A stretch of DNA of 64,000 bases from Mumia flava (GTDB taxonomy: Bacteria; Actinomycetota; Actinomycetes; Propionibacteriales; Nocardioidaceae): assembly GCF_002797495.1 (NCBI RefSeq), contig NZ_PGEZ01000001.1, positions 1,860,001 through 1,924,000 of the forward strand. The letters are read 5' to 3'. Made by a program: the position numbers and the translations under genes. Position 1 is the stretch's first letter; every line of letters starts with the position of its first letter. This document shows, piece after piece, positions 1 through 64,000 of this stretch. Below the pieces are notes generated by a model. It saw only the letters and a program-made list of their open reading frames with translations. It was not told where the DNA came from and did no database searches.

Positions 1-1032
1 CGTGAGCGCGCCGCCGCCCGGCGGTCCGACGAGCGCACCGACGGCCACGGCGGCTGCGACCCACCCGAGGACGCCGACCGCCGCCGCGTCGCCCGCGTGC
101 CACAGCAGTCGCTGGACCCGCGACCCGCCGCGGGCCCGCAGCAGCTCCGCCTCGCGGGCGCGGGCTGTCCGGAGCGTGCCCAGCACGGCGCCGAGCGCGA
201 TCGCGCCGACGGCGAGGACGAGCACCGCGGCCGCGCGCTGCACGGCCGTGACGGCCGCATCGGCCCGCGTGACGTCCTCGAGGCGGTCGCCGAGACCGCC
301 CTCGGTCCGCAGCTGGCTGTCCGCGGCCTCGGACTCGGTGTCGAGGAGGTTCTCGGTCAGGGCCCCGAGACGGTCCCGCGCGGTCCCCGGCGGCACCGTG
401 AACGTCCAGACGGTGGTCCGCGCCGCGGGCAGCGTCGCGAGGGTGGCCGCCGAGACGACGTACGGCCCGGCCGCCCCGACCTCCGTTCCGGACCCGGCCC
501 ACGGATCGGCGAACCAGACCGGGTCGCGCGGGTCACGGGCACGCCACGTCCCGGTCACCCTCAGCGTGCGCTCGCCCAGCCGGACGACCTCGCCCGCGCC
601 GACGCCCAGGCGCCGGGCCGCGGACTCCGGCAGCGTCGTCTCGTCGTCCGTGCTCGCCCACCGTCCGGACTCGAGATCGGCCCGGGTGCCCAGGTCGGGC
701 AGGTCGGCCGCGAACACAGCCCGCCCGTCGGCCACGAACGCGTCGCTGACCTCCGAACGGGTGGCACGCAACCCCGCCCGTACGGCGGTCGTCGCGACCG
801 CGTCGCCGGCGGCGACCTGGTCGACGAGGTCGCTGGGCGCCTCGACCCGGACGGCGGCGTCGCGCGGGGGCTCGGCGCGCAGCGCGGTCGCGACGGCGCG
901 GTCGCTGCGCTCGCTGCCGAGGGCGGCCAGGCCACCGGCGACCGCGGTCAGCGCGGCTGCCGTGACGGCGACGGCGAGGAGCAGCCAGGCGTGGGCTCGG
1001 GCGCGTCTCCAGCCCAGTCCCCACGACCCCAC
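1..1032 (-). CDS. ABC transporter permease, FtsX/MacB type (partial, 3' end outside window)
   Basis: The minus-strand frame is open from a GTG at 1032 to the window edge (344 codons, no stop). The GTG is preceded by a strong ribosome site (GAGAGGAGGA) at good spacing. The protein begins with a short basic stretch and one membrane segment (about residues 15-37, WLLLAVAVTAAALTAV). A long polar extracytoplasmic region of about 230 residues follows, then a membrane segment (VLVLAVGAIALGAVLGTL) and, after a charged cytoplasmic loop (RAREAELLRARGG), the start of a third. This layout and the loop motif are typical of FtsX-like permeases of lipoprotein-release or macrolide-export ABC systems. The substrate cannot be told, and no ATPase gene is visible. 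It starts 68 bp beyond the pcaJ stop on the same strand, so it could be read from the pca operon, but nothing in the protein links it to aromatic catabolism. Confidence 0.72.
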   Translation of the reverse strand, partial: MGSWGLGWRRARAHAWLLLAVAVTAAALTAVAGGLAALGSERSDRAVATALRAEPPRDAAVRVEAPSDLVDQVAAGDAVATTAVRAGLRATRSEVSDAFVADGRAVFAADLPDLGTRADLESGRWASTDDETTLPESAARRLGVGAGEVVRLGERTLRVTGTWRARDPRDPVWFADPWAGSGTEVGAAGPYVVSAATLATLPAARTTVWTFTVPPGTARDRLGALTENLLDTESEAADSQLRTEGGLGDRLEDVTRADAAVTAVQRAAAVLVLAVGAIALGAVLGTLRTARAREAELLRARGGSRVQRLLWHAGDAAAVGVLGWVAAAVAVGALVGPPGGGALT

Positions 1033-1100
1033 CGGTCCTCCTCTCGGCCGGCGGTCAGTCTAGGTGCTCGCGAGGTCGCCCCTCGACCGGGAAGGACGGA

Positions 1101-1805
1101 TCAGTCGGCGGCGGCGCCGGCCCCCTCCCTGAGGCGCAGGACGACGCCGAGCCGCTCGGCGAGAGCGTCGACGGTCGTCCCGTAGGTCTCGCGGACGACC
1201 ACCCCGTCGGAGCCGACGTCGAAGACGCCGAGGTCGGCGTAGACCCGGCTGACGCAGCCCAGGCCCGTCGCCGGGTAGGTGAGCCGCTCGACGAGCTTGC
1301 TCGAGCCGTCCTTCGCGAACAGCGTCATCATCACGAAGACGTCCTTCGCGCCGACGGCGAGGTCCATGGCGCCACCGACGGCCGGGATCGCGTCGGGCGC
1401 GCCGGTGTGCCAGTTCGCGAGGTCGCCGTCCTGCGAGACCTGGAACGCCCCGAGCACGCAGACGTCGAGGTGGCCGCCGCGCATCATCGCGAACGAATCG
1501 GCGTGGTGGAAGTACGACGCCCCGGGCAGCTCGGTCACCGGAACCTTGCCGGCGTTGATCAGGTCCGGGTCGACGTCGTCGCCGTGGGCAGCGGGACCCA
1601 TCCCGAGCATCCCGTTCTCGGTGTGCAGGACGACGCCCGATCCCGCCGCGAGGTGGTCGGCGACCTTCGTCGGCTGACCGATGCCCAGGTTGACGTACGC
1701 GCCGTCGGGGATGTCCCGCGCGACCAGGGCGGCCATCTCGTCCCGGCTGAGCGGTCCGCGGTCGGCGTGCTCGGCCGTACGGGTCTCGGCGTCGGTCGTG
1801 GTCAT
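1101..1805 (-). CDS. pcaJ: 3-oxoadipate CoA-transferase, beta subunit
   Basis: 234-residue subunit B of a class I CoA-transferase. With PcaI it moves CoA from succinyl-CoA to beta-ketoadipate, the second-to-last step of protocatechuate degradation. The family's catalytic glutamate is visible in HTENGMLG (Glu63). The N-terminal NLGIGQPT and the glycine-rich GGAMDLAVGAK segments are characteristic. The ATG at 1805 overlaps the pcaI stop by four bases (ATGA), so the pair is probably translationally coupled. Family members with this sequence also act on acetoacetate; the pca assignment rests on position at the end of the pcaHGB-DC-F-I-J run. Confidence 0.9.
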   Translation of the reverse strand: MTTTDAETRTAEHADRGPLSRDEMAALVARDIPDGAYVNLGIGQPTKVADHLAAGSGVVLHTENGMLGMGPAAHGDDVDPDLINAGKVPVTELPGASYFHHADSFAMMRGGHLDVCVLGAFQVSQDGDLANWHTGAPDAIPAVGGAMDLAVGAKDVFVMMTLFAKDGSSKLVERLTYPATGLGCVSRVYADLGVFDVGSDGVVVRETYGTTVDALAERLGVVLRLREGAGAAAD

Positions 1806-2494
1806 CCTGCGGCTCCTTCCCGAGCGGCGATCCGCTGCTCGGCACCGACGGCGACGACGCGGGAGACGAAGATGCCGGGGGTGACGACGGCCTCGGGGTC
1901 GATCCCGCCGACCTCGACCACGTCGTCGACCTCGACGATCGTGGTCGCCGCCGCGGTGGCCATCACGGGACCGAAGTTGCGGGCCGTCTTGTGGTACACG
2001 ACGTTGCCGGCCCCGTCGGCCCTGCGGGCGGCGACCAGCGCGACGTCGCCGCGCAGCGGGTACTCCAGCACGTGGTCGCGCCCGTCGATCCGTCGGGTCT
2101 CCTTGCCGTCCGCGAGGATCGTCCCGAAGCCCGTCGGGGTGAAGAACGCCCCGATCCCGGCACCGGCGGCACGCATCCGCTCGGCGAGGTTGCCCTGGGG
2201 GACCACCTCGAGCTCGATCTCGCCGGCGCGGTAGAGGTCGTCGAAGACGAAGGAGTCGGACTGGCGCGGGAACGAGCACACCATCCGGCGCACCTGCCCC
2301 GCCGCGAGCAGCGCCGCGAGCCCCGTCGTCCCGTTGCCCGCGTTGTTGCTGACCACGGTGAGGTCGCGCGCACCCTGCCGTACGAGGGCGTCGATCAGCG
2401 TGAACGGCATCCCGGACTTGCCGAACCCGCCGATCAGCACGGTCGCGCCGTCGGCGATGTCCGCGACGGCCGCGTCGGCGTCGAGCACCTGCAT
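1802..2494 (-). CDS. pcaI: 3-oxoadipate CoA-transferase, alpha subunit
   Basis: 230-residue subunit A of the succinyl-CoA:3-oxoadipate CoA-transferase. The CoA-binding glycine motif GGFGKSGMP is at residues 22-30, followed by the conserved SNNAGNG and the ELEVVPQGNLAERMRAAGAG stretch typical of subunit A. Its ATG shares one base with the stop of pcaF (TGATG), and its own stop lies within the pcaJ start. It therefore sits in a tightly packed pcaF-pcaI-pcaJ block that completes the pathway to succinyl-CoA and acetyl-CoA. Confidence 0.9.
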   Translation of the reverse strand: MQVLDADAAVADIADGATVLIGGFGKSGMPFTLIDALVRQGARDLTVVSNNAGNGTTGLAALLAAGQVRRMVCSFPRQSDSFVFDDLYRAGEIELEVVPQGNLAERMRAAGAGIGAFFTPTGFGTILADGKETRRIDGRDHVLEYPLRGDVALVAARRADGAGNVVYHKTARNFGPVMATAAATTIVEVDDVVEVGGIDPEAVVTPGIFVSRVVAVGAEQRIAAREGAAG

Positions 2495-3681
2495 CAGGAC
2501 GCCGCCCCCTCGTTCTCCAGGACGACGGCGAGGCCCTGCCCGACGCCGATGCAGATCCCCGCGACGCCCCAGCGCTGGTTCGTCGCGCGGAGCACGGCGG
2601 CGAGCGTGCCGAGGATGCGGCCGCCCGACGCGCCGAGCGGGTGACCGATCGCGATCGCGCCGCCCCACTGGTTGACGATCTCGGGATCGACCGGCCAGGC
2701 GTCGACGCACGCCAGGCTCTGCACGGCGAACGCCTCGTTGAGCTCCACGGCCCCGACGGCGTCCCAGCCGATCCCGGCACGCGCGAGCGCGCGGTCGGCG
2801 GCCTCGACCGGGGCGTACCCGAACTCCTGCGGGTCCAGCGCCATCACGCCGCGGCCGGCGATCCGGGCGAGCGGCTCGCGCCCGATCGTACGGGCGGCGT
2901 CGGCGGATCCGAGCAGCACGGCCGACGCGCCGTCGTTGAGCGGGGAGGCGTTGCCGGGGGTGATCGTGCCGTCGGGACGGAACGCGGGGCGCAGCTTCGC
3001 GAGGGTCTCGGCCGAGGAGTCGGGGCGGATCCCCTCGTCGCGTACGAGGTCCACGCCGTCGACGCCGACCACCAGGTCGTCGTAGTGACCGGCCTCCCAG
3101 GCCGCGTGGGCGCGACCGTGGGACTGCGCGGCGAAGGCGTCCTGCCGCTCGCGGGTGATCCCGAACCGCTCCTGGAGCTGCTCGTTGGCCTCGCCGAGCG
3201 AGACGGTCCACTCCTTCGGCATCGCGGGGTTGACCAGGCGCCAGCCGAGCGTGGTCGAGACCGCCTCGACGTTGCCGGCGGGGAAGGCGCGCGACGGCTT
3301 CGGCAGCACCCACGGGGCACGGCTCATCGACTCGACGCCGCCCGTCAGGACCACGTCGGCGTCGCCGGACTCGATCGCGCGGGACCCGGCGATGGCCGCA
3401 TCCAGGCTGGAGCCGCAGAGCCGGTTGACGGTGACGCCGGGGACGCTGGTGGGGAGGCCGGCGAGCAGGGCGGCCATCCGCCCGACGTTGCGGTTCTCCT
3501 CACCGGCGCCGTTGGCGTTGCCCCAGACGACGTCGTCGATCGCGGCCGCGTCCAGCCCGGGCGAGCGGGCCAGCGTCGCGGACACCACGGTGGCTGCGAG
3601 GTCGTCGGGGCGTACACCCGACAGAGCCCCGCCGTAGCGGCCGAACGGGGTCCGGACCGCGTCGTACACGTAGGCCGGCAT
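2494..3681 (-). CDS. pcaF: beta-ketoadipyl-CoA thiolase
   Basis: 395-residue thiolase that cleaves 3-oxoadipyl-CoA with CoA to succinyl-CoA and acetyl-CoA. The nucleophilic cysteine is Cys89 in NRLCGSSLDA. The C-terminal histidine and cysteine motifs are GHPLGASGGR and CIGVGQG. Length equals the family norm. A GTG lies one codon upstream (3684), but the ATG at 3681 has better spacing from the GGAGG sequence and is preferred. General acetyl-CoA acetyltransferase activity cannot be excluded by sequence; location between pcaDC and pcaIJ supports PcaF. Confidence 0.9.
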   Translation of the reverse strand: MPAYVYDAVRTPFGRYGGALSGVRPDDLAATVVSATLARSPGLDAAAIDDVVWGNANGAGEENRNVGRMAALLAGLPTSVPGVTVNRLCGSSLDAAIAGSRAIESGDADVVLTGGVESMSRAPWVLPKPSRAFPAGNVEAVSTTLGWRLVNPAMPKEWTVSLGEANEQLQERFGITRERQDAFAAQSHGRAHAAWEAGHYDDLVVGVDGVDLVRDEGIRPDSSAETLAKLRPAFRPDGTITPGNASPLNDGASAVLLGSADAARTIGREPLARIAGRGVMALDPQEFGYAPVEAADRALARAGIGWDAVGAVELNEAFAVQSLACVDAWPVDPEIVNQWGGAIAIGHPLGASGGRILGTLAAVLRATNQRWGVAGICIGVGQGLAVVLENEGAAS

Positions 3682-3703
3682 CACGCCTCCTCAGACTGTG
3701 GGC

Positions 3704-3718
3704 GTTCGCTGCGCGAAC
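3704..3718. promoter_or_regulatory. palindrome upstream of pcaF, possible internal operator
   Basis: GTTCGCTGCGCGAAC is a perfect inverted repeat with 6-base arms and a 3-base centre. It lies in the only sizeable gap (62 bp) of the pca operon, 23 bp before the pcaF ATG. The 6-3-6 geometry matches the palindrome before pobA (8523-8537), and both have TTC/GAA ends. It may be a second, weaker IclR-type site allowing separate control of pcaFIJ. This is inference only. Confidence 0.35.
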
Positions 3719-3743
3719 ATCCGTGCGTTCCATGAACAGACTA

Positions 3744-4997
3744 TCAAAGTGCGCCGTCGGCGGCGTCGATCTCCGCGAAGACCCGCTGCATCACGCCGAG
3801 CGCGGAGTTCGACACCGGCACCCCTGCGTAGACCCCGGTGTGGATCAGCACCTCCGCGACCTGCTCACGGGTCAGGCCGTTGCGCAGCGCCGCCCGGACG
3901 TGCATCGCCAGCTCGGCCTCGTGCCCGAGCGCGGCCAGCAGGGCGAGCGTGAGCATCGAACGGGTCGGGCGATCCAGGCCGTCACGTCCCCAGACCTCGC
4001 CCCACGCGTACCGCGTGATCAGCTCCTGAAAGGGCGCGGTCAGGTCGTCGGCCCGCTCGGTGGCCCGATCGACGTGCGCATCCCCGAGCACCGCCCGCCG
4101 CACCGCCATCCCCCGCGCGTACGCGTCCCCGTCCGCCCCGTCCGCGATTTGTCGAGTTGCGGCGCGATCCGCATCCGCAGAAGGCTCCGCAACTCGACGA
4201 ATCGGGGTCGGGACGGGCTGGAGGTGACCCCGCAGGAGCGCGGCGACGGTCTCGGGCGCCTCCGCGGGGGCGAGATGAGCGGCCTCGCCGAGCACCACGG
4301 ACCGCCCGTGCTGAACCCCGTGCGCGATCGCCGCCAGCGACTCCGGCGGCGTCGGGCCGTCGTGCGCACCGGCGATCGTCAGGACCGGTGTCGCGATCTC
4401 ACCCAGCCGGCCCCGTACGTCGAAGGTCGCGAGGGCGTCGCAGACCTGCGCGTACCCCTCGTCGTCGGTGTCGCTGAGCGCGTGCAGCAGCGCCGACCCG
4501 GTCGCCGGCTCGCGGTCGAGGAACCCGGGCGCGAACCACCGCTCGGCCGATCCCGCCACCATCGAGGGCGTCCCCGAGGTCCGGACGAGTGCCGCCCGGT
4601 CGCGCCACATCGCCTCGTCGCCGATCCTCGCGCCGGTGCACAGCAGCACGGCCGCATCGACGCGGTCGGGGTCGTCGAGCAGAAGCTGCAGCCCGACCGC
4701 GCCCCCGACCGAGTCGCCTGCGTACGCGAAGGTCCCCGCGTCGCCGCGCGCCACACCGACCCGGTCCGCGAGCTCGAGCACGCCCCGGGCCAGCTCGGCC
4801 ATCGTGAACGCACCGCCGACCGGCGCCCCGCCGTGACCGGGCAGGTCCCAGCCGACGACGTGGAACACGTCGCCGAGGAGCCGCGCCGTGGACGCCCACA
4901 GGGTCGCGCACGTGGTGCCGAGCGACGGTCCGACGATCAGCAGCGGCCGCGACGCGTCGCCGGCGAGCTCGGTGGCGGGAAGGGTGGGGACGGTCAT
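3744..4997 (-). CDS. pcaL: fused 3-oxoadipate enol-lactonase / 4-carboxymuconolactone decarboxylase
   Basis: 417-residue fusion of PcaD and PcaC, a known actinobacterial arrangement (PcaL). Residues about 1-262 are an alpha/beta-hydrolase: oxyanion segment GPSLGTT, nucleophile elbow GDSVGG (Ser96), and a late histidine in GEAAHLAP. Residues about 290-417 are a carboxymuconolactone decarboxylase domain with the family segment FQELITRYAWGEVWGR and the helix HEAELAMHVRAALRNG. It carries out two successive steps: decarboxylation of 4-carboxymuconolactone and hydrolysis of the enol-lactone to beta-ketoadipate. The ATG overlaps the pcaB stop (ATGA). The interdomain linker contains a 58-bp palindromic DNA element (4146-4203; about residues 265-284), described separately. 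Confidence 0.92.
   Translation of the reverse strand: MTVPTLPATELAGDASRPLLIVGPSLGTTCATLWASTARLLGDVFHVVGWDLPGHGGAPVGGAFTMAELARGVLELADRVGVARGDAGTFAYAGDSVGGAVGLQLLLDDPDRVDAAVLLCTGARIGDEAMWRDRAALVRTSGTPSMVAGSAERWFAPGFLDREPATGSALLHALSDTDDEGYAQVCDALATFDVRGRLGEIATPVLTIAGAHDGPTPPESLAAIAHGVQHGRSVVLGEAAHLAPAEAPETVAALLRGHLQPVPTPIRRVAEPSADADRAATRQIADGADGDAYARGMAVRRAVLGDAHVDRATERADDLTAPFQELITRYAWGEVWGRDGLDRPTRSMLTLALLAALGHEAELAMHVRAALRNGLTREQVAEVLIHTGVYAGVPVSNSALGVMQRVFAEIDAADGAL
4146..4203. repeat. 58-bp palindromic element inside the pcaL linker
   Basis: Left arm GATTTGTCGAGTTGCGG (4146-4162) and right arm CCGCAACTCGACGAATC (4187-4203) are 17-base inverted repeats with one mismatch, around a 24-base loop. 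The element stays in frame and encodes the PcaD-PcaC linker region (RRVAEPSADADRAATRQIAD), which is Ala/Asp/Arg-rich and has no expected fold. No second copy of these arms was noticed in the window. Confidence 0.7.
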
Positions 4998-6283
4998 CCG
5001 GTGATCTCCAGGGAGGTACGGGCCCGGGCCAGGACGACGTCGACGATCGCGTCGGCGGCTCCGAGGTCGTCGGGCAGGATCAGGTCGGGCGAGTCGGCGG
5101 CGGGGGCGTTCCCCACGAGGGCCGCCATCGAGCGGCGCTCGGCGGTGACCTCCGCGCCGACGCCCTCCAGTCGTTCGCGCATCCGACGCGGATCGACCTC
5201 GAGACCGGCGAGCAGCTCGGTGGTGTGCGACGCGGCGACCAGCGCCCGACGCGCCAACGTGCGTGCCGTGCCCCACTCGGCGTGCCAGGCGCCGTCGGAG
5301 CGCTGGTCGACGGCGAGCGTCGCCGCGGTGTGGAGGGTCGAGGCGAGCGGGGGTGCGGCGATCGCAGCACGGCGGATCAGCACCGACAGGACCGGGTTGC
5401 GCTTGTTCGGCATGGTCGACGAGCCGCCCTTCCCGTCCGCGGCCGGCTCGGCGACCTCACCGATCTCGGGTCGCCCCAGCGCGAGCACGTCGGAGGCGAT
5501 GTGCCCCCACGCGTCGCTGCACGTGACGAGCGCGTCGCCGAGACGGGTCAGCGGCGACCGTACGACGTGCCACGGGGCCGTCGGCACCGCCAGCCCCAGC
5601 GCACGCGCGCACCGCGCCACCAGCTCCAGGGCCGCCCGGTCGGCCGGGGGTGCGTGGACCGGTCGCGCACCGACGGCGGCGTCTCGCACCAGCGTCGTCG
5701 CGGCCGACATCGTGCCACCCGCGCCGCCGAACGCGATCGGCAGCGCGGAGCGCACCCGCCGCAGGTCGTCGGCGGCATCCAGGACCCCGGTCAGCCAGGT
5801 CGCCGCCAGAAGTCCGAAGGTCGTCGGGACGGCGTGCTGGGTCAGCGTGCGTGCGGTCATCGCGCTCGCCCGATGCCGCTCGACGAGCCCGAGGAGTGCG
5901 CGCGCTTGTGCGGCCATCTCGTCCAGCACCGCGTCAGCGGCGTCGCCGAGGGCGAGGACGAGGCCCGTGTCGACGACGTCCTGACTGGTCAGGCCGCGGT
6001 GCAGCCACCGCGCCGCCTGCTCGTCGCCGCGCTCGGACAGGCGTTCGCGCATCGTGCGGACCAGGGGGATCACCGGGTTGCCCCCCGCCTCTGCAGCCGA
6101 CGCCAGCGCGTCGGCGTCGGCGAGCCCGACCAGACCGAGCAGGTCGGTCGACGTCGGCGCCACCCCGGCTCCGTGCAGGGCGTCGAGCCACGCCTGCTCG
6201 ACACGGACCATCGCGGCGAGGAACGCGTCGTCGGACGCGAGGTCGCCGGCTCGCTCGTCACCGGGCCACAGCAGATCCCCCAT
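4994..6283 (-). CDS. pcaB: 3-carboxy-cis,cis-muconate cycloisomerase
   Basis: 429-residue member of the fumarase/aspartase superfamily that lactonises 3-carboxymuconate to 4-carboxymuconolactone. The superfamily signature GSSTMPNKRNP is at residues 287-297. The upstream motifs TSQDVVDT (about 99-106) and LTQHAVPTTFG (about 147-157) are also conserved. Length fits PcaB rather than adenylosuccinate lyase or argininosuccinate lyase, and the flanking pcaG and pcaL genes settle it. It lies 5 bp after pcaG and overlaps pcaL by four bases. Confidence 0.92.
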   Translation of the reverse strand: MGDLLWPGDERAGDLASDDAFLAAMVRVEQAWLDALHGAGVAPTSTDLLGLVGLADADALASAAEAGGNPVIPLVRTMRERLSERGDEQAARWLHRGLTSQDVVDTGLVLALGDAADAVLDEMAAQARALLGLVERHRASAMTARTLTQHAVPTTFGLLAATWLTGVLDAADDLRRVRSALPIAFGGAGGTMSAATTLVRDAAVGARPVHAPPADRAALELVARCARALGLAVPTAPWHVVRSPLTRLGDALVTCSDAWGHIASDVLALGRPEIGEVAEPAADGKGGSSTMPNKRNPVLSVLIRRAAIAAPPLASTLHTAATLAVDQRSDGAWHAEWGTARTLARRALVAASHTTELLAGLEVDPRRMRERLEGVGAEVTAERRSMAALVGNAPAADSPDLILPDDLGAADAIVDVVLARARTSLEITG

Positions 6284-6288
6284 AGGGG

Positions 6289-6885
6289 TCAGTGTCCCGG
6301 AAACGACAGGAAGACGGTCTCTCCCGCACCCTGGAGCCGGACGTCGAAGACGTAACCGTGCTCGTCGGGCGACGCCACGAGCGTCGTGCGCCGGTCGGCC
6401 GGCAGCGACGCGAGCAGCCGGTCCGAGGCGAGCGCCCCGTCGTCACCGGGCAGGTACGCGCGGGTGAACAGCCGGTTCGTCAGGCCCCGCGCGAAGATCG
6501 TGACCGCCCAGAACGCGGCGGCACCGGGCTCGGTCGGACCCGGGGTCAGGGTCGTGAACGTGTAGCGGCCGTCGTTGTCCGTCGCCGCGCGACCGAAACC
6601 CGTGAACGTCCAGCCGTCGCGGCGCAGCGACCCGGTCCGGCGCGAGACCGAGCCGTCCGGCCCTGCCTGCCAGATCTCGAGCAGCGCGTCCGGTACGGGT
6701 CGGCCGGCGCCGTCGACGACGGTCCCGCCGAGCCGCACCGCACCCGGGGTGCCCGGCGCGACGAGCTCGGAGTCGCCGTCGTACGGAAGCGCGTACCCGA
6801 AGAACGGGCCGACGGTCTGACCGGGCGTCGCGGTCAGGGTCGGGCTGGCGTCGCTCGGCGTGTCGGTCGTGGCGTCGCTGCTCAT
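6289..6885 (-). CDS. pcaG: protocatechuate 3,4-dioxygenase, alpha subunit
   Basis: 198-residue alpha subunit of intradiol protocatechuate 3,4-dioxygenase. The N-terminal TPGQTVGPFFGYALPY is diagnostic of PcaG. The beta-sandwich core follows with DALLEIWQAGPDG and GRYTFTTLTPG. As expected for alpha subunits, the iron-binding HIH of the beta chain is absent. The ATG overlaps the pcaH stop by four bases, consistent with equimolar production of the two chains. Confidence 0.92.
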   Translation of the reverse strand: MSSDATTDTPSDASPTLTATPGQTVGPFFGYALPYDGDSELVAPGTPGAVRLGGTVVDGAGRPVPDALLEIWQAGPDGSVSRRTGSLRRDGWTFTGFGRAATDNDGRYTFTTLTPGPTEPGAAAFWAVTIFARGLTNRLFTRAYLPGDDGALASDRLLASLPADRRTTLVASPDEHGYVFDVRLQGAGETVFLSFPGH

Positions 6886-7670
6886 GCGTGCTCGTCCTCG
6901 CTCTCCAGGTACGTGCGGTGGCTGCCGGTCAGGACGATGTCCCAGCGGTAGCCGGTCGCCCACTCGTGCGTCGTGACGTCGTGGTCGTAGGTTGCGACGA
7001 GCCGCTCGCGGGCCTTGGCGTCGGTGATCGACTGGTAGATCGGGTCGAGGGAGAAGAGCGGGTCGCCGGGGAAGTACATCTGGGTGACCATCCGCTGGGT
7101 GAACTCCCGCCCGAACAGCGAGAAGTGGATGTGCGCGGGCCGCCAGGCGTTGTGGTGGTTCTTCCACGGGTACGGTCCGGGCTTGATCGTCTGGAACCGG
7201 TAGTTCCCGTCGCCGTCGGTCAGGCAGCGGCCCGTACCGGTGAAGTTCGGGTCGAGCGGCGCAGGGTGCTGGTCGCGCTTGTGGATGTAGCGACCGCCCG
7301 CGTTCGCCTGCCAGACCTCGACGAGCTGGTGGCGGACCGGACGACCCTCGCCGTCGACGATCCGGCCCGTGACCACGATCCGCTCGCCGACCGGCTCGCC
7401 CGCGTGCTGGATCGTCAGGTCGGCCTCGAGCGGGTCGACGTCGCTGTGCCCGAAGCACGGCGCCCACACCTCGATGGTCTCCGGGTCCGCGTGGTGGAGG
7501 TCCTTGGTCGGGTGCCTGAGGAGGCTGCTGCGGTACGGCGGGTAGTCGTAGCGCGGCTGCGTCTCCTCGGCGCCGCTGCGCTGGTAGTCCTGCTCGATCG
7601 CGGTGATCTCGGCGCTGACCTCGGCCTGGCTCGCCGCGGCGCCGTCCGGGTCCACTGGGGTGCTGCTCAT
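6882..7670 (-). CDS. pcaH: protocatechuate 3,4-dioxygenase, beta subunit (catalytic)
   Basis: 262-residue catalytic subunit; opens the protocatechuate ring between the hydroxyls to give 3-carboxy-cis,cis-muconate. All four non-haem Fe(III) ligands of the family can be placed: Tyr128 (GGRYIHK), Tyr167 (KPGPYPW), His180 and His182 (RPAHIHFS). The ATG at 7670 gives the standard N-terminus; an upstream in-frame ATG would run into the divergent regulator's promoter. It is the first gene of the operon pcaHGB-L-F-I-J, transcribed away from the IclR gene. Confidence 0.93.
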   Translation of the reverse strand: MSSTPVDPDGAAASQAEVSAEITAIEQDYQRSGAEETQPRYDYPPYRSSLLRHPTKDLHHADPETIEVWAPCFGHSDVDPLEADLTIQHAGEPVGERIVVTGRIVDGEGRPVRHQLVEVWQANAGGRYIHKRDQHPAPLDPNFTGTGRCLTDGDGNYRFQTIKPGPYPWKNHHNAWRPAHIHFSLFGREFTQRMVTQMYFPGDPLFSLDPIYQSITDAKARERLVATYDHDVTTHEWATGYRWDIVLTGSHRTYLESEDEHA

Positions 7671-7715
7671 GGCCCGGACGCTACGTGAGCCGAGCCACGT
7701 CGCCGAACACCCGAG

Positions 7716-7730
7716 TTTCACCCAGCGGAA
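7716..7730. promoter_or_regulatory. probable PcaR (IclR-family) operator, pcaH-pcaR intergenic
   Basis: TTTCACCCAGCGGAA lies in the 74-bp gap between divergent pcaH and pcaR. It matches 12 of 15 positions of the perfect palindrome found before pobA (8523-8537). IclR-family regulators of aromatic pathways bind short TTCC/GGAA-type palindromes. Two related sites before two co-functional transcription units support this as the pathway operator. Confidence 0.6.
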
Positions 7731-7744
7731 GTATCATCGCCGTG

Positions 7745-8491
7745 ATGGCCGGCAACACCTCGACTCCCGGAGCGACCGTGACGTCCCGTGTGCTCGCGGT
7801 CCTCGGCGCGTTCGACGCCGACCACCGGCGGCTCCCGCTGACGACGATCGCCGAGCGTGCGGGCCTGCCGCTGCCGACCGCGCACCGGATCGTCGGCGAG
7901 CTCGTCCGGGGCACAGCGCTGGTCCGGCGACCGGACGGGCGGTACGTGATCGGACGGCTGATCTGGGACGTCGGGCTGCTCGCGCCGGTCGAGTCGGACC
8001 TGCGCCAGGTCGCCGAGCCGTTCCTGCACGACATCTACGCGGCGACCCTGGCGACGGTCCACCTCGCGGTCCGCGACGGCGACGAGGTGCTGTACCTCGA
8101 GCGGATGCGCGGACGGGCGTCCGTCCCGGTCGTGAGCAGCATCGGCTCGACCCTGCCGATGCACGCGACCGGCGTCGGGAAGGTGCTGCTCGCGCACGCG
8201 CCGGAGGACGTACGGCTGCGTGTGCTCGGGTCGCTGCGCCGGATCACGCGCTACACCATCACCCAGCCCGGCCGGCTCGACGAGCAGCTCGCTCAGGTCC
8301 GTCGGGACGGGTATGCCACGACCAGCGAGGAGATGACCCTCGGCGCCTGCTCGGTCGCGGTCCCGGTGCGACGCGACGACGAGGTGGTCGCCGCGATCGG
8401 GATCGTCGCCGCGTCCCTGAAGCGAGACCGGTCCCGGCTCGTCACGGCGCTCCAGGTCGCGGCACGCGGGATCGGTCGCCAGCTGCACTGA
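7745..8491 (+). CDS. pcaR: IclR-family regulator of protocatechuate genes
   Basis: 248 residues. N-terminal winged helix-turn-helix (about residues 15-70: SRVLAVLGAFD, LTTIAERAGLPLPTAHRIV, wing RRPDGRYVIG). The C-terminal IclR effector domain contains LPMHATGVGKVLLAH and GYATTSEEMTLGACSVAVPV, hallmark IclR segments. Divergent transcription from pcaH, with a palindrome between, suggests that it controls the pca genes and itself, with protocatechuate or beta-ketoadipate as likely effector (family knowledge). A longer N-terminus from 7685 is possible but would cover the operator; the ATG at 7745 fits family length. Confidence 0.82.
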   Translation: MAGNTSTPGATVTSRVLAVLGAFDADHRRLPLTTIAERAGLPLPTAHRIVGELVRGTALVRRPDGRYVIGRLIWDVGLLAPVESDLRQVAEPFLHDIYAATLATVHLAVRDGDEVLYLERMRGRASVPVVSSIGSTLPMHATGVGKVLLAHAPEDVRLRVLGSLRRITRYTITQPGRLDEQLAQVRRDGYATTSEEMTLGACSVAVPVRRDDEVVAAIGIVAASLKRDRSRLVTALQVAARGIGRQLH

Positions 8492-8522
8492 CCCTGGGCG
8501 CACGGCCGGCGGGCTGCAGAGG

Positions 8523-8537
8523 TTCCGCTCAGCGGAA
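8523..8537. promoter_or_regulatory. perfect palindrome before pobA, probable PcaR/IclR operator
   Basis: TTCCGCTCAGCGGAA has 6-base perfect arms and a 3-base centre. It lies 44 bp upstream of the pobA ATG and just after the pcaR stop. It resembles the site in the pcaH-pcaR gap, which suggests that pobA and the pca operon answer to the same regulator. Confidence 0.62.
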
Positions 8538-8581
8538 GGCCTGGTTTCGCACCGTGACGCGCGGCACGGTTGCATGACCCC

Positions 8582-9772
8582 ATGAGCGAACGCACCGAGA
8601 CCACGCAGGTCCTCATCATCGGCGCCGGCCCGGCCGGCATGCTGCTCTCGCACCTGCTCGCCGACGCCGGCGTCGAGTCGATCGTGCTCGAGACCCGGTC
8701 GGAGGAGTACGTGGCCGCACGGATCCGCGCCGGCATCCTCGAGCACTCCACCGTCGACCTGCTGCGATCGGTCGGGCTCGCCGACCGGCTGGAGAGGGAG
8801 GGCGACGAGCACCGGGGGATCTATCTCCAGTGGCCCCACGAGCGGCACCACCTCGACTTCGTCGACCTCGTCGGACGCTCGGTCTGGGTCTACGGGCAGA
8901 CGGAGGTGCAGAAGGACCTGGTCGCCGCCCGCGGTGCCGCGGGACAGGTGGTGCACTACGAGGTCGACGACGTCGCCCTGCACGACCTTGAGTCGGACCG
9001 CCCGTCGGTCACCTTCACCGACGCCGACGGCACCACGGTCCGCGTCACCGCGACGGCGGTGGCCGGGTGCGACGGATCGTTCGGGCCGAGCCGTGCCGCC
9101 GTACCGGACGGAGTCCGCAGCACGTGGGAGCGCACCTACCCGTACTCCTGGCTCGGCATCCTCGCCGACGTGGCGCCGTCGACCGACGAGCTGATCTACG
9201 CGTGGCACCCGGACGGGTTCGCGCTGCACTCGATGCGCTCGGAGAGCGTGAGCCGGCTCTACCTCCAGGTCCCGAACGGCACGCCCGTCGACGACTGGAG
9301 CGACGACCGGATCTGGGACGCGCTCGCGAGCCGGCTCGGCCACGGCCAGGACGGCTGGGAGCTGACGCCCGGCCCGATCACGGACAAGAGCGTGCTGCCG
9401 ATGCGCAGCTACGTGCAGGCGCCGATGCGGCACGGGCGGCTGTTCCTGGCCGGCGACGCGGCGCACATCGTGCCGCCGACCGGCGCCAAGGGACTGAACC
9501 TCGCGGTCGCCGACGTCGCGCTGCTCGCCCCCGCCCTCGCCGCTCTCGTACGCGACGGCGACGCCCGCCTCGCCGACGCGTACTCCGACGACGCCCTGCG
9601 CCGGGTCTGGCGGTGCACGCACTTCTCGTGGTGGATGACGACCATGCTGCACACCGGCGACGACCCGTTCGACGCGCAGCTGCAGCGCTCGCAGCTCCAG
9701 TGGGTCGCCACGTCGCAGGCCGGGGCGCAAGGCCTCGCCGAGAACTACGCCGGCCTTCCCCTCGGCTTCTGA
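8582..9772 (+). CDS. pobA: 4-hydroxybenzoate 3-monooxygenase
   Basis: 396-residue flavoprotein aromatic hydroxylase converting 4-hydroxybenzoate to protocatechuate with NAD(P)H and O2, so it feeds PcaHG directly. FAD-binding motifs are all present: GAGPAGMLLSHLL (N-terminus), the DG-type motif AGCDGSFGPSR, and GDAAHIVPPTGAKGLNLAVAD. Length is the family norm. The ATG at 8582 was chosen over an upstream TTG at 8570; no strong ribosome site is seen. It is read as its own unit downstream of pcaR. Confidence 0.93.
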   Translation: MSERTETTQVLIIGAGPAGMLLSHLLADAGVESIVLETRSEEYVAARIRAGILEHSTVDLLRSVGLADRLEREGDEHRGIYLQWPHERHHLDFVDLVGRSVWVYGQTEVQKDLVAARGAAGQVVHYEVDDVALHDLESDRPSVTFTDADGTTVRVTATAVAGCDGSFGPSRAAVPDGVRSTWERTYPYSWLGILADVAPSTDELIYAWHPDGFALHSMRSESVSRLYLQVPNGTPVDDWSDDRIWDALASRLGHGQDGWELTPGPITDKSVLPMRSYVQAPMRHGRLFLAGDAAHIVPPTGAKGLNLAVADVALLAPALAALVRDGDARLADAYSDDALRRVWRCTHFSWWMTTMLHTGDDPFDAQLQRSQLQWVATSQAGAQGLAENYAGLPLGF

Positions 9773-9829
9773 GGCTCGCGAGTCGCGCAGGGCGGGCTCG
9801 CGAGTCGCGCAGGGCGGGCTCGCGAGTCG
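9773..9829 (-). repeat. 22-bp tandem repeat array (family A), left of DUF1905 gene
   Basis: Two complete 22-bp units (9773-9794 and 9795-9816) and a partial third directly follow the pobA stop. Read on the minus strand, each unit is the anchor GACTCGCGAGC followed by CCGCCCTGCGC. The variable half is almost the same as in the array at 10166-10219, which is in the opposite orientation, so the 306-bp gene between is framed by inverted arrays. Confidence 0.8.
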
Positions 9830-9861
9830 ATGCTGTCGGTCAGCAGGGCTAGCGTCGGGTC

Positions 9862-10167
9862 GTGGAGGTTCAGCAGTACGAGTTCGACACGCCGGTGTGG
9901 CGTACGCCGGGCGAGACAGGCTGGTACTTCGCGACGCTGCCGCACGACGTCAGCGACGACATCGACGCCCGTACGGAGGTTCGCGCGGGGTTCGGGTCCG
10001 TACGGGTCCGGGTGCGCGTGGGTGCGACGGAGTGGGAGACGTCGGTGTTCCCCGATCGCCGGCGCGGGAGCTACGTGCTGCCCGTCAAGAAGGCGGTACG
10101 GAAGGCTGAGGGCATCGCCGAGGGCGCCAGGATCCGGATCGCACTGACCGTGCTGCGCACCGCGTGA
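9862..10167 (+). CDS. DUF1905-domain small protein
   Basis: 101 residues, GTG start. The sequence (FDTPVWRTPGETGWYFATLP, then GFGSVRVRVRVGATEWETSVFP and GSYVLPVKKAVRKAEGI) matches DUF1905, a small beta-barrel family of unknown function often found with YdeI-type domains. No signal peptide or membrane segment. No operon partner: pobA lies upstream after a 22-bp repeat array, and convergent soxR lies downstream. The stop codon is shared with the first unit of the right-hand array. Confidence 0.7.
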   Translation: MEVQQYEFDTPVWRTPGETGWYFATLPHDVSDDIDARTEVRAGFGSVRVRVRVGATEWETSVFPDRRRGSYVLPVKKAVRKAEGIAEGARIRIALTVLRTA

Positions 10168-10219
10168 CTCGTGAGCCCGCCGTGCGCGACTCGTGAGCCC
10201 GCCGTGCGCGACTCGCGGC
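10166..10219 (+). repeat. 22-bp tandem repeat array (family A), right of DUF1905 gene
   Basis: Units at 10166-10187 and 10188-10209 are identical: anchor GACTCGTGAGC plus CCGCCGTGCGC. A partial third unit runs to the soxR stop. The array fills the whole gap between two convergent stop codons, and its first two bases belong to the DUF1905 TGA. Confidence 0.82.
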
Positions 10220-10678
10220 TCAGGTGTCGGACGGACGGTCGCCGAGCAGGTAGCGAGGGCCGGGCCCGAGCCGCGCGGCACGGTCGCCCGGGTTCGACAG
10301 GCGGCAGGTCTGCAGCGACAGGCACCCGCACCCGATGCAGGAGTCCAGGTCGTCGCGCAGCCGCACCAGCTCGGAGATCCGTTCCTCCAGCCGACCGCGC
10401 CACGAGCGGGACAGCCGGGTCCAGTCCCTCTTCGTCGGTGTCCGGCCGGACGGCAGGGTCGCGAGCGCCTCACGGATCTCCTCGAGCGTGAGCCCCACGT
10501 GGGCTGCGGTCCGGATGAACGCCACCCTGCGCAGCGTGCTGCGGACGTACCGCCGCTGGTTGCCGGAGGTGCGGATCGAGCTGATCAGGCCGATCGACTC
10601 GTAGTACCGCAGGCCCGACGCCGCCACGCCGGAGCGCTCGGCGACCTCCCCGATCGTCAGAACCGGCTCCGCAGACAC
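10220..10678 (-). CDS. soxR: redox-sensing MerR-family activator SoxR
   Basis: 152 residues with a GTG start and an upstream GGGAGG. N-terminal MerR winged helix (LTIGEVAERSGVAASGLRYYE), dimerisation helix, then the [2Fe-2S] cysteine cluster CIGCGCLSLQTC at Cys114, Cys117, Cys119 and Cys125, the CX2CXCX5C pattern that defines SoxR. In actinobacteria SoxR responds mainly to redox-active compounds such as quinones and phenazines rather than to superoxide. It is divergent from the split transketolase operon, with a SoxR box in the shared gap. Confidence 0.92.
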   Translation of the reverse strand: MSAEPVLTIGEVAERSGVAASGLRYYESIGLISSIRTSGNQRRYVRSTLRRVAFIRTAAHVGLTLEEIREALATLPSGRTPTKRDWTRLSRSWRGRLEERISELVRLRDDLDSCIGCGCLSLQTCRLSNPGDRAARLGPGPRYLLGDRPSDT

Positions 10679-10742
10679 GCCGCACCTCCCGCCCGAGACT
10701 CCCGCCCCGAGGCCCCGGCCCCGGATCGCCGGCGCCGGACGC

Positions 10743-10774
10743 TTGACCTCAAGTTCACTTCAACTTGCACGATA
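10743..10774 (+). promoter_or_regulatory. SoxR box and MerR-type promoter of the transketolase-whiB7 operon
   Basis: A -35-like TTGACC (10743-10748 region) is followed by CCTCAAGTTCACTTCAAC, which matches 14 of 18 bases of the classical SoxR box (CCTCAAGTTAACTTGAGG). An overlapping dyad CAAGTT-6-AACTTG is also present. The -10-like CACGAT follows after about 19 bp, the long spacer typical of MerR-family promoters. It ends 6-7 bases before the ATG at 10781, so the transcript may be leaderless. Confidence 0.75.
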
Positions 10775-10780
10775 GCAGCC

Positions 10781-11512
10781 ATGACCACGACCACCACCCG
10801 CTCGGACCCTGCGGCAGCCGCGCCGGCCGCCGTACCGTCCGAGGTGCTCGACCTCCTGGCCCGGATCACGGGCGACGAGAAGCACGACCCGGCCTCCCAC
10901 TCGACCCTCGACGTCCTGTGGGTGCTCCACCGGTACGTGCTCGACGTCGCGCCCGACCGGACGGACGACCCCGATCGCGACCGGTTCCTGCTCTCCAAGG
11001 GCCACGGGCCGGCCTCCTACTACGCCGTGCTCGCCGCGCTCGGGTTCATCGCGCCCGACCAGCTCGACCGGGTCGGTTCCTGGGAGTCCAGGCTCGGGCA
11101 CCACCCGGACCGGACTCTCGTGCCCGGGGTCGAGATCGGCAGCGGTTCGCTCGGGCACGGACTGGCGCTCGCCGTCGGCACCGCACTCGGTCTGCGGGCG
11201 CAGGGCCGCACCCGCGCACGCGTCGTCGTGCTGGTCGGGGACGGCGAGCTGGACGAGGGCAGCAACGCCGAGGCGATCGCCCTCGCCGGCCGGCTGGGGC
11301 TCGGCCGGCTCACCTGCGTGGTGGTCGACAACGACTCCGCCGCGCTCGGATGGCCGGGCGGGCTCGCGGGCCGGTTCACCGTCGAAGGCTGGGACGTCGA
11401 CACGGTCGACGCTCACGACCAGGCGGCACTCCGTACGACCCTCGACGTCACCCACCCCGACCGTCCGAGGGCGGTCGTCGCCCGAACCGCACCGAGGGGA
11501 GGACGCCGATGA
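10781..11512 (+). CDS. transketolase-like protein, N-terminal (TPP-binding) subunit
   Basis: 243 residues, the thiamine-diphosphate half of a split transketolase. The TPP/Mg motif GDGELDEGSN is at 153-162. The conserved SKGHGPASYYAVLAALGFI (about 72-90) and GSGSLGHGLALAVG (about 120-133) are also present. It needs the separate C-terminal subunit encoded immediately downstream (ATGA overlap). Split transketolases serve pentose-phosphate, sugar-acid or deoxysugar pathways; the substrate here is unknown. Position behind a SoxR box suggests a role in carbon flow under redox stress, possibly NADPH supply. Confidence 0.83.
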   Translation: MTTTTTRSDPAAAAPAAVPSEVLDLLARITGDEKHDPASHSTLDVLWVLHRYVLDVAPDRTDDPDRDRFLLSKGHGPASYYAVLAALGFIAPDQLDRVGSWESRLGHHPDRTLVPGVEIGSGSLGHGLALAVGTALGLRAQGRTRARVVVLVGDGELDEGSNAEAIALAGRLGLGRLTCVVVDNDSAALGWPGGLAGRFTVEGWDVDTVDAHDQAALRTTLDVTHPDRPRAVVARTAPRGGRR

Positions 11513-12429
11513 GTGCTCCGGCGATGCGCGAGCGGTTCTACGACCAGGTCGGCCGGCTTCTCGACGACGACCCGCGGGTCGCACTCGTCCTCGCGGTGAT
11601 CGGCGCGTCGGCCGTCGACCCGGCGGTGGCGCGCCGCCACCCCGCCCGCCTGATCGACGTCGGCATCCGCGAGCAGACCATGGTCGGCGTCGCGGGCGGT
11701 CTCGCCCTCACCGGGATGCGCCCGATCGTGCACACGTACGCACCGTTCCTCGTCGAGCGCGCCTACGAGCAGGTCAAGCTCGACCTCGGCCACCAGGACG
11801 TCGGTGCGGTCCTGGTCAGCACGGGCGCGTCCTACGATGCGAGCAGCGCCGGCCGTACCCATCAGGCGCCGGCCGACGTCGCGCTGATCTCGGCGCTTCC
11901 CGGCTGGACGGTGCACGTCCCGGGTCACGCCGACGAGCTCGCGGCCGTCCTCACCGCCGCCGCGGGGTCCGACGACCGGGTCTACGTCCGGATGTCGTCG
12001 CAGTCCAACGATCGCGCGTACGCGACCGACGGCCGTCTCCACCTGGTCCGCGACGGCGGTGGTCCGCTCGTCGTCGCGGTGGGCCCGATGCTCGATCCGG
12101 TCCTCGCCGCGACCACGGGCCTCGGTGTCCGGGTGGCGTCGACCTCGACGCCGCACCCGTTCGACGCGCCCGGGCTGCGCGCACTCACGGCAGCGCCCTC
12201 GGACGGGTCCGCGGCGCCCGCCGAGGTCGTCGTGGTCGAGCCGTACCTCGAGGGCACGTCGGCCGCCGCCGTCGCCGCGGCGCTGGCCGACCGGCCGAGC
12301 CGCGTGCTGCACGTCGGGGTCCGACGCGACGTGGAGGTACGCCGGTACGGGACCCCGAAGGACCACGCGGCTGCGCACGGGCTCGACCCCACCGGACTGC
12401 GCCAGCGGATCACGGGGTGGCTGCGATGA
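11509..12429 (+). CDS. transketolase-like protein, C-terminal (pyrimidine-binding) subunit
   Basis: 306 residues. The catalytic glutamate of the pyrimidine domain is visible in DVGIREQTMVGVAGGLALTG (Glu55). The transketolase C-domain follows (VVVVEPYLEGTSAAAVAAALAD). With the preceding gene it forms the two halves of one enzyme. The downstream whiB7-like gene starts inside its stop (ATGA). The residues between the domains are shorter than in full-length transketolase, so function as a classical transketolase is not certain; DXS-like or apiose/sulfo-sugar enzymes share the fold. Confidence 0.82.
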   Translation: MSAPAMRERFYDQVGRLLDDDPRVALVLAVIGASAVDPAVARRHPARLIDVGIREQTMVGVAGGLALTGMRPIVHTYAPFLVERAYEQVKLDLGHQDVGAVLVSTGASYDASSAGRTHQAPADVALISALPGWTVHVPGHADELAAVLTAAAGSDDRVYVRMSSQSNDRAYATDGRLHLVRDGGGPLVVAVGPMLDPVLAATTGLGVRVASTSTPHPFDAPGLRALTAAPSDGSAAPAEVVVVEPYLEGTSAAAVAAALADRPSRVLHVGVRRDVEVRRYGTPKDHAAAHGLDPTGLRQRITGWLR

Positions 12430-12713
12430 CCGACCTGCGCCTGCTGCTCCCCGTGCCCGACGGGGTCGTCGATCACACCGTGCCCTGCCGCGACGGCGAC
12501 GAGCCGGACCTCTGGTTCGCCGAGCACACCGCGGACGTCGAGCGGGCCAAACGGCTGTGCCGGGCGTGCCCGCTGCTCGAGGCCTGCCTCGACGCCGCCG
12601 TCGCGCGGCGCGAGCCGTGGGGCGTGTGGGGCGGCGAGGTGTTCGTGCGCGGCGCCCCGGTCGAGCGCAAGCGCGGTCGCGGTCGTCCGCGCACCGACGA
12701 GCAGGCGGCCTGA
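12426..12713 (+). CDS. whiB7: WhiB7-like transcription factor
   Basis: 95 residues. The four [4Fe-4S] cysteines of WhiB proteins are Cys21, Cys45, Cys48 and Cys54 (CX23CX2CX5C). PDLWFA, the turn EPWGVWGGE and a C-terminal AT-hook (RGRGRPR) mark it as WhiB7-type, the activator of intrinsic antibiotic resistance genes in mycobacteria and streptomycetes. Its ATG overlaps the stop of the transketolase C-subunit by four bases. That is unusual, because whiB7 is normally monocistronic behind a regulatory leader with its own small ORF; none is seen here. A paralogue with a different role remains possible. Confidence 0.8.
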   Translation: MTDLRLLLPVPDGVVDHTVPCRDGDEPDLWFAEHTADVERAKRLCRACPLLEACLDAAVARREPWGVWGGEVFVRGAPVERKRGRGRPRTDEQAA

Positions 12714-12738
12714 GGTAAGTCACCGCGCCGCCAGGGCC

Positions 12739-12800
12739 GACTCGCGACCCCGCCCGGGATGACTCGCGACCCCGCCAGGGGCGACTCGCGACCACCCGAC
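12739..12800 (+). repeat. 22-bp tandem repeat array (family A), whiB7-DUF503 junction
   Basis: Two full units at 12739-12760 and 12761-12782, each GACTCGCGACC plus an 11-base tail (CCGCCCGGGAT or CCGCCAGGGGC), and a partial third unit. A decayed unit may precede the first. The array occupies the 115-bp gap between convergent whiB7 and the DUF503 gene. Confidence 0.75.
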
Positions 12801-12828
12801 TTGGGCGCGGTCGGTCGCAGCGGCGCGG

Positions 12829-13128
12829 TCAGTCGTGGGTGTTGAAGAACGCCCGGTGCGAGGCCAGCAGCTCCACCTCGGGGCGCCGGGCCATCGCGTC
12901 CTCGACCCGGTCGAGCACGTCGATCACGTGCGCGTTGTCGCCGGCGACGACGGCGATGCCGATGCCCGCACGGCGGTAGAGATCCTGGTTCTCGGTCTCG
13001 GCCACGGCGACGTCGAACGTGCGACGGAGGTCGGCCACGATCGGGCGGACCACCGCGCGCTTCTGCTTCAGCGACGCCACGTCACCGAGCAGCAGGTCGA
13101 ACTCGATCGTGCCGACCCACATGCTCAC
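12829..13128 (-). CDS. DUF503 (YlxP-like) protein
   Basis: 99 residues. The sequence MWVGTIEFDLLLGDVASLKQKR followed by ADLRRTFDVAVAE is the DUF503 signature; the family is often placed near ribosome-binding factor genes and has no proven function. The GTG at 13128 overlaps the stop of the universal stress protein gene (GTGA), so the two are coupled. An ATG two codons later is an alternative. Confidence 0.82.
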   Translation of the reverse strand: MSMWVGTIEFDLLLGDVASLKQKRAVVRPIVADLRRTFDVAVAETENQDLYRRAGIGIAVVAGDNAHVIDVLDRVEDAMARRPEVELLASHRAFFNTHD

Positions 13129-13637
13129 TCGTCGAAGTCGGCGTCGAGCACCTTGCGCTGGCCGGGCGTCGCCTCGATGTCGGTCGGCTGGACGATGACG
13201 ACCGTGGCCTGGGCGTGCCGCACGATCTGCTCGCTCACCGAGCCCAGCACGAGTCCCTTGAACCCGCCGAGCCCACGTCGGCCGAGCACGATGATCGCGA
13301 CCTTCGCCGAGGCCTCGATGATCCGGGTGGCCGGCTTGCCGTGCACCGCGGTCGTGCGGACGTCGACGGTCGGGTAGTCGGCGACCACCCCGGCGATGTC
13401 AGCGGAGAGGCGCTTCACGACCGCCTCGGCGAAGTCCTCCAACGGAGGCATGTAGCCGGGCTCCCAGCTGTCCGGACGCGGAGCCGTGGTCAGCACCCAC
13501 GCCCGTACGACCGTGACCGCCTGACCGGTCGTGGACGCGTACTCCAGCGCCCACCGCAGCGCCTGGTCGGAGAAGTCGGACCCGTCGTGACCGACGAGCA
13601 CGCCTCCGTCGACGTCGATCTCCTTCGTCGTGGCCAT
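13125..13637 (-). CDS. universal stress protein (UspA family, ATP-binding type)
   Basis: 170 residues, one Usp domain. It begins GVLVGHDGSDFSDQALRWALEYA and ends with the nucleotide-binding loop GRRGLGGFKGLVLGSVSEQIV, matching G2XG9XG(S/T) of ATP-binding Usp proteins. Substrates are unknown; the family acts in stress and dormancy responses. It is coupled to the DUF503 gene downstream. Confidence 0.87.
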   Translation of the reverse strand: MATTKEIDVDGGVLVGHDGSDFSDQALRWALEYASTTGQAVTVVRAWVLTTAPRPDSWEPGYMPPLEDFAEAVVKRLSADIAGVVADYPTVDVRTTAVHGKPATRIIEASAKVAIIVLGRRGLGGFKGLVLGSVSEQIVRHAQATVVIVQPTDIEATPGQRKVLDADFDE

Positions 13638-13666
13638 GCCTCAACCTACCGCGACGACGGCACCGC

Positions 13667-14161
13667 TCACCCTCCCGGTGCGGCACCGCGCTCCAGGTCG
13701 GTGACGCGGACTCCGTCCGCGACCTCACGCTCGCCGCACGACACGAACCCGTGCCGCACGTAGAGGGCGAGCGCGGGCCCGTTCGCGCTGCCGGTCGCCA
13801 CCACCGTGCGGTGCGTGGGTGCCCACCCGGCGAGCGCGTCGAGCAGCGCCGACGCGATGCCGCGCCGGTGGTGGGCCGGGTCGACCACGAGGCGGTCGAT
13901 GTCGACCGTGCCGTCGTCGAGCCGGAACCAGCTCACCGCGCCCACGAGCCGGTCGCCGTCGAGCGCGCCGAGGAACGTCGCGGTGCTCGCCCGGAGCTGC
14001 TCGAGGGACTCGGTGAGCAGCGGCAGGTCCGGGAAGGCGATCAGCTCGGCCTCGACGGCGTACGAGGCCCGCTGCAACGCCAGCAGGGCCGGGCCGGTGA
14101 CGGCGTCGCCGGGATCGATCTCGTGGATCGCCAGCTCGGGGCCCGTCCCGCCCGGCGTCAC
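13667..14161 (-). CDS. GNAT-family N-acetyltransferase
   Basis: 164 residues. The acetyl-CoA binding motif A is visible as VDRLVVDPAHHRRGIASALLDAL-type sequence (DIDRLVVDPAHHRRGIASAL), followed by VVATGSANGPALALYVRHGF, the motif B of GNAT proteins. Substrate unknown. The GTG start overlaps the stop of the ECF42 sigma gene by four bases (GTGA), so it is probably in the sigma factor operon and could belong to its response, though this pairing is not a known ECF42 rule. Confidence 0.8.
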   Translation of the reverse strand: MTPGGTGPELAIHEIDPGDAVTGPALLALQRASYAVEAELIAFPDLPLLTESLEQLRASTATFLGALDGDRLVGAVSWFRLDDGTVDIDRLVVDPAHHRRGIASALLDALAGWAPTHRTVVATGSANGPALALYVRHGFVSCGEREVADGVRVTDLERGAAPGG

Positions 14162-15477
14162 GAGACGGCCCGCTGCTGGGCGGCCGCCGCGAGCTCGAGG
14201 AGCGCACGGCGGTCGTGCGCGGTCGGCGCGATCGCGGCCGCCTCCTCGTAGGCGCCGGCAGCCTCACGGTCGCGACCCGCGCGGGCCAGGAGGTCGGCGT
14301 GCACGCTCGGCAGCAGGTGGTAGCGCGCGAGCCGGGAGTCCGAGCGCAGCGCCTCCACGACCGGCAGCGCCTCCGCGACCCCGTACGCCCGCGACACCGC
14401 GACGGCGCGGTTCAGCTCCACGATCGGCGACGGGTTCAGCGCCGCCAGCGCGTCGTACAGGGCGACGATGCGCTGCCAGTCGGTCGCCTCCGGCCTCGTC
14501 GCCCGCGCGTGGCAGGCGGCGATCGCCGCCTGGAGCGTGTACGGCCCGAGCGGGCGACGCAGCCCGACGGCGTGGTCGAGCGCAGCGAGACCGTGACCGA
14601 TCAGCGTCCGGTCCCAGCGCGAGCGGTCCTGGTCGTCGAGCAGCACCGGCCTCCCGCCCGCGTCCGTACGGGCGGCGAACCTCGACGCCTGCAGCTCCAT
14701 CAGCGCGACCAGCCCGCTGGGCTCGGGCTCCCGCGGCAGCAGCGCCGCGAGCACCCGCCCGAGGCGCATCGCCTCACCGCACAGGTCGTCGCGGACCACC
14801 CGGTCACCGCTGCTGGCGGAGTAGCCCTCGTTGAAGACGAGGTAGATCACCTCGAGCACCGCGCGCAGGCGCTCGGGCAGCTCCTCGGCGGACGGGATCT
14901 CGAACGGGACCCGGGCCTCGGACAGGGTGCGCTTCGCCCTCGAGATCCGCTGGCCCACGGTCGCCGACGGGGTCAGGAACGCGCGCCCGATCTCGTCGGT
15001 CGACAGGCCGCCGAGCATCCGCAGCGTCAGCGCCACCTGCGCATCGCGGGACAGCACCGGGTGGCACGCGACGAACACGAGCCGGAGCACGTCGTCGCCG
15101 ACCGCGTCCTCGACGACGCCCTCGGGGTCCGGGGTGGCGGCCCGGCGCTGCGCCTCGAGGTCGGGGGCCATCACCTCGTACTTGTGCCGGCGGTTGTCCT
15201 CGCGGCGGATCCTGTCGACCGCGAGGTTGCGCGCCACCTTGGTCAGCCACGCCGCGGGGTTGTCCGGGACGCCGTCGACCGGCCACTTCTGCAGGGCGAC
15301 CACGAGGGCGTCCTGCGCGAGGTCCTCAGCGAGCCCCACGTCCCCGACGACGCGGACGAGCGCGGCGACCACGCGGGCGGACTCGATCCGCCACACCGCG
15401 TCGATGGTCCTCCCGACGTCACGCAACGGCGCCGTCCTCGTACACGTCCGACCGGCTCCCCGCCGACCCTCAGGCAC
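14158..15477 (-). CDS. ECF sigma factor of group ECF42 (SnoaL-less, TPR-like C-terminal extension)
   Basis: 439 residues from a GTG at 15477; a TTG at 15426 with GAGGA upstream would give 422. Region 2 (ALVRVVGDVGLAEDLAQDALVVALQKWP, then DNPAAWLTKVARNLAVDRIRR) and region 4 (VALTLRMLGGLSTDEIGRAFL, TVGQRISRAKRTL) are clear. After them comes a long helical C-terminal domain of about 200 residues (EVIYLVFNEGYSAS ... ALNPSPIVELNRAVAVSRAYG) that defines ECF42. ECF42 factors have no anti-sigma factor and are encoded next to DGPF/YCII proteins, as here. The gene overlaps its partner by eight bases. Confidence 0.88.
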   Translation of the reverse strand: MPEGRRGAGRTCTRTAPLRDVGRTIDAVWRIESARVVAALVRVVGDVGLAEDLAQDALVVALQKWPVDGVPDNPAAWLTKVARNLAVDRIRREDNRRHKYEVMAPDLEAQRRAATPDPEGVVEDAVGDDVLRLVFVACHPVLSRDAQVALTLRMLGGLSTDEIGRAFLTPSATVGQRISRAKRTLSEARVPFEIPSAEELPERLRAVLEVIYLVFNEGYSASSGDRVVRDDLCGEAMRLGRVLAALLPREPEPSGLVALMELQASRFAARTDAGGRPVLLDDQDRSRWDRTLIGHGLAALDHAVGLRRPLGPYTLQAAIAACHARATRPEATDWQRIVALYDALAALNPSPIVELNRAVAVSRAYGVAEALPVVEALRSDSRLARYHLLPSVHADLLARAGRDREAAGAYEEAAAIAPTAHDRRALLELAAAAQQRAVS

Positions 15478-15892
15478 CCTCGAGCTGGTCGCGCAGCCGC
15501 GTCTCACGCTCCACGATCTGCGGCGTCGCGTCGGTGAAGTCCTCGAGCTCGAAGACCTGGCGCAGCTCGAGCTCCGAGGTCTCGTCGTCCGCCCTCGGGC
15601 AGCGCTTCGCCCACTCGACGGCCTCCTCGAAGGACTTGACCTCCCAGATCCAGAACCCGGCGAGCAGCTCCTTGCTCTCGGTGAACGGACCGTCGACGAC
15701 GCGGACGTCAGCGCCGTCGAACTGCACCCGAGCGCCGTACGAGCTGTCCCGCAGCCCCTCGCCCGCGATCATCACGCCGGCGTTGACGAGCTCCTCGTTG
15801 TAGCGGCCCATCGCCTCCATCATCTCGTTGTCGGGCGTCGCTCCCGACTGCTCGGTCTCCGGCGTCGCCTTGACCAGAACCATGACCTTCAT
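15470..15892 (-). CDS. YCII/DGPF-domain protein, ECF42 partner
   Basis: 140 residues. The diagnostic DGPF motif is in VRVVDGPFTESKELLAGFW. The family forms small ferredoxin-like dimers. In Streptomyces, ECF42 factors control the DGPF gene next to them. The ATG at 15892 has AGGAG seven bases upstream. It is the first gene of a DGPF-ECF42-GNAT operon. Enzymatic role unknown. Confidence 0.87.
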   Translation of the reverse strand: MKVMVLVKATPETEQSGATPDNEMMEAMGRYNEELVNAGVMIAGEGLRDSSYGARVQFDGADVRVVDGPFTESKELLAGFWIWEVKSFEEAVEWAKRCPRADDETSELELRQVFELEDFTDATPQIVERETRLRDQLEGA

Positions 15893-15969
15893 CGCGAACT
15901 CCTCTGCTGGGGCCGCCGGACCCGTGTGCCGCGGCGGCGTCTCACCCGTACGCCGAACGGCGCGCGCCC

Positions 15970-15980
15970 GTTTCGACATC
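15970..15980 (-). promoter_or_regulatory. ECF42-type -35 element before the DGPF gene
   Basis: On the minus strand the sequence GGATGTCGAAAC includes TGTCGA (15978-15973), the -35 motif reported for ECF42-dependent promoters. It lies about 80 bp before the DGPF start, consistent with autoregulation of the operon. A matching -10 element is not certain. Confidence 0.45.
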
Positions 15981-16014
15981 CTGCGCGAACAACTCTCTGG
16001 ACGTGGCCCACGAC

Positions 16015-16506
16015 TCAGCCGGGGATCTCGACGACGACCCGCAGCTGACGCCCGCCCGGCGGGCACGAGGGGCCGTTCGGCTCGACGAGGGCCGGCGTCT
16101 GCGACACCCGCGTGACCGCGATCGCGCGCGCGGTGCGGTCGAGCACCCGTGCGACCACCATCACCGGGGCGTCCGGAAGGTCGATCTCCGCGAAGCCCGT
16201 CATCGTGCCGTCCGGCTCCGTGCGGGCCGAGCAGACCGCGTCCGGGTCCTCGCCCTCGCACCCCTCGTCGACCGCCCGCGTCCCCTCCGTGAGGCCCGCG
16301 ACGCTCCGCTGGCACGCACCGTCCCAGCAGGCACGCAGCCGGACCTGGTTCGCACGCTCCGCCCCGGCGCCGTCGACGACCACACCCACGCCCGAGGGCG
16401 CCCCGATCTCGGTGCACGCCTGCGCTCCGTCGCCGACCGCGGTGCCGCAGCCGAGCAGGAGGGCCAACGGCGCCACCACCAGGAGCGAGCGGGGCCGGAA
16501 TCCCAT
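16015..16506 (-). CDS. putative lipoprotein
   Basis: 163 residues. N-terminal basic residues (MGFRPR), a hydrophobic core and a lipobox LLLGC (Cys20) predict a lipoprotein on the outer face of the membrane. The mature part has several further cysteines (ACTEIG, RACWDGACQ, EGCEGED, AVCSAR), which may pair as disulphides. No recognisable family. ATG at 16506 chosen because it gives a standard lipoprotein signal; a GTG three codons upstream is possible. Stands alone, 122 bp from the ECF42 operon. Confidence 0.6.
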   Translation of the reverse strand: MGFRPRSLLVVAPLALLLGCGTAVGDGAQACTEIGAPSGVGVVVDGAGAERANQVRLRACWDGACQRSVAGLTEGTRAVDEGCEGEDPDAVCSARTEPDGTMTGFAEIDLPDAPVMVVARVLDRTARAIAVTRVSQTPALVEPNGPSCPPGGRQLRVVVEIPG

Positions 16507-16525
16507 CCCGGCCACCCTAGAGAAC

Positions 16526-16561
16526 GACGGCCCCGCCGGTCCAGGGACCGGCGGGGCCGTC
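16526..16561 (-). terminator. rho-independent type hairpin after the acyl-CoA dehydrogenase operon
   Basis: Perfect 16-bp stem GACGGCCCCGCCGGTC / GACCGGCGGGGCCGTC with a 4-base loop, 20 bp beyond the stop of the acyl-CoA dehydrogenase gene at 16581. No U-tract, as is usual for high-GC actinobacteria. Confidence 0.8.
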
Positions 16562-16580
16562 GGGAGGGTCTCGTACGGGA

Positions 16581-17696
16581 TCAGCCGAGCAGCTCGACCA
16601 TCCCGTGGTCCTCGACCGACGCGGTCAGGGCCGCGAGGTGCTGGGCACCGGTGCCGAGGGTGCGCTCCAGCACCGTGAGGCGCGCGGAGTAGTGCCCGAT
16701 CGACGCCTCGGCGGTCATGCCGATGCCTCCGTGCAGCTGGATCGCCTCCTGCCCGATGTGGCGCGCCGTCCGCGACACCTCGGCCTGCACCCGGCTCGCG
16801 ACGACCGGGTCCACGCCACGCTCGGCCAGCGACATCGTCGACCACAGCACCATCGAGCGGGCGAGCTCGAGCGAGACGTACATGTCGGCCGCGCGGAAGG
16901 TGAGCGCCTGGAACTTCGACAGCGTCACGCCGAACTGCTTGCGGGTCTTGAGGTACTCGACCGTGGTGCCCACCGCGGTCTCCATCGCCCCCAGCGCCTC
17001 CGCCGCGAGCGCGACCTGGCTGCACGCGAACGACCCGGCGAGGGCTTCCTCGCCGGCGTCGCCGAGCGGGACGGCCGCCGCACCGTCGAGCACGATCCGC
17101 GCGGCGTACGCCTCGTCGGGCGTCGCGTACGTCGTGCGCGCGACGCCCGCGGCGCTCGCGTCGACGACGAAGACCCGGGTCTGGTCGCCGGCGTCGGCGC
17201 TGACCAGCAGGACGTCGGCGCTGCCGGCGTGCCGGACCGGCTCCTTGACGCCGCTCAGCGTCCAGCCGTCCGCGCCCTCGGTCGCCGTCACGCCGTACGC
17301 GGTGGTGCCGAACGGCGCCCGCGGCTCCGCGTGCGCGATCACCGCGACGGTCTCGCCGGAGGCGATCCGGGGCAGCAGGTCGGCCTTCTGCTCATCGGTC
17401 CCGGCGGCGAGGACGAGCTCGGCAGCCGCGACCACGTCGAGGTACGGCTCGGGGGTCAGCACGCGGCCGATCTCCTGCGCGACGATCGTCAGCTCGATCG
17501 CGCCGGCGCCGGCACCGTCGTACTCCTCGGGGAGGGTGAGGCCGAGCAGGCCCATCTCCGCGATCCGGCCCCAGACCTCGCGGTCCCAGCCGGGCTCGGT
17601 CGCGACGACCTTCTCGCGCCCGTCGGCCGAGGCGGCCAGCAGGGAGCGGACGGCGTCGCGGAGTGCGATCTGCTCGTTGTCCAGGTTGAAGTCCAT
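16581..17696 (-). CDS. acyl-CoA dehydrogenase (FadE type), subunit 2 of a pair
   Basis: 371 residues. Acyl-CoA dehydrogenase fold: N-terminal helices (WGRIAEMGLLGLTLPEEYDGAG), middle beta domain, C-terminal helices (VEYLKTRKQFGVTLSKFQALTFRAADMYV; QLHGGIGMTAE). The position of the usual catalytic Glu (YEGT in medium-chain enzymes) is glycine (HGGI). The middle domain is short and diverged. Such subunits occur in actinobacterial alpha2-beta2 acyl-CoA dehydrogenases, where two genes make one active site. It lies 9 bp after its partner. Substrate not known; branched-chain or sterol side-chain acyl-CoAs are typical for this type. Confidence 0.83.
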   Translation of the reverse strand: MDFNLDNEQIALRDAVRSLLAASADGREKVVATEPGWDREVWGRIAEMGLLGLTLPEEYDGAGAGAIELTIVAQEIGRVLTPEPYLDVVAAAELVLAAGTDEQKADLLPRIASGETVAVIAHAEPRAPFGTTAYGVTATEGADGWTLSGVKEPVRHAGSADVLLVSADAGDQTRVFVVDASAAGVARTTYATPDEAYAARIVLDGAAAVPLGDAGEEALAGSFACSQVALAAEALGAMETAVGTTVEYLKTRKQFGVTLSKFQALTFRAADMYVSLELARSMVLWSTMSLAERGVDPVVASRVQAEVSRTARHIGQEAIQLHGGIGMTAEASIGHYSARLTVLERTLGTGAQHLAALTASVEDHGMVELLG

Positions 17697-17705
17697 GTCA
17701 GCCCC

Positions 17706-18881
17706 TCACAGTCCCAGGATCGTCGAGGCGATGATGCTGCGCTGGATCTCGTTGGACCCGCCGTAGATCGACGCCTTGCGGAGGTTCAGGTAGGTCGGCA
17801 CGGAGTGCTGCGCCCAGTCGGGGACGTCCCCGGCTCCGTCGGCCCCGGAGGCGATCGCGTCGCCGCCGGCGATGTCGACCGCGAGCTCGCTGACGTCCTG
17901 CTGGAGCTGGGTGCCGCGGAGCTTGAGGATCGAGCTGACCGGGTCGGGCTTGCCGTCCTTCGAGTTGCCGGCGACACGCAGCGCGGTCAGCTCGAGCGCC
18001 ACGAGCTCGTTCTCGAGGGCGGCGATCCGGCCGCCGAGCACGGGGTCGTCGATCGGGCGCGAACCGTCGGCCAGCGGCGCCGAGGCGTGCTCCTTGGCGA
18101 GCGCGAGCCGCAGCTTCGTGGCGCCGACCGGGGCGACGCCGACCCGCTCGTTGCCGAGCAGGAACTTCGCGTAGTCCCAGCCGTGGTTCTCCTCGCCGAC
18201 GAGCTGGTCGGCGGGGACCCGCACGTCCTCGAAGAAGACCTCGTTGACCTCGTACCCGCCGTCGATCAGCTTGATCGGGCGGACCGTGACGCCGGGAGTG
18301 TCCATCTCGAACAGCAGCATCGAGATGCCCTGCTGCTTCTTCGGAGCGTCCGGGTTGGTCCGGACCAGGCAGAAGATCCAGTCGGCGTACTGGCCGAGGG
18401 TGGTCCAGGTTTTCTGGCCGTTCACGACCCACTCGTCGCCGTCGCGCACGGCCTTGGTGCGCAGCGACGCCAGGTCGGAGCCGGCGTCGGGCTCGGAGAA
18501 GCCCTGGCACCACCAGATGTCGAGGTTCGCGGTGGCGGGCAGGAAGCGCTCCTTCTGCGCCTGCGAGCCGAACGCCGCGATCACGGGGCCGATCATGCTG
18601 GCGTTGAAGGCGAGGGGGGCCGGGACGCCGGCTGCCTGCATCTCCTCGTGCCACAGGTGGCGCTGGAGCGGGGTCCAGTCCTTGCCGCCCCACTCGACCG
18701 GCCAGTTCGGGACGGCGAGACCGGCAGCGTTGAGGATCTGCTGCGCCTCGACGATCTGGTCCTTCGTGAGGTGATCACCGTTGCGAACGGTGGACCGGAT
18801 CGACTCCGGCACCTTGGTCGTGAAGAACTCCCGCAGCTCGCTCTGGAGCCGGGCGTCCTCCGATGTCAGCGCGAGCCTCAT
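17706..18881 (-). CDS. acyl-CoA dehydrogenase (FadE type), subunit 1 of a pair
   Basis: 391 residues. It keeps the flavin/substrate motif WWCQGFSEPDAGSDLASLRT, NGQKTWTTLGQYADW, and the C-terminal SIYGGSNEIQRSIIA. The glycine replaces the usual catalytic glutamate of YEGT, so the base must come from another position, as in the mycobacterial heterotetramers. First gene of a two-gene operon behind a TetR-type palindrome (18929-18942). The products probably assemble together. Confidence 0.85.
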   Translation of the reverse strand: MRLALTSEDARLQSELREFFTTKVPESIRSTVRNGDHLTKDQIVEAQQILNAAGLAVPNWPVEWGGKDWTPLQRHLWHEEMQAAGVPAPLAFNASMIGPVIAAFGSQAQKERFLPATANLDIWWCQGFSEPDAGSDLASLRTKAVRDGDEWVVNGQKTWTTLGQYADWIFCLVRTNPDAPKKQQGISMLLFEMDTPGVTVRPIKLIDGGYEVNEVFFEDVRVPADQLVGEENHGWDYAKFLLGNERVGVAPVGATKLRLALAKEHASAPLADGSRPIDDPVLGGRIAALENELVALELTALRVAGNSKDGKPDPVSSILKLRGTQLQQDVSELAVDIAGGDAIASGADGAGDVPDWAQHSVPTYLNLRKASIYGGSNEIQRSIIASTILGL

Positions 18882-18928
18882 CGTGCGCTCTCCTGTGGAC
18901 GGACGGATGTGACGCCATCCACCCTAGG

Positions 18929-18942
18929 TAAGCGACCGCTTA
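18929..18942. promoter_or_regulatory. inverted repeat upstream of acyl-CoA dehydrogenase pair, TetR-type operator
   Basis: TAAGCGACCGCTTA, 6-base perfect arms around a 2-base centre, 47 bp before the ATG at 18881. Size and position suit a TetR-family repressor, the usual regulator of fadE genes in actinobacteria. No regulator gene is adjacent. Confidence 0.55.
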
Positions 18943-19035
18943 TCTGTCGAACCGGGGTCGTCCGGCGGGTCCGGGAGCGCTCGCGGCCGCACGCGGCGGC
19001 GCAGGGTCGGGCAGCGTCACCGGGGCATTGGGAAA

Positions 19036-19124
19036 CCCCGGCCGCTACCGACGGGGGATACAGCAGCGACCGGGGCCTGAGAGGAGGCTACTTGAATCTG
19101 AACAGTCGCTCAAGAAGGCCCTGA
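19036..19124 (+). other. structured segment with strong ribosome site and a 10-codon ORF
   Basis: Within the 289-bp gap 18882-19170. CCCCGGCCGCT (19036-19046) can pair with AGCGACCGGGG (19065-19075) with one mismatch. It is followed by GAGGAGG (19081-19087) and, four bases on, TTG opening a 10-codon frame (LNLNSRSRRP) that ends at 19124. No plus-strand gene follows. It could be a leader of a lost gene, a small peptide or chance. Nothing else is recognised in the gap apart from the operator at 18929. Confidence 0.25.
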
Positions 19125-19170
19125 AGTGACCTGGGTCACCCCTGGGAGGCGGCCTCCCGGGCCGTTCCGC

Positions 19171-20031
19171 TCAGCGAACCGTGACCTGCCGCGAGGCGAG
19201 GCCGTTGCGGGCCTGACGCTGCTCCGACGTCAGCGGAGAAGCGTCGGCGAGCGCCTCGTCCAGGCGTTCCCGGAGACGGACCGCAGGCTCGGCGATCGAC
19301 TCCGCGCCACCACGATCCTCCAGCTCCCAGACCGGCACGAGCAAGCCGTGCGCCCTGAACGAGCCGATGAGCCGGGTCGACGGCGCCAGGCGGTCGGCAT
19401 CGACCACGTGGAGTCGGGCGAGCGCCGACAGCAGGGCGTCCTCGTCGTGCGGCATCACCCACCGCAGGTACTCGCGATCACCCAGGCTCGCCCAGTACGC
19501 GCCGTCGACGCCCTCGAGCCGCTCGGTCGGCGCGACCATCTCGTTCGCCTGCTCGATCGCCGCCGCGACCGCCCCGCCGGCGTCCTCGGCACCCTCGGTC
19601 CAGTAGTCGAAACCGTCGTGGACGGTCACGTCGAACGCGCTGTCCGGGTCCACGAGCTCCTGCAGCAGAGGCCCGGCCCCGGGGTCGGTCACCGCGATCT
19701 CGGTCCCGGGCTCGGTCGCCAGCCCGACCTCGACGGCCCGAGCCAGGTCGCGGCTCGGGTCACCGAAGTTGTGGTTGACCTGGAGGCCGATCCACATCTC
19801 GCCGTCCTGGCGCACGAGACCCGCGGCGGCCGACGGCAGCAGCGTGCAGACCTTGACGTCGGTCTCCGACGCGACGGACTCGCGCAGCCGGACCGAGGCC
19901 GTCGCAGCCGGGACGAACTCGCGCAGGGCGACCCAGTCCACCTCACCAGGCATCCCGTCGAAGGTACGGGGCCGGAACGGGACCCGCTCGGTCTTCTGCG
20001 GCTTGACGCGTCGGCGCGATCGCTTGCCCAT
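19171..20031 (-). CDS. DUF5926 family protein
   Basis: 286 residues starting with a very basic tail (MGKRSRRRVKPQKTERVPFRPRTFDG), then an acidic, soluble protein without membrane segments. This matches the actinobacteria-specific DUF5926 family, sometimes mis-annotated as SecA-related. No catalytic motif is evident. The ATG at 20031 follows TGGGAGTC; the membrane protein gene upstream ends 83 bp earlier, so they may be co-transcribed. Confidence 0.7.
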   Translation of the reverse strand: MGKRSRRRVKPQKTERVPFRPRTFDGMPGEVDWVALREFVPAATASVRLRESVASETDVKVCTLLPSAAAGLVRQDGEMWIGLQVNHNFGDPSRDLARAVEVGLATEPGTEIAVTDPGAGPLLQELVDPDSAFDVTVHDGFDYWTEGAEDAGGAVAAAIEQANEMVAPTERLEGVDGAYWASLGDREYLRWVMPHDEDALLSALARLHVVDADRLAPSTRLIGSFRAHGLLVPVWELEDRGGAESIAEPAVRLRERLDEALADASPLTSEQRQARNGLASRQVTVR

Positions 20032-20114
20032 CGTGGGAGTCTCCTCGTCGAGATCGTGGTGGTGGTCGCCGGCACGATGCCGGAGCCGCAGGCAGCGCGG
20101 GTGCGCCGTGGGCG

Positions 20115-21356
20115 CTAGTCGTCCGACGACCGCCAGGGCGAGTCCGGCTCGCGACGCGACGGCTGCCACCAGCCGGACTGGTCCTCGTCGCCGGCCTGCT
20201 CGTCCTGGGCCGGCGGGACGGCCGGCTGCTCCTGGGTCGCCTCGGCCGGGTCGGGTGCAGGCGCAGGCGCAGGCGGCGCCTCGTACGACTCGGTGCCCGT
20301 CGGCTGGTCCGGGGCGGGCTCCGGCTCGCCCCAGGCCGCATGCTCGCCGTGCGCGGGTGCGGGATCGCCCCAGGCGGCGGGCTGCTCCTGCGGAGCCGGG
20401 GCCGGCGGCGTCGAGGGCTGCTCCTGCGGGTACGCCTGCCCGTAGGGCTGGTCGTACGGCCCCCGGCCGTGCTGACCGTAGGACTGCTGGGGCGGCTGGG
20501 CGTACGGATCGCCGTAGGGCTGCTGACCGTACTGCTGCTGACCGTAGGGCTGCTGGCCGTACGGGTCCCCGTAGGACTGCTGACCGTACTGCTGCTGACC
20601 GTACGGGTCGCCGTACGGCTGCTGGGCGTACGGCTGCTGACCGTACGGCTGCTGACCGGACGACTGCTGGGCGTAGGGCTGCTGGGGGGGCTGGCCGTAC
20701 GGCGCACCCGGCGACGGGGCCGGTGCGCGGTCCGCGACCGGCCGGGGTCGCATCGTCAGGGAGATCACGCCGAAGAGCAGGCCGAGCGCGATCGTCAGCA
20801 TGCCGAGCCCGACAGCGACGTAGCCGTCCGCAGCGGTCCCGACCTCGTCGACGGAGTCGACGCCCGACGACATCATCGCGCCGATCACGGTCACGACGAG
20901 ACCGGCCGCGACGATCACCCAGCCGATCCAGCCGACCACGGTGCGGCCGTGCCCCTTCGCCATGGCCAGCACCCAGGCGGCGACCGCGAGCAGCATCGCC
21001 AGCACGACGAGCACGACGAGGATGACGTTCACGGCGTCGCTCGTCTCGGCGGCACTCTGCGCCACCGAGCCCGGATCGTCCGCGAGGTCGGCGAAGATCC
21101 CTCGCCGCGCCGACAGCGCGAAGAATCCGTACACGACCGCCATCAGCAGAGCAGGGACCAGCGCGATCGCGCCGACGACACCCCAGCGGGAGGTCTGCGC
21201 GCGATCGTCGGTCCGCGGCTCGGGCGGGACCGGAGGCATCGACCAGGCCTGCGTCGGCTCGGGCCGGGACGGGTCGGCGTTCCAGCTCGCCGGGGCTCCG
21301 CCGGGGTGCGGAACGCCGGGGTCCGACCCGTACGGGCCTGGATGGCCTTGCGCCAT
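20115..21356 (-). CDS. membrane protein with proline/glutamine-rich QPYG repeat tail
   Basis: 413 residues. A Pro/Gly-rich cytoplasmic start (about 55 residues) precedes four predicted membrane segments ([79 protein letters not shown]). The tail is low-complexity: about 20 imperfect QQPYGQ/GDPY units (about residues 218-310; DNA 20431-20702), then a Pro/Ala/Glu-rich stretch to the end. Similar tails in actinobacterial membrane proteins interact with cell-wall or division complexes, but the role here is unknown. The nucleotide repeats of the tail make copy-number variation likely. Confidence 0.7.
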
Positions 21357-21464
21357 GGGTCCTCCTCGCTCGGCCGACGGCGGCAGCCTCAGCGTAACGA
21401 ACCTGCACGTCGGCGGCGTGTCACCCGTCCGCCGGGCCCTCGACGCGGCTGGCACGATGGAGGC

Positions 21465-21791
21465 ATGTACGAGGTGTCCGTTCCCACTGTGACCGTCGAC
21501 GGCGTTCCCGACCCGCTGCCCGCCGATCTCGTCGTGCTCGACGTCCGCGAACCCGACGAGTGGTCGACCGGCCACATCGCCGGTGCCGTCCACATCCCCC
21601 TCGGGACCCTTCCGGGCCGCGTCGCCGAGGTCTCCGGCAACGCCCAGGTTCTCGTGTACTGCCACCTGGGCGGCCGGTCCGCCCAGGCCACCGCCTACCT
21701 CCAGCGCAACGGCGTGGACGCGGTCAACCTCGCCGGCGGCGTCGACGCCTGGACGGCCGCGGGCCGCGACCTGGTCCGGCCCCAGGCCTGA
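21465..21791 (+). CDS. rhodanese-like sulfurtransferase, single domain
   Basis: 108 residues. Rhodanese domain: [23 protein letters not shown], active-site cysteine in VYCHLGGRS, and [10 protein letters not shown] near the end. Transfers sulfur from thiosulfate or a persulfide carrier; substrate unknown. ATG at 21465 follows GGAGG. It is convergent with fpg, only 10 bp apart, and divergent from the membrane protein gene. Confidence 0.87.
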
Positions 21792-21801
21792 CCCGCCGGT
21801 C

Positions 21802-22692
21802 TCAGCGCAGCAGCTTCGACATCCTGCGGTCGGCGAGGGGTTTCCCGCCGGTCTGGCAGGTCGGGCAGTACTGCAGCGACGAGTCCGCGAACGACACCTC
21901 GCGGATCGTGTCACCGCAGACGTCGCACGTCTCGCCCGTGCGGCCGTGCACCCGCAGACCCGACTTCTTCTCCGCCTTGAGCTCCGAGGCCGCCAGCCCC
22001 GCGGAGCGCGCGAGCGCGTCGCGCAGCGTCGAGCCGATCGCGTCGTAGAGGACGGCGAGCATCTCGGGGGACGCCAGCACGCTGCTCGCGGGCGTGAACG
22101 GAGACATCGTCGCGGCGTGCAGGATCTCGTCGGAGTAGGCGTTGCCGATCCCGGCGACCTGGGACTGGTCGCGCAGCACGCCCTTGATCTGGCTCCGTCC
22201 GGCCGCGGCGAGGATCTGCTCGAGCACCTCCGGCGTGAAGTCGTCGGCGAGCGGGTCGGGACCCAGCCGCGCGATCCCGGGCACCTCCTGCGGATCGCGG
22301 ACCACCGAGACGGCCAGACCCTTCTTCGTCCCGGCCTCGGTGAGGTCGAACCCCGCGCCGTCGTCCAGCACGACCCGGAGCGCGAGCGGGTTCTTCGCGC
22401 CGCCCATCCGCGGCGGTGCCGTGGGTTGGCTGTCCTTCCAGCGCAGCCAGCCGGCCCGGGCGAGGTGGATCACCAGGTGCAGTCCGCCGGCCTCGATGTC
22501 GATGAACTTCCCGTGCCTGCTCACGTCGTCGACCACGAGCCCGGCGAGCGACTGCGGCGGCGGGTCGTACGTCTTGAGCACGCTCACGTTGACCGGGAGG
22601 ACGGAGACGATCGCACGCGGTTCGGCACCGTCGACCCCCAGCCGGGTCCGCAGGTCGGCGACCAGGGAGGCCACCTCGGGAAGCTCGGGCAC
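21802..22692 (-). CDS. formamidopyrimidine-DNA glycosylase / endonuclease VIII family
   Basis: 296 residues, GTG start. N-terminal PELPEV (proline nucleophile Pro2, Glu3), helix-two-turn-helix in the middle, and a C-terminal zinc finger CDVCGD ... CPTC followed by Q. Removes oxidised bases and cleaves the strand by beta-elimination. The finger ends [21 protein letters not shown], longer than typical Fpg, so an Nei-like activity is also possible. Confidence 0.87.
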
Positions 22693-22729
22693 CTCACCAG
22701 TGTGCCGCAGAACCCCGGTCCACGGAACG

Positions 22730-22768
22730 GAGAAGGACCCCGTCGCCGCAGCGATCGGGGTCCTTCTC
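22730..22768 (-). terminator. hairpin terminator after the HU gene
   Basis: 13-bp perfect stem GAGAAGGACCCCG / CGGGGTCCTTCTC with a 13-base loop, 15 bp beyond the HU stop. In the opposite direction it lies just before fpg. Confidence 0.8.
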
Positions 22769-22783
22769 GAGGCTCGTCGGCCG

Positions 22784-23056
22784 TTACTTGACGGCGTTCT
22801 TGAGCTTGCTGCCCGCGGTGACCTTCACGCCGAATCCGGCGGGGATCTCCAGGGTCTCGCCGGTCGCGGGGTTGCGCCCGGTGCGCGCCGCACGCTCGAC
22901 CCGCTCGACGGTCAGGAGGCCAGGGATCTGGACCTTCTCGCCCTTGCCGGCGGCGTCGATCAGGGTGTCTCCGAGGGCGCTGAGGACCGAGTCGGCGTCG
23001 GCCTTGGTGGTGCCCGCGCGCTCGGCGATCGCGGCTACGAGTTCAGTTCGGTTCAC
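22784..23056 (-). CDS. hup: nucleoid-associated protein HU
   Basis: 90 residues from a GTG with GGAGG upstream. The canonical HU sequence is complete: MNRTELVAAIAERAGTTKADA at the start and the DNA-binding arm GRNPATGETLEIPA. It lacks the long Lys/Ala tail of mycobacterial HupB. Compacts DNA and assists recombination and repair. Own promoter at 23173-23200. Confidence 0.92.
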   Translation of the reverse strand: MNRTELVAAIAERAGTTKADADSVLSALGDTLIDAAGKGEKVQIPGLLTVERVERAARTGRNPATGETLEIPAGFGVKVTAGSKLKNAVK

Positions 23057-23172
23057 GGGAATCCTCCGACTCCGATGGTGGTCAGTTCTGTCTGGCGCAC
23101 CACCAGCATAGGAAGCCAGGGGCGGAATCCCCCGTATTTCCGGCCTCCACGCCGGTGTGGCGCCTCGCTGAG

Positions 23173-23200
23173 ACAGTAGAACACCTTCGGCTGAAGTCAA
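23173..23200 (-). promoter_or_regulatory. sigma-A type promoter of the HU gene
   Basis: TTGACT (23200-23195) and TACTGT (23178-23173) are separated by 16 bp on the minus strand. The -35 box overlaps the aat stop. The predicted start of transcription leaves an untranslated leader of about 110 bases. A second -10-like TATGCT occurs nearer the gene. Confidence 0.6.
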
Positions 23201-23868
23201 CGCCACGGGGCCGGGAGCGGTGTGTCGAGCACCTGTGGGAGGACCGCCAGGTACGCGTCGCGCGACCACGCCTGGACCCCCAACGAAGCCAGGTGGTCGG
23301 TCCGCCACTGGGTGTCGATCAGACGCGGCCCGGCGCCGTCGGCGGCGATCAGCTCGACCAGTCCGACCAGAGCCGCCTTGGACGCGTCGGTGACCCGGTG
23401 AAACATGCTCTCACCTGCGAAGAGACCGCCGATCGCCACGCCGTACAACCCGCCTGCCAGAGCGCCGTCAGCCGTGCGGGCCTCGATCGAGTGGGCCCAC
23501 CCGAGCTCGTGCAGCCGGCCGTACGCGGAGGCGATCGCGTCGTCGATCCAGCCCCCCTCGCGACGGGGGTCCGCGCAGGCCTCGACCACCTCCGCGAAGG
23601 CGGTGTCGACGGTGATCGTGAAACGGCGCGCCGACTTCCGCAGCGAGCGCGACACGCGGAGGTCGTCAGGACGCAGGACCCCGCGCTCCAGCGGCGACCA
23701 CCACCCCATCGGCCCCCCTGGCTCGGTCGGCATCGGGAACAGCGCGGAACGATAGGCGTGGACCAGCGTGGTCGGCTCGAGGTCCGCCCCGATCCCCACG
23801 AAGTCGTCGTCCGGCCACTCGTCGGGAGAGAAGTCCCAGCGCGTCGGTCCGAGCGGCACGGGTGTCAC
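23197..23868 (-). CDS. aat: leucyl/phenylalanyl-tRNA--protein transferase
   Basis: 223 residues. Adds Leu or Phe to proteins with N-terminal Arg or Lys, creating N-degrons for ClpS/ClpAP. Family motifs: RWDFSPDEWPDDDFVGIGADL, YRSALFPMP, WWSPLERGVL, GWIDDAIASAYGRLHELGWAHS, GGLYGVAIGGLFAGESMFHR, and DTQWRTDHLASLG. Length is the family norm. Confidence 0.93.
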   Translation of the reverse strand: MTPVPLGPTRWDFSPDEWPDDDFVGIGADLEPTTLVHAYRSALFPMPTEPGGPMGWWSPLERGVLRPDDLRVSRSLRKSARRFTITVDTAFAEVVEACADPRREGGWIDDAIASAYGRLHELGWAHSIEARTADGALAGGLYGVAIGGLFAGESMFHRVTDASKAALVGLVELIAADGAGPRLIDTQWRTDHLASLGVQAWSRDAYLAVLPQVLDTPLPAPWR

Positions 23869-23946
23869 GACTGCGACTCTAGCCAGCGGCGACCGGCGTG
23901 GCGCTGCGGCTGCCGCCTAGGATGGCGGTGGACGCAGGAGGTGGCC

Positions 23947-24648
23947 GTGGGGATCGCGAAGTCGGCGGCGAAGTTCGTCGCGCCACGGGTGGCGATGGCC
24001 GCGGGCCCGAAAGCCACGTCCGGCTACATCCGCGTGCTGCTCGACCGCGCGATCGACGGAGTCGGCCCGTGGCGGGCCGTCTGGCAGACGGCCGACGAGC
24101 GCCTGGCGCTGGCCGGTGGCGACGTCGAGGCGGCCATCGACGTGATGGTCGCGAACCACGTCCGCTACGCCGGCGCCCAGGGGTTCGTGACGAACCTCGG
24201 CGGCGCGTACGCGATGGCGGTGACCATCCCCGCGAACGTCGCCGGCCTCGCGCTGCTGCAGTGCCACCTGGCGGCCGGGATCGCGTACCTGCGGGGCTAC
24301 GACCTGTCCGACCCCCGCGTCCGCAACGCGGTCATGGCGACGCTGCTCGGGCGCGACCAGGTGGAGAAGATGGTCCGCTCGGGCGCGCTGCCGTCGACCC
24401 CGATGGGGCTCGCGACCTCCCCGGTGCACGACCCGGCGCTCGACGAGAAGGTCGCCCGGGAGGTCACGCAGGCGCTGTTCGGGCGGGTCTCCGGCAAGCA
24501 GGGCGCGTCGATGCTGGTCCGGCGGATCCCGCTGCTGGGCGGCGGGGTGGGCCTGGTCGCGGACGCGGTCGGCACCGGCCGGCTCGCATCGTACGTCCGC
24601 GAGGAGCTCCGCGACCGGCGGCTCGGCCAGGACCCGCACGGACGCTGA
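23947..24648 (+). CDS. EcsC-family protein
   Basis: 233 residues. Start GTG at 23947 is five bases after GGAGG; a GTG at 23941 is an alternative. The central hydrophobic stretch NLGGAYAMAVTIPANVAGLALLQCHLAAGIAYLRGYDL and the later GGGVGLVADAVGTGRLASYVREE fit the EcsC family, named for a Bacillus ABC transporter partner but of unknown function. May be membrane-associated. Divergent from aat with a 78-bp gap. Confidence 0.65.
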   Translation: MGIAKSAAKFVAPRVAMAAGPKATSGYIRVLLDRAIDGVGPWRAVWQTADERLALAGGDVEAAIDVMVANHVRYAGAQGFVTNLGGAYAMAVTIPANVAGLALLQCHLAAGIAYLRGYDLSDPRVRNAVMATLLGRDQVEKMVRSGALPSTPMGLATSPVHDPALDEKVAREVTQALFGRVSGKQGASMLVRRIPLLGGGVGLVADAVGTGRLASYVREELRDRRLGQDPHGR

Positions 24649-24795
24649 GCGCCACGCGTGGATCGATCCGTGCCAACAACACACAGGTGACCCTGCGGGC
24701 GTGCTCCAATACCGGTGGGTTCCAGGGCCGACGGTCCGTCGGAGCCGCACGGTGACCCCGACACCGCGCACCACGAAGTCGAAGGAGTCACCATC

Positions 24796-25344
24796 ATGAA
24801 CACACGTACGATCCGGGTCGCGGCAACGCTGTCCGGTGCGGTCCTCGCCGGGGCGCTTCTCCCCGCGGCCGCGCACGCCGAGACGGACGTCGTCCGCGAT
24901 CCGCGGGGCGACGCTCCGCGCGCGGTGGACATCACCAAGCTGCGCGTCGCGCACGGCACCTACCGCGTGAAGGGCACGCTCACGATCCCGCACCTGAAGA
25001 AGCGCAAGGCCGCGGCCACCGAGCTGATCCTGAAGCCACGCAAGTCCGGCGGCTGGACCTACCACGTCGGGGTGTGGCGGGGCCGCCAGGGCAAGGTCCG
25101 CTCGCTCTACCTCGGGTGGATGCACCGCGACGACCCGGCGTCCTGGCAGACCCTGCCGTGCAACGGGATCAGGACGTCGGCGACGAAGAAGAAGCTGAAG
25201 ATCAGCGTCCCGAACCGCTGCCTGACCGAGTCGCCGTCCGGACGCAGGCTCAAGGGGAAGGCGGGGATCCTGGCGCGGATCGGACCGGGCCACGACTCGT
25301 TCGACGAGATGACCCGCTACACGCCGTGGCTGCGCCAGGGCTGA
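24796..25344 (+). CDS. secreted protein of unknown function
   Basis: 182 residues. ATG at 24796 follows GAAGGAG. A Sec signal peptide is clear: NTRTIR, hydrophobic core ATLSGAVLAGALLPAA, and an AHA-E cleavage site near residue 29. The mature protein is very basic (HLKKRKAAA, SATKKKLKISVPNRC) with two cysteines that may form a disulphide, and starts with DVVRDPRGD. Similar small secreted proteins are common in Nocardioidaceae. I do not recognise a family with a known role. Its stop codon is shared with the first unit of the 22-bp array that follows. Confidence 0.68.
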   Translation: MNTRTIRVAATLSGAVLAGALLPAAAHAETDVVRDPRGDAPRAVDITKLRVAHGTYRVKGTLTIPHLKKRKAAATELILKPRKSGGWTYHVGVWRGRQGKVRSLYLGWMHRDDPASWQTLPCNGIRTSATKKKLKISVPNRCLTESPSGRRLKGKAGILARIGPGHDSFDEMTRYTPWLRQG

Positions 25345-25420
25345 CTCGCGAGCACACCACGACTGACTCGCGAGCACACCACGACTGACTCGCGAGCACG
25401 CCACGACTGACTCGCGAGCG
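25341..25420 (+). repeat. 22-bp tandem repeat array (family A), secreted protein-hmgL junction
   Basis: Three full 22-bp units (25341-25362, 25363-25384, 25385-25406) and a partial fourth (to 25420). Each has the anchor GACTCGCGAGC and an 11-base tail ACACCACGACT, with one change in the third unit. The array spans precisely from the stop codon of the secreted protein gene to the stop codon of convergent hmgL. Confidence 0.88.
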
Positions 25421-26359
25421 TCAGGAGGTGAGGGCTCGGACGACCGCGGAAGGCGACGGTCGTCCGAGCTCTCCGGCCATCCAGGCGCTGGTCGCCGCCA
25501 GCGCCTCCAGGTCGACGCCGTGGGAGATCCCGAGGCCGTCGAGCATCCACACGAGGTCCTCGGTGGCGAGGTTCCCGGTGGCGGAGCGGGCGTACGGGCA
25601 CCCGCCGAGGCCGCCGGCCGACGCGTCGAAGGTCGTGATGCCGCGACGCAGGGCCGCGTACGCGTTGGCGAGCGCCTGCCCGTAGGTGTCGTGGAAGTGC
25701 ATTGCGAGGCGGTCCGTGCCGATCCCGGCCTCCCCGAACGCGTCGATCAGCACGCGGGTGTGCTGCGCGGTGCCGACCCCGATGGTGTCGCCGAGGGACA
25801 GCTCGTACGCACCCATCGCGAGCAGCCGGGCGCCCGCCTCGACGACACGCTGCGGCGCGACGGCGCCCTCCCAGGGGTCGCCGAAGCACATCGACAGGTA
25901 CGCCCGGACCTGGACGCCGGCCTCGCGCGCCCGGGTGACCACCGGCTCGAACATCGCGAACTGGGCGTCGTACGTGCTGTTCAGGTTCCTCGCGGCGAAC
26001 GTCTCGGTGGCGCTCGCGAACACGGCGACGTGGGTGACCCCGGCCTCGAGCGCACGGTCGAGACCGCGCTCGTTCGGGACGAGCACGGGGTAGGGCCGCG
26101 CGCCGCCGAGGTCGAGCCGCGCGACCAGGTCGGCTGCGTCGGCGAGCTGGGGGACCCACCGCGGGTGCACGAAGCTGGTCGCCTCCACGATCGGCAGACC
26201 GGCGGCTCCCAGCCGCTCGACGAACCCGACCTTCGTCTCCAGCGGGACGGTCGCGGACTCGTTCTGCAGCCCGTCGCGCGGACCGACCTCGTAGATCGTG
26301 ACGGACTCGGGCAGGTCCGGGTCACGGTAGGTCGTCGGCAGTCCGTTCGTCTCGATCAT
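25421..26359 (-). CDS. mvaB: hydroxymethylglutaryl-CoA lyase
   Basis: 312 residues. Cleaves HMG-CoA to acetoacetate and acetyl-CoA, the last step of leucine degradation. Motifs of the DRE-TIM family: EVGPRDGLQNE (metal-binding Asp), FHDTYGQALANAYAAL (HxD-type metal site), and the catalytic-cysteine loop GGLGGCPYARSATGN. The ATG at 26359 shares one base with the stop of the carboxylase alpha subunit gene. Operon order mccB-mccA-mvaB. Confidence 0.9.
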   Translation of the reverse strand: MIETNGLPTTYRDPDLPESVTIYEVGPRDGLQNESATVPLETKVGFVERLGAAGLPIVEATSFVHPRWVPQLADAADLVARLDLGGARPYPVLVPNERGLDRALEAGVTHVAVFASATETFAARNLNSTYDAQFAMFEPVVTRAREAGVQVRAYLSMCFGDPWEGAVAPQRVVEAGARLLAMGAYELSLGDTIGVGTAQHTRVLIDAFGEAGIGTDRLAMHFHDTYGQALANAYAALRRGITTFDASAGGLGGCPYARSATGNLATEDLVWMLDGLGISHGVDLEALAATSAWMAGELGRPSPSAVVRALTS

Positions 26360-28365
26360 CACGCCTCCTGCGCACCCTCGGCCGGCTCGACCGTCACGAG
26401 CAGGTCACCCAGCGCGACCGACGCCCCGGCCACGGCACGGACGTCGGTCACGACCCCGTCGTACGGAGCCTTCAGGGCCAGCTCCATCTTCATCGCCTCG
26501 ACGACCGCGAGCACCTGACCGGCCGCGACCGGGTCACCGACCCCGACGTCGACGGCGAGGACCGTGCCCGGCATGGGCGCCACCACGTCGGCGTCCCCGG
26601 CCTGCTCGGCGCCCGGGTCACGCGCCGGGTCGGGGTGCCGGAAGTGCCAGGTCTGGCCGTCGACGACCACGTCCACGCCGTCGGAGCGGACCTCGCTCAC
26701 GACCCGCTGCGGCCCGGCGGGCCCGACCGTCACCTCGTGGTGCTCACCGTCGGGGCCGACCAGCTCGACCCGCAGGCCGGCGGCCGGTCCGCTGGAACGC
26801 CACCCGTCGGCGGTGCCGAAGGGATCGTCGCCCGGCGCCGCGTACCGGTCGGCCCATGCGCGGCCTGCAGCCTCGACCGCCGCGCCGGGGACGTCGGGCC
26901 GTCGGAGCAGCGGCTCTGCCTGCTCGGAGTCGAGCCAGGCCGTGTGCACGGCGCCACCGGCGAACTCGGGCGAGTCGACCAGGCGGCGCAGGAACCCGAC
27001 GTTGGTCGTGATCCCGAGGACCGCCGTGGCCCCGAGCGCGTCGCGCAGCGCCAGGCGTGCGGCCTCGCGATCGGCGCCGTACGCGATCACCTTGCCGAGC
27101 ATCGGGTCGTACGCCGTGGTGACGACGCTGCCGGACTCCAGCGCGGCGTCCACCCGCACCCGCTCCGGCCACACCACCGAGGTCGCGCGACCGGCCTGCG
27201 GGAGGAACCCCGCGTACGGATCCTCGGCGTAGACGCGGGCCTCGATCGCGTGACCCGAGGTGACGACGTCGGACTGCGCCAGGCCGAGCGTGCGGCCCTG
27301 GGCCACCCGCAGCTGGAGCGCGACCAGGTCGAGCCCCGTGACGGCCTCGGTGACGGGGTGCTCGACCTGGAGCCGCGTGTTCATCTCGAGGAACGCGATC
27401 TGCTCCTCGCCGCTCGGAGAGTCGAACACGAGGAACTCGACCGTGCCCGCGTTGACGTAGCCGACCTCGTGGCACAGCGCGACCGCCGCGTCGGTGAGCC
27501 GCCGGCGGGTCCGGTCGGCGATCGTCGGCGCCGGTGCCTCCTCGAGGACCTTCTGGTGGCGCCGCTGCGCGGAGCAGTCCCGCTCGCCCAGGTGCACGAC
27601 CGTGCCGTGCTCGTCACCGATCACCTGCACCTCCACGTGGCGGCCACGCTCGACGTACTGCTCGACGAGCAGCGTCGGGTCGCCGAACGCCGCGACCGCC
27701 TCACGACCGGCGGCGGCGATCGCGTCCGGGAGGTCACCGGCAGCGCGGACGACCCGCATGCCCTTGCCGCCACCACCCGCGGCCGCCTTGACCAGCACAG
27801 GGAAGCGCACGTCGCCCACGACGGTGTCGCCGTCGAGCTCCCACCGGTCGGTGACCGCGACACCCGCCCGCTCCGCGAGATCGCGAGCGCGGTCCTTGCG
27901 GCCCATCACCTCGATCACCTCGGCGCTCGGCCCGACCCACACCAGGCCGGCTTCGGCGACCGCCGCCGCGAACCCGGCGTTCTCCGACAGGAACCCGTAC
28001 CCGGGGTGCACGGCGCCGGCACCGCTGCGACGCGCGGCGTCGAGCAGGTCGTCGATCGCGAGGTACGAGCCGATCGGCTCGGCGGCGTCGGCGAGCCGGA
28101 CGTGCGGCGCCGACGCGTCGTTCTCGGCGTAGACGGCGACGGTCCGCAGACCCTCGGCGCGGGCGGCGCGGACGATCCGCAGCGCGATCTCGCCGCGGTT
28201 CGCGACGAGGAGGGTGGAGAAGCGGGGGGCGGCGGGGTCTCGATCGCTCGCTCCGCTCGCGCCTCGACCAGCGGGCGCACCACCGCTGGTCGAGGCGGGG
28301 CCGAGGGACGAGGCCCCGATCGAGACCCCCCCAGCGGGAGGGGACGCGGGAGTCGGTGTCGTCAT
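26359..28365 (-). CDS. mccA: methylcrotonyl-CoA carboxylase, biotin-containing alpha subunit, with repeat-derived N-terminus
   Basis: 668 residues. Biotin carboxylase from about residue 49 (FSTLLVANRGEIALRIVRAA), ATP-grasp loop KAAAGGGGKGM, EMNTRLQVEHPVTE, and a C-terminal biotinyl domain with VEAMKMELAL. It carboxylates the biotin that MccB uses for 3-methylcrotonyl-CoA; a propionyl/acetyl-CoA role is less likely given the neighbours. The start is the ATG at 28365, five bases past the mccB stop; no in-frame ATG, GTG or TTG start fits close to residue 48. Residues about 13-44 (IGASSLGPASTSGGAPAGRG and flanks) are encoded by a 95-bp palindromic repeat, described separately. Confidence 0.88.
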   Translation of the reverse strand: MTTPTPASPPAGGVSIGASSLGPASTSGGAPAGRGASGASDRDPAAPRFSTLLVANRGEIALRIVRAARAEGLRTVAVYAENDASAPHVRLADAAEPIGSYLAIDDLLDAARRSGAGAVHPGYGFLSENAGFAAAVAEAGLVWVGPSAEVIEVMGRKDRARDLAERAGVAVTDRWELDGDTVVGDVRFPVLVKAAAGGGGKGMRVVRAAGDLPDAIAAAGREAVAAFGDPTLLVEQYVERGRHVEVQVIGDEHGTVVHLGERDCSAQRRHQKVLEEAPAPTIADRTRRRLTDAAVALCHEVGYVNAGTVEFLVFDSPSGEEQIAFLEMNTRLQVEHPVTEAVTGLDLVALQLRVAQGRTLGLAQSDVVTSGHAIEARVYAEDPYAGFLPQAGRATSVVWPERVRVDAALESGSVVTTAYDPMLGKVIAYGADREAARLALRDALGATAVLGITTNVGFLRRLVDSPEFAGGAVHTAWLDSEQAEPLLRRPDVPGAAVEAAGRAWADRYAAPGDDPFGTADGWRSSGPAAGLRVELVGPDGEHHEVTVGPAGPQRVVSEVRSDGVDVVVDGQTWHFRHPDPARDPGAEQAGDADVVAPMPGTVLAVDVGVGDPVAAGQVLAVVEAMKMELALKAPYDGVVTDVRAVAGASVALGDLLVTVEPAEGAQEA
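28235..28329. repeat. 95-bp palindromic repeat (family B) within the mccA coding region
   Basis: Nested inverted repeats: outer arms GGGTCTCGATCG / CGATCGAGACCC and inner arms CCTCGACCAGCG / CGCTGGTCGAGG around a 10-base loop. The element has the family B sequence (GATCGCTCGCTCCGCTCGCGCCTCGAC) seen between genes at 38616, 45786 and 59216. Here it is read through in frame as the N-terminal extension of mccA. Confidence 0.82.
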
Positions 28366-28370
28366 CGTGC

Positions 28371-29969
28371 TCACATCCGGAAGATGCCGTAGGACGGCTC
28401 GGGGATCGGGGCGTTCGAGGCGACCTGGAGGGCCATCCCGAGCACGCGGCGGGTGTCGGCGGGGTCGATGATGCCGTCGTCCCAGAGCCGCGCGGTCGAG
28501 TAGTACGCGGACCCCTGCTCGGCGTACTGAGCCCGGATCGGGTCCTTGAACGCCTCCTCGTCCTGCGCGCTCCACTCGCCGCCACGCGACTCGATGCCGT
28601 CGCGCCGCACGGTCGCCAGCACGGACGCGGCCTGCTCGCCACCCATCACCGAGATCTGGGCGTTCGGCCACATCCACAGGAACCGCGGGTCGTACGCACG
28701 CCCGCACATGCCGTAGTTGCCGGCGCCGTACGACCCGCCGATCACCACCGTCATCTTCGGGACCACCGACGACGCGACCGCGGTGACGAGCTTGGCGCCG
28801 TCCTTCGCGATCCCGCGGTTCTCGTACTCGCGGCCGACCATGAAGCCGGTGATGTTCTGGAGGAACACGAGCGGGACGCCGCGCTGGTTCGCGAGCTCGA
28901 CGAAGTGCGCCCCCTTGAGCGCGGACTCGGCGAAGAGGATCCCGTTGTTCGCGACGATCGCGACCGGGTAGCCCCAGATCCGGGCGAAGCCGCAGACGAG
29001 CGTGTCCCCGTAGAGCGGCTTGAACTCGTGGAACGCCGATGCGTCGACGACCCGGCGGATCACCTCGCGCACGTCGTACGGCGTGCGCGGGTCGGCCGGG
29101 ACGACGTCGTCGAGCGTCGCGGGGTCCTCGAGCGGATCGGCGACCTCGACCTGGGTCAGGCTCGGCGGGTCGCGCCGCTCGAGCGTGGCGACGATCGAGC
29201 GGACGATCGCGAGCGCGTGCGCGTCGTCGTCGGCGAGGTGGTCGACGACCCCGGACGTACGGGCGTGCACGTCGCCGCCACCCAGCTCCTCGGCGGTGAC
29301 CACCTCGCCGGTCGCGGCCTTCACCAGGGGCGGGCCGCCGAGGAAGATCGTGCCCTGGTCGCGCACGATCACCGTCTCGTCGCTCATGGCGGGGACGTAG
29401 GCGCCGCCGGCCGTGCACGATCCCATCACCGCGGCGACCTGCGCGATGCCCTGCGCCGACAGCTGCGCCTGGTGGTAGAAGATCCGGCCGAAGTGCTCAC
29501 GGTCCGGGAAGACCTCGTCCTGCATCGGGAGGTACGCGCCGCCGGAGTCGACCAGGTAGAGGCACGGCAGGTGGTTGTCGGCGGCGATGGTCTGGGCGCG
29601 CAGGTGCTTCTTCACCGTCATCGGGTAGTACGTGCCGCCCTTGACCGTGGCGTCGTTCGCGACGACCACGCACTCGCGACCCGAGACCCGTCCGATCCCG
29701 GCGACCACCCCGGCGCTCGGGACGGCGTAGGGGTCCGCGTCCTGGGCGTGCGGGTCGCCGTACATGCCGTACGCCGCGAGCGGGGCGATCTCGAGGAACG
29801 GGGAGCCGGGGTCGAGCAGGTGGTCGACCCGGTCGCGCACGAGCATCTTCCCGCGGGACTCGTGCTTCGCGCGGGCGGCGGCCGAGCCCCCGTCGCGGAC
29901 CCGGTCGAGACGCTCGCGCAGCACCGCGACGGCGTCGCGCAGACCGGTGGGCGGGGCGTTGGTGGACAT
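28371..29969 (-). CDS. mccB: methylcrotonyl-CoA carboxylase, carboxyltransferase beta subunit
   Basis: 532 residues. MCC beta features: [57 protein letters not shown] (CoA/acyl site), and [21 protein letters not shown] (oxyanion). Transfers CO2 from biotin to 3-methylcrotonyl-CoA. First gene of mccB-mccA-mvaB. A perfect palindrome covers the region 8-24 bases before its ATG. Isovaleryl-CoA dehydrogenase and methylglutaconyl-CoA hydratase genes are not next to it, so the leucine pathway must be completed elsewhere. Confidence 0.92.
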
Positions 29970-29977
29970 GCAGCGAT

Positions 29978-29993
29978 GTTAACGATCGTTAAC
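29978..29993. promoter_or_regulatory. perfect 16-bp palindrome before mccB, probable TetR operator
   Basis: GTTAACGATCGTTAAC is perfectly symmetrical and ends 8 bases before the mccB ATG. Its minus-strand end gives TAACAT six bases before the ATG, a good -10 for a leaderless transcript, so a bound repressor would block the promoter. A TetR gene lies 2.5 kb away (32454). Confidence 0.68.
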
Positions 29994-30048
29994 CTCCGAC
30001 GCCAGCCGGCCGTACCGGCTCGGCGCCTCGGCCGCGCCGCCCGCGCGG

Positions 30049-31008
30049 TCAGACCAGGAGCAGCGTCTTCGCGATCGCCGTGCGGTCCTCGAGCCCGGCG
30101 TGCGCCAGCGCGGCCGCCTCGAGCGGGTAGCGCTGACGGATCAGCGGCGCCCAGCGGCCCGTCCGCAGCCGCTCGATCGCCTCCACCGTGAACCGACGCG
30201 TGGTCGCGGGGTCGGTCTGGGCGCCGGTGATCCCACGCACCTCGAGGCGGCGGCGCGCGACGTCGTCGGGCTCCGGGACCACGAACCCGCCGCCCGCGCC
30301 GTACCCGACGAAGCGTCCACCGTCGGCCAGCACGGCCAGCGCCTCGCGACCAGGGGCGCCGCCCGCCCCGTCCAGGACGACCGTGGGGGGCCCGCCGAGA
30401 GCCGCGACGGCCTTCTCCGACCAGGCCGGGCTCGTGTAGTCGACGGCGGCGGCACCGAGGTCCGCGACGACAGCGAGCTTGGCCGCACCCCGCGCCGCAC
30501 CCACCACGTCGGCGCCGGTCGCGACCAGGTCCTGGACGAGCAGCGAGCCCGCACCGCCGGCGGCCGCGTTCACGACCACCCGGTCCTCGGGGCCGACCGC
30601 GGTGACCTCGACGAGCCGGAGCGCGGTCACGGCATCGCGCGACAGGGCGGCCGCCTGCTCGAGCGTGACGTCGTCCGGCACCGGGACGAGCACCGCGACG
30701 TCGACCCGCGCCAGCTCCGCGTACCCGCCCTGCGTGCCCGTCCGGGCGACGACCCGCCGGCCCCGCCACGCGTCGTCCACCCCGGGCCCGACCGACCGGA
30801 CCCGCCCGGCGACCGCGCCGCCCGCGACGTACGGCAGGCTCATGCCCCACTCCTCGGCCAGGCCGCGTCGCAGCAGGGTGTCGAGGAAGATCACGTCGGC
30901 GATCTCCACGTCGACCACCACCTCGCCCGCACCGGCCTCGGGCGCCTCGACCTCGCTGACCTGGAGGACCTCCGGGCCCCCGAACCGTTCGACCTGCACT
31001 GCGCGCAT
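30049..31008 (-). CDS. zinc-independent quinone oxidoreductase (MDR family)
   Basis: 319 residues. Medium-chain reductase: N-terminal GroES-like domain (MRAVQVERFGGPEVLQVSEV) and NADPH fold (NAAAGGAGSLLVQDLVATGADVVGAARG). It lacks the zinc ligands of alcohol dehydrogenases, like NADPH:quinone oxidoreductases. ATG at 31008 follows GGAGGAGG. A SoxR-like box lies about 50-75 bp upstream, so it is likely induced by redox-cycling compounds; a SoxR-dependent quinone reductase is also known in Streptomyces coelicolor. Ends 79 bp before mccB on the same strand. Confidence 0.85.
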   Translation of the reverse strand: MRAVQVERFGGPEVLQVSEVEAPEAGAGEVVVDVEIADVIFLDTLLRRGLAEEWGMSLPYVAGGAVAGRVRSVGPGVDDAWRGRRVVARTGTQGGYAELARVDVAVLVPVPDDVTLEQAAALSRDAVTALRLVEVTAVGPEDRVVVNAAAGGAGSLLVQDLVATGADVVGAARGAAKLAVVADLGAAAVDYTSPAWSEKAVAALGGPPTVVLDGAGGAPGREALAVLADGGRFVGYGAGGGFVVPEPDDVARRRLEVRGITGAQTDPATTRRFTVEAIERLRTGRWAPLIRQRYPLEAAALAHAGLEDRTAIAKTLLLV

Positions 31009-31054
31009 CACGCCTCCTCCGACGAGGGTCCGCGGACCGGACCCGGGAGCCCAG

Positions 31055-31083
31055 CGTGCAACTTCATGTGCGCTTGAGGTCAA
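31055..31083 (-). promoter_or_regulatory. SoxR-type box before the quinone oxidoreductase gene
   Basis: On the minus strand the 29 bases 31083-31055 match the 29 bases 10743-10771 before the transketolase operon at 24 positions, including TTGACCTCAAG at the left and TTGCACG at the right. Spacing from TTGACC to CACGCT is 19 bp. The symmetrical half (ATGAAG) is weaker than in the canonical box. Together the two sites suggest a small local SoxR regulon. Confidence 0.62.
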
Positions 31084-31137
31084 CACCCGCTGACTCCGGT
31101 CGTGCTCCCGCGGCCGGGATCGATCGGTCCGCGGCGC

Positions 31138-32115
31138 TCAGAGCCACCCTCGCCGAGCCGCGACGACACCGAGCTGGAGTCGGGTCTCGACGTCGGCCGC
31201 CTCCATCAGCCGTGCGGTCCGGCGCTGCACCGTGCGGGACGACAGGCCCAGCCGGCTCGCGACCTTCTGGTCGGTCAGCCCGGCGTTCAGGAGACGCAGG
31301 ATCGCGAGGTCGACACCGTTCAGCCCCGCGACGGACGCGTCACCGTCCCCCGCCCCGCCCAGCAGCGGCGCCGCCGTCTCCCACATCCGGTCGAACAGAC
31401 CCAGCGTCAGGTCTCGCAAGCCTCCGCCGTGCACGACCAGCGCGCCCTCGGTCGCACCGTCGGCACGGCGCAGCGGGACCAGGGCCGTGTCCCGGTCCAC
31501 GACGACCAGCCGACAGGGCGCGTGCCGGACCACCCGCACGTCGATCCGCCCGGTCGAGGCCCCCGAGAGCGCGGCCAGAAGTCCCGGCCGCTCCATCGCG
31601 CCCCGCTCGGCGACCGCCCGGAACCGGACCCCGCGCTCCAGGGCTCTGCGCTCCTCGACCAGATCGGGGTCCATGCCGGGGTGCGGCGCCGACTGGATGA
31701 TCGTCATGACCTCGTCGCGCGCCGCACGGATCAGCTGGGTGATCCGGTGGCCGGCCGCCTCGGGTCCCGCCACCACGTCGACCGCGTCGACCGCGCCCCG
31801 GCCCTGACGGCCGCGCCGGTAGATCTCGTCGAGACGCTCGATCTCCTGCTGGGCGTCGACCAGGCCTCGCTGCTTCTCGACGACGCGGGCGGAGAGCCCC
31901 ACGGACGGCGGGGCAGCGACCCAGCGCAACGGGCGACCGTGGGAGGCGTGCCGGATCACGAGCGCGTCCTGCTCCAGCAGCGTGATCGTGGCGACGATCT
32001 CCTCGACGGCGAGTCCGGTCACCTCGGCGACGTCGTCGTACGACGCGTTCGGCCGCTCGAGAAGGGCAAGGTAGACCCGGGACTCGTCGGTGGACAGGCC
32101 GAGGATCTCCAGCAC
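31138..32115 (-). CDS. two-domain regulator: TrmB-like N-terminus, LuxR-type HTH C-terminus
   Basis: 325 residues, GTG start. N-terminal TrmB-like winged helix (MLEILGLSTDESRVYLALLERPN; DDVAEVTGLAVEEIVATITLLE). A middle region follows, including HRITQLIRAARDEVMTIIQS. The C-terminal LuxR/GerE HTH is at the end (LNGVDLAILRLLNAGLTDQKVASRLGLSSRTVQRR). This TrmB-LuxR architecture is common in streptomycetes and their relatives and its effectors are mostly unknown. It has its own transcription unit between the quinone oxidoreductase and the TetR gene. Target unknown. Confidence 0.75.
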   Translation of the reverse strand: MLEILGLSTDESRVYLALLERPNASYDDVAEVTGLAVEEIVATITLLEQDALVIRHASHGRPLRWVAAPPSVGLSARVVEKQRGLVDAQQEIERLDEIYRRGRQGRGAVDAVDVVAGPEAAGHRITQLIRAARDEVMTIIQSAPHPGMDPDLVEERRALERGVRFRAVAERGAMERPGLLAALSGASTGRIDVRVVRHAPCRLVVVDRDTALVPLRRADGATEGALVVHGGGLRDLTLGLFDRMWETAAPLLGGAGDGDASVAGLNGVDLAILRLLNAGLTDQKVASRLGLSSRTVQRRTARLMEAADVETRLQLGVVAARRGWL

Positions 32116-32453
32116 GTGGCGCCTCCCGATGTGCGCTCGCCCTGCCGGATCATCCCACGCCGGCGGTGTCGGTCGCAGGGAGATCCGGTGATCTGTGAAG
32201 GTTCAAGATCACAGGGCGATAACGATTCCCCCGCCGACCGAGCCGGTCACCGACATGTCCGATTCGTCCATTCCAATCAGGGTGAATTCGTGGCAGATTT
32301 CTCGCTGCACGCCTCATCCGCGCGGCCCCCGTGACGCGGAGAGGCGTTTCGTGAGCGGACCCGAGACCGCTCACGAAGAGGAGCGGCCGGCGGTCCCCAC
32401 CGTCGGCCGCTTCGTTCCTTGGAGGACCGCCTTGCTCCTAGCATGGGGCCACG
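32116..32453. other. 338-bp intergenic region with three inverted repeats
   Basis: Between divergent regulator genes. GTGATCT (32188-32194) pairs with AGATCAC (32206-32212), a possible operator. TTCGTGAGCGG / CCGCTCACGAA (32348-32377) is an 11-bp perfect stem with an 8-base loop. It is followed by GCGGCCG / CGGCCGC (32383-32410), with an inner GGT/ACC pair. The last two lie in tandem, ending 44 bp before the TetR ATG. Short reading frames here do not look like genes. Confidence 0.55.
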
Positions 32454-33002
32454 ATGACGACGAGGCGTGAGCAGATCCTGACGACCGCGGCGAGCCTGTT
32501 CGCCGAACGGGGCTTCCACGGCGTCTCCGTCCACGACATCGGAGCCGCGTGCGGGATCTCCGGCCCGGCGCTGTATCGCCACTTCGCCGGCAAGGACGCG
32601 ATCCTCGACCACATGCTCGTCGAGATCAGCGAGACGCTGCGGGAGGGCGGTCGGCGGCGAGCGGCGCAGGCCGGCGACCCGAAGGTCGCGCTGGACGCGC
32701 TGATCGACTTCCACATCGAGTTCGCGCTGACGAACCCGGCCCTCATCGTCGTCCAGGAGCGGGAGTGGCCGAACCTCGACGAGGACGCCCGTGAGCGCGT
32801 GCGCAGCCTCCAGCTGGACTACGTGGACACCTGGGTCGGCGTGCTGCGGGCCCTGCGCCCCGAGCTCGACCAGCGGACGGCCCGCGCCGCTGCGCAGGCG
32901 GCCTTCGGCCTGCTCAACTCCACGCCGCACAGCGCGCGCATCTCGCGCGACCAGATGGCGACGCTGCTCGCCGAGATGGCGCGTCGCGCGCTGCTGAGCT
33001 GA
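32454..33002 (+). CDS. TetR-family transcriptional regulator
   Basis: 182 residues. N-terminal TetR HTH: QILTTAASLFAERGFHGVSVHDIGAACGISGPALYRHFAGKDAIL. The C-terminal half includes AAQAAFGLLNSTPHS, a segment shared with actinobacterial regulators encoded near acetyl/methylcrotonyl-CoA carboxylase genes (AccR-like). It is therefore the best candidate to bind GTTAACGATCGTTAAC before mccB; this is inference. Likely ligand an acyl-CoA. ATG at 32454; leader contains two tandem hairpins. Confidence 0.85.
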   Translation: MTTRREQILTTAASLFAERGFHGVSVHDIGAACGISGPALYRHFAGKDAILDHMLVEISETLREGGRRRAAQAGDPKVALDALIDFHIEFALTNPALIVVQEREWPNLDEDARERVRSLQLDYVDTWVGVLRALRPELDQRTARAAAQAAFGLLNSTPHSARISRDQMATLLAEMARRALLS

Positions 33003-33044
33003 GCGCCGCGACCAGCCCCGCGGACGACGTGGCACGATCGGGGC

Positions 33045-33575
33045 ATGACCGAGACCCCGCTGCTGCGTACCGTCCACGGAACCTCCCCGACGATCGATCC
33101 CGACTCCTTCGTCGCGCCGACCGCCGTGCTCTGCGGAGACGTTCACCTCGGTCCGCAGGCGTCGGTCTGGTACAACGCGGTGCTGCGCGCCGACAACGAG
33201 CGGATCACGATCGGCGCGGGGAGCAACGTCCAGGACGGGTGCGTCTTCCACGTCGACACGGGCAAGCCGGTCCACGTCGGCGAGCGGGTCTCCGTCGGCC
33301 ACCGCGCTGTCCTGCACGGCTGCACGGTGGAGGACGACGCCCTGATCGGGATGGGCGCGGTGGTGCTGAACGGCGCACACATCGGTGCCGGCTCGATGGT
33401 CGCCGCGGGCGCCGTCGTGCTGCAGGACACGGTCGTCCCTCCCGGCTCGCTGGTGGCGGGGATCCCTGGCAAGGTCCGGCGCGAGCTCACCGACGCCGAG
33501 CGTGACGGCCTCACCACGAACGCCGCGAACTACCTCGCGCTGACGCAGGCCCACCGCGCCGCCACCGACGTCTGA
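33045..33575 (+). CDS. gamma-class carbonic anhydrase family protein
   Basis: 176 residues forming a left-handed beta-helix of hexapeptide repeats. The zinc histidines of gamma-carbonic anhydrases can be placed in CVFHVDTG, VSVGHRAV and LHGCTV. Matches the YrdA/CaiE-like group, some of which are active carbonic anhydrases; activity is not assured. Starts 42 bp after the TetR gene, perhaps in one transcript. Confidence 0.85.
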   Translation: MTETPLLRTVHGTSPTIDPDSFVAPTAVLCGDVHLGPQASVWYNAVLRADNERITIGAGSNVQDGCVFHVDTGKPVHVGERVSVGHRAVLHGCTVEDDALIGMGAVVLNGAHIGAGSMVAAGAVVLQDTVVPPGSLVAGIPGKVRRELTDAERDGLTTNAANYLALTQAHRAATDV

Positions 33576-33878
33576 CCGGCCACCGACGGGTCCACCGGCG
33601 TGCCCGCCGGGTGGCACCAGATGCTTGCATGACGGATCACAACGATTTGGTGACGGAAGCCGCTGATCGTCCGTTGTTTCAGGCGAATCCTCAGTACTCC
33701 TCTTGGTTCTGACACATCGCGCAGCAGATTCTTCTCTAGCGCGTGACCCTGAACGCGTCTACGTTGTGTCCGGTGCGCGACGTGTGACCCCGGCCGCACC
33801 CCGGCCGTGCCCTCGACGTCGCCACCCGCTGAGACCACCGGTCCGGCGGCATCCGACTCGACAGAGGTGGAGAAGTAC
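33576..33878. other. 303-bp intergenic region, promoter of the secreted protease
   Basis: Relatively AT-rich for this genome (for example CACAACGATTTGGTGACGG and AGATTCTTCTCTAG). It must hold the promoter and leader of the M6 protease. I see no clear hairpin, repeat or riboswitch. A plausible -10 is not unique. Confidence 0.4.
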
Positions 33879-36284
33879 GTGAGACGACTGATCACAGCAG
33901 TCACGAGCGTCGGGCTCCTGGCCGGAGGCGGAGCGCTCAGCGTCGCCGCCGCGACCACGACCACGGCACAGCCGGCACCGGTCGTCGGTGCGGCGGACCG
34001 CGCACCGAGCGACCACGAGCTCCCGAACCCGCTGGAGGAGAGGCGCCGCGAGCTCCGCGAGGACGCGATCGCGTCCGTCCTGTCCGGCGAGGCCACGACC
34101 GTCACGAAGGACGGCACGACCGTCGCGCGCGTCGGTCGTTCGTACTCGCCGGCCGACGCCGCCGCGATGCGCAACGGCGACGACCGCCGTTCGGCCCGCC
34201 AGGCGAGCGCCAAGAAGCAGGCCCAGTACGTGGAGCTCGAGCAGGAGCGCGCCGACAAGATCTTCGTCGTGCTGGCGGAGTTCGGCGACGAGCGTCACCC
34301 GGACTACCCGGACGACGGCTGGGCCGACTACGACGAGAACGCCGTCGAGCCGCAGCGCTTCGACGGCCCGCTGCACAACGAGATCCCTGAGCCGGACCGG
34401 ACGAAGGACAACACGACCGTCTGGCAGGCGGACTACGACCAGCAGCACTACCAGGACCTGTACTTCGGGACCGGCAAGAAGACCGAGTCGGTCAAGACGT
34501 ACTACGAGAAGCAGTCCTCCGGGCGCTACACGGTCGACGGCACCGTCTCCGACTGGGTGAAGGTTCCCTACAACGAGGCGCGCTACGGCCGTACGGACGC
34601 CGGTGCCTGGTACCTCGTGCGCGACGCGCTGACCTCCTGGGTCGAGCAGCAGCAGGCCGCCGGCATGTCCGACGCGCAGATCGAGAAGACGCTGCAGTCG
34701 TACGACCAGTGGGACCGCTACGACTTCGACGGCGACGGCGACTTCAACGAGCCCGACGGCTACATCGACCACTTCCAGATCGTGCACGCGGGCGGCGACG
34801 AGGCCGACGGCGACCCGATCTACGGCTCCGACGCGATCTGGTCGCACCGCTGGTACGCCTTCGTCACCGACGCGGGCCTGACCGGCCCGCCGCAGAACCC
34901 GCTCGGCGGGACGCAGATCGGCGACACCGGCATCTGGGTCGGCGACTACACCGTGCAGCCGGAGAACGGCGGCCTGTCGGTCTTCGTGCACGAGTACGGC
35001 CACGACCTGGGGCTGCCGGACGCGTACGACACCTCCGGCCGCGGCGACAACTCCAACGAGTACTGGACCCTGATGGCGCAGAGCCGGCTGAACGACGCCG
35101 GTGAGCCGCTCGGCACCCGACCGGGTGACCTCGGCGCCTGGGAGAAGCTCCAGCTCGGGTGGCTCGACTACGAGGTCGTCGCCGCCGGGCAGAAGCGCAC
35201 GCTCGACCTCGGGCCCCAGGAGTACAACTCCAAGGACGCGCAGGGCGCCGTCGTCGTGCTGCCGAAGAAGACCGTGTCGTTCGACAAGGGTGCCCCGGCA
35301 TCGGGGGAGAAGCAGTTCTTCTCCGGCTCCGCGGACGACCTGAACAACACGATGTCGACGTCGCTGGACCTCTCCGGCGCGTCGTCGGCGAGCTTCACGG
35401 CTCAGGCACGCTGGGAGATCGAGGCTGGCTACGACTACGCGTACTTCCAGGTCTCGACCGACGGCGGATCGTCGTGGACCTCGCTCCCGGGCACGATCGA
35501 CGGTGAGGACTACGGCACCGACACCTCGGGCTCGCCGGCGATCGACGGCGAGCACCCCGACTGGGGCGACCTCGTCGTGCCGCTGGACGCGTACGCCGGT
35601 CAGCAGGTCGACTTCCGGGTGCAGTACCGCACCGACGGCGGGGTCTCCGAGGCCGGCCTGTTCCTCGACGACATCGAGGTGACCGCCGACGGCGCCACCG
35701 TGCTGTCCGACGGCGCCGAGGACGGCGGGGCCGCGTGGACGTTGGACGGGTTCTCGATCGTCGGTGCGACGGTCACGCAGGACTTCGACAACTTCTACGT
35801 GATGGGGCACCGGTCGTACGTCGACTACGACCGCTACCTCGAGACCGGCCCGTACAACTTCGGGTGGGCCAGCACGAAGCCGGACTGGGTCGAGCACTAC
35901 CGCTACGGCCACGGCCTGCTGATCTCCTACTGGGACACGTCGGTGGCGGACAACAACACCAACGTGCACCCCGGCACCGGTCGCAACCTGCCGATCGACG
36001 CGCACCCGCGCCCGATCATCAACATGGCGACCGGCGCTCCGTGGCGAGCCCGCGTCCAGGTGTACGACGCCCCGTTCTCCAAGCAGCGCGCGGACTCGAT
36101 GACGCTGCACACGAACGGCAAGCCGAGCTACATCCGGGCGCAGGACCCGCAGCCGGTCTTCAACGACACGAGGAAGTACTGGTACTCCGAGCTGCCGAAC
36201 CACGGGGTCAAGCTCCCCGCGGTCGGCGTCAAGGTGAAGGTGCTGAAGGAGAAGGGCACCAGCATGCGCATCCGGATCAAGTGA
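33879..36284 (+). CDS. secreted M6-family metalloprotease (immune inhibitor A-like)
   Basis: 801 residues from the GTG at 33879, seven bases after GGAG. Signal peptide RRLITAVTSVGLLAGGG, Ala-rich cleavage region near residue 27. A propeptide-like charged region to about residue 110 precedes the M6 peptidase domain (ADKIFVVLAEFGDERHPDYP ... VKTYYEKQSSGRYTVDGTV). The zinc site HEYGHDLGLPD is at residues 371-381. The C-terminus has a MAM/CUB-like region with repeated DGG-type turns and FDNFYVMGHRSYV. Zinc endopeptidase secreted to degrade proteins. A single-gene unit closed by a strong terminator. Confidence 0.9.
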   Translation: MRRLITAVTSVGLLAGGGALSVAAATTTTAQPAPVVGAADRAPSDHELPNPLEERRRELREDAIASVLSGEATTVTKDGTTVARVGRSYSPADAAAMRNGDDRRSARQASAKKQAQYVELEQERADKIFVVLAEFGDERHPDYPDDGWADYDENAVEPQRFDGPLHNEIPEPDRTKDNTTVWQADYDQQHYQDLYFGTGKKTESVKTYYEKQSSGRYTVDGTVSDWVKVPYNEARYGRTDAGAWYLVRDALTSWVEQQQAAGMSDAQIEKTLQSYDQWDRYDFDGDGDFNEPDGYIDHFQIVHAGGDEADGDPIYGSDAIWSHRWYAFVTDAGLTGPPQNPLGGTQIGDTGIWVGDYTVQPENGGLSVFVHEYGHDLGLPDAYDTSGRGDNSNEYWTLMAQSRLNDAGEPLGTRPGDLGAWEKLQLGWLDYEVVAAGQKRTLDLGPQEYNSKDAQGAVVVLPKKTVSFDKGAPASGEKQFFSGSADDLNNTMSTSLDLSGASSASFTAQARWEIEAGYDYAYFQVSTDGGSSWTSLPGTIDGEDYGTDTSGSPAIDGEHPDWGDLVVPLDAYAGQQVDFRVQYRTDGGVSEAGLFLDDIEVTADGATVLSDGAEDGGAAWTLDGFSIVGATVTQDFDNFYVMGHRSYVDYDRYLETGPYNFGWASTKPDWVEHYRYGHGLLISYWDTSVADNNTNVHPGTGRNLPIDAHPRPIINMATGAPWRARVQVYDAPFSKQRADSMTLHTNGKPSYIRAQDPQPVFNDTRKYWYSELPNHGVKLPAVGVKVKVLKEKGTSMRIRIK

Positions 36285-36303
36285 TCGCTGGGGCGTGAAC
36301 GGC

Positions 36304-36336
36304 GAGGCCCCCGGGACACGGCGTCCCGGGGGCCTC
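36304..36336. terminator. bidirectional hairpin terminator between convergent genes
   Basis: GAGGCCCCCGGGA / TCCCGGGGGCCTC, perfect 13-bp stem with a 7-base loop, 20 bp after the protease stop and 32 bp after the MFS gene stop on the other strand. Confidence 0.85.
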
Positions 36337-36367
36337 GTGCGTACGAGCGCTCCGTCGTACGAGCGGC

Positions 36368-37903
36368 TCAGCGGTCGGCGTCGCGCAGCGTCACCCACGA
36401 CACCACGGCGGCCCCGAGCGCGACGACGATGGCCAGAGCCGAGGTGAGCTGCACGGCGTGGTCGAAGGCGAGCTGCGCCGAGGTCCGCACCGCGTCGGCC
36501 AGCCCCTCGGGAAGACCGCTCGCGAGGTCGACGGCGCCACCGAGCGTCTCGTGCGCGGCGGTGCGCTGCTCCGGCGTCCCGACGAGCGCGGGCACCGTGA
36601 CACCACCTCGGTACGCCGCGGTGAGCACGCCTCCCAGGACCGCGGTGCCGAGCACCGCGCCGATCTCGTAGGCGGTCTCCGACAGCGCGGACGCCGCTCC
36701 GGCACGCTCGGCGGGCACGCTCGTGACCACGACGTCGTTCGTCAGCGTCTCGGCGAACCCGATCCCGATCCCCAGGACGGCGAAGGCGATGCCGATCGAG
36801 AGCGCGGTCGGCACGTCGCCGACGAACGCGGCGATCGCGTAGCCCGCGGCCGACAGGCCGAAGCTCACCGCCACCACGCTGCGCGTGCTGAAGAACCGGA
36901 CCAGGCGCACTGCTCCGAAACCGGCCAGGATCGTCGCTGCCAGGCCCGGCAGCAGCACCACGGAGGCCTCCATCGGCGACAGTCCCACCACCAGCTGGAG
37001 GAACTGCGACGAGAAGAGCAGGAACCCGGTCAGCCCCATCAGGCTCAGCAGGTTCGCTGTCAGCGCGCCGGAGAACACGCGGTTGCCGAACAGGCTCACG
37101 TCGACGAGCGGGATCGGGCGGCGACGCTGGCGCCGCACGAAGGCGATGCCCGAGGCGACCGCGATCCCGAACGACCACGCGGCCGTCCCGGTGATGCCGT
37201 GCTCGGCGATCACCTTGATCCCGTAGACCAGCGGGAGCATCGCCGCCATCGACAGCACGATGCTGAGCGGGTCCAGCGGGCCGGGTGCTGGGTTGCGGGA
37301 CTCCGGGAGGAGCCACAGTGCGAGCGGCACGAGGACCGCGACCACCGGGACGTTGATCCAGAACACCGCGCCCCAGGTGAAGTGCTCGAGCAACCACCCG
37401 CCGACGATCGGCCCCATCGCGGCCCCGCCGGAGAACGCCGCGGCCCAGGTCGCGATCGCGAGCCGGCGCTGCTGGCGGTCGACGAAGATGTTGCGCAGCA
37501 GCGAGAGCGTGGACGGCATCAGCGTCGCGCCGAACACGCCGAGCATCGCGCGCGCCGCGATCAGCATCTCGACGCTCGGGGCGTACGCCGCGGCGAGCGA
37601 CGTGAGACCGAAGCCGACCGATCCGATGATCAGGAGCCGGCGCCGGCCGATCCGGTCGCCCAGCGACCCCATCGCCACCAGGAGGCCGGCGAGCATCAGC
37701 GCGTAGATGTCGACGACCCACAGCAGCTGCGTCCCGCTGGGGTGCAGCGCACCGCTGATGGCCGGCAGCGCGAAGCTGAGGACGGTGTTGTCCATGCTCA
37801 CCAGGAGCACGGGGAGCATCAGGACGAAGAGCGCGGCCCACTGGCGAGCACCGGCTCGGGTCGGGCGCTCGTACGTGGTGGGCGTGATCGCGTCGGTGCT
37901 CAT
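36368..37903 (-). CDS. MFS drug efflux pump, DHA2 (QacA/SmvA) family
   Basis: 511 residues, 14 predicted membrane segments as in the DHA2 family. Segment 1 carries LLVSMDNTVLSFALPAI (motif D1), and the loop between segments 2 and 3 carries GSLGDRIGRRRLL (motif A). The end of segment 5 has SGGAAMGPIVGGWLLEHFTWGAVFWINVPV (motif C). Proton-driven export of cationic or lipophilic compounds. Divergent from a TetR gene with two operator copies between, the classical repressor-pump arrangement. Confidence 0.9.
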   Translation of the reverse strand: MSTDAITPTTYERPTRAGARQWAALFVLMLPVLLVSMDNTVLSFALPAISGALHPSGTQLLWVVDIYALMLAGLLVAMGSLGDRIGRRRLLIIGSVGFGLTSLAAAYAPSVEMLIAARAMLGVFGATLMPSTLSLLRNIFVDRQQRRLAIATWAAAFSGGAAMGPIVGGWLLEHFTWGAVFWINVPVVAVLVPLALWLLPESRNPAPGPLDPLSIVLSMAAMLPLVYGIKVIAEHGITGTAAWSFGIAVASGIAFVRRQRRRPIPLVDVSLFGNRVFSGALTANLLSLMGLTGFLLFSSQFLQLVVGLSPMEASVVLLPGLAATILAGFGAVRLVRFFSTRSVVAVSFGLSAAGYAIAAFVGDVPTALSIGIAFAVLGIGIGFAETLTNDVVVTSVPAERAGAASALSETAYEIGAVLGTAVLGGVLTAAYRGGVTVPALVGTPEQRTAAHETLGGAVDLASGLPEGLADAVRTSAQLAFDHAVQLTSALAIVVALGAAVVSWVTLRDADR

Positions 37904-37961
37904 GGGCTTCCCCCTTCGGGTCGAGTCGCGGACGGTGGGCGTGACAGCACGCTCAGGTTAA

Positions 37962-38001
37962 CCGTCCAGCCGGTACAGTTATTCCCGTCCAGACGGTACA
38001 G
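37962..38001. promoter_or_regulatory. two direct operator copies between MFS pump and TetR gene
   Basis: CCGTCCAGCCGGTACAG (37962-37978) and CCGTCCAGACGGTACAG (37985-38001) differ at one base and start 23 bp apart, about two helical turns. The second contains the perfect dyad CCGTCCAGACGG. Position between divergent start codons fits TetR operators controlling both genes. Confidence 0.8.
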
Positions 38002-38072
38002 AGTCTCGATCGTGGCCACAACGGGATTTCCACCACACCGGCCGGACGGTGCGGGGTCGCTAGAGTGCTGCC

Positions 38073-38606
38073 ATGCCCGCCCGCTCCGACGGCGCCACCA
38101 CCCGCGACCGCATCCTGGACGCGTTCGAGACCCTGCTGGTCGACGGCGGGAGTCGCGTCGCCACGCTCGACGCCGTCGCCGCCCAGGCCGAGGTCTCCAA
38201 GGGCGGACTGCTCTACCACTTCCCGAGCAAGGACGCGATGGTCGAGGCCATGCTCGCGCGGCTGCAGGAGCGCGGCCGCACCGACGTCGAGAAGATGCGC
38301 TCCGCACCCGAAGGGCCGGTCGCGTTCTACCTCAACACCTCGGTCGACACCGGCTCGGACTTCGACCGCGGCCTGATCGCCGCCGCCCGGGTCGCGCAGG
38401 AGTCGGACGCGCGTGCACGCGAGACGCTGGCCGAGCTGCGCAACGGGTGGTTCGAGGTGCTGGCCGAGCACTACGGCGACAACGCGCTCGCCCGCACCGT
38501 CCAGCTGATCGGCGACGGGCTCTACTTCGACGACACCACCGGCCTGGCCCACGAGCGCTCGCTGGAGCACGTCCGCGACGTCCTCTCACGGATCGAAGCG
38601 ATCTGA
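38073..38606 (+). CDS. TetR-family repressor of the efflux pump
   Basis: 177 residues. HTH: RILDAFETLLVDGGSRVATLDAVAAQAEVSKGGLLYHFPSKDAMV. The C-terminal domain (TVQLIGDGLYFDDTTGL) is typical of TetR_C repressors of MFS pumps. Divergent from the DHA2 gene. Expected to derepress the pump on binding its ligand. Confidence 0.87.
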   Translation: MPARSDGATTRDRILDAFETLLVDGGSRVATLDAVAAQAEVSKGGLLYHFPSKDAMVEAMLARLQERGRTDVEKMRSAPEGPVAFYLNTSVDTGSDFDRGLIAAARVAQESDARARETLAELRNGWFEVLAEHYGDNALARTVQLIGDGLYFDDTTGLAHERSLEHVRDVLSRIEAI

Positions 38607-38615
38607 GGCAGCGAC

Positions 38616-38754
38616 CGAGACTTCACGGCCACACCGGTGGTCGAGGCGCGAGCGACCGAGACTCCACGGCCACACCGGTGGTCGAGGCGCGAGCGCAGCG
38701 AGACTTCACGGCCACACCGGTGGTCGAGGCGCGAGCGCAGCGAGCGATCGAGAC
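38616..38754. repeat. family B repeat array, TetR-yigZ junction
   Basis: Three tandem copies of a 41-42 bp unit (starts 38616, 38657, 38699): CGAGACTTCACGG, CCACACCGGT and GGTCGAGGCGCGAGCG, then a terminal GCAGCGAGCGATCGAGAC. The array fills the gap between convergent stop codons, ending one base before the yigZ stop. Confidence 0.85.
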
Positions 38755-38755
38755 C

Positions 38756-39379
38756 CTAAGGCGCCCAGACCTCGTCGCCGACCTCGAGCGCGGCTGTTCC
38801 GGCGGTCAGCGCTGCCACCTGCGCGTCGAGCGCGTCGACACGACCGGGCGCGACCGCGACCTCGAACGACGCGTCGGCACCGTAGGTGACCCCGCGTACC
38901 GCGACGCCGCCCGAGCGCAGCTCGTGCTCGAGGCGGCCCGCATCGGCGTGACCGACCCTGACCCGCACCAGGACCTGCCGCTCCCGACGCAGCACGCCGG
39001 CGTCGTCGAGCGCGCGTGACGTCGCCTCGCCGTACGCCCGGACGAGACCGCCGGCGCCGAGCAGCGTCCCGCCGAACCACCGCGTCACGACCGCCACGAC
39101 GTCCCGTACGCCCCGCTTGTCCAGCACGTCGAGCATAGGGGCGCCCGCGGTCCCGCCGGGCTCACCGTCGTCGTTGGAGCGCCGCAGAGCCCCCTCCGGC
39201 CCCAGCACGAACGCCGTGCAGTGGTGGCGCGCGTCCGGGTGCTGCGCTCGCGCGGCGGCGATCACCGCGCGCGCCTCGTCCTCGGTCTCGACCCGACGCA
39301 CCCGTCCGACGAAGCGGGAGCCGCGGTCCTCGACGACGGACTCGCCCACGGATCCGGGCACCAGGTAGGCGTCGATCAT
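38756..39379 (-). CDS. yigZ: YigZ/IMPACT family protein (UPF0029)
   Basis: 207 residues. The IMPACT N-terminal domain motifs are visible: SRFVGRVRRVETEDEARAVI, HCTAFVLG, SNDDGEPGGTAGAPML, VTRWFGGTLLGAGGLVRAYG, then a ferredoxin-like C-terminal domain. Proposed to bind nucleic acid or ribosome factors; molecular role not settled. Start ATG at 39379; stop lies at the end of the family B array. Confidence 0.88.
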   Translation of the reverse strand: MIDAYLVPGSVGESVVEDRGSRFVGRVRRVETEDEARAVIAAARAQHPDARHHCTAFVLGPEGALRRSNDDGEPGGTAGAPMLDVLDKRGVRDVVAVVTRWFGGTLLGAGGLVRAYGEATSRALDDAGVLRRERQVLVRVRVGHADAGRLEHELRSGGVAVRGVTYGADASFEVAVAPGRVDALDAQVAALTAGTAALEVGDEVWAP

Positions 39380-39613
39380 CCCGCGGTGGGCTCCTCGGTC
39401 GTCTCGGGCGTGAAGCCAGCGATTGCGACCTGTCCGCCGAGCCGGCGGGCAGAGGTCACCGATGGCTGAGTACGGGAGGCTTTTCGTGGGTACCGACCCG
39501 TGAAGGAAGAACTTGTGGTCGCCCTGTAGCGCGTTCTTCACCTTCCTGACACTGTAGGGCTACGCGACCCAGGTTGAGTACGTCGCGATCCCGTCCCCCA
39601 CCGAAGGAGCATG

Positions 39614-41425
39614 ATGTCCCACCGACTCAGGAGGGCCGCGGCGGCCGCAGCGGTGGCCGGCGGCATGGTGGCAGCCACCGCCGTCGCCGCGCCGGCGATG
39701 GCGTCGCACGGACCGAAGAAGCCGCACAAGCAGCCGAAGCCCGACTTCACGCTGACGATCCTGCACAACAACGACGGCGAGTCGGCACTCCTGCCGAGCG
39801 AGGTCGACGGGGTCGAGTACGGCGGCATCGCCCGCTTCGTCAACGAGGTCCGCAAGGAGCGCCTGAAGGCCGGGATCTGGTCCTACAACTGGGGCGAGTC
39901 GCTGCGCCGCGGCGTCGTGACGCTCAACTCCGGTGACAACTTCCTCGCCGGGCTGACCCGCGAGGCCTCGAACGAGGCCGGGGTCGACTACGACGCTCTG
40001 GCCGTCCAGCAGGTCGGGTACGACGCGCTGGGGATCGGGAACCACGAGTTCGACTTCGGCCCGGAGACGTTCGCCTCGTTCGCGGAGGCGGTCCAGTCCG
40101 GCAAGGGTCTTCCGATGGTCTCCGCCAACCTCGACTTCTCGACCGAGCCGTCCACGGCCGACCTCGACCAGCTCGTGCCGAGCACGGTCATCAAGGAGCG
40201 CGGCGAGAAGATCGGCGTCGTCGGTCTCACCACGAACCTCCTCCGCTCGATCTCCTCGCCCGGCAACATCGGGATCGGTCAGGATCTGACCGGGATCGCG
40301 CAGACCGAGGTGGACAAGCTCACCCGCAAGGGCGTCGACAAGATCATCCTCGTCTCGCACCTGCAGGGACTGACGAGCGAGATCGAGCTCGCCGGCACCC
40401 TGACCGACGTCGACGTGATCATCGGCGGCGGCGGCGACGAGATCCTCGCCGACGACGGCGACGTCCTCGTCCCGGGTGACGAGGAGGAGATCTTCGGTTC
40501 GTACCCGCAGATCGCCACCGATGCCGACGGCACCGACGTCCCCGTCGTCACGACGCCGGGTAACTACCGCTACGTCGGCGCGCTTCAGGTCACGTTCGAC
40601 AAGTCCGGCGACGTGATCGACATCGACGACGGCGACTCGGGCCTCGAGGTGGTCGACGAGAGCACCCCGCCGAGCCGTCGTGCGGTCCGCACGATCGAGG
40701 AGCCCGTCGCGGCGGCGCGCGCGGCCCTGGAAGCCCAGGTCATCGCGAGCAGCGAGGTCGTGCTGGACAACTCGCGTGCCGTCAAGCGCGTCCGCGAGGC
40801 GAACCTCGGCAACCTGATCGCCGACGCCCACCTCGCCAGCGCGTCCGAGGCCGCTGCCGACCTCGGGCTGTCCACCCCGCAGGTGTTCTTCATGAACGGC
40901 GGCGGCATCCGCGGCGAGGACCTGGACATCCCGGCCGGACCGCTCAGCGTCGCCGACACCTTCTCGATCCAGCCGTTCGGCAACTACCTGAGCGTCGCCG
41001 AGGACGTCCCGTTCGCCGAGATCCGCGCGATCGTCGAGAACGGCGTCGACGCCGGCGTCGGCGCTCAGGACGGTGGCTTCATCCAGGTCTCGGACGGCAC
41101 CGAGGTGCTGATCAACCTGGACGGGACGGTCGAGAGCCTGGTCCTCGCCGACGGCACGGTCGTCGTCGACGGCGGGGTGACGCAGACGGGTACGGCGACG
41201 ATCGCCCAGCTCAACTTCTCGATCACGGGCGGTGACGGTCAGCCCGACCTGACCGCGGTCCCCGGGGTCACGGTCACCCAGACCCCGGTCGGCGACCAGG
41301 TCTCGCTGCGCAGCTACCTGGAGTCGATCGGCACCGTGACCGCGGCCGACTACCCGCGGTCCGGGGAGGGGCGCATCCTCTTCAACAACCCGGGCGGCCC
41401 CGGTCAGGATCCCGCACTCGGGTGA
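39614..41425 (+). CDS. secreted 5'-nucleotidase / 2',3'-cyclic phosphodiesterase family protein
   Basis: 603 residues from the second of two adjacent ATGs, better spaced from GAAGGAG. Signal peptide with the Ala-rich core AAAAAAVAGGMVAATAVAAPA. Calcineurin-type phosphoesterase domain: LTILHNNDGES (the usual NDxH is NDGE, a variant common in related actinobacterial proteins), NSGDNFLAG, GIGNHEFDFG, ILVSHLQ. C-terminal 5'-nucleotidase substrate domain: NLIADAHLAS, FMNGGGIRG, FSIQPFGNYL. Releases phosphate from nucleotides outside the cell. Followed by a nuclease gene, a logical partner. Confidence 0.88.
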   Translation: MSHRLRRAAAAAAVAGGMVAATAVAAPAMASHGPKKPHKQPKPDFTLTILHNNDGESALLPSEVDGVEYGGIARFVNEVRKERLKAGIWSYNWGESLRRGVVTLNSGDNFLAGLTREASNEAGVDYDALAVQQVGYDALGIGNHEFDFGPETFASFAEAVQSGKGLPMVSANLDFSTEPSTADLDQLVPSTVIKERGEKIGVVGLTTNLLRSISSPGNIGIGQDLTGIAQTEVDKLTRKGVDKIILVSHLQGLTSEIELAGTLTDVDVIIGGGGDEILADDGDVLVPGDEEEIFGSYPQIATDADGTDVPVVTTPGNYRYVGALQVTFDKSGDVIDIDDGDSGLEVVDESTPPSRRAVRTIEEPVAAARAALEAQVIASSEVVLDNSRAVKRVREANLGNLIADAHLASASEAAADLGLSTPQVFFMNGGGIRGEDLDIPAGPLSVADTFSIQPFGNYLSVAEDVPFAEIRAIVENGVDAGVGAQDGGFIQVSDGTEVLINLDGTVESLVLADGTVVVDGGVTQTGTATIAQLNFSITGGDGQPDLTAVPGVTVTQTPVGDQVSLRSYLESIGTVTAADYPRSGEGRILFNNPGGPGQDPALG

Positions 41426-41449
41426 CGACCGACCGCCGCTGAACAACAC

Positions 41450-41493
41450 GAGAGACGCACGTGACGCCCGAGGAGGAGTCACGTGCGTCTCTC
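41450..41493 (+). terminator. strong hairpin between nucleotidase and nuclease genes
   Basis: GAGAGACGCACGTGAC / GTCACGTGCGTCTCTC, perfect 16-bp stem, 12-base loop. It ends 40 bp before the nuclease start, so it separates or attenuates the two genes. Confidence 0.85.
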
Positions 41494-41532
41494 GTTCCGA
41501 CCACCTTCATCCCACCTCATCAGGAGGATCCG

Positions 41533-44319
41533 GTGTCCCATCGACCCAGGCGACGAACCCTCGCCCTCACCACCGTGGCCGCCGCGCTCGTCGGCGGCGT
41601 GCTGGGGACCAGCTCTCCGGCCGCGGCCGAGCCGGCCGACCATCTCGTCATCAACGAGGTCTACGTCAACGGCGGCAGCGCCGGCGCCGCGTACACCAAC
41701 AAGTTCGTCGAGCTCTACAACCCGACCGCCGCCTCGATCGAGCTGGACGGGCTCTCGGTGCAGTACCGGTCCGCCTCGAGCTCGAACCCGCCGACCTCGG
41801 TGGTCGCCCTGACCGGTGACCTCCCGGCCGGCACCCACTACCTGGTCGGGGGAGGCAGCAACGGCGCCAACGGGTCCGCCCTGCCGACACCGGACGTCGC
41901 GTCGAACGGCTTCAACGTCGCGAACGGCGGCGGCACCGTCGTCCTGGCCGACACCACGTCTGCGCTCGACCCGCTGGCGACCGGCTCGGTGGTCGACGAC
42001 GACCGGGTCATCGACCTGGTCGGCTGGGGCAGCTCCCAGACGTACGAGGGGTCGGCAGCTCCGGCGCCGAGCGCCACGTCCGACGTCCGCAGCCTGAACC
42101 GCACCGGCTACGCCGACACCGACGTGAACGCCGCCGACTTCACCCTCTCGGCGACCGGCGACATCACGCCCGTCGCCTGCGGCGAGGCGTGCGCCGGGGT
42201 CGTCGAGCCGCCTGAGACCGTCACGATCGCCCAGATCCAGGGCACCGGCTCCGCGAGTCCGCTGGCCGGCGACACGGTGATCACGAGCGGCGTCGTCATC
42301 GCCACGTACCCGACCGGCGGGCTCAACGGGTTCTACCTCCAGACGGCCGGCTCCGGCGGCGCCGACGACGCGACGGAGGGGGCGAGCGACGGCATCTTCG
42401 TCTTCGGCGGCGGCGCTGCCGCCGCCGTGGCGCCCGGCGACCACGTGACGGTGACCGGAGAGGTCTCGGAGTACTTCGGGCTGACCCAGCTGACACCGGG
42501 GTCGGCCAGCGACGTGGTGGTGGAGACGGAGCCGGCCGAGGCGGTGAAGCCCACCGTGATCGACGGTCCCGTCGACGCTGCGGGCCGCGAGGCCCTCGAG
42601 GGCATGCTGATCGATCCCGAGGGCTCGTTCACGGTCACGAACAACTACGCCACGAACACCTTCGGTGAGATCGGGCTCGCGACGGGCGACGAGCCGCTGT
42701 ACGTCCCCACCGAGGTCGCCGCCCCGGGTTCGGACGCCCAGGCCGTCGCGGCACAGAACGCCTCCCGCCTCTTCACGCTCGACGACGCGTCGTCGGCGAA
42801 CTGGACGGCGGGCGGCTCGGACACGCCGCACCCGTGGCTGACCGGGGTCGACACGATCCGCGTCGGCGCCGGTGCTGCGTTCAGCGACAACGTGGTGCTC
42901 GACTACCGCTTCTCGCTCTGGCGCTTCCAGCCGCTGACCCCGGTCACCGCGGACGGCGCGAAGCCGGTGGCCTTCAGCGGCGCGGCGCGGCCCGCGTCGC
43001 CGCCGGAGGTCGGCGGCGACATCACGTTGGGCACGTTCAACGTCCTCAACTACTTCACCACCACCGGTGAGGAGTACGAGGCGGCGACCGGGCTCGACTG
43101 CGAGTTCTATCCCGACCGGGAGGGCAACCCGACCACCGTCGACGAGTGCGACGGCGACGCGGGTCCGCGCGGAGCGTGGGACGACGCCAACCTGGCCCGT
43201 CAGGAGGCCAAGATCGTCGCCGCGATCAACGAGCTCGATGCCGACGTCGTGTCGCTGGAGGAGATCGAGAACTCGGTCAAGTTCGGCCACGACCGCGACG
43301 ACGCCCTGGCGACCCTGGTCGACGCGCTGAACGCCGACGCCGGCGCCGGCACCTGGGCGTACGTCCCGTCGCCCGACGCGTCCGGTCTCCCGCCGCTGGC
43401 GAACCAGGACGTGATCCGCACGGCGTTCATCTACCAGCCCGCCTCGGTCGAGCCGGTCGGCGGCTCCACGGTCCTGGTCGGGTCGCCCGCCTACACCAAC
43501 GCGCGCGAGCCGCTCGCCCAGGCGTTCCGCCCGGTCTCCGGGACCTCCTCGGACGAGTTCGTCGCCATCGTGAACCACTTCAAGTCGAAGGGTTCCGGGG
43601 TCGACGACGGCACGGGCCAGGGTCTCGCGAACCCGGACCGGGTCGCGCAGGCCGAGGCGCTCGTGACGTTCGCCGACGAGGTCGCCGCCGACGCAGGCAC
43701 CGACAAGGTGTTCCTCACCGGCGACTTCAACGCCTACTCGCAGGAGGACCCGATCCAGGTCCTCCTCGATGCGGGCTACTCGGATCTCCAGGAGGACGCG
43801 GGAGCGGAGGAGACCTACCAGTTCGGTGGCGAGATCGGGTCGCTCGACCACGTGCTCGCCTCGCCCGCCGCAGCAGGCGACGTCACGGGGATCGGCGTGT
43901 GGTCGATCAACGCGATGGAGCCGATCGCCTACGAGTACAGCCGGTACAACTACAACGTGACCGACTTCTACTCGCCGGGCCCGTACCGCTCCAGCGACCA
44001 CGACCCGGCGCTCGTCGGGATCGACGTGGCCGACCGTACGGCCAGCGACATCCGTGCGGTCGCGACGCCGGGGGTGGGGCGCTGGATCAGCCCGCTGGTG
44101 ATCGCGAAGGTCACGCCGAAGGACGCGACCGGCACCGTCGACGTGCTGGCCGACGGCGAGGTCGTCGGCTCCGCGCCGGTCCGGCGAGGAGCGACGCTGA
44201 TCGCACTCGACGGCAGCGCGCTGCCGAAGGGGAAGTCGGAGGTCGTGGTCCGCTACAGCGGTGACGACACCTACGCCCCGTCGGAGACGACGGTGACGGT
44301 GCGGGTCCTCGGCCACTGA
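41533..44319 (+). CDS. extracellular nuclease, ExeM/NucH type
   Basis: 928 residues from the GTG at 41533, five bases after AGGAGG. Signal peptide (LALTTVAAALVGGVLGTSSPAAA). Lamin-tail domain at the start (HLVINEVYVNGGSAG, NKFVELYNP), an OB-fold (TIAQIQGTGSASPLAGDTVI) and an endonuclease/exonuclease/phosphatase domain (LGTFNVLNYF, SLEEIEN, GDFNAY, SLDHVLAS, SSDHDPALVG). An Ig-like C-terminal domain follows. Degrades extracellular DNA; with the nucleotidase it recovers phosphate and nucleosides. No cell-wall anchor is seen. Confidence 0.9.
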   Translation: MSHRPRRRTLALTTVAAALVGGVLGTSSPAAAEPADHLVINEVYVNGGSAGAAYTNKFVELYNPTAASIELDGLSVQYRSASSSNPPTSVVALTGDLPAGTHYLVGGGSNGANGSALPTPDVASNGFNVANGGGTVVLADTTSALDPLATGSVVDDDRVIDLVGWGSSQTYEGSAAPAPSATSDVRSLNRTGYADTDVNAADFTLSATGDITPVACGEACAGVVEPPETVTIAQIQGTGSASPLAGDTVITSGVVIATYPTGGLNGFYLQTAGSGGADDATEGASDGIFVFGGGAAAAVAPGDHVTVTGEVSEYFGLTQLTPGSASDVVVETEPAEAVKPTVIDGPVDAAGREALEGMLIDPEGSFTVTNNYATNTFGEIGLATGDEPLYVPTEVAAPGSDAQAVAAQNASRLFTLDDASSANWTAGGSDTPHPWLTGVDTIRVGAGAAFSDNVVLDYRFSLWRFQPLTPVTADGAKPVAFSGAARPASPPEVGGDITLGTFNVLNYFTTTGEEYEAATGLDCEFYPDREGNPTTVDECDGDAGPRGAWDDANLARQEAKIVAAINELDADVVSLEEIENSVKFGHDRDDALATLVDALNADAGAGTWAYVPSPDASGLPPLANQDVIRTAFIYQPASVEPVGGSTVLVGSPAYTNAREPLAQAFRPVSGTSSDEFVAIVNHFKSKGSGVDDGTGQGLANPDRVAQAEALVTFADEVAADAGTDKVFLTGDFNAYSQEDPIQVLLDAGYSDLQEDAGAEETYQFGGEIGSLDHVLASPAAAGDVTGIGVWSINAMEPIAYEYSRYNYNVTDFYSPGPYRSSDHDPALVGIDVADRTASDIRAVATPGVGRWISPLVIAKVTPKDATGTVDVLADGEVVGSAPVRRGATLIALDGSALPKGKSEVVVRYSGDDTYAPSETTVTVRVLGH

Positions 44320-44338
44320 CCCGCTCCGTACGGCCCGC

Positions 44339-44371
44339 GGGCCCCGTCCGGCACCTCGCCGGGCGGGGCCC
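44339..44371 (+). terminator. hairpin terminator after the nuclease gene
   Basis: GGGCCCCGTCCGG / CCGGGCGGGGCCC, near-perfect GC-rich stem starting 20 bp after the stop at 44319. Confidence 0.75.
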
Positions 44372-44499
44372 GTCCCGTTCTCCCGCGCCTCCCGGGCCGG
44401 GTGGTCGTGGGCGGCGACCCTGGATGTCGTCAGGGTCTCCCCTGAGATCGGGGAGCAACGCGTCGAATCGAACCGGCCGGGCGATATCGTGAGCGGACT

Positions 44500-45777
44500 A
44501 TGCGCACCATCCCGTCCGACGTGAAGGCCTGGTTCGGCCAGCGGCTGCTGCTGCGCTCCCAGCGCGACGGCATCGACCTGTCGAAGCTGTCGTTCGTCCC
44601 GCGTCGGTGGTTGATGCCGCTGCGACGCGACGGGCTCGATCCGGTTCCCCAGCTCGCGCGGACCCGTGAGGTCGCACCGGTCAAGCGGCTCGCACGGCTG
44701 TTCGGGATGAACATCTGGCTCGTCACGGGCCACACCGAGACCCAGGCGGTGCTCGCGGACCGGACCCGCTACAGCAACGACATCCGTCCGCTCGTCGGCG
44801 AGGTCGGGGCCAGCGACGGAGACATCGGCGGGCTGGGATTCACCGACCCGCCCGAGCACACCCGGCTGCGCAAGCTGCTGACGCCGGAGTTCACGATGCG
44901 CCGGCTCGCGCGGCTCACCCCGAAGATCGACGAGATCGTCGACCACCAGCTGGACGTGATGGAGGCCAAGGGACCCGAGGTCGACCTGGTGGCCGACTTC
45001 GCGTTCGCCGTCCCGTTCCTCGTGATCTGCGAGCTGCTCGGGCTGCCCGACGAGTCGCGGGACGAGTTCTTCGCCCTCGGCTCGGCGCGGTTCGACGTCT
45101 CCCAGGGCGGGGTCGGGAGCTTCGGCGCGATCTCGGACTCACGCGTGTTCCTGATGGACGCCACCAAGGCGCAGCGCGACAACCCCGGTGACGGGCTGAT
45201 CGGCAAGCTCATCGAGCAGGTCGGCGACGAGATCTCCGACTACGACCTCGGCGGTCTCGCCGACGGCGTGTTCACCGGGGGTCACGAGACCACCGCCAGC
45301 ACGATCGCGCTCGGTGCGATGGTCCTGATGAACGACGGCGAGGCGCGTCGCCGCCTGATCGCGGACGCCACGTTCGCCGACGCCGTGGTGGAGGAGATGC
45401 TCCGCTACCTCACCGTCGTGCAGATCGCCTTCCCACGGTTCGCCAAGGAGGACCACGCGCTGTTCGGCCGCCAGATCCGCAAGGGCGACGTCGTCGTCTG
45501 CTCGCTGTCGGGCTCGAACCGCGACGGCCGGACCGGCGCCGACCTCGAGTCGTTCAACCCGCACCGCGACTGGCCCGTCTCCCACGTCGCGTTCGGGCAC
45601 GGGTTCCACCGCTGCGTCGGGGCCGAGCTCGCGCGGATGGAGCTGCGCGCCGCGTACCCGAAGCTGTTCCAGCGCTTCCCCAACCTGCGGATGGCCTGCT
45701 CGCCGGCGGAGCTCCAGTTCCGTCAGCGGTCGATCGTGTACGGGGTGGAGCGCCTCCCCGTGCGCCTGTACGGCTGA
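44500..45777 (+). CDS. cytochrome P450
   Basis: 425 residues. Haem-ligand loop FGHGFHRCVGAEL with the cysteine at residue 372. The I-helix oxygen-binding motif is GGHETTAS. The ExxR motif is not obvious but is expected in EEMLRYL. Soluble class I bacterial P450; needs a ferredoxin partner that is not encoded nearby. Substrate unknown. Single-gene unit; the initiator ATG at 44500 overlaps no other gene. Confidence 0.9.
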   Translation: MRTIPSDVKAWFGQRLLLRSQRDGIDLSKLSFVPRRWLMPLRRDGLDPVPQLARTREVAPVKRLARLFGMNIWLVTGHTETQAVLADRTRYSNDIRPLVGEVGASDGDIGGLGFTDPPEHTRLRKLLTPEFTMRRLARLTPKIDEIVDHQLDVMEAKGPEVDLVADFAFAVPFLVICELLGLPDESRDEFFALGSARFDVSQGGVGSFGAISDSRVFLMDATKAQRDNPGDGLIGKLIEQVGDEISDYDLGGLADGVFTGGHETTASTIALGAMVLMNDGEARRRLIADATFADAVVEEMLRYLTVVQIAFPRFAKEDHALFGRQIRKGDVVVCSLSGSNRDGRTGADLESFNPHRDWPVSHVAFGHGFHRCVGAELARMELRAAYPKLFQRFPNLRMACSPAELQFRQRSIVYGVERLPVRLYG

Positions 45778-45785
45778 CCAACCCG

Positions 45786-45953
45786 CCGGTCGAGACCCGC
45801 CGGTCGAGGCGCGAGCACAGCCTTGTCCGCCGGTCGAGGCGCAGCGCAGCCTTGTCCGCCGGTCGAGGCGCGAGCACCGCCTTGTCCGCCGGTCGAGGCG
45901 CGAGCACCGCCTTGTCCGCCGGTCGAGGCGCGAGCGCAGCGAGCGATCGAGAC
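45786..45953. repeat. family B repeat array, P450-DUF308 junction
   Basis: Five tandem copies of a 29-30 bp unit (CGGTCGAGGC at 45801, 45831, 45860, 45890, 45920), each carrying GGTCGAGGCGCGAGCAC and CCTTGTCCGCC. The array ends GAGCGCAGCGAGCGATCGAGAC, the terminus seen at 38754 and in the mccA element. It occupies most of the 236-bp gap between convergent stop codons. The remaining 60 bp to 46013 show nothing recognisable. Confidence 0.88.
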
Positions 45954-46013
45954 TCCCGGACGGCACGACGCCCCGCGGCCCTGGTCGCAGCGCGGGACGT
46001 CGGCGTCGTGGGG

Positions 46014-46589
46014 TCAGGCCAGGTCGAGCTCCTTCGCGGCCTTGCGGACGTAGATCGCCGTGATCAGCCAGACCGCGCCCATCAGCAGCGCGTAGATCCC
46101 GATCAGGACGATCAGGGTGGTGAATCCGAGGTCCGGCCACACGAACAGCAGCACGGCGAAGAGGATCGAGAAGATCCCGGAGGCCAGCAGCCAGCCCCAA
46201 CCGCTTCCCGGGACCTCACGGATCCGCACGGCACCCGAGATCTCGAGCACGCCGATCATTGCGGACCAGAACGCCACCACGAGCACCAGCGCCAGTGCGA
46301 CCGCCTCGGGCGCCCGGAACGCGATCAGGCCGGCGGCGATCCCCAGCGCGCCTTCGAGCAGCAGCCAGCCCCAGGCGCGCCCGCGCCCGGTGAAGATCCC
46401 CGCGAGCGCGAAGATGCCGTCGAGCAGAGCCCAGATGCCGAAGAGCACGATGATGACCTGCGCGGTCTTGTCCGGCCAGACCAGCGCGACGATGCCGAAG
46501 GCGATCGCGATGATCGCGCGCAGCAGCACGACCCACCACGCCGTCTTGAACGCGGACCTCAGCGGCTCCGTCGCGACGACGTCACTCAT
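46014..46589 (-). CDS. DUF308 (HdeD-like) membrane protein
   Basis: 191 residues with six predicted membrane segments in three repeated pairs (WWVVLLRAIIAIAFGIVALVWP, VIIVLFGIWALLDGIFALAGIF, LLLEGALGIAAGLIAF and so on). The pairs share the GxxALLxG pattern of DUF308/HdeD, first described as an acid-resistance protein in Escherichia coli. Function here unknown. ATG at 46589, monocistronic. Confidence 0.82.
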   Translation of the reverse strand: MSDVVATEPLRSAFKTAWWVVLLRAIIAIAFGIVALVWPDKTAQVIIVLFGIWALLDGIFALAGIFTGRGRAWGWLLLEGALGIAAGLIAFRAPEAVALALVLVVAFWSAMIGVLEISGAVRIREVPGSGWGWLLASGIFSILFAVLLFVWPDLGFTTLIVLIGIYALLMGAVWLITAIYVRKAAKELDLA

Positions 46590-46690
46590 GGCTGCTCCTG
46601 CACTCGCTCCGACCGGCGGACGCCGGCTCCTTGACGGCGAGCGTAGGAGTCCAGGCGTCCCGCGTCGCGTGCTTCCGCGGCGTGTCGCCG

Positions 46691-46806
46691 GATCGCCGGC
46701 GCCATCCCACTCAGCGCCCGATCGCCGGCGCCATCCCACTCAGCGCCGGATCGCCGGCGCCATCCCACTCAGCGCCGGATCGCCGGCGCCATCCCACTCA
46801 GCGCCG
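46691..46806. repeat. 29-bp tandem repeats (family C, short form)
   Basis: Four units of exactly 29 bp (46691, 46720, 46749, 46778): GATCGCCGGCGCC followed by ATCCCACTCAGCGCC and one or two bases. Near-perfect copies. They lie upstream of the DUF308 gene and run directly into two long units (46807). All six frames stay open through the array, giving false reading frames with a repeated AEWDGAGD. Confidence 0.88.
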
Positions 46807-47026
46807 GATCGCCGGCGCCACCTGGCAACGCAGACCCGCACCTGGCTAGGGAAACCATCACAGCCAGGTGTCGGTCTACCCAGCCGGCTGGGGAGACCGC
46901 CCGCGCCCGTACGCCCGATCGCCGGCGCCACCTGGCAACGCAGACTCGCACCTGGCTGGGGAAACCACCACAGCCAGGTGTCGGTCTACCCAGCCGGCTG
47001 GGCAGACCGCCCGCGCCCGTACGGAG
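46807..47026. repeat. two 110-bp direct repeats (family C, long form)
   Basis: Copies at 46807-46916 and 46917-47026 are over 95 percent alike by eye. Each starts with the same GATCGCCGGCGCC head as the 29-bp units, but the tail is longer and contains two inverted repeats. In copy two these are CACCTGGCT / AGCCAGGTG (46949-46957 and 46972-46980) and GGTCTACCCAGCC / GGCTGGGCAGACC (46983-47008). Confidence 0.85.
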
Positions 47027-47044
47027 GGTCGCCGGGTGGGGCGC

Positions 47045-47251
47045 CTACACCAGGCCGTGGCGAACGGCCCAGACGACGGCCTCGATCGTGGTGTCGACGC
47101 CGAGCCGATCGGCGACCAGGCGGAGCCGGCGGCGTACCGTCCGCTCGGACACGTCGAGCCGACGTGCGATCGCCTCGACCGTCTCGCCTCGCGCCACGTC
47201 GCCGAGGATCTCCAGATCCATCGGCTCGATCTCGCTCTCGGTCACGACCAC
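47045..47251 (-). CDS. stand-alone LuxR-type HTH protein
   Basis: 68 residues consisting almost wholly of a GerE/LuxR DNA-binding domain (EPMDLEILGDVARGETVEAIARRLDVSERTVRRRLRLVADRLGV) with no receiver or sensor. GTG at 47251, or a second GTG two codons on. It is the last gene after the L-lactate dehydrogenase-like gene, 19 bp from it, so probably belongs to the rhamnose operon. It might be a small regulator or a remnant of a larger response regulator. Confidence 0.6.
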   Translation of the reverse strand: MVVTESEIEPMDLEILGDVARGETVEAIARRLDVSERTVRRRLRLVADRLGVDTTIEAVVWAVRHGLV

Positions 47252-47270
47252 GAAGCCCCCCGGCCCGGCC

Positions 47271-48500
47271 TCAGCGCCGCGGGATCAAGCGCTGGAGCTG
47301 CGTGACGTGCCCCGGCTCGAGCTCGGCGGTGCTTCCCACCCCGAGCAGTCGCATGGTGCGCTCGATCTCCGAGCGCAGGATCTCGATCGTGCGGTCCACA
47401 CCCGGACGACCCCCGGCCATCAGCCCGTAGAGGTAGGCGCGACCGATCAGCGTGAAGTCGGCACCGTGCGCCAGGCTCGCGACGACGTCGGCGCCGGACA
47501 TGATCCCGGTGTCCAGCCAGACCTCGCAGCCGTCACCGACCTCGGAGACCACCGACGGCAGCAGATGGAACGGGACGGGAGCGCGGTCGAGCTGGCGGCC
47601 GCCGTGGTTCGACAGGATGATCGCGTCCACACCGGCCTCGGCGAGCCGTGCCGCGTCCGCGACGGTCTGCACGCCCTTGACGACGAGCTTGCCCTCCCAC
47701 TGGGTACGGATCCACGCGAGGTCCTCGTACGTCACCGTCGGGTCGAACATCGTGTCCAGGAGCTGGCCGACGGTGCCGGACCACGAGTCGAGGGACGCGA
47801 ACGCGAGCGGCTCGGTCGTGAGCAGGTTGAACCACCACGCCGGCCGCGGGATCGCGTCGACGACGTTCCGCGGCGTCAGCGTCGGGGGGATCGTCATCCC
47901 GTTGCGGGTGTCGCGCCGCCGCGCCCCTGCGACCGGGACGTCGACGGTCACGACCAGCGCCTCGTACCCGGCCTTCGCGGCACGGTCGACCAGCGCCATC
48001 GACCGGTCGCGGTCCTTCCACATGTAGAGCTGGAACCAGTTCCGCCCGTGCGGCGCGGTCGCCGCCACGTCCTCGATCGAGGCGGTGCCCATCGTCGACA
48101 GGGTGTACGGGATGCCGGCCGCCTGGGCGGCTCCCGCGCCGGCGTACTCGCCCTCGGTCTGCATCAGGCGGGTGAAGCCCGTCGGCGCGATCCCGAACGG
48201 AAGCTCGGAGCGCACGCCCAGCGGTGACGCGGACACGTCGACCTTCGAGACGTCCCTCAGGATCGCCGGGTTGAGCTCGACGTCGCGGAACGCCTGGCGA
48301 GCGCGAGCGAGCGAGAGCTCCTCCTCCGCGGCCCCGTCGGTGTAGTCGAAAGCGGCCTTCGGCGTACGACGCTTCGCGACCGCCCGCAGGTCGGCGATCG
48401 TCAGGGCCGAGGCGAGCCGTCGCCTCCTCGGGCTCAGCACCGGCCGCTTGAACTTCATCAGCGGTCCCAGGTCGTGCCAGCGGGGTACGCGTCGCCTCAT
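47271..48500 (-). CDS. lldD: FMN-dependent alpha-hydroxy acid dehydrogenase, probable L-lactate dehydrogenase
   Basis: 409 residues. FMN oxidoreductase TIM barrel of the lactate dehydrogenase/glycolate oxidase family: [60 protein letters not shown], and the catalytic-histidine loop SNHGGRQLD. The ATG overlaps the rhaB stop (ATGA). In this position it would oxidise L-lactate, formed from rhamnose via lactaldehyde, to pyruvate. Mandelate or glycolate remain possible substrates. Confidence 0.82.
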
Positions 48501-49915
48501 CGTGTCGCCTCTCGGGTCGGTCGGGGGTCGAATCGTCGGGGTGTCCATGCTGCGCCGATCCGGGCGCGCAGGCTCTCCAGGTCCCCGCTCAGAGCGCCGA
48601 GCGTACGCGCCTGGACCAGCACGTTGCCGAGTGCCGTCGCCTCCTCCGGCCCCGCCAGGACGGGCAGTCCGAGACGGTCCGCCGTGAGCTGGCAGAGCAG
48701 CGCGTTGCGCGATCCGCCGCCGACCACGTGCACCACGGAGACGTCCACGCCGGACAGCTCCGCGGCGCTGCGCACCGTACGGGCGAAGGCCTCGGCGAGG
48801 CTCTCCAGGATGCTCCGAGCGAACTCGGCGCGGGTGGTCGGTGCCGGCACGCCCTGCTCCGCGCAGACCTCGGCGATCCGGGCGGGCATGTCGCCCGGCG
48901 GGAGGAACCGAGGGTCGTCCACGTCGAAGACCGGCACTGTCGCGGTGACCGCCTCCGCGGCCGCGAGCAGCTCACCCAGGTCGACGTCCGTGCCCGACTC
49001 GCGCTCCCAGGTCCGGATCGTCTCGCTCAGCACCCACAGGCCCATCACGTTGTGCAGGAAGCGGATCCGTCCGTCGACACCGCCCTCGTTCGTGAACCCG
49101 GCGAGGCGCGCCTGCTCGGTCACCACCGGCCGCTCCAGCTCGACGCCGACCAGACCCCACGTCCCGCACGAGACGTACGCGGCGCTGCCGGCGTCCATCG
49201 GCACGCCGACGACCGCCGACGCGGTGTCGTGGGAGCCGACGGTCGTGACCGCCGGGCGGATCCCGACGAGCTCGGCGACCTCCGGCCGCAGCCCGCCCAG
49301 TCGGGTGCCGGGCTCGACCAGGTCGGGCAGGGGCAGGGAGCCCAGCCCGACCCGGTCGAGCAGGTCGCGGTCCCAGGTCCGACGATGCACGTCGACGAGC
49401 CCGGTCGTCGATGCGTTCGTCGCCTCCGCCCAGCGGCTGCCGTTCAGCCACCAGGTCAGCAGGTCGGGGACCAGCAGCCACGCGTCCGCCGTCGCGACGA
49501 GGTCGTCGACCGCGAGCTGGAAGACCGTGGTGAACGGGAGGTGCTGGAGTCCGTTGCGGCGGTAGAGCTCCGCCGGGTCGACCAGGGCGTGCACCTTCTC
49601 CACGCCGGCGACGGTGCGCTCGTCGCGGTAGTGGAACGGCGCCGAGACCAGGTGGTCGCCGCGGAGCAGCCCGTAGTCGACCGCCCACGAGTCCACCGCC
49701 ACACCGTCGACGGCGTGGCTGCGTCCGGCGGTCCGCAGGCCGTCCAGGATCTCGCGGTACAGCGCGAGGACGTCCCAGTGGAGCCCGTCGGGCGTGCGCA
49801 CCGGGTGGTTGCCGAACCGGTGGACGACCTCGAGGTCGATCCGGTCCGGCGCGACGTGGCCGAGGATCACCCGACCGCTCGTCGCCCCCAGGTCGACCGC
49901 TGCCAGCACGGACAC
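48497..49915 (-). CDS. rhaB: rhamnulokinase
   Basis: 472 residues, GTG start. FGGY-family kinase: [17 protein letters not shown] (phosphate 1), [34 protein letters not shown], and [24 protein letters not shown] (phosphate 2/adenosine). Phosphorylates L-rhamnulose for the aldolase. Lies 10 bp after the bifunctional aldolase gene and overlaps lldD by four bases. Confidence 0.9.
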
Positions 49916-49925
49916 CGCAGCCCCC

Positions 49926-51974
49926 TCAGCGCAGGAACGCGGCCGCGACGCCGGCGTCGACCGGCACGTGCAGACCGGTCGTGTGGGTCAGGTCCGGGCT
50001 GCACAGCACGAACACGGCGTTGGCGACGTGCTCCGGGAGCACCTCGCGCTTGAGGAGCGTGCGCTGGGCGTAGAACTTGCCGAGGTCCTTCTCCTCCACG
50101 CCGTAGACCGCGGCCCGCTTCGCACCCCAGCCGCCGGCGAAGATGCCGGAGCCCTGCACGACGCCGTCGGGGTTGATGCCGTTGACCTTGATCCCGTGCT
50201 CGCCGAGCTCCGCCGCGAGCAGCCGCACCTGGTGCGCCTGGTCGGCCTTCACCGCAGAGTACGCGATGTTGTTCGGGCCGGCGAAGATCGCGTTCTTCGA
50301 GGCGATGTAGACGATGTCACCGCCGAGACCCTGCTCGATCAGCACGCGGGCCGCCTCGCGCGAGACCAGGAACGAGCCCTTCGCCATCACGTCGTGCTGG
50401 CGGTCCCAGTCGGCCTCGGTGGTCTCCAGCAGCGGCTTGGAGATCGACATGCCGGCGTTGTTGACGACCAGGTCGAGACCGCCGAACGCGAGCACCGCCG
50501 CGTCGATCGAGGCCTTGACCGCGTCCGCGTCGCTGACGTCCGCGCCGACGCCGACGGCGACGTCGGGCCCGCCGATCTCGGCGGCCGCCTCCTGGGCCTT
50601 CGCGGGATCCAGGTCGGCGATCACCACGCAGGCACCCTCGGCGGCGAGCCGCTGCGCGATCGCCTTGCCGATCCCCGACGCGGCTCCGGTCACGAGCGCG
50701 ATCCGCGTGGCGAGCGGCTTGGGCTTCGGCATCCGCGCCAGCTTCGCCTCTTCGAGCGCCCAGTACTCGATCCGGAACTTCTCCGACTCGTCGATCGGGG
50801 TGTACGTCGACAGGCCCTCGGCGCCACGCATCACGTTGATCGCGTTGACGTAGAACTCGCCCGCGACCCGTGCGGTCTGCTTGTCCTTGCCGTAGGAGAA
50901 CATCCCCACGCCGGGGACCAGCACGATCAGCGGGTCTGCGCCACGCATCGCCGGCGAGTCGTCGTCGGCCCAGCGCTCGTAGTACGCCGCGTAGTCGGCG
51001 CGGTAGGCCTCGTGCAGCTCACGCAGCCGGGCCTGGCAGTCCTCGACCGACGCGTCCGCGGGCAGATCGAGCACGAGCGGCTTGACCTTGGTGCGCAGGA
51101 AGTGGTCCGGGCAGCTCGTCCCCAGCTCCGTGAGCCGGGTGTGCTCCGCGCGGGCGAGGAAGTCCAGCACGACGTCGGAGTCGGTGAGGTGGCCGACCAT
51201 CGGCCGGTCGGTCGACGCGATCGAGCGGATCGTCGGCGCCAGCGCGGCCGCCTTCGCCCGGCGCTGCGCCTCCGGCAGCGCGCCGTACCCCTCGAGCAGA
51301 GCCCCGAACGGCTCGGCCTTCGCGTGCTCGTCGATGTACGCCTGCGCGGTCGTGATGATCCAGCGCGAGTTCTGCTCGCAGGCGTCGCTGGTGTCCCCCC
51401 AGGCGGTGATGCCGTGGCCGCCGAGGATGCAGCCGATCGCCTGCGGGTTCTTCTCCTTGATCGCGGCGATGTCGAGCCCGAGCTGGAAGCCGGGGCGGCG
51501 CCACGGCACCCACACGACCTTGTCGCCGTAGATCCGCTCGGTCAGCGCCTCGCCGTCGGCGGCGGTCGCGATCGCGATCCCGGCGTCGGGGTGCAGGTGG
51601 TCCACGTGAGCGGAGTCGACGAGGCCGTGCATCGCGGTGTCGATCGACGGCGCCGCACCGCCCTTGCCGTGCAGGCAGTAGTCGAACGCGGCGACCATCT
51701 CGTCCTCGCGCTCCACGCCCGGGTAGACGTTCACCAGGGCGCGCATCCGGTCCAACCGCAGCGCCGCCAGACCGGCCGGCTTCAGGGTGCCGAGGTCGCC
51801 GCCGGAGCCCTTGACCCAGACCAGCTCGACCGGGTCGCCGGTCACCGGGTCGGTCTCGGTGCCCTTGGCGGAGGTGTTGCCCCCGGCGTAGTTCGTGTTC
51901 GTCGGGTCCGCACCCAGTCGGTTGGACCGTGCGATCAGCTCGTCGACCGTCGCGTTGATCGTGCCCTGCGTCAT
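49926..51974 (-). CDS. rhaEW: bifunctional rhamnulose-1-phosphate aldolase / L-lactaldehyde dehydrogenase (SDR)
   Basis: 682 residues. Residues about 1-400 are a class II aldolase domain (NYAGGNTSAKG near the start; HVDHLHPDAGIAIA; ILGGHGITAWGD). Residues about 425-682 are a short-chain dehydrogenase: ALVTGAASGIGKAIAQRLAAEGA (NAD site), NNAGMS, and YSAVKADQAH (catalytic Tyr/Lys). This fusion is the RhaE-RhaW type described in Bacilli, Chloroflexi and actinobacteria. It splits rhamnulose-1-phosphate to DHAP and L-lactaldehyde, then oxidises the aldehyde to L-lactate. Confidence 0.9.
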   Translation of the reverse strand: MTQGTINATVDELIARSNRLGADPTNTNYAGGNTSAKGTETDPVTGDPVELVWVKGSGGDLGTLKPAGLAALRLDRMRALVNVYPGVEREDEMVAAFDYCLHGKGGAAPSIDTAMHGLVDSAHVDHLHPDAGIAIATAADGEALTERIYGDKVVWVPWRRPGFQLGLDIAAIKEKNPQAIGCILGGHGITAWGDTSDACEQNSRWIITTAQAYIDEHAKAEPFGALLEGYGALPEAQRRAKAAALAPTIRSIASTDRPMVGHLTDSDVVLDFLARAEHTRLTELGTSCPDHFLRTKVKPLVLDLPADASVEDCQARLRELHEAYRADYAAYYERWADDDSPAMRGADPLIVLVPGVGMFSYGKDKQTARVAGEFYVNAINVMRGAEGLSTYTPIDESEKFRIEYWALEEAKLARMPKPKPLATRIALVTGAASGIGKAIAQRLAAEGACVVIADLDPAKAQEAAAEIGGPDVAVGVGADVSDADAVKASIDAAVLAFGGLDLVVNNAGMSISKPLLETTEADWDRQHDVMAKGSFLVSREAARVLIEQGLGGDIVYIASKNAIFAGPNNIAYSAVKADQAHQVRLLAAELGEHGIKVNGINPDGVVQGSGIFAGGWGAKRAAVYGVEEKDLGKFYAQRTLLKREVLPEHVANAVFVLCSPDLTHTTGLHVPVDAGVAAAFLR

Positions 51975-51975
51975 G

Positions 51976-53154
51976 TCAGCTCCACCCTGCCTGCGTCCCG
52001 CCGACGCGCTCGTTCTCGATCTGGCTCTGGTAGCCGCTCTCGGCGTAGGCCCGCATCGGGTCCGCCGGGAGCCCGCGCGACTCGCGCCACGCGGCCAGGT
52101 CCGCCCGGACGTCGGTGTAGAACGCGTCCATCAGGACCTCGTTCGCGCCGAGCACGTCACCGGTGTCCTGCGCGGCGCCGAGCGCCTCGCGGTCGAGCAG
52201 CAGCGCGCGGGCGGTCATCTCCTGCACGTTGAGCACCGACCGGATCTGCCCCGGGATCTTCTTCTCGATGTTGTGGCACTGGTCGAGCATGAACGCGACG
52301 CCGCTGTGCCCGTCGGGGTTGGCCGGGCCGTACCCGCCGCCACGGATCACCTCGACGATGATCCGGAACAGCTGGAACGGGTCCGCCGCCCCGACGATCA
52401 GGTCGTCGTCGGCGTAGAAGCGGCTGTTGAAGTCGAACGAGCCGAGCTTTCCGAGCCGCAGCAGCTGGGCCACGATGAACTCGATGTTCGTGCCCGGCGC
52501 GTGGTGGCCGGTGTCCAGGCACACCATCGCCCGGTCGCCGAGCGCGGCGACGTGGGCGTACGAGGTGCCCCAGTCGGGCACGTCGGTGTGGTAGAACGCC
52601 GGCTCGAAGAACTTGTACTCGAGCACGAGGCGCTGGTCGTCCGACAGCGCGGCGTAGATCTCCGCCAGCGCGTCGGCGAGCCGGTCCTGGCGGGAGCGGA
52701 TGTCGTCCTGGCCGGGGTAGTTGGTCCCGTCGGCGAGCCAGACCTTGAGGTCCCGCGAGCCGGTCGCGTCCATGATCTCGATGCAGTCCAGCGCGTGCCG
52801 GACAGCCTTCTTGCGGATCGCGGCGTCGGGGTGCGTGAGGCTGCCGAGCTTGTAGTCGTCGTCCTGGAAGGTGTTGGTGTTGATCGTGCCGAGATCCACC
52901 CCGAGCCCGTTCGCGTACGCCTTGAGCGCGGCGTAGTCGTCGACCGTGTCCCACGGGATGTGCAGCGCGACGGTGGGGGCGAGCCCGGTGAGCTCGTGCA
53001 CCTTCGCGGCGTCGGCGATCTTCTCCTCGACCGTGCGGGGCACGCCCGGCTGGCCGAACACCTTGAACCGGGTGCCGGAGTTTCCGAACGCCCAGGACGG
53101 GAGCTCGATGGCCTGGCCTTCCAGCCGGCTCGCGATTGCGTCAAACTTCGTCAT
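51976..53154 (-). CDS. rhaI: L-rhamnose isomerase (RhaI, Pseudomonas stutzeri type)
   Basis: 392 residues, xylose-isomerase-like TIM barrel. It starts LEGQAIELPSWAFGNSGTRFKVF. Metal residues are in LVLEYKFFEPAFY, CLDTGHHAPGTNIEF and FDFNSRFYADDDLIVG. Interconverts L-rhamnose and L-rhamnulose. This subtype replaces RhaA in many soil bacteria. Preceded by a strong hairpin that separates it from the transporter genes. Confidence 0.9.
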   Translation of the reverse strand: MTKFDAIASRLEGQAIELPSWAFGNSGTRFKVFGQPGVPRTVEEKIADAAKVHELTGLAPTVALHIPWDTVDDYAALKAYANGLGVDLGTINTNTFQDDDYKLGSLTHPDAAIRKKAVRHALDCIEIMDATGSRDLKVWLADGTNYPGQDDIRSRQDRLADALAEIYAALSDDQRLVLEYKFFEPAFYHTDVPDWGTSYAHVAALGDRAMVCLDTGHHAPGTNIEFIVAQLLRLGKLGSFDFNSRFYADDDLIVGAADPFQLFRIIVEVIRGGGYGPANPDGHSGVAFMLDQCHNIEKKIPGQIRSVLNVQEMTARALLLDREALGAAQDTGDVLGANEVLMDAFYTDVRADLAAWRESRGLPADPMRAYAESGYQSQIENERVGGTQAGWS

Positions 53155-53207
53155 GTCTCTGCTGCTTCTCGTCCGTCGTCAGTGGGTCCGGGGGTGGTGG
53201 AGGCCGG

Positions 53208-53241
53208 GGCGGGGGCACGTGTGAGGGCACGTGCCCCCGCC
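53208..53241 (-). terminator. strong hairpin between rhaS and rhaI
   Basis: GGCGGGGGCACGTG / CACGTGCCCCCGCC, perfect 14-bp stem with a 6-base loop, 27 bp after the rhaS stop and 54 bp before rhaI. If the genes share a promoter at 58 kb, this hairpin would act as a partial terminator, giving more transporter mRNA than catabolic mRNA. The alternative is a separate rhaI promoter in the remaining gap. Confidence 0.78.
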
Positions 53242-53267
53242 GATCGACGATGTCGAGCCGGGTCGGC

Positions 53268-54308
53268 TCAGAAGTTGAAGTCGTCGATGTTGTCGGCGTT
53301 GAACACCGTCGGGTCGCCCAGCAGGACCACGCCGTCGGCGCCGACCTCGTAGTCGCCGAGGTCGCCCGCCTCGAAGGTGTCGCCCTCCTCGCCAGTGATG
53401 TCGCCGTTGATCAGCGCGGCCGAGGTGTAGGCGGTCAGGTAGCCCAGCTCCTCGGGGTTCCAGAGCGCGAAGGACTCGACCGTCCCGTCCTTGATGTACT
53501 CACGCATCTGGTCCGGGGTGCCGAGACCGGTCAGCGCGACCTTGCCCTTGTACTGCGAGGTGGACAGGTAGCGGGCGGCCGCCGCGATGCCGACGGTGGT
53601 CGGCGAGACGATGCCCTTGAGCTGCGGGTAGGTCTGGAGCAGCGCGGCGGTCTTGTCGAACGACGTCTGGTCGTCGTCGTCGCCGTACGCGACCTCGACG
53701 AGCTCGATGTTCGGGTGGTTCGCCGCGAGGTCCTCCTCCATCAGCTCGATCCACGCGTTCTGGTTCGTCGCGTTGGCGCTCGCCGACAGGATCGCGATCT
53801 GGCCCTCGTCGCCGATCTGCTCGGCGATCAGCTCGACCTGCTTGGTCGCGATGCCCTCGGCGTCGGCCTGGCTCACGAACACGTCGCGGCACTCCGGGTT
53901 GGTGTCGGAGTCGAACGTGACGACGTACGTGCCGGCGTCGCGCGCCTCGTCGAGCGCGTCGCAGATCGCCTCGGGGTCGTTCGCCGAGACGGCGATCGCG
54001 CCGACGCCCTGCTGGGTCAGGGTGTTGATGAAGCTGACCTGGGAGTCCGGCGTCGCCTCGGCGGGACCGACCTCCTTGAACTCGCCGCCCAGCTCGTCCA
54101 TGGCGGTCTCGCCGCCGGTCGAGGAGGCGTCGAAGTACGGGTTGCCGAGGTTCTTCGGCAGGAAGGTGACGGACAGGTTGCCGTCGCCGCCGCCGTCACC
54201 GCCGTCGCCGGAGTCGTCGCCGCCGCACGCGGAGACCGCGAGCGACAGGCTCAGAGCAGCAGCGGCGAGGGGGACGACCCGGCCGCGTCGCGTGAACGTC
54301 AGGGACAT
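53268..54308 (-). CDS. rhaS: rhamnose ABC transporter, substrate-binding lipoprotein
   Basis: 346 residues from the ATG at 54308, seven bases after GGAG; an ATG four codons upstream is worse placed. Lipobox LSLAVSACGG, then a Gly/Asp-rich linker and a periplasmic-binding protein type 1 fold: VTFLPKNLGNPYFDASSTGG, TDSQ-like ATPDSQVSFINTLTQQGVGAI, TFDSDTNPECRDVFVSQADAEG. Matches rhamnose-specific RhaS of other bacteria. Binds L-rhamnose outside the membrane. Confidence 0.88.
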   Translation of the reverse strand: MSLTFTRRGRVVPLAAAALSLSLAVSACGGDDSGDGGDGGGDGNLSVTFLPKNLGNPYFDASSTGGETAMDELGGEFKEVGPAEATPDSQVSFINTLTQQGVGAIAVSANDPEAICDALDEARDAGTYVVTFDSDTNPECRDVFVSQADAEGIATKQVELIAEQIGDEGQIAILSASANATNQNAWIELMEEDLAANHPNIELVEVAYGDDDDQTSFDKTAALLQTYPQLKGIVSPTTVGIAAAARYLSTSQYKGKVALTGLGTPDQMREYIKDGTVESFALWNPEELGYLTAYTSAALINGDITGEEGDTFEAGDLGDYEVGADGVVLLGDPTVFNADNIDDFNF

Positions 54309-54371
54309 GAGCTTCTCCATTTCATCGGTTCGACATCGGTTGTCGTTGCGGGGTCCGGGTGGGCTTCGGGG

Positions 54372-55430
54372 TCAGTCACCCGGGGTGGTGGCGGCGCTGC
54401 GGGGTCTCCGTCGCCGCCCGATCCAGGCCAGGAGCGCCGGCGAGGCCACCGAGGCCACCAGCAGCAGGCCGGTCACGATGTTGATCACGTCGGCGGTGTA
54501 GTCGGCCAGGCGCAGGGCGCTGGCGATCACGCCGATCAGCAGGACGCCGGCGATCACGCCCGGAAGGGCGCCGCGACCGCCGAAGATCGACACGCCGCCG
54601 AGCAGGACGGCCGCGATCACCTGGAGCTCGAGGCCGTTGGCGTTGTCGCCGCGCGAGCTCCCGTACCGCAGGGTGTAGTAGATCCCCGCCGCGGCCGAGA
54701 CCAGCCCGGCCAGCGCGAACAGGATCATCTTGGTCCGGACGACCTTCACGCCCGAGAAGCGTGCGGCGGTCTCGTTCTGCCCGATCGCGTAGATCCCGCG
54801 ACCGAACGGCGTGAAGTGCAGCAGCACGATGAACGCGATCGCGAGGACGACGAACGGGATCATCACCTGCGGGACGTCACCGCCGCCGATCCGGTCGCTG
54901 GCCCAGTCGGTCCAGGCGTCGGGGAAGTCGGTGATCGCGGTGGTGCCGAGCAGGCCGACCGCGATGCCGCGGAAGAGCGCCAGGGTGCCGATGGTGACCG
55001 CCAGCGACGGCAGCCCGACCACCGTCACCAGGAAGCCGTTCAGGCAGCCGGCGACGAGGCCGGCGAGCAGCGCGAGCAGCGCCGCGACCGTGATCGGCAT
55101 CCCCGCGTCGTACAGGACACCGAACAGCACGCTGGCCAGCGCCAGCGTGCTGGCGACCGACAGGTCGATCTCGCCCGTGATGATGATCAGGGTCATCGGC
55201 AGGGCGATCAGCAGGATCGGCGTGACGTCGAGCAGGAGGTACGTCATCGTGATCGGCCGGTCGAAGAACGGCACGGTCGCCGACGCGTACAGGATCACCG
55301 CGACCAGCGCCACGACCACTGCGGACTCCCGCGTGATCAGGATGCGCTGCCACAGCGGGCGGGCGTGGTCGGCGTACGACCGCTCGGTCGCGGCCGAGGA
55401 CTTCTCGGACGGGTGGAGGAGGCTCGTCAT
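54372..55430 (-). CDS. rhaQ: rhamnose ABC transporter, permease 2
   Basis: 352 residues, about ten hydrophobic segments, with the branched-chain/sugar permease motif VIAAVLLGGVSIFGGRGALPG near the end. Starts one base beyond the rhaP stop. Forms the transmembrane heterodimer with RhaP. N-terminal HARPLWQRILITRESAVVVALVAVILY. Confidence 0.87.
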   Translation of the reverse strand: MTSLLHPSEKSSAATERSYADHARPLWQRILITRESAVVVALVAVILYASATVPFFDRPITMTYLLLDVTPILLIALPMTLIIITGEIDLSVASTLALASVLFGVLYDAGMPITVAALLALLAGLVAGCLNGFLVTVVGLPSLAVTIGTLALFRGIAVGLLGTTAITDFPDAWTDWASDRIGGGDVPQVMIPFVVLAIAFIVLLHFTPFGRGIYAIGQNETAARFSGVKVVRTKMILFALAGLVSAAAGIYYTLRYGSSRGDNANGLELQVIAAVLLGGVSIFGGRGALPGVIAGVLLIGVIASALRLADYTADVINIVTGLLLVASVASPALLAWIGRRRRPRSAATTPGD

Positions 55431-55431
55431 G

Positions 55432-56451
55432 TCAGTCCCTCTCGGCCATGAGCTTGCGGTGCTGGCGGTCGGCCAGGACCTTGTCCAGGACGATCGCGCC
55501 GATGATCAGCAGGCCGACCACCGCGCGCTGCCAGAAGTCCTGGATCCCGAGGATCGGGAGGCCGCGGTTGATCGTGGTCAGCAGGTAGGCGCCGATCGCG
55601 GCACCGAGGACCGTGCCGCTGCCGCCGAAGATCGCGACGCCGCCGATGACGGCGGCACCGACGGCCTCGAGCTCCATCCCGAGTCCGGCGCCGGAGCTGA
55701 TCGTGCCGTAGCGCGCGACGTACATGACGCCGGCGAGTCCGGCCAGACCACCGCTGGCGGCGAAGGCGATCAGGGTGCGCTTGACCACCGGGAGGCCGTA
55801 GAGCACCGAGGCGGACGGGTCGGAGCCGAGGGCGTAGAACTCGCGACCGCCCCGCAGGTCGCGCAGGCAGACGGCCGCGACCGCCAGCACGACGAACGAG
55901 ACGATCGCGAGGGAGGGGATCCCGAGCACCGACGAGGTGCCGAAGCTCAGGAAGCTGGAGGGGATGTCGCCCGCGTTGATCCGGTCGGAGCCGGCCCACG
56001 AGAGCATCACGCCGCGGTAGACGTACAGCGTGCCCAAGGTGATCACCAGTGCGGGCGCCTTGGCGTAGGCGACCAGCAGGCCGTTGATCAGGCCGAGCAG
56101 GACCCCGACGCCGATGCCGGCGAGGACCACGACGAAGACCGGGAGTCCCGGAGCGCCGACGAACAGCCGCCCGGTGACGAAGGCGGTGAGGCCCAGCACC
56201 GAACCGACCGACAGGTCGACGTTGCGCGTGATGATCACCATCGCCTGACCGACGGCCAGCACGACCAGGATCGACGGCGTGAGGAACAGGTCCCGCCAGC
56301 CGTCGGAGCTGAACAGGAAGTTCGGGTTGATCGCGGTGGCGGTGCCGAGCACGATCAGGAACGCCAGCATGATCCCGGTCTCACGGGCCTGCAGCAGCGA
56401 CTTGAGCCGGCTTCGGGTCGATGCCGGCTCGGCGGCGACGGCGGTGCTCAT
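55432..56451 (-). CDS. rhaP: rhamnose ABC transporter, permease 1
   Basis: 339 residues. RbsC-type permease with GRNVDLSVGSVLGLTAFVTG-like sequence (MVIITRNVDLSVGSVLGLTA) and AVGAAVIGGVAIFGGSGTVLG. The ATG overlaps the rhaT stop by four bases. The ribose-type loop EFYALGSDPSASVLYGL is present. Confidence 0.87.
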   Translation of the reverse strand: MSTAVAAEPASTRSRLKSLLQARETGIMLAFLIVLGTATAINPNFLFSSDGWRDLFLTPSILVVLAVGQAMVIITRNVDLSVGSVLGLTAFVTGRLFVGAPGLPVFVVVLAGIGVGVLLGLINGLLVAYAKAPALVITLGTLYVYRGVMLSWAGSDRINAGDIPSSFLSFGTSSVLGIPSLAIVSFVVLAVAAVCLRDLRGGREFYALGSDPSASVLYGLPVVKRTLIAFAASGGLAGLAGVMYVARYGTISSGAGLGMELEAVGAAVIGGVAIFGGSGTVLGAAIGAYLLTTINRGLPILGIQDFWQRAVVGLLIIGAIVLDKVLADRQHRKLMAERD

Positions 56452-57962
56452 GACTGCATCTCCAGGGAGTTCGTGGCCGCGAACATCACGGCCTCCGGGG
56501 TGGCGTCGTCGCGGTCGATCTCGGCGGTGATCCGCCCCTCGTGGACGACGACGACGCGGTCGGCCATCCCGAGGACCTCGGGCAGCTCCGACGAGATCAT
56601 CAGGATCCCCATCCCCTGACCGGCCAGGGTCGAGAGCAGCCGGTGGACCTCGGCCTTCGTGCCGACGTCGATGCCGCGGGTCGGCTCGTCGATGATGAGG
56701 ACGTCGGGCTGGGTGCTCAGCCACTTCGCGAGGACGACCTTCTGCTGGTTGCCGCCGGACAACGTGCCGGCGAGCGTGTCGAGGGCGCTGGCCTTGACCT
56801 CGAGCCGAGCGGCCCACTCACGCGCGTCGGCGTTCTCGAAGCCGGTGGTCAGGACACCACCCTTCGCGAGCTTGGTCCGCGTCGCCATCGTGATGTTGCG
56901 GGCGATCCCGGTCTCGAGGACGAGCCCGCTCTGGCGGCGGTCCTCGGGGACGAGGGCGATGCCGTGACGCATCGCGTCCGACGGGTCGTTCTTCGCGACC
57001 TTGGTCCCGCGCACCGTGACGGTGCCGGACTCGTACGGGTCGACCCCGAAGACGGCCTGGGCGATCTCGCTGCGCCCGGCTCCGACGAGGCCCGCGAGGC
57101 CGACGATCTCGCCGGCGCGCACCTGCAGGTCGATGTCGTGGAAGAGGCCCGTCTGGGTGAGACCGGAGACCTCGAGGAGCACGTCGCCGATCTCGGCGGG
57201 CTGCTTGGGGTAGAGGTTGCCGACCTCGCGGCCGACGAGGCGGCGGACGATCTCGTCGACCGTGACGTCGGCGGTCGCGTCGGTCGAGATGTACTCGCCG
57301 TCGCGCATCACGGTGATCGCGTCGCACAGGTCGAAGACCTCGTCGAAGCGGTGCGAGATGAAGACCAGGGCGCGGCCCTCGTCGCGCAGTCGGCGCGCGA
57401 CCGCCATCAGGCGCTCGACCTCGGTGCCGGAGAGGGCGGCGGTCGGCTCGTCCATGATCAGCACGCGCGCGTCCAGCGAGATGGCCTTGGCGATCTCGAT
57501 GATCTGCTGGTCGGCGATCGAGAGGCCCTCGGCCGGGCGGTCGGGGTCGAGGCTGACGCCGAGGCCCTCGAACAGGGCCAGCGCCTCGGTCCGCATCGCC
57601 TTCCGGTCGATCCGGCGCCAGCGGTCGCGCGGCTGCCGCCCCATGAAGATGTTCTCGACGACCGAGAGGTCGGGGAACAGCGTGGGCTCCTGGTAGATGA
57701 CCGCGATCCCGGCGGCCTTGGCCTCGGCGGTCGAGCGGAAGTCGACCGACTCGCCGAACAGTCGGAACTCGCCGCCGTCGCGGCGGTAGAGCCCGGCGAT
57801 GATCTTGACCAGCGTCGACTTGCCCGCGCCGTTCTCACCCACGAGCGCGTGGATGGAGCCGGTGTTCACCTCCAGGCTGCCGGAGCGCAGGGCGATCACG
57901 GATCCGAACGCCTTCTGCACCCCCTCCAGGGAGAGGGCGACGGTGGGAGCACCTGTCGTCAT
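56448..57962 (-). CDS. rhaT: rhamnose ABC transporter, ATP-binding protein
   Basis: 504 residues with two fused ATPase domains as in RbsA/MglA. Domain 1: Walker A GENGAGKST, signature LSIADQQ, Walker B VLIMDEPTAAL. Domain 2: degenerate Walker A GLVGAGRSE, signature LSGGNQQ, Walker B VLIIDEPTRGID. First gene of the rhamnose operon; divergent from rhaR with two LacI-type operators between. Confidence 0.9.
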   Translation of the reverse strand: MTTGAPTVALSLEGVQKAFGSVIALRSGSLEVNTGSIHALVGENGAGKSTLVKIIAGLYRRDGGEFRLFGESVDFRSTAEAKAAGIAVIYQEPTLFPDLSVVENIFMGRQPRDRWRRIDRKAMRTEALALFEGLGVSLDPDRPAEGLSIADQQIIEIAKAISLDARVLIMDEPTAALSGTEVERLMAVARRLRDEGRALVFISHRFDEVFDLCDAITVMRDGEYISTDATADVTVDEIVRRLVGREVGNLYPKQPAEIGDVLLEVSGLTQTGLFHDIDLQVRAGEIVGLAGLVGAGRSEIAQAVFGVDPYESGTVTVRGTKVAKNDPSDAMRHGIALVPEDRRQSGLVLETGIARNITMATRTKLAKGGVLTTGFENADAREWAARLEVKASALDTLAGTLSGGNQQKVVLAKWLSTQPDVLIIDEPTRGIDVGTKAEVHRLLSTLAGQGMGILMISSELPEVLGMADRVVVVHEGRITAEIDRDDATPEAVMFAATNSLEMQS

Positions 57963-58035
57963 GGGGACCTTCTCGTGATGTTTGGACTACTGTCGTCGTG
58001 CTTCGCTTCGTTGACACGCCCGATGGAGCGTATGC

Positions 58036-58049
58036 TTAAATCGTTTCAA
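58036..58049. promoter_or_regulatory. LacI-type operator 1, rhaT-rhaR gap
   Basis: Minus-strand reading TTGAAACGATTTAA, containing AAACGATT. It matches the second site (58105-58116) in the AAACGATT core but lies in the opposite orientation. Position is about 75 bp before the rhaT start, so binding would block the operon promoter. The 199-bp gap also has other dyads: GAACACG-7-CGTGTTC (58084-58104) and GACACACTGTGTC (58124-58136). Confidence 0.65.
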
Positions 58050-58104
58050 GGTGGCGACGGTCACACCGTAACCACCACGTTGCGAACACGTCAAGAGCGT
58101 GTTC

Positions 58105-58116
58105 TAAAACGATTCA
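58105..58116. promoter_or_regulatory. LacI-type operator 2, rhaT-rhaR gap
   Basis: TAAAACGATTCA, sharing AAACGATT with operator 1, whose centre is 68 bp away. Lies about 46 bp before the rhaR start, consistent with autoregulation. Two sites would allow looping. Confidence 0.62.
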
Positions 58117-58161
58117 CCTTTATGACACACTGTGTCCAGAACGTGACCATCGGGGGAAACC

Positions 58162-59199
58162 ATGTCCCGGAACGACAGCAAGGCCGCCCGTCCCGGCGCC
58201 AGCCTGCGCGACGTCGCCGAGCACGCCGGTGTGTCCGCCGGGACCGTCTCGAACGTGCTGAACCATCCGGACAAGGTCTCGGAGTCGACGACCGCGCGGG
58301 TGTTCGCGGCGATCCACGAGCTCGGGTTCGTGCGCAACGAGGCCGCCCGCCAGCTCCGGCAGGGCCGCAGCCGCTCGGTCGGACTGCTGGTCCTCGACGT
58401 CGGCAACCCGTTCTTCACCGACCTCGCCCGCGGCGTCGAGGACGAGCTCGGCGTGCACCGGCGCAGCGTGCTGCTGGCCAACAGTGCCGAGGACGCCGGA
58501 CGGGAGCAGGTGCACCTCGACCTGTTCGAGGAGCAGCGAGTCGAGGGCCTGCTGATCTCGCCCGTCGGTGACGTGCTGGACCGCCTCGACCGGCTGCGCG
58601 AGCGTGGGATGGCCGTCGTGCTCGTCGACCGGCTCGCGCAGACCGAGACGTACAGCTCGGTCTCCGTCGACGACGTGCTCGGCGGCCGGCTGGCGGTGGA
58701 GCACCTGCTCGAGGTCGGGCGGCGCCGGATCACCTTCGTCGGCGGATCTCCCGACATCGACCAGGTCCGCAACCGCCTCACCGGCGCGCGGCAGGCGGTC
58801 GACGGCGTCGCCGACGCCACGCTGACCTTCGCCGAGATCGAGAGCATGGGGGCGACGCCGGGACGGATCGAGGGCGAGCGGATCGTCGCGCTGCCGCCGT
58901 CGGACCAGCCCGACGCGATCTTCGCCGCGAACGACCTGATCGCGCTCGGCCTGCTCCAGGCCTTCGTCTCGGCCGGACTCAAGGTCCCCGACGACATCGC
59001 GCTGATCGGGTACGACGACATCGAGTTCGCCGCCGCCGCGGCGATCCCGCTGTCGTCGATCAAGCAGCCGTCCAACGAGATGGGGCGGCGCGCTGCACAG
59101 CTGCTGATCGCCGAGGCGACCGACGCCGCCGGGGAGCGCGAGCGCGAGCACGTCGTCTTCGAGCCGGAGCTGGTCGTCCGCCGCTCCACCGCCGGCTGA
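58162..59199 (+). CDS. rhaR: LacI-family regulator of rhamnose genes
   Basis: 345 residues. N-terminal HTH and hinge: SLRDVAEHAGVSAGTVSNVLNHPDKVSESTTARV, EAARQLRQGRSRSVGLLVLDVGNPFF. Periplasmic-binding-like effector domain: GFVRNE, IGYDDIEFAAAAAIPLSSIKQP. In actinobacteria, LacI-type RhaR represses rhamnose genes and is released by rhamnose or an intermediate. Ribosome site GGGGGA before the ATG at 58162. Ends in a family B repeat. Confidence 0.85.
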   Translation: MSRNDSKAARPGASLRDVAEHAGVSAGTVSNVLNHPDKVSESTTARVFAAIHELGFVRNEAARQLRQGRSRSVGLLVLDVGNPFFTDLARGVEDELGVHRRSVLLANSAEDAGREQVHLDLFEEQRVEGLLISPVGDVLDRLDRLRERGMAVVLVDRLAQTETYSSVSVDDVLGGRLAVEHLLEVGRRRITFVGGSPDIDQVRNRLTGARQAVDGVADATLTFAEIESMGATPGRIEGERIVALPPSDQPDAIFAANDLIALGLLQAFVSAGLKVPDDIALIGYDDIEFAAAAAIPLSSIKQPSNEMGRRAAQLLIAEATDAAGEREREHVVFEPELVVRRSTAG

Positions 59200-59215
59200 G
59201 CGCACGCCGAACGCT

Positions 59216-59293
59216 GGTCGAGGCCGAGCGGAGCGAGGATCGAGACCCCATCGTCGGTGGTCTCGATCGCTCGCTCCGCTCGCGCCCCGACGA
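59216..59293. repeat. family B inverted repeat, rhaR-rhamnosidase junction
   Basis: Left arm GGTCGAGGCCGAGCGGAGCG and following GATCGAGACC (59216-59247); right arm GGTCTCGATCGCTCGCTCC onward (59259-59290). The arms are inverted copies, about 28 of 31 paired with two one-base bulges and an 11-base loop. Between convergent stop codons it can act as a two-way terminator. Confidence 0.82.
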
Positions 59294-59317
59294 ACGGGGG
59301 CGCCGCCTCGGTTCAGG

Positions 59318-62300
59318 TCAGCCCAGCGGCACGGCCCACACGTCGGCGATCGAGGGGTCGTAGTCCGCGCCGGTGTCGGCGAACCGCATCCGCACGGTCC
59401 CGTCCGCGGTGAGGTCCGACGGCTCGACCACGAACTGGTGCGTGACCGTGCCTTCACCCCCGGCCGTACGAGTGAGGTCGACGCTGTGCGCGACCTCGCC
59501 GTCGATCAGGACGTCGTACGTCTTGCGCCGGGCCCCGTCGAACGTCTCGACCATCCGGACCACGAACCGCCCGGCGCTCGGGACGGCCACGTCGAACTCG
59601 AACCAGCCGCCCGGGTACGACGAGTGGGTGTAGCGCCGGGTCAGCCCCGCCTCCACGTTCGTCCCGGAGTGCTGCGACGCCGTCAGGCCGTGTGCGGACT
59701 CCGAAGCCCCGTCACCGACGTCGACGTGGTCGGTCGAGTCCGCCGGCGGCGTCGGCAGGACGACCTGCACGGTCGCCGTGGCCTTCTCGGCCGCGGTCGG
59801 GCCGGTCGCCACCACCAGCGACGCGGCCTGCTCACGGACGGTCTGCGGGACCGTGACGTCGACCGCGACGTCCGTCTGCTCGCCCGGCGCCAGGTCGTAG
59901 GCCACCGCGTCGACCGGATCCCAGCCGTCGGGCACCGCGACGGTGACCTCGCCCGTCTGCGCGACCTCGGTGCGGTTGCGCAGCGTGGTGGTGACCGTGG
60001 CGGTCTCCCCGCCGTCGACCGCCTCCGGTGCGGTCGCCGTCGCCGTGATCGCGACACCCGGCGCCACCATCAGCGACGCGGAGACCGGCAACGTGGCCGT
60101 CCCGCCGGTGTGGCGGTAGGACACCGAGCCGGTCAGGTCGGCCGTCGACGCCTCGGCGTCAGCGGGCACCGTCACGTCGTACGCGTGCTCGAGCGTGCCT
60201 CGGGCCGCGACGGTCGTGGCGTGCCGACCGACCGGCTCGAGCTCCCAGTCCGCGGGCACGTCGAGCGACGAGTCGATCCCGGTCAGCGGGCGCTTGCCTG
60301 CGTTCTCGAGCCGGACCGCCACCCGGACCACGTCGCCGGGCAGGATCTCGCCGGCAGGCAGCTCGAGGGACGCGACTGCGCCCACCAGACGCGAGGACGC
60401 CTTCGAGAGGGTCCGTTCCAGCGAGGCGAGCGTCTCGCGCAGCGCGTCGGTCGCGTCGGCGTCGAGGACGCCACGCTCACCGTACGTCGCCGCCCAGCGG
60501 TCGAGGTCCGCGACGCTGGCCAGGGCGCGGTGCACCGCGGCCGCGGTCAGTTGATCGTCGGCGCCGCGCACGTGCAGGCGCCAGGCTGTCGCGATCTCGG
60601 TCTCCATGAGCTTCGTGCGGAGCTGGAGGTGGCCCTTCGCGACCCTGCCGAGGACGCCCTCGGTGGAGAGCGCGTCGACGTCGTCGGCGAATGCGCCGGC
60701 GGCCTTCTTCGCAGCCCCGAGGTCGCCCAGCACCGGGTCGACCGCGAACGCGTAGTCGCCCGAGCCGATCTCGAGCACCACGTCACCGTCGTCCATCGAC
60801 GTGAAGGTCACCCCGTCGACGTCCGAGATCGGCGTACCACCCTCGGTGATCGCCCAGCGGTTCGCAGCCGGGATCCGGACCTCGGCGGTCGTGTTCGCCG
60901 GCACCGTCACGTCCAGGCTCATCGGGCCGTCGGCAGTGCTCCAGGCGCTGCGCACCGGCCCGTACGGCGTCTCGTGGGTGAAGTCGACCGTGTCGATCCC
61001 GTCGCCGGGCTCCGGAGCGATCAGCACCTTCGCGTAGCCCGGCTCGGCCGCGGAGACGCCCGCCATCGTGCGGTACATCCACTCGCCGACCGCGCCGTAG
61101 GCGTAGTGGTTGAACGAGTTCATGCCGACGTCGTTGAAGGAGCCGTCGGGGTTGATGGAGTTCCAACGCTCCCACACGGTCGTCGCGCCCTTGCCGATCT
61201 CGTAGCCCCACGACGGGTAGTCGGTGTGCTGGAGCAGACGGTAGGCGATGTCGGTGCGGCCGGCCTTCGTCAGCGCCGGCAGCAGCCCGTCGACGCCGAG
61301 GAACCCGGTCGACAGGTGGTAGTCGCGGCGCTCGAGCGTCTCGACGAACTGGTCGACGACCGCGTCACGGCGGTCCTTCGGCTCCAGGTCGTTCGTCAGG
61401 GTCAGGATGTACGCCGTCTGGCTGTCGCCCTTGACCGTCCCGTCGTCGGCGACGAACGCGTCCTGGTACGCGGCGCGGATCGCCTCGTACCGCGCCGTCA
61501 GCTCGGCTGCCTCGTCGTCCTTGCCGATCGCGTCGGCCATCTGGGCGAGCTCGCGGGTGCTCTTGGCGACGAAGGCCGTGTCGAGGACGTCCGCCGGGGT
61601 GGGGTCGTCGAGGTTCAGCCAGTCGAGGTAGCCGCCGGCGGAGCGGATGTGGTTCGTCGAGTCCGCCTCCAGGAAGTCGACGTAGCGCCGCATCATGTCG
61701 TAGTTCTCGCGGATCACGTCGGTGTCCCCGAACGCCTGCCAGAGGGTCCACGGCACGTGCACGCCCGCGTCCATCCAGCCGGCCGACTCGTAGCCGCCGT
61801 CGAAGCGGTTGGGCACCACCGGTGCCACGCCGGGCAGCGAGCCGTTCGGGCGCTGGGTGTCGCGGAGGTCCTGCAGCCACTTCGTCAGGAACGACTCGGC
61901 GTCCATGTTGTAGACCGCGGTCCGGGCGAAGACGTTGATGTCGCCCGTCCACCCCATCCGCTCGTCGCGCGCCGGGGTGTCGGTCGGGATCGAGAGGAAG
62001 TTGCCGCGCATGCCCCAGACGATGTTGCTCTGGAGCTGGTTCACGAGGTCCGAGCTGGTCTCGAGGCTGCTGGTGAGGTCGCCGTCGGTGCCGACGACCA
62101 CGCCGACGAGGTCGGAGGCGTCCGGGGCCTCGTCGACGCCGGAGACCTCGACGTAGCGGAACCCGTGGAAGGTGAACGACGGCTCGAACGTCTCGGGCTC
62201 GTCGGTCGCGAAGGTGTAGTGGTCGGTCGCCTTCGCGGTGCGCAGGTTCGCGGTGTACAGCGTGCCGTCGGGGTTCAGGACCTCCCCGTGGCGGATCTGT

Positions 62301-63964
62301 ACGGTCTGGCCCGGCTCGCCCAGCAGGGTCAGGCGGACGTGCCCGACCATGTTCTGGCCCAGGTCGTAGAGGTAGACGCCCTCGGTCGGCGAGTCGATCT
62401 GCTCCGCCCCGTCGAGCTCCTCGGTGACGCGGACCGGCACGGTCGTCTCCGGCTCGAGCACGTCGGTCGGCTCGTCGCGCACGGTGACGCCGTCCCACCC
62501 GTCGGCGTCGAAGCCGGGCTCGTCCCAGCCGTCGAGGGCGGCGGCGACGCGCGCGTCGTACGACTCGCCGTCGAGCAGGTCCGCCTCGCGGGTCGGCCCG
62601 GCCGTCGTCTGCCAGGTGTCGTCGGTCCGGACGGTCTCGCGGGTGCCGTCGGCGTAGTCGACGACGAGCTCGGCGATCACGGAGTTGTCCGTGCCGTACA
62701 CGTCGGTGCCGAACATCGCGACCTTGCCGGTGTACCAGCCGGGCGCGACCTCGGCGCCGAGCACGTTCGCACCCGTGCGGACCTGCTCGGTCACGTCGTA
62801 GGTCTGGTAGTCGATCCTCTTGTCGTACGCGGTCCAGCCGGGTGCCAGCTCGTCGTCGCCGACCTTCTCCCCGTTGAGCCGCAGCTCGTAGACGCCGCGC
62901 GCCGAGGCGTAGACGCGGGCCCGCCGGACCTCCTTGTCGCCGAGGTCGACCTCCGTGCGCAGCAGCGGGACGGCGTCGTCGCGACGCAGCCACGCCTCGG
63001 CGTTGCCGCTGACGTCGAGGCCGTCGTCGGTGACGGTGCCTGCGACGAACGTGCGGTCGCCGTCGTCGAAGTCGGACTCGACGAGGACCTCGCCGTCGGC
63101 AGCGGTCACGGTCAGGTCGTGCACGAGGCCGGCCTCGGCGCCGTTCGTGCGGAAGCCCATGACCCCGGGGCCGTCGAACGTCGTGTCGGTGCGCTCGTCG
63201 AGGACCTCGCCGTCGACGCTCGTGGTGATCGTGTCGCCGTCGACGGCGATCGTGTAGTCGTGCTCGGCGGCGAAGTCGAAGCCCGCCGGGAACGGCGTCG
63301 CGTCGAGGACCGCGTAGCCGCCGTTCTTCACGTGCGGGCGCAACGCGTCGTCGGCCTCGCTGAGCTGCCACATGTAGGCGTGCTCGGTGTCCTCACCGCG
63401 GAAGTAGACGCCGAGCGCTCCGCTGATCCGCGACGCGGTGAAGTCGATCGTGTAGTCGGTCCACTCGGCGCCGATCGCGTCGCTGTCCGCGCCGATCCAC
63501 TCGGCCTCCCACGGCTCGTCGCCGAGGCCGGTGCCGAACCGTGCGGGCTCGCTCCAGTCCGACGTCTCGCCCTGGTCGTCGGTCACGCGGACGGACCAGA
63601 CGTAGTCGGTGCGCGGCTCGAGCGCCGGGCCGTCGTAGCGGACGTCGACCGACGTCGGCGACGTGACCGTCCCGCTGTCCCAGACGTCGGGGTCGTCGAG
63701 CGCGTCGGCCGAGGTGGCGACGTGGACCTCGTAGGCCTGCTGGGTGACGCCGCGACGCTCGGACGTGAGCTTCCAGCTCAGCGCCGGGGCTGCGAGCCCG
63801 ATGCCGAGGGGGTCGTCGAGCGCGTTGACCGTCAGGTCGGTGACGGCGGGCGCGGGCGGGGATGCGGTACGGACGGTGGCGGGGCCGGCGGCGGAGGCCG
63901 CGGCCGCCGGTGCCACCGCGGCGACGAGCGATGCGGCGATCACGCCGGCGATCTGCTTGCGCAC
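59318..63964 (-). CDS. secreted alpha-L-rhamnosidase, glycoside hydrolase family 78
   Basis: 1548 residues. Signal peptide KQIAGVIAASLVAAVAPAAAASA. N-terminal beta domains (VNALDDPLGIGLAAPALSWKL; FGTGLGDEPWEAEWIG) carry GH78 accessory modules. The catalytic (alpha/alpha)6 barrel has TPARDERMGWTGDINVF (general acid region) and GATTVWERWNS (Glu, general base). C-terminal regions include a NEW3-like beta domain and a DUF6805-like module (about 1412-1548, ESAHGLTASQHSGTNVEAG; TDHVDVGDG). Longer than typical GH78 enzymes (about 900-1100). Liberates L-rhamnose from plant pectins, rutinosides or saponins, feeding the neighbouring uptake operon. Confidence 0.93.
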   Translation of the reverse strand: MRKQIAGVIAASLVAAVAPAAAASAAGPATVRTASPPAPAVTDLTVNALDDPLGIGLAAPALSWKLTSERRGVTQQAYEVHVATSADALDDPDVWDSGTVTSPTSVDVRYDGPALEPRTDYVWSVRVTDDQGETSDWSEPARFGTGLGDEPWEAEWIGADSDAIGAEWTDYTIDFTASRISGALGVYFRGEDTEHAYMWQLSEADDALRPHVKNGGYAVLDATPFPAGFDFAAEHDYTIAVDGDTITTSVDGEVLDERTDTTFDGPGVMGFRTNGAEAGLVHDLTVTAADGEVLVESDFDDGDRTFVAGTVTDDGLDVSGNAEAWLRRDDAVPLLRTEVDLGDKEVRRARVYASARGVYELRLNGEKVGDDELAPGWTAYDKRIDYQTYDVTEQVRTGANVLGAEVAPGWYTGKVAMFGTDVYGTDNSVIAELVVDYADGTRETVRTDDTWQTTAGPTREADLLDGESYDARVAAALDGWDEPGFDADGWDGVTVRDEPTDVLEPETTVPVRVTEELDGAEQIDSPTEGVYLYDLGQNMVGHVRLTLLGEPGQTVQIRHGEVLNPDGTLYTANLRTAKATDHYTFATDEPETFEPSFTFHGFRYVEVSGVDEAPDASDLVGVVVGTDGDLTSSLETSSDLVNQLQSNIVWGMRGNFLSIPTDTPARDERMGWTGDINVFARTAVYNMDAESFLTKWLQDLRDTQRPNGSLPGVAPVVPNRFDGGYESAGWMDAGVHVPWTLWQAFGDTDVIRENYDMMRRYVDFLEADSTNHIRSAGGYLDWLNLDDPTPADVLDTAFVAKSTRELAQMADAIGKDDEAAELTARYEAIRAAYQDAFVADDGTVKGDSQTAYILTLTNDLEPKDRRDAVVDQFVETLERRDYHLSTGFLGVDGLLPALTKAGRTDIAYRLLQHTDYPSWGYEIGKGATTVWERWNSINPDGSFNDVGMNSFNHYAYGAVGEWMYRTMAGVSAAEPGYAKVLIAPEPGDGIDTVDFTHETPYGPVRSAWSTADGPMSLDVTVPANTTAEVRIPAANRWAITEGGTPISDVDGVTFTSMDDGDVVLEIGSGDYAFAVDPVLGDLGAAKKAAGAFADDVDALSTEGVLGRVAKGHLQLRTKLMETEIATAWRLHVRGADDQLTAAAVHRALASVADLDRWAATYGERGVLDADATDALRETLASLERTLSKASSRLVGAVASLELPAGEILPGDVVRVAVRLENAGKRPLTGIDSSLDVPADWELEPVGRHATTVAARGTLEHAYDVTVPADAEASTADLTGSVSYRHTGGTATLPVSASLMVAPGVAITATATAPEAVDGGETATVTTTLRNRTEVAQTGEVTVAVPDGWDPVDAVAYDLAPGEQTDVAVDVTVPQTVREQAASLVVATGPTAAEKATATVQVVLPTPPADSTDHVDVGDGASESAHGLTASQHSGTNVEAGLTRRYTHSSYPGGWFEFDVAVPSAGRFVVRMVETFDGARRKTYDVLIDGEVAHSVDLTRTAGGEGTVTHQFVVEPSDLTADGTVRMRFADTGADYDPSIADVWAVPLG

Positions 63965-64000
63965 GGGGACTCCTCACGGGGTCGGAGAGATCGGATCCAG

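Follow-up and report, generated by a model that had tools for sequence, protein, structure and literature searches.

A family of 22-bp tandem repeats at gene ends in Mumia flava

Four 22-bp arrays and the family they belong to

The window analyzed here is a stretch of 64,000 nucleotides from Mumia flava (contig NZ_PGEZ01000001.1, positions 1,860,001 to 1,924,000). It contains four short arrays, each following or lying between the ends of genes, and all four are present where a sequence-only reading of the window had placed them (Table 1). Tandem Repeats Finder returned a period of 22 for every one of them, as that reading had claimed, with a low copy number of 2.5 to 3.6. Array 1 is read from the strand opposite to arrays 2, 3, and 4, and its unit on the minus strand is GACTCGCGAGCCCGCCCTGCGC.

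Table 1. The four arrays and the genes that flank them (positions in the window; TRF, interval and percent match given by Tandem Repeats Finder).
Feature	Coordinates	Strand	TRF	Description
Gene 5' of array 1	8582..9772	+		Pfam FAD_binding_3
Array 1	9773..9829	-	9773-9829, 100%	2.6 copies, minus-strand anchor; abuts the preceding gene's stop codon, which ends at 9772
Gene separating arrays 1 and 2	9862..10167	+		Pfam DUF1905
Array 2	10166..10219	+	10162-10215, 96%	2.5 copies; variant anchor GACTCGTGAGC; occupies the gap between convergent stop codons (10167/10220)
Gene convergent on array 2	10220..10678	-		Pfam MerR
Gene 5' of array 3	12426..12713	+		Pfam WhiB
Array 3	12739..12800	+	12728-12793, 86%	3 copies (TRF 3.0), tails unlike; flanked by a convergent gene pair with ends at 12713 (+) and 12829 (-)
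Gene convergent on array 3	12829..13122	-		Pfam DUF503
Gene 5' of array 4	24796..25344	+		No Pfam match
Array 4	25341..25420	+	25341-25419, 98%	3.6 copies; occupies the gap between convergent stop codons (25344/25421)
Gene convergent on array 4	25421..26359	-		Pfam HMGL-like

Each unit combines a constant anchor, GACTCGCGA, which is about 9 bp long and has the palindrome TCGCGA as its core, with a spacer (tail) that is fixed in length and loosely conserved in sequence. An anchor shared by the four arrays, as proposed from the sequence, was confirmed, with the qualification that array 2 carries a variant and array 1 has the anchor on the other strand. The accompanying picture of tails specific to each locus proved too clean: most anchor-pair rows across the genome have in common a CGCC block at unit positions 13 to 16. 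Conservation of the tail within a locus was only partly borne out: arrays 1, 2, and 4 each repeat their tails, but in array 3 the tail changes (CCCGCCCGGGAT, then CCCGCCAGGGGC), and 479 of 2089 positions (23%) over 37 arrays are mismatched at lag 22. The recurring tails also speak against a CRISPR array, in which the spacers would be unique.

When three or fewer mismatches were allowed, we found 76 anchor pairs spaced by 22 bp genome-wide, at 38 places over four contigs, while the reversed pattern gave a single pair. The excess of such pairs elsewhere in the genome, on which the sequence-only reading had made its case depend, is therefore present. Random spacing of the anchor, which would have spoken against a family, was not seen: with the spacing left free between 13 and 43, all 48 exact pairs stood at 22, and the reversed control gave 0. 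The arrays are thus part of a genome-wide family that exceeds chance. Since 48 of 48 pairs keep the spacing of 22 despite the lag-22 mismatches, the spacing is retained while the sequence drifts. In 633 kb chosen around the arrays, 36 of 39 lag-22 regions are noncoding. Some arrays outside the window have four or more anchors (L214, for example), and the arrays are clustered along the genome, with 3 neighbor pairs less than 500 bp apart versus 0.16 expected.

Relation to known repeats

Bacterial satellites of constant size were reportedly first described by Subirana and Messeguer (J. Bacteriol., 2020). In the part of a later account that was accessible (PMC8161180), they are tandem repeats that keep a constant size of 20 to 23 nt, vary in sequence, carry a short motif peculiar to each species, and are found in bacteria including Actinobacteria; several noncoding arrays occur per genome, they are sporadic among species, their function is unknown, and their describers call them enigmatic. 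A binding protein that requires a given size has already been suggested for them in the same account. The form of these repeats was therefore already in print, contrary to the sequence-only reading, which took it to be undescribed. Judged against this partial account, the Mumia period of 22 falls within the 20- to 23-nt range and close to two helical turns, and the arrays are likewise noncoding, several per genome, and different in sequence. The short motif is restricted as well: of 118 genomes, 3 carry GACTCGCGA spaced by 22 bp, and these belong to a single genus. Most Mumia arrays differ in having fewer than four repeats, although four is the lower limit of the published search (PMC8161180) and not a property of the satellites. 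It is well supported, as to class and anatomy, that the Mumia arrays, with their 22-bp unit, are a new lineage-specific family of this known class of noncoding satellites.

What the present analysis adds to the literature on constant-size satellites is the position at gene ends, the direction, and the empty sites in relatives. The accessible part of PMC8161180 makes no mention of convergent genes, stop codons, orientation, downstream position, or terminators. A literature search, carried out largely outside subscription papers, gave no report of the Mumia family or of a direction of 22-nt satellites relative to stop codons.

Other repeat types fit less well. That the arrays are neither ordinary REP elements nor a VNTR was upheld: REP or BIME elements would be palindromic hairpins, whereas the longest stem in the array gaps has a median of 5, and the family is spread genome-wide and not confined to a single VNTR locus. 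The iterons of plasmid origins are protein-bound direct repeats with a spacing close to two turns of the helix, and they form one cluster at the origin. The Mumia arrays share this spacing of direct repeats, but they lie by the dozen at chromosomal gene ends, the family occupying 38 places instead of a single cluster. The MIRU of mycobacteria are dispersed intergenic tandem repeats that contact TGA codons, as here, but their unit is about 40 to 100 bp and they lie in operons, while the Mumia unit is 22 bp and mostly found between convergent genes. Direct repeats of TAACTGA, known from Beggiatoaceae, Cyanobacteria, and Bacteroidetes, resemble the Mumia arrays, in the accessible part of their description, in that numerous short tandem sets lie between genes, are oriented with respect to them, occur sporadically in distantly related bacteria, and have an unknown reader; they differ in being heptamers that in most cases closely precede a start codon, the Mumia repeats being 22-bp units behind stops (PMC4679880).

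Position, direction, and empty sites

The arrays lie preferentially at the ends of genes. Among the 35 arrays that were classed, 19 are between convergent genes, compared with 90 of 577 gene pairs in the background (p = 1.5e-7), and 3 are in divergent gaps. For the 13 arrays in co-directional gaps, the stop codon is closer than the next start in 11 cases and is touched or overlapped in 10, and this contact is seen even in gaps of up to 509 bp. The arrays also have a preferred direction: in the 23 arrays assignable to one gene end (14 of 37 were not assignable), GCTCGCGAGTC reads in the same sense as the gene upstream in 19 and antisense in 4 (19/23, p = 0.0026). Where neighboring arrays on opposite strands are less than 2 kb apart, the order is minus-plus in 6 of 6 cases.

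A fixed direction behind stop codons would be expected of an RNA-level 3' element, in which the transcribed array would supply protein-binding or folding units that stabilize the mRNA or end transcription. The hairpin results argue against it. Stems of at least 9 occur in 3 of 17 convergent gaps with an array and in 11 of 73 without, and the median fold z is -1.2 versus -0.7. Since hairpins are alike in the two sets, the arrays are not visibly replacing terminators, and neither an intrinsic terminator nor the substitution of one is supported by the stem counts. No tail hairpin with significant covariation was found in 30 arrays with 400 permutations (lowest p over 27 axes, 0.01 uncorrected). 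This test was made noisy by the wrong strand being read in at least three of these arrays (window 9765, window 10154, and L232 9776) and by off-register units in L214 and L222. Rfam gave no match in window positions 8000 to 27,000. We therefore regard an element acting in RNA as unlikely, although a sequence-specific RNA-binding protein may read the array.

At the site of arrays 1 and 2, four relatives have no array. The same genes are separated by array-less gaps of 16 bp in G001, 3 bp in G002, and 19 bp in G004, and the genes flanking array 2 are 14 bp apart in G005. At the site of array 3, the gap is 639 to 959 bp in three relatives, and at that of array 4 it is 300 to 2921 bp in four of five relatives and 70 bp in G005.

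The longer gaps would fit a deletion-repair scar, in which the array took the place of hundreds of bases at the sites of arrays 3 and 4 that are present in most of the relatives covered. This is highly improbable: G005 has only 70 bp at the array 4 site, a deletion is not needed at the site of arrays 1 and 2 given the gaps of 3 to 19 bp in three relatives, and repair would not leave one common anchor at 38 places. The apparent gain in gaps this short, and the dispersal of copies behind stop codons, are what a mobile REP- or MIRU-like repeat, moved to gene ends by a transposase acting in trans, might produce. The unit is far shorter than that of MIRU, however, and the copies have neither a REP-like hairpin nor constant flanks; contact with TGA says little, since TGA makes up 531 of 581 stop codons in the stretches examined in the same genome. 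We consider this origin quite improbable. Single-copy units cannot be claimed as precursors of the arrays, as anchors outside arrays behind the relatives' stop codons are too few (for example, TGA-CCGCGAGTC in G005 and TGA-CCGCTCGCGGGTC in G003). A weight-matrix scan for such units in our own stretches and in the relatives gave no information, its matrix having combined the two strands and its threshold having been too low.

A possible boundary function and arrays elsewhere

As the most likely reading, we hypothesize that the anchors, about two helical turns apart, are sites for a putative binding protein that needs them on one face of the DNA, and that the array would act as a polar boundary at the gene end, where it would slow or terminate transcription or keep convergent genes apart. 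New copies would come from tandem duplication in place and from short arrays being copied to other gene ends. From the spacing, the position, the direction, and the absence in relatives, we give this reading of the family a tentative probability of roughly 40%. The unrelated Miniimonas arenae also speaks for it: 22-bp CTCGCGA arrays there are sense in 12 cases and antisense in 2, with 79 of 83 triples at 22,22. Against it stand the lack of a hairpin difference, the arrays in divergent gaps, those left unassigned, the weaker spacing in Mumia quercus, where 9 of 17 TCGCGA triples are at 22,22, and the direction count of 16 versus 6 (p about 0.05) in the other genomes once Miniimonas is set aside.

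A serious rival, which may well be correct even if we do not favor it, is that the arrays are neutral or selfish satellites whose units are multiplied by slippage or copying and persist where they do least harm, namely at gene ends; the size of 22 bp would then reflect manufacture and not function. Such satellites would account for the low copy number, the clustering, the placement where insertion harms least, and the patchy occurrence, with the array 1/2 site empty in four relatives and the family in only 3 of 6 genomes of the genus. Moreover, because the background of empty sites consists of short intergenic gaps, the gene-end position itself may reflect tolerance. Free drift would not be expected to yield the direction bias, the stop contact in long co-directional gaps, or a spacing that holds in spite of 23% mismatch. 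Some three dozen short arrays with a clear gene-end position, a preferred direction, and relatives lacking the array offer a tractable case for these enigmatic satellites.

Arrays of TCGCGA at 22 bp also occur at least in some unrelated bacteria, in genomes selected by the motif itself, with different flanks around TCGCGA. At least one TCGCGA triple is present in 56 of 396 actinobacterial genomes, versus 19 for the reversed control; in the matches listed, the spacing is mostly unequal, and equally spaced triples have various periods. TCGCGA cannot be claimed to be the core of 22-bp satellites in general, since this motif served to find the other genomes and was the sole motif scanned. Inverted inner spacer segments in Mumia quercus and in G512, a genome of Bacteroides, looked like pairing; by eye, only about half of the adjacent spacers in G512 are inverted, so pairing is not claimed. 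It is conceivable, though unlikely, that polar 22-bp arrays with a TCGCGA core behind stops form a gene-end boundary system that is common to unrelated bacterial phyla, through repeated origin or through transfer, and has a single type of protein as its reader. If so, 22-nt satellites would gain a function, and their fixed period would be a helical-phasing requirement.

Arrays, units and period

The four arrays described in the sequence-only reading are all present in the sequence (see table). A search of the whole Mumia flava genome (4402465 bases in 7 contigs, with the window at C1:1860001-1924000) revealed 76 pairs of the anchor GACTCGCGAGC spaced 22 bp apart versus 1 for the reversed pattern, at up to 3 mismatches, in agreement with that reading, which had staked the family on such an excess elsewhere in the genome. 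Counted from the rows, the pairs occupy 38 places, one of which (C2:647017) has a period of 11. When the spacing was left free from 13 to 43, 48 of 48 exact ACTCGCGA pairs fell at 22. The consensus unit is approximately GACTCGCGA[GC]C[CAG]CGCC, followed by five loosely conserved bases and then C or T. The tail is thus fixed in length, as proposed, but not wholly locus-specific, since it is partly common to loci. At L217:10008-10056, in a gap called divergent, GCTCGCGAGTC repeats every 11 bp, half the usual period.

Repeats in the window and their surroundings
Feature	Window position	Strand	Period	Context
Array 1	9773-9829	minus	22 bp	after FAD_binding_3 gene
Array 2	10166-10219	plus	22 bp	between convergent DUF1905 and MerR genes; fills the space between two stop codons
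Array 3	12739-12800	plus	22 bp	
Tandem repeats	20490-20693		15, 27, 42 and 57 bp	within predicted gene 20115-21665 (minus strand)
Array 4	25341-25420	plus	22 bp	fills the space between two stop codons
Array with GGTCGAGGCGCGAGC	38610-38744		41/42 bp	between convergent genes
Array with the same GGTCGAGGCGCGAGC	45797-45940		30 bp	between convergent genes
Repeat, 4.7 copies	46686-47023		29 bp	continues into 110-bp duplication

Period specificity was surveyed at 80% identity in 633505 bases of this genome, comprising the window and 30 stretches chosen around arrays, with overlaps trimmed. In this array-centered sample, 36 of the 39 lag-22 regions were non-coding, and 12 non-coding regions were found at the double, lag 44. 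Lag 21 gave 6 regions; of the lags between 10 and 60 that are not multiples of three, none of the others exceeded 3 non-coding regions.

Position and direction relative to genes

Genes were called with a purpose-written codon-usage script, not a standard gene finder. The context set consisted of 37 arrays, each containing two or more anchor pieces; two classed as coding, which we suspect to be gene-finder errors, were omitted from the test. The others lie in 19 convergent, 13 co-directional, and 3 divergent gaps, compared with 90, 397, and 90 among 577 background gene pairs, array-bearing gaps included. The convergent excess is significant (p = 1.5e-7), also once weighted by array-free intergenic length (p = 9e-9). 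Within the co-directional gaps, 11 of 13 arrays lie closer to the stop than to the following start, and 10 of 13 abut or overlap the stop. The seven genes next to the window arrays belong to unrelated types.

When each of the 37 arrays was matched to the closest gene 3' end no more than 40 bp away, GCTCGCGAGTC read downstream of the stop in the sense direction in 19 and antisense in 4 (p = 0.0026); of the 14 left unassigned, 6 were ambiguous, 4 were far from a 3' end, and 4 had no 3' end. At loci L047-L126 of other genomes, picked by motif and kept from the matches listed, with 60 bp allowed, 28 arrays were sense and 8 antisense (p = 0.0012), 56 of 92 being unassignable. Miniimonas contributes 12 sense and 2 antisense, and without it the count is 16 versus 6 (p about 0.05). 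Where two arrays on opposite strands lie less than 2 kb apart, the minus-strand array comes first; this holds for 6 of 6 such pairs in M. flava and for 11 of 11 readable Miniimonas pairs among the matches listed. Such an order is expected of arrays tied to gene 3' ends in sense orientation.

We tentatively propose that the anchors would be sites for a binding protein, about two helical turns apart, forming a polar boundary at gene ends (probability roughly 0.4). The main rival, that the arrays are neutral satellites in gene ends that tolerate them, is a serious one and only slightly less probable. Strong hairpins did not distinguish array gaps (3 of 17) from other convergent gaps (11 of 73), pairing inside tails was not significant after allowing for the 27 axes tried, and Rfam gave no family at threshold in window 8000-27000. 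The 37 places include 3 neighbor pairs less than 500 bp apart (0.16 expected) and 6 less than 5 kb apart (1.5 expected), the expectation being uniform and not gene-end placement.

Corresponding sites in relatives

A stricter unit pattern, scanned in 118 genomes including five genus-mates (G001-G005), matched in 3, namely M. flava, G001 (1 match), and G004 (4), and none of those scanned outside the genus matched. The genes flanking arrays 1 and 2 are 16, 3, and 19 bp apart in G001, G002, and G004, with no array; in M. flava, the DUF1905 gene sits between them. G005 keeps this gene and has 14 bp replacing array 2, and G003 has 1192 bp of different sequence at the site. The gap of array 4 spans 2921, 814, 300, 702, and 70 bp in the five relatives and that of array 3 spans 959, 808, and 639 bp in the three covered; the larger gaps look as if they contain extra genes. 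Since window 12713-12829 and 25344-25421 hold only the array in M. flava versus hundreds of bases in most relatives covered, deletions may have occurred at arrays 3 and 4. In the gap matching array 3, L243 (G003) and L244 (G004) carry similar inverted repeats, of CTTTCCGTTGGGCCC and GCCCCACCGGAA types.

One lag-22 array, of different sequence (G001, L200:12471), was found in about 379 kb of the relatives (391364 bases less 12002 counted twice), a sample that omits the array-selected stretches L197 and L207-L209 and three very small G002 contigs.

Repeat class and TCGCGA arrays in other bacteria

Excerpts of PMC8161180 describe constant-size bacterial tandem repeats, 20-21 nt in Bacillus and 20-23 nt across many groups, Actinobacteria named. 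There, families are species-specific, and most repeats within a species carry a short conserved motif; the length equals two helix turns, a protein polymerising on DNA and requiring constant repeat size is suggested, and the function is left open. As far as these excerpts go, the Mumia family matches the description and differs by its low copy number. The arrays are a real, genome-wide family of a known but unexplained class; the earlier view of an undescribed class gives way to this description, to which the present family adds a location at gene ends, a preferred orientation, and relatives that lack the array at corresponding sites.

When the GTDB collection was scanned for CTCGCGA occurring three times 22 bp apart, at least 120 stretches matched, of which 80 loci were kept. 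Among the matches listed, their record titles name Bacteroidales, Verrucomicrobia, Actinobacteria, Deltaproteobacteria, and others, and the flanks around CTCGCGA vary from species to species. Pairs at spacing 15-37 were counted in twelve genomes with both strands summed, so that palindromic anchors score on both and some pairs are not at 22 (reversed control in brackets): uncultured Bacteroides 154 (0), Miniimonas arenae 147 (9), Bacteroides ndongoniae 81 (0), Mumia quercus 69 (2), Aeromicrobium sp. Leaf350 68 (3), a Verrucomicrobia bin 42 (1), a Bacteroidaceae bin 35 (2), and the remaining five 26 (10), 11 (10), 9 (5), 6 (14), and 4 (0). Because these genomes were selected by motif, we claim no TCGCGA enrichment among satellites. 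By our own count, triples were spaced 22,22 in 79 of 83 overlapping cases in Miniimonas and 25 of 25 in the uncultured Bacteroides, and in only 9 of 17 in Mumia quercus. In the uncultured Bacteroides G512, among the matches listed, the inner spacer is inverted by eye in about half of adjacent units with the 22-bp spacing still exact, which slippage alone would not give.

Some TCGCGA triple occurs in 56 of 396 actinobacteria versus 19 for the reversed control (own count), mostly with unequal spacing among the matches listed. One actinobacterium (G132) has 27 TCGCGA matches, most of those listed with period 24, for example C5:128721-128846.
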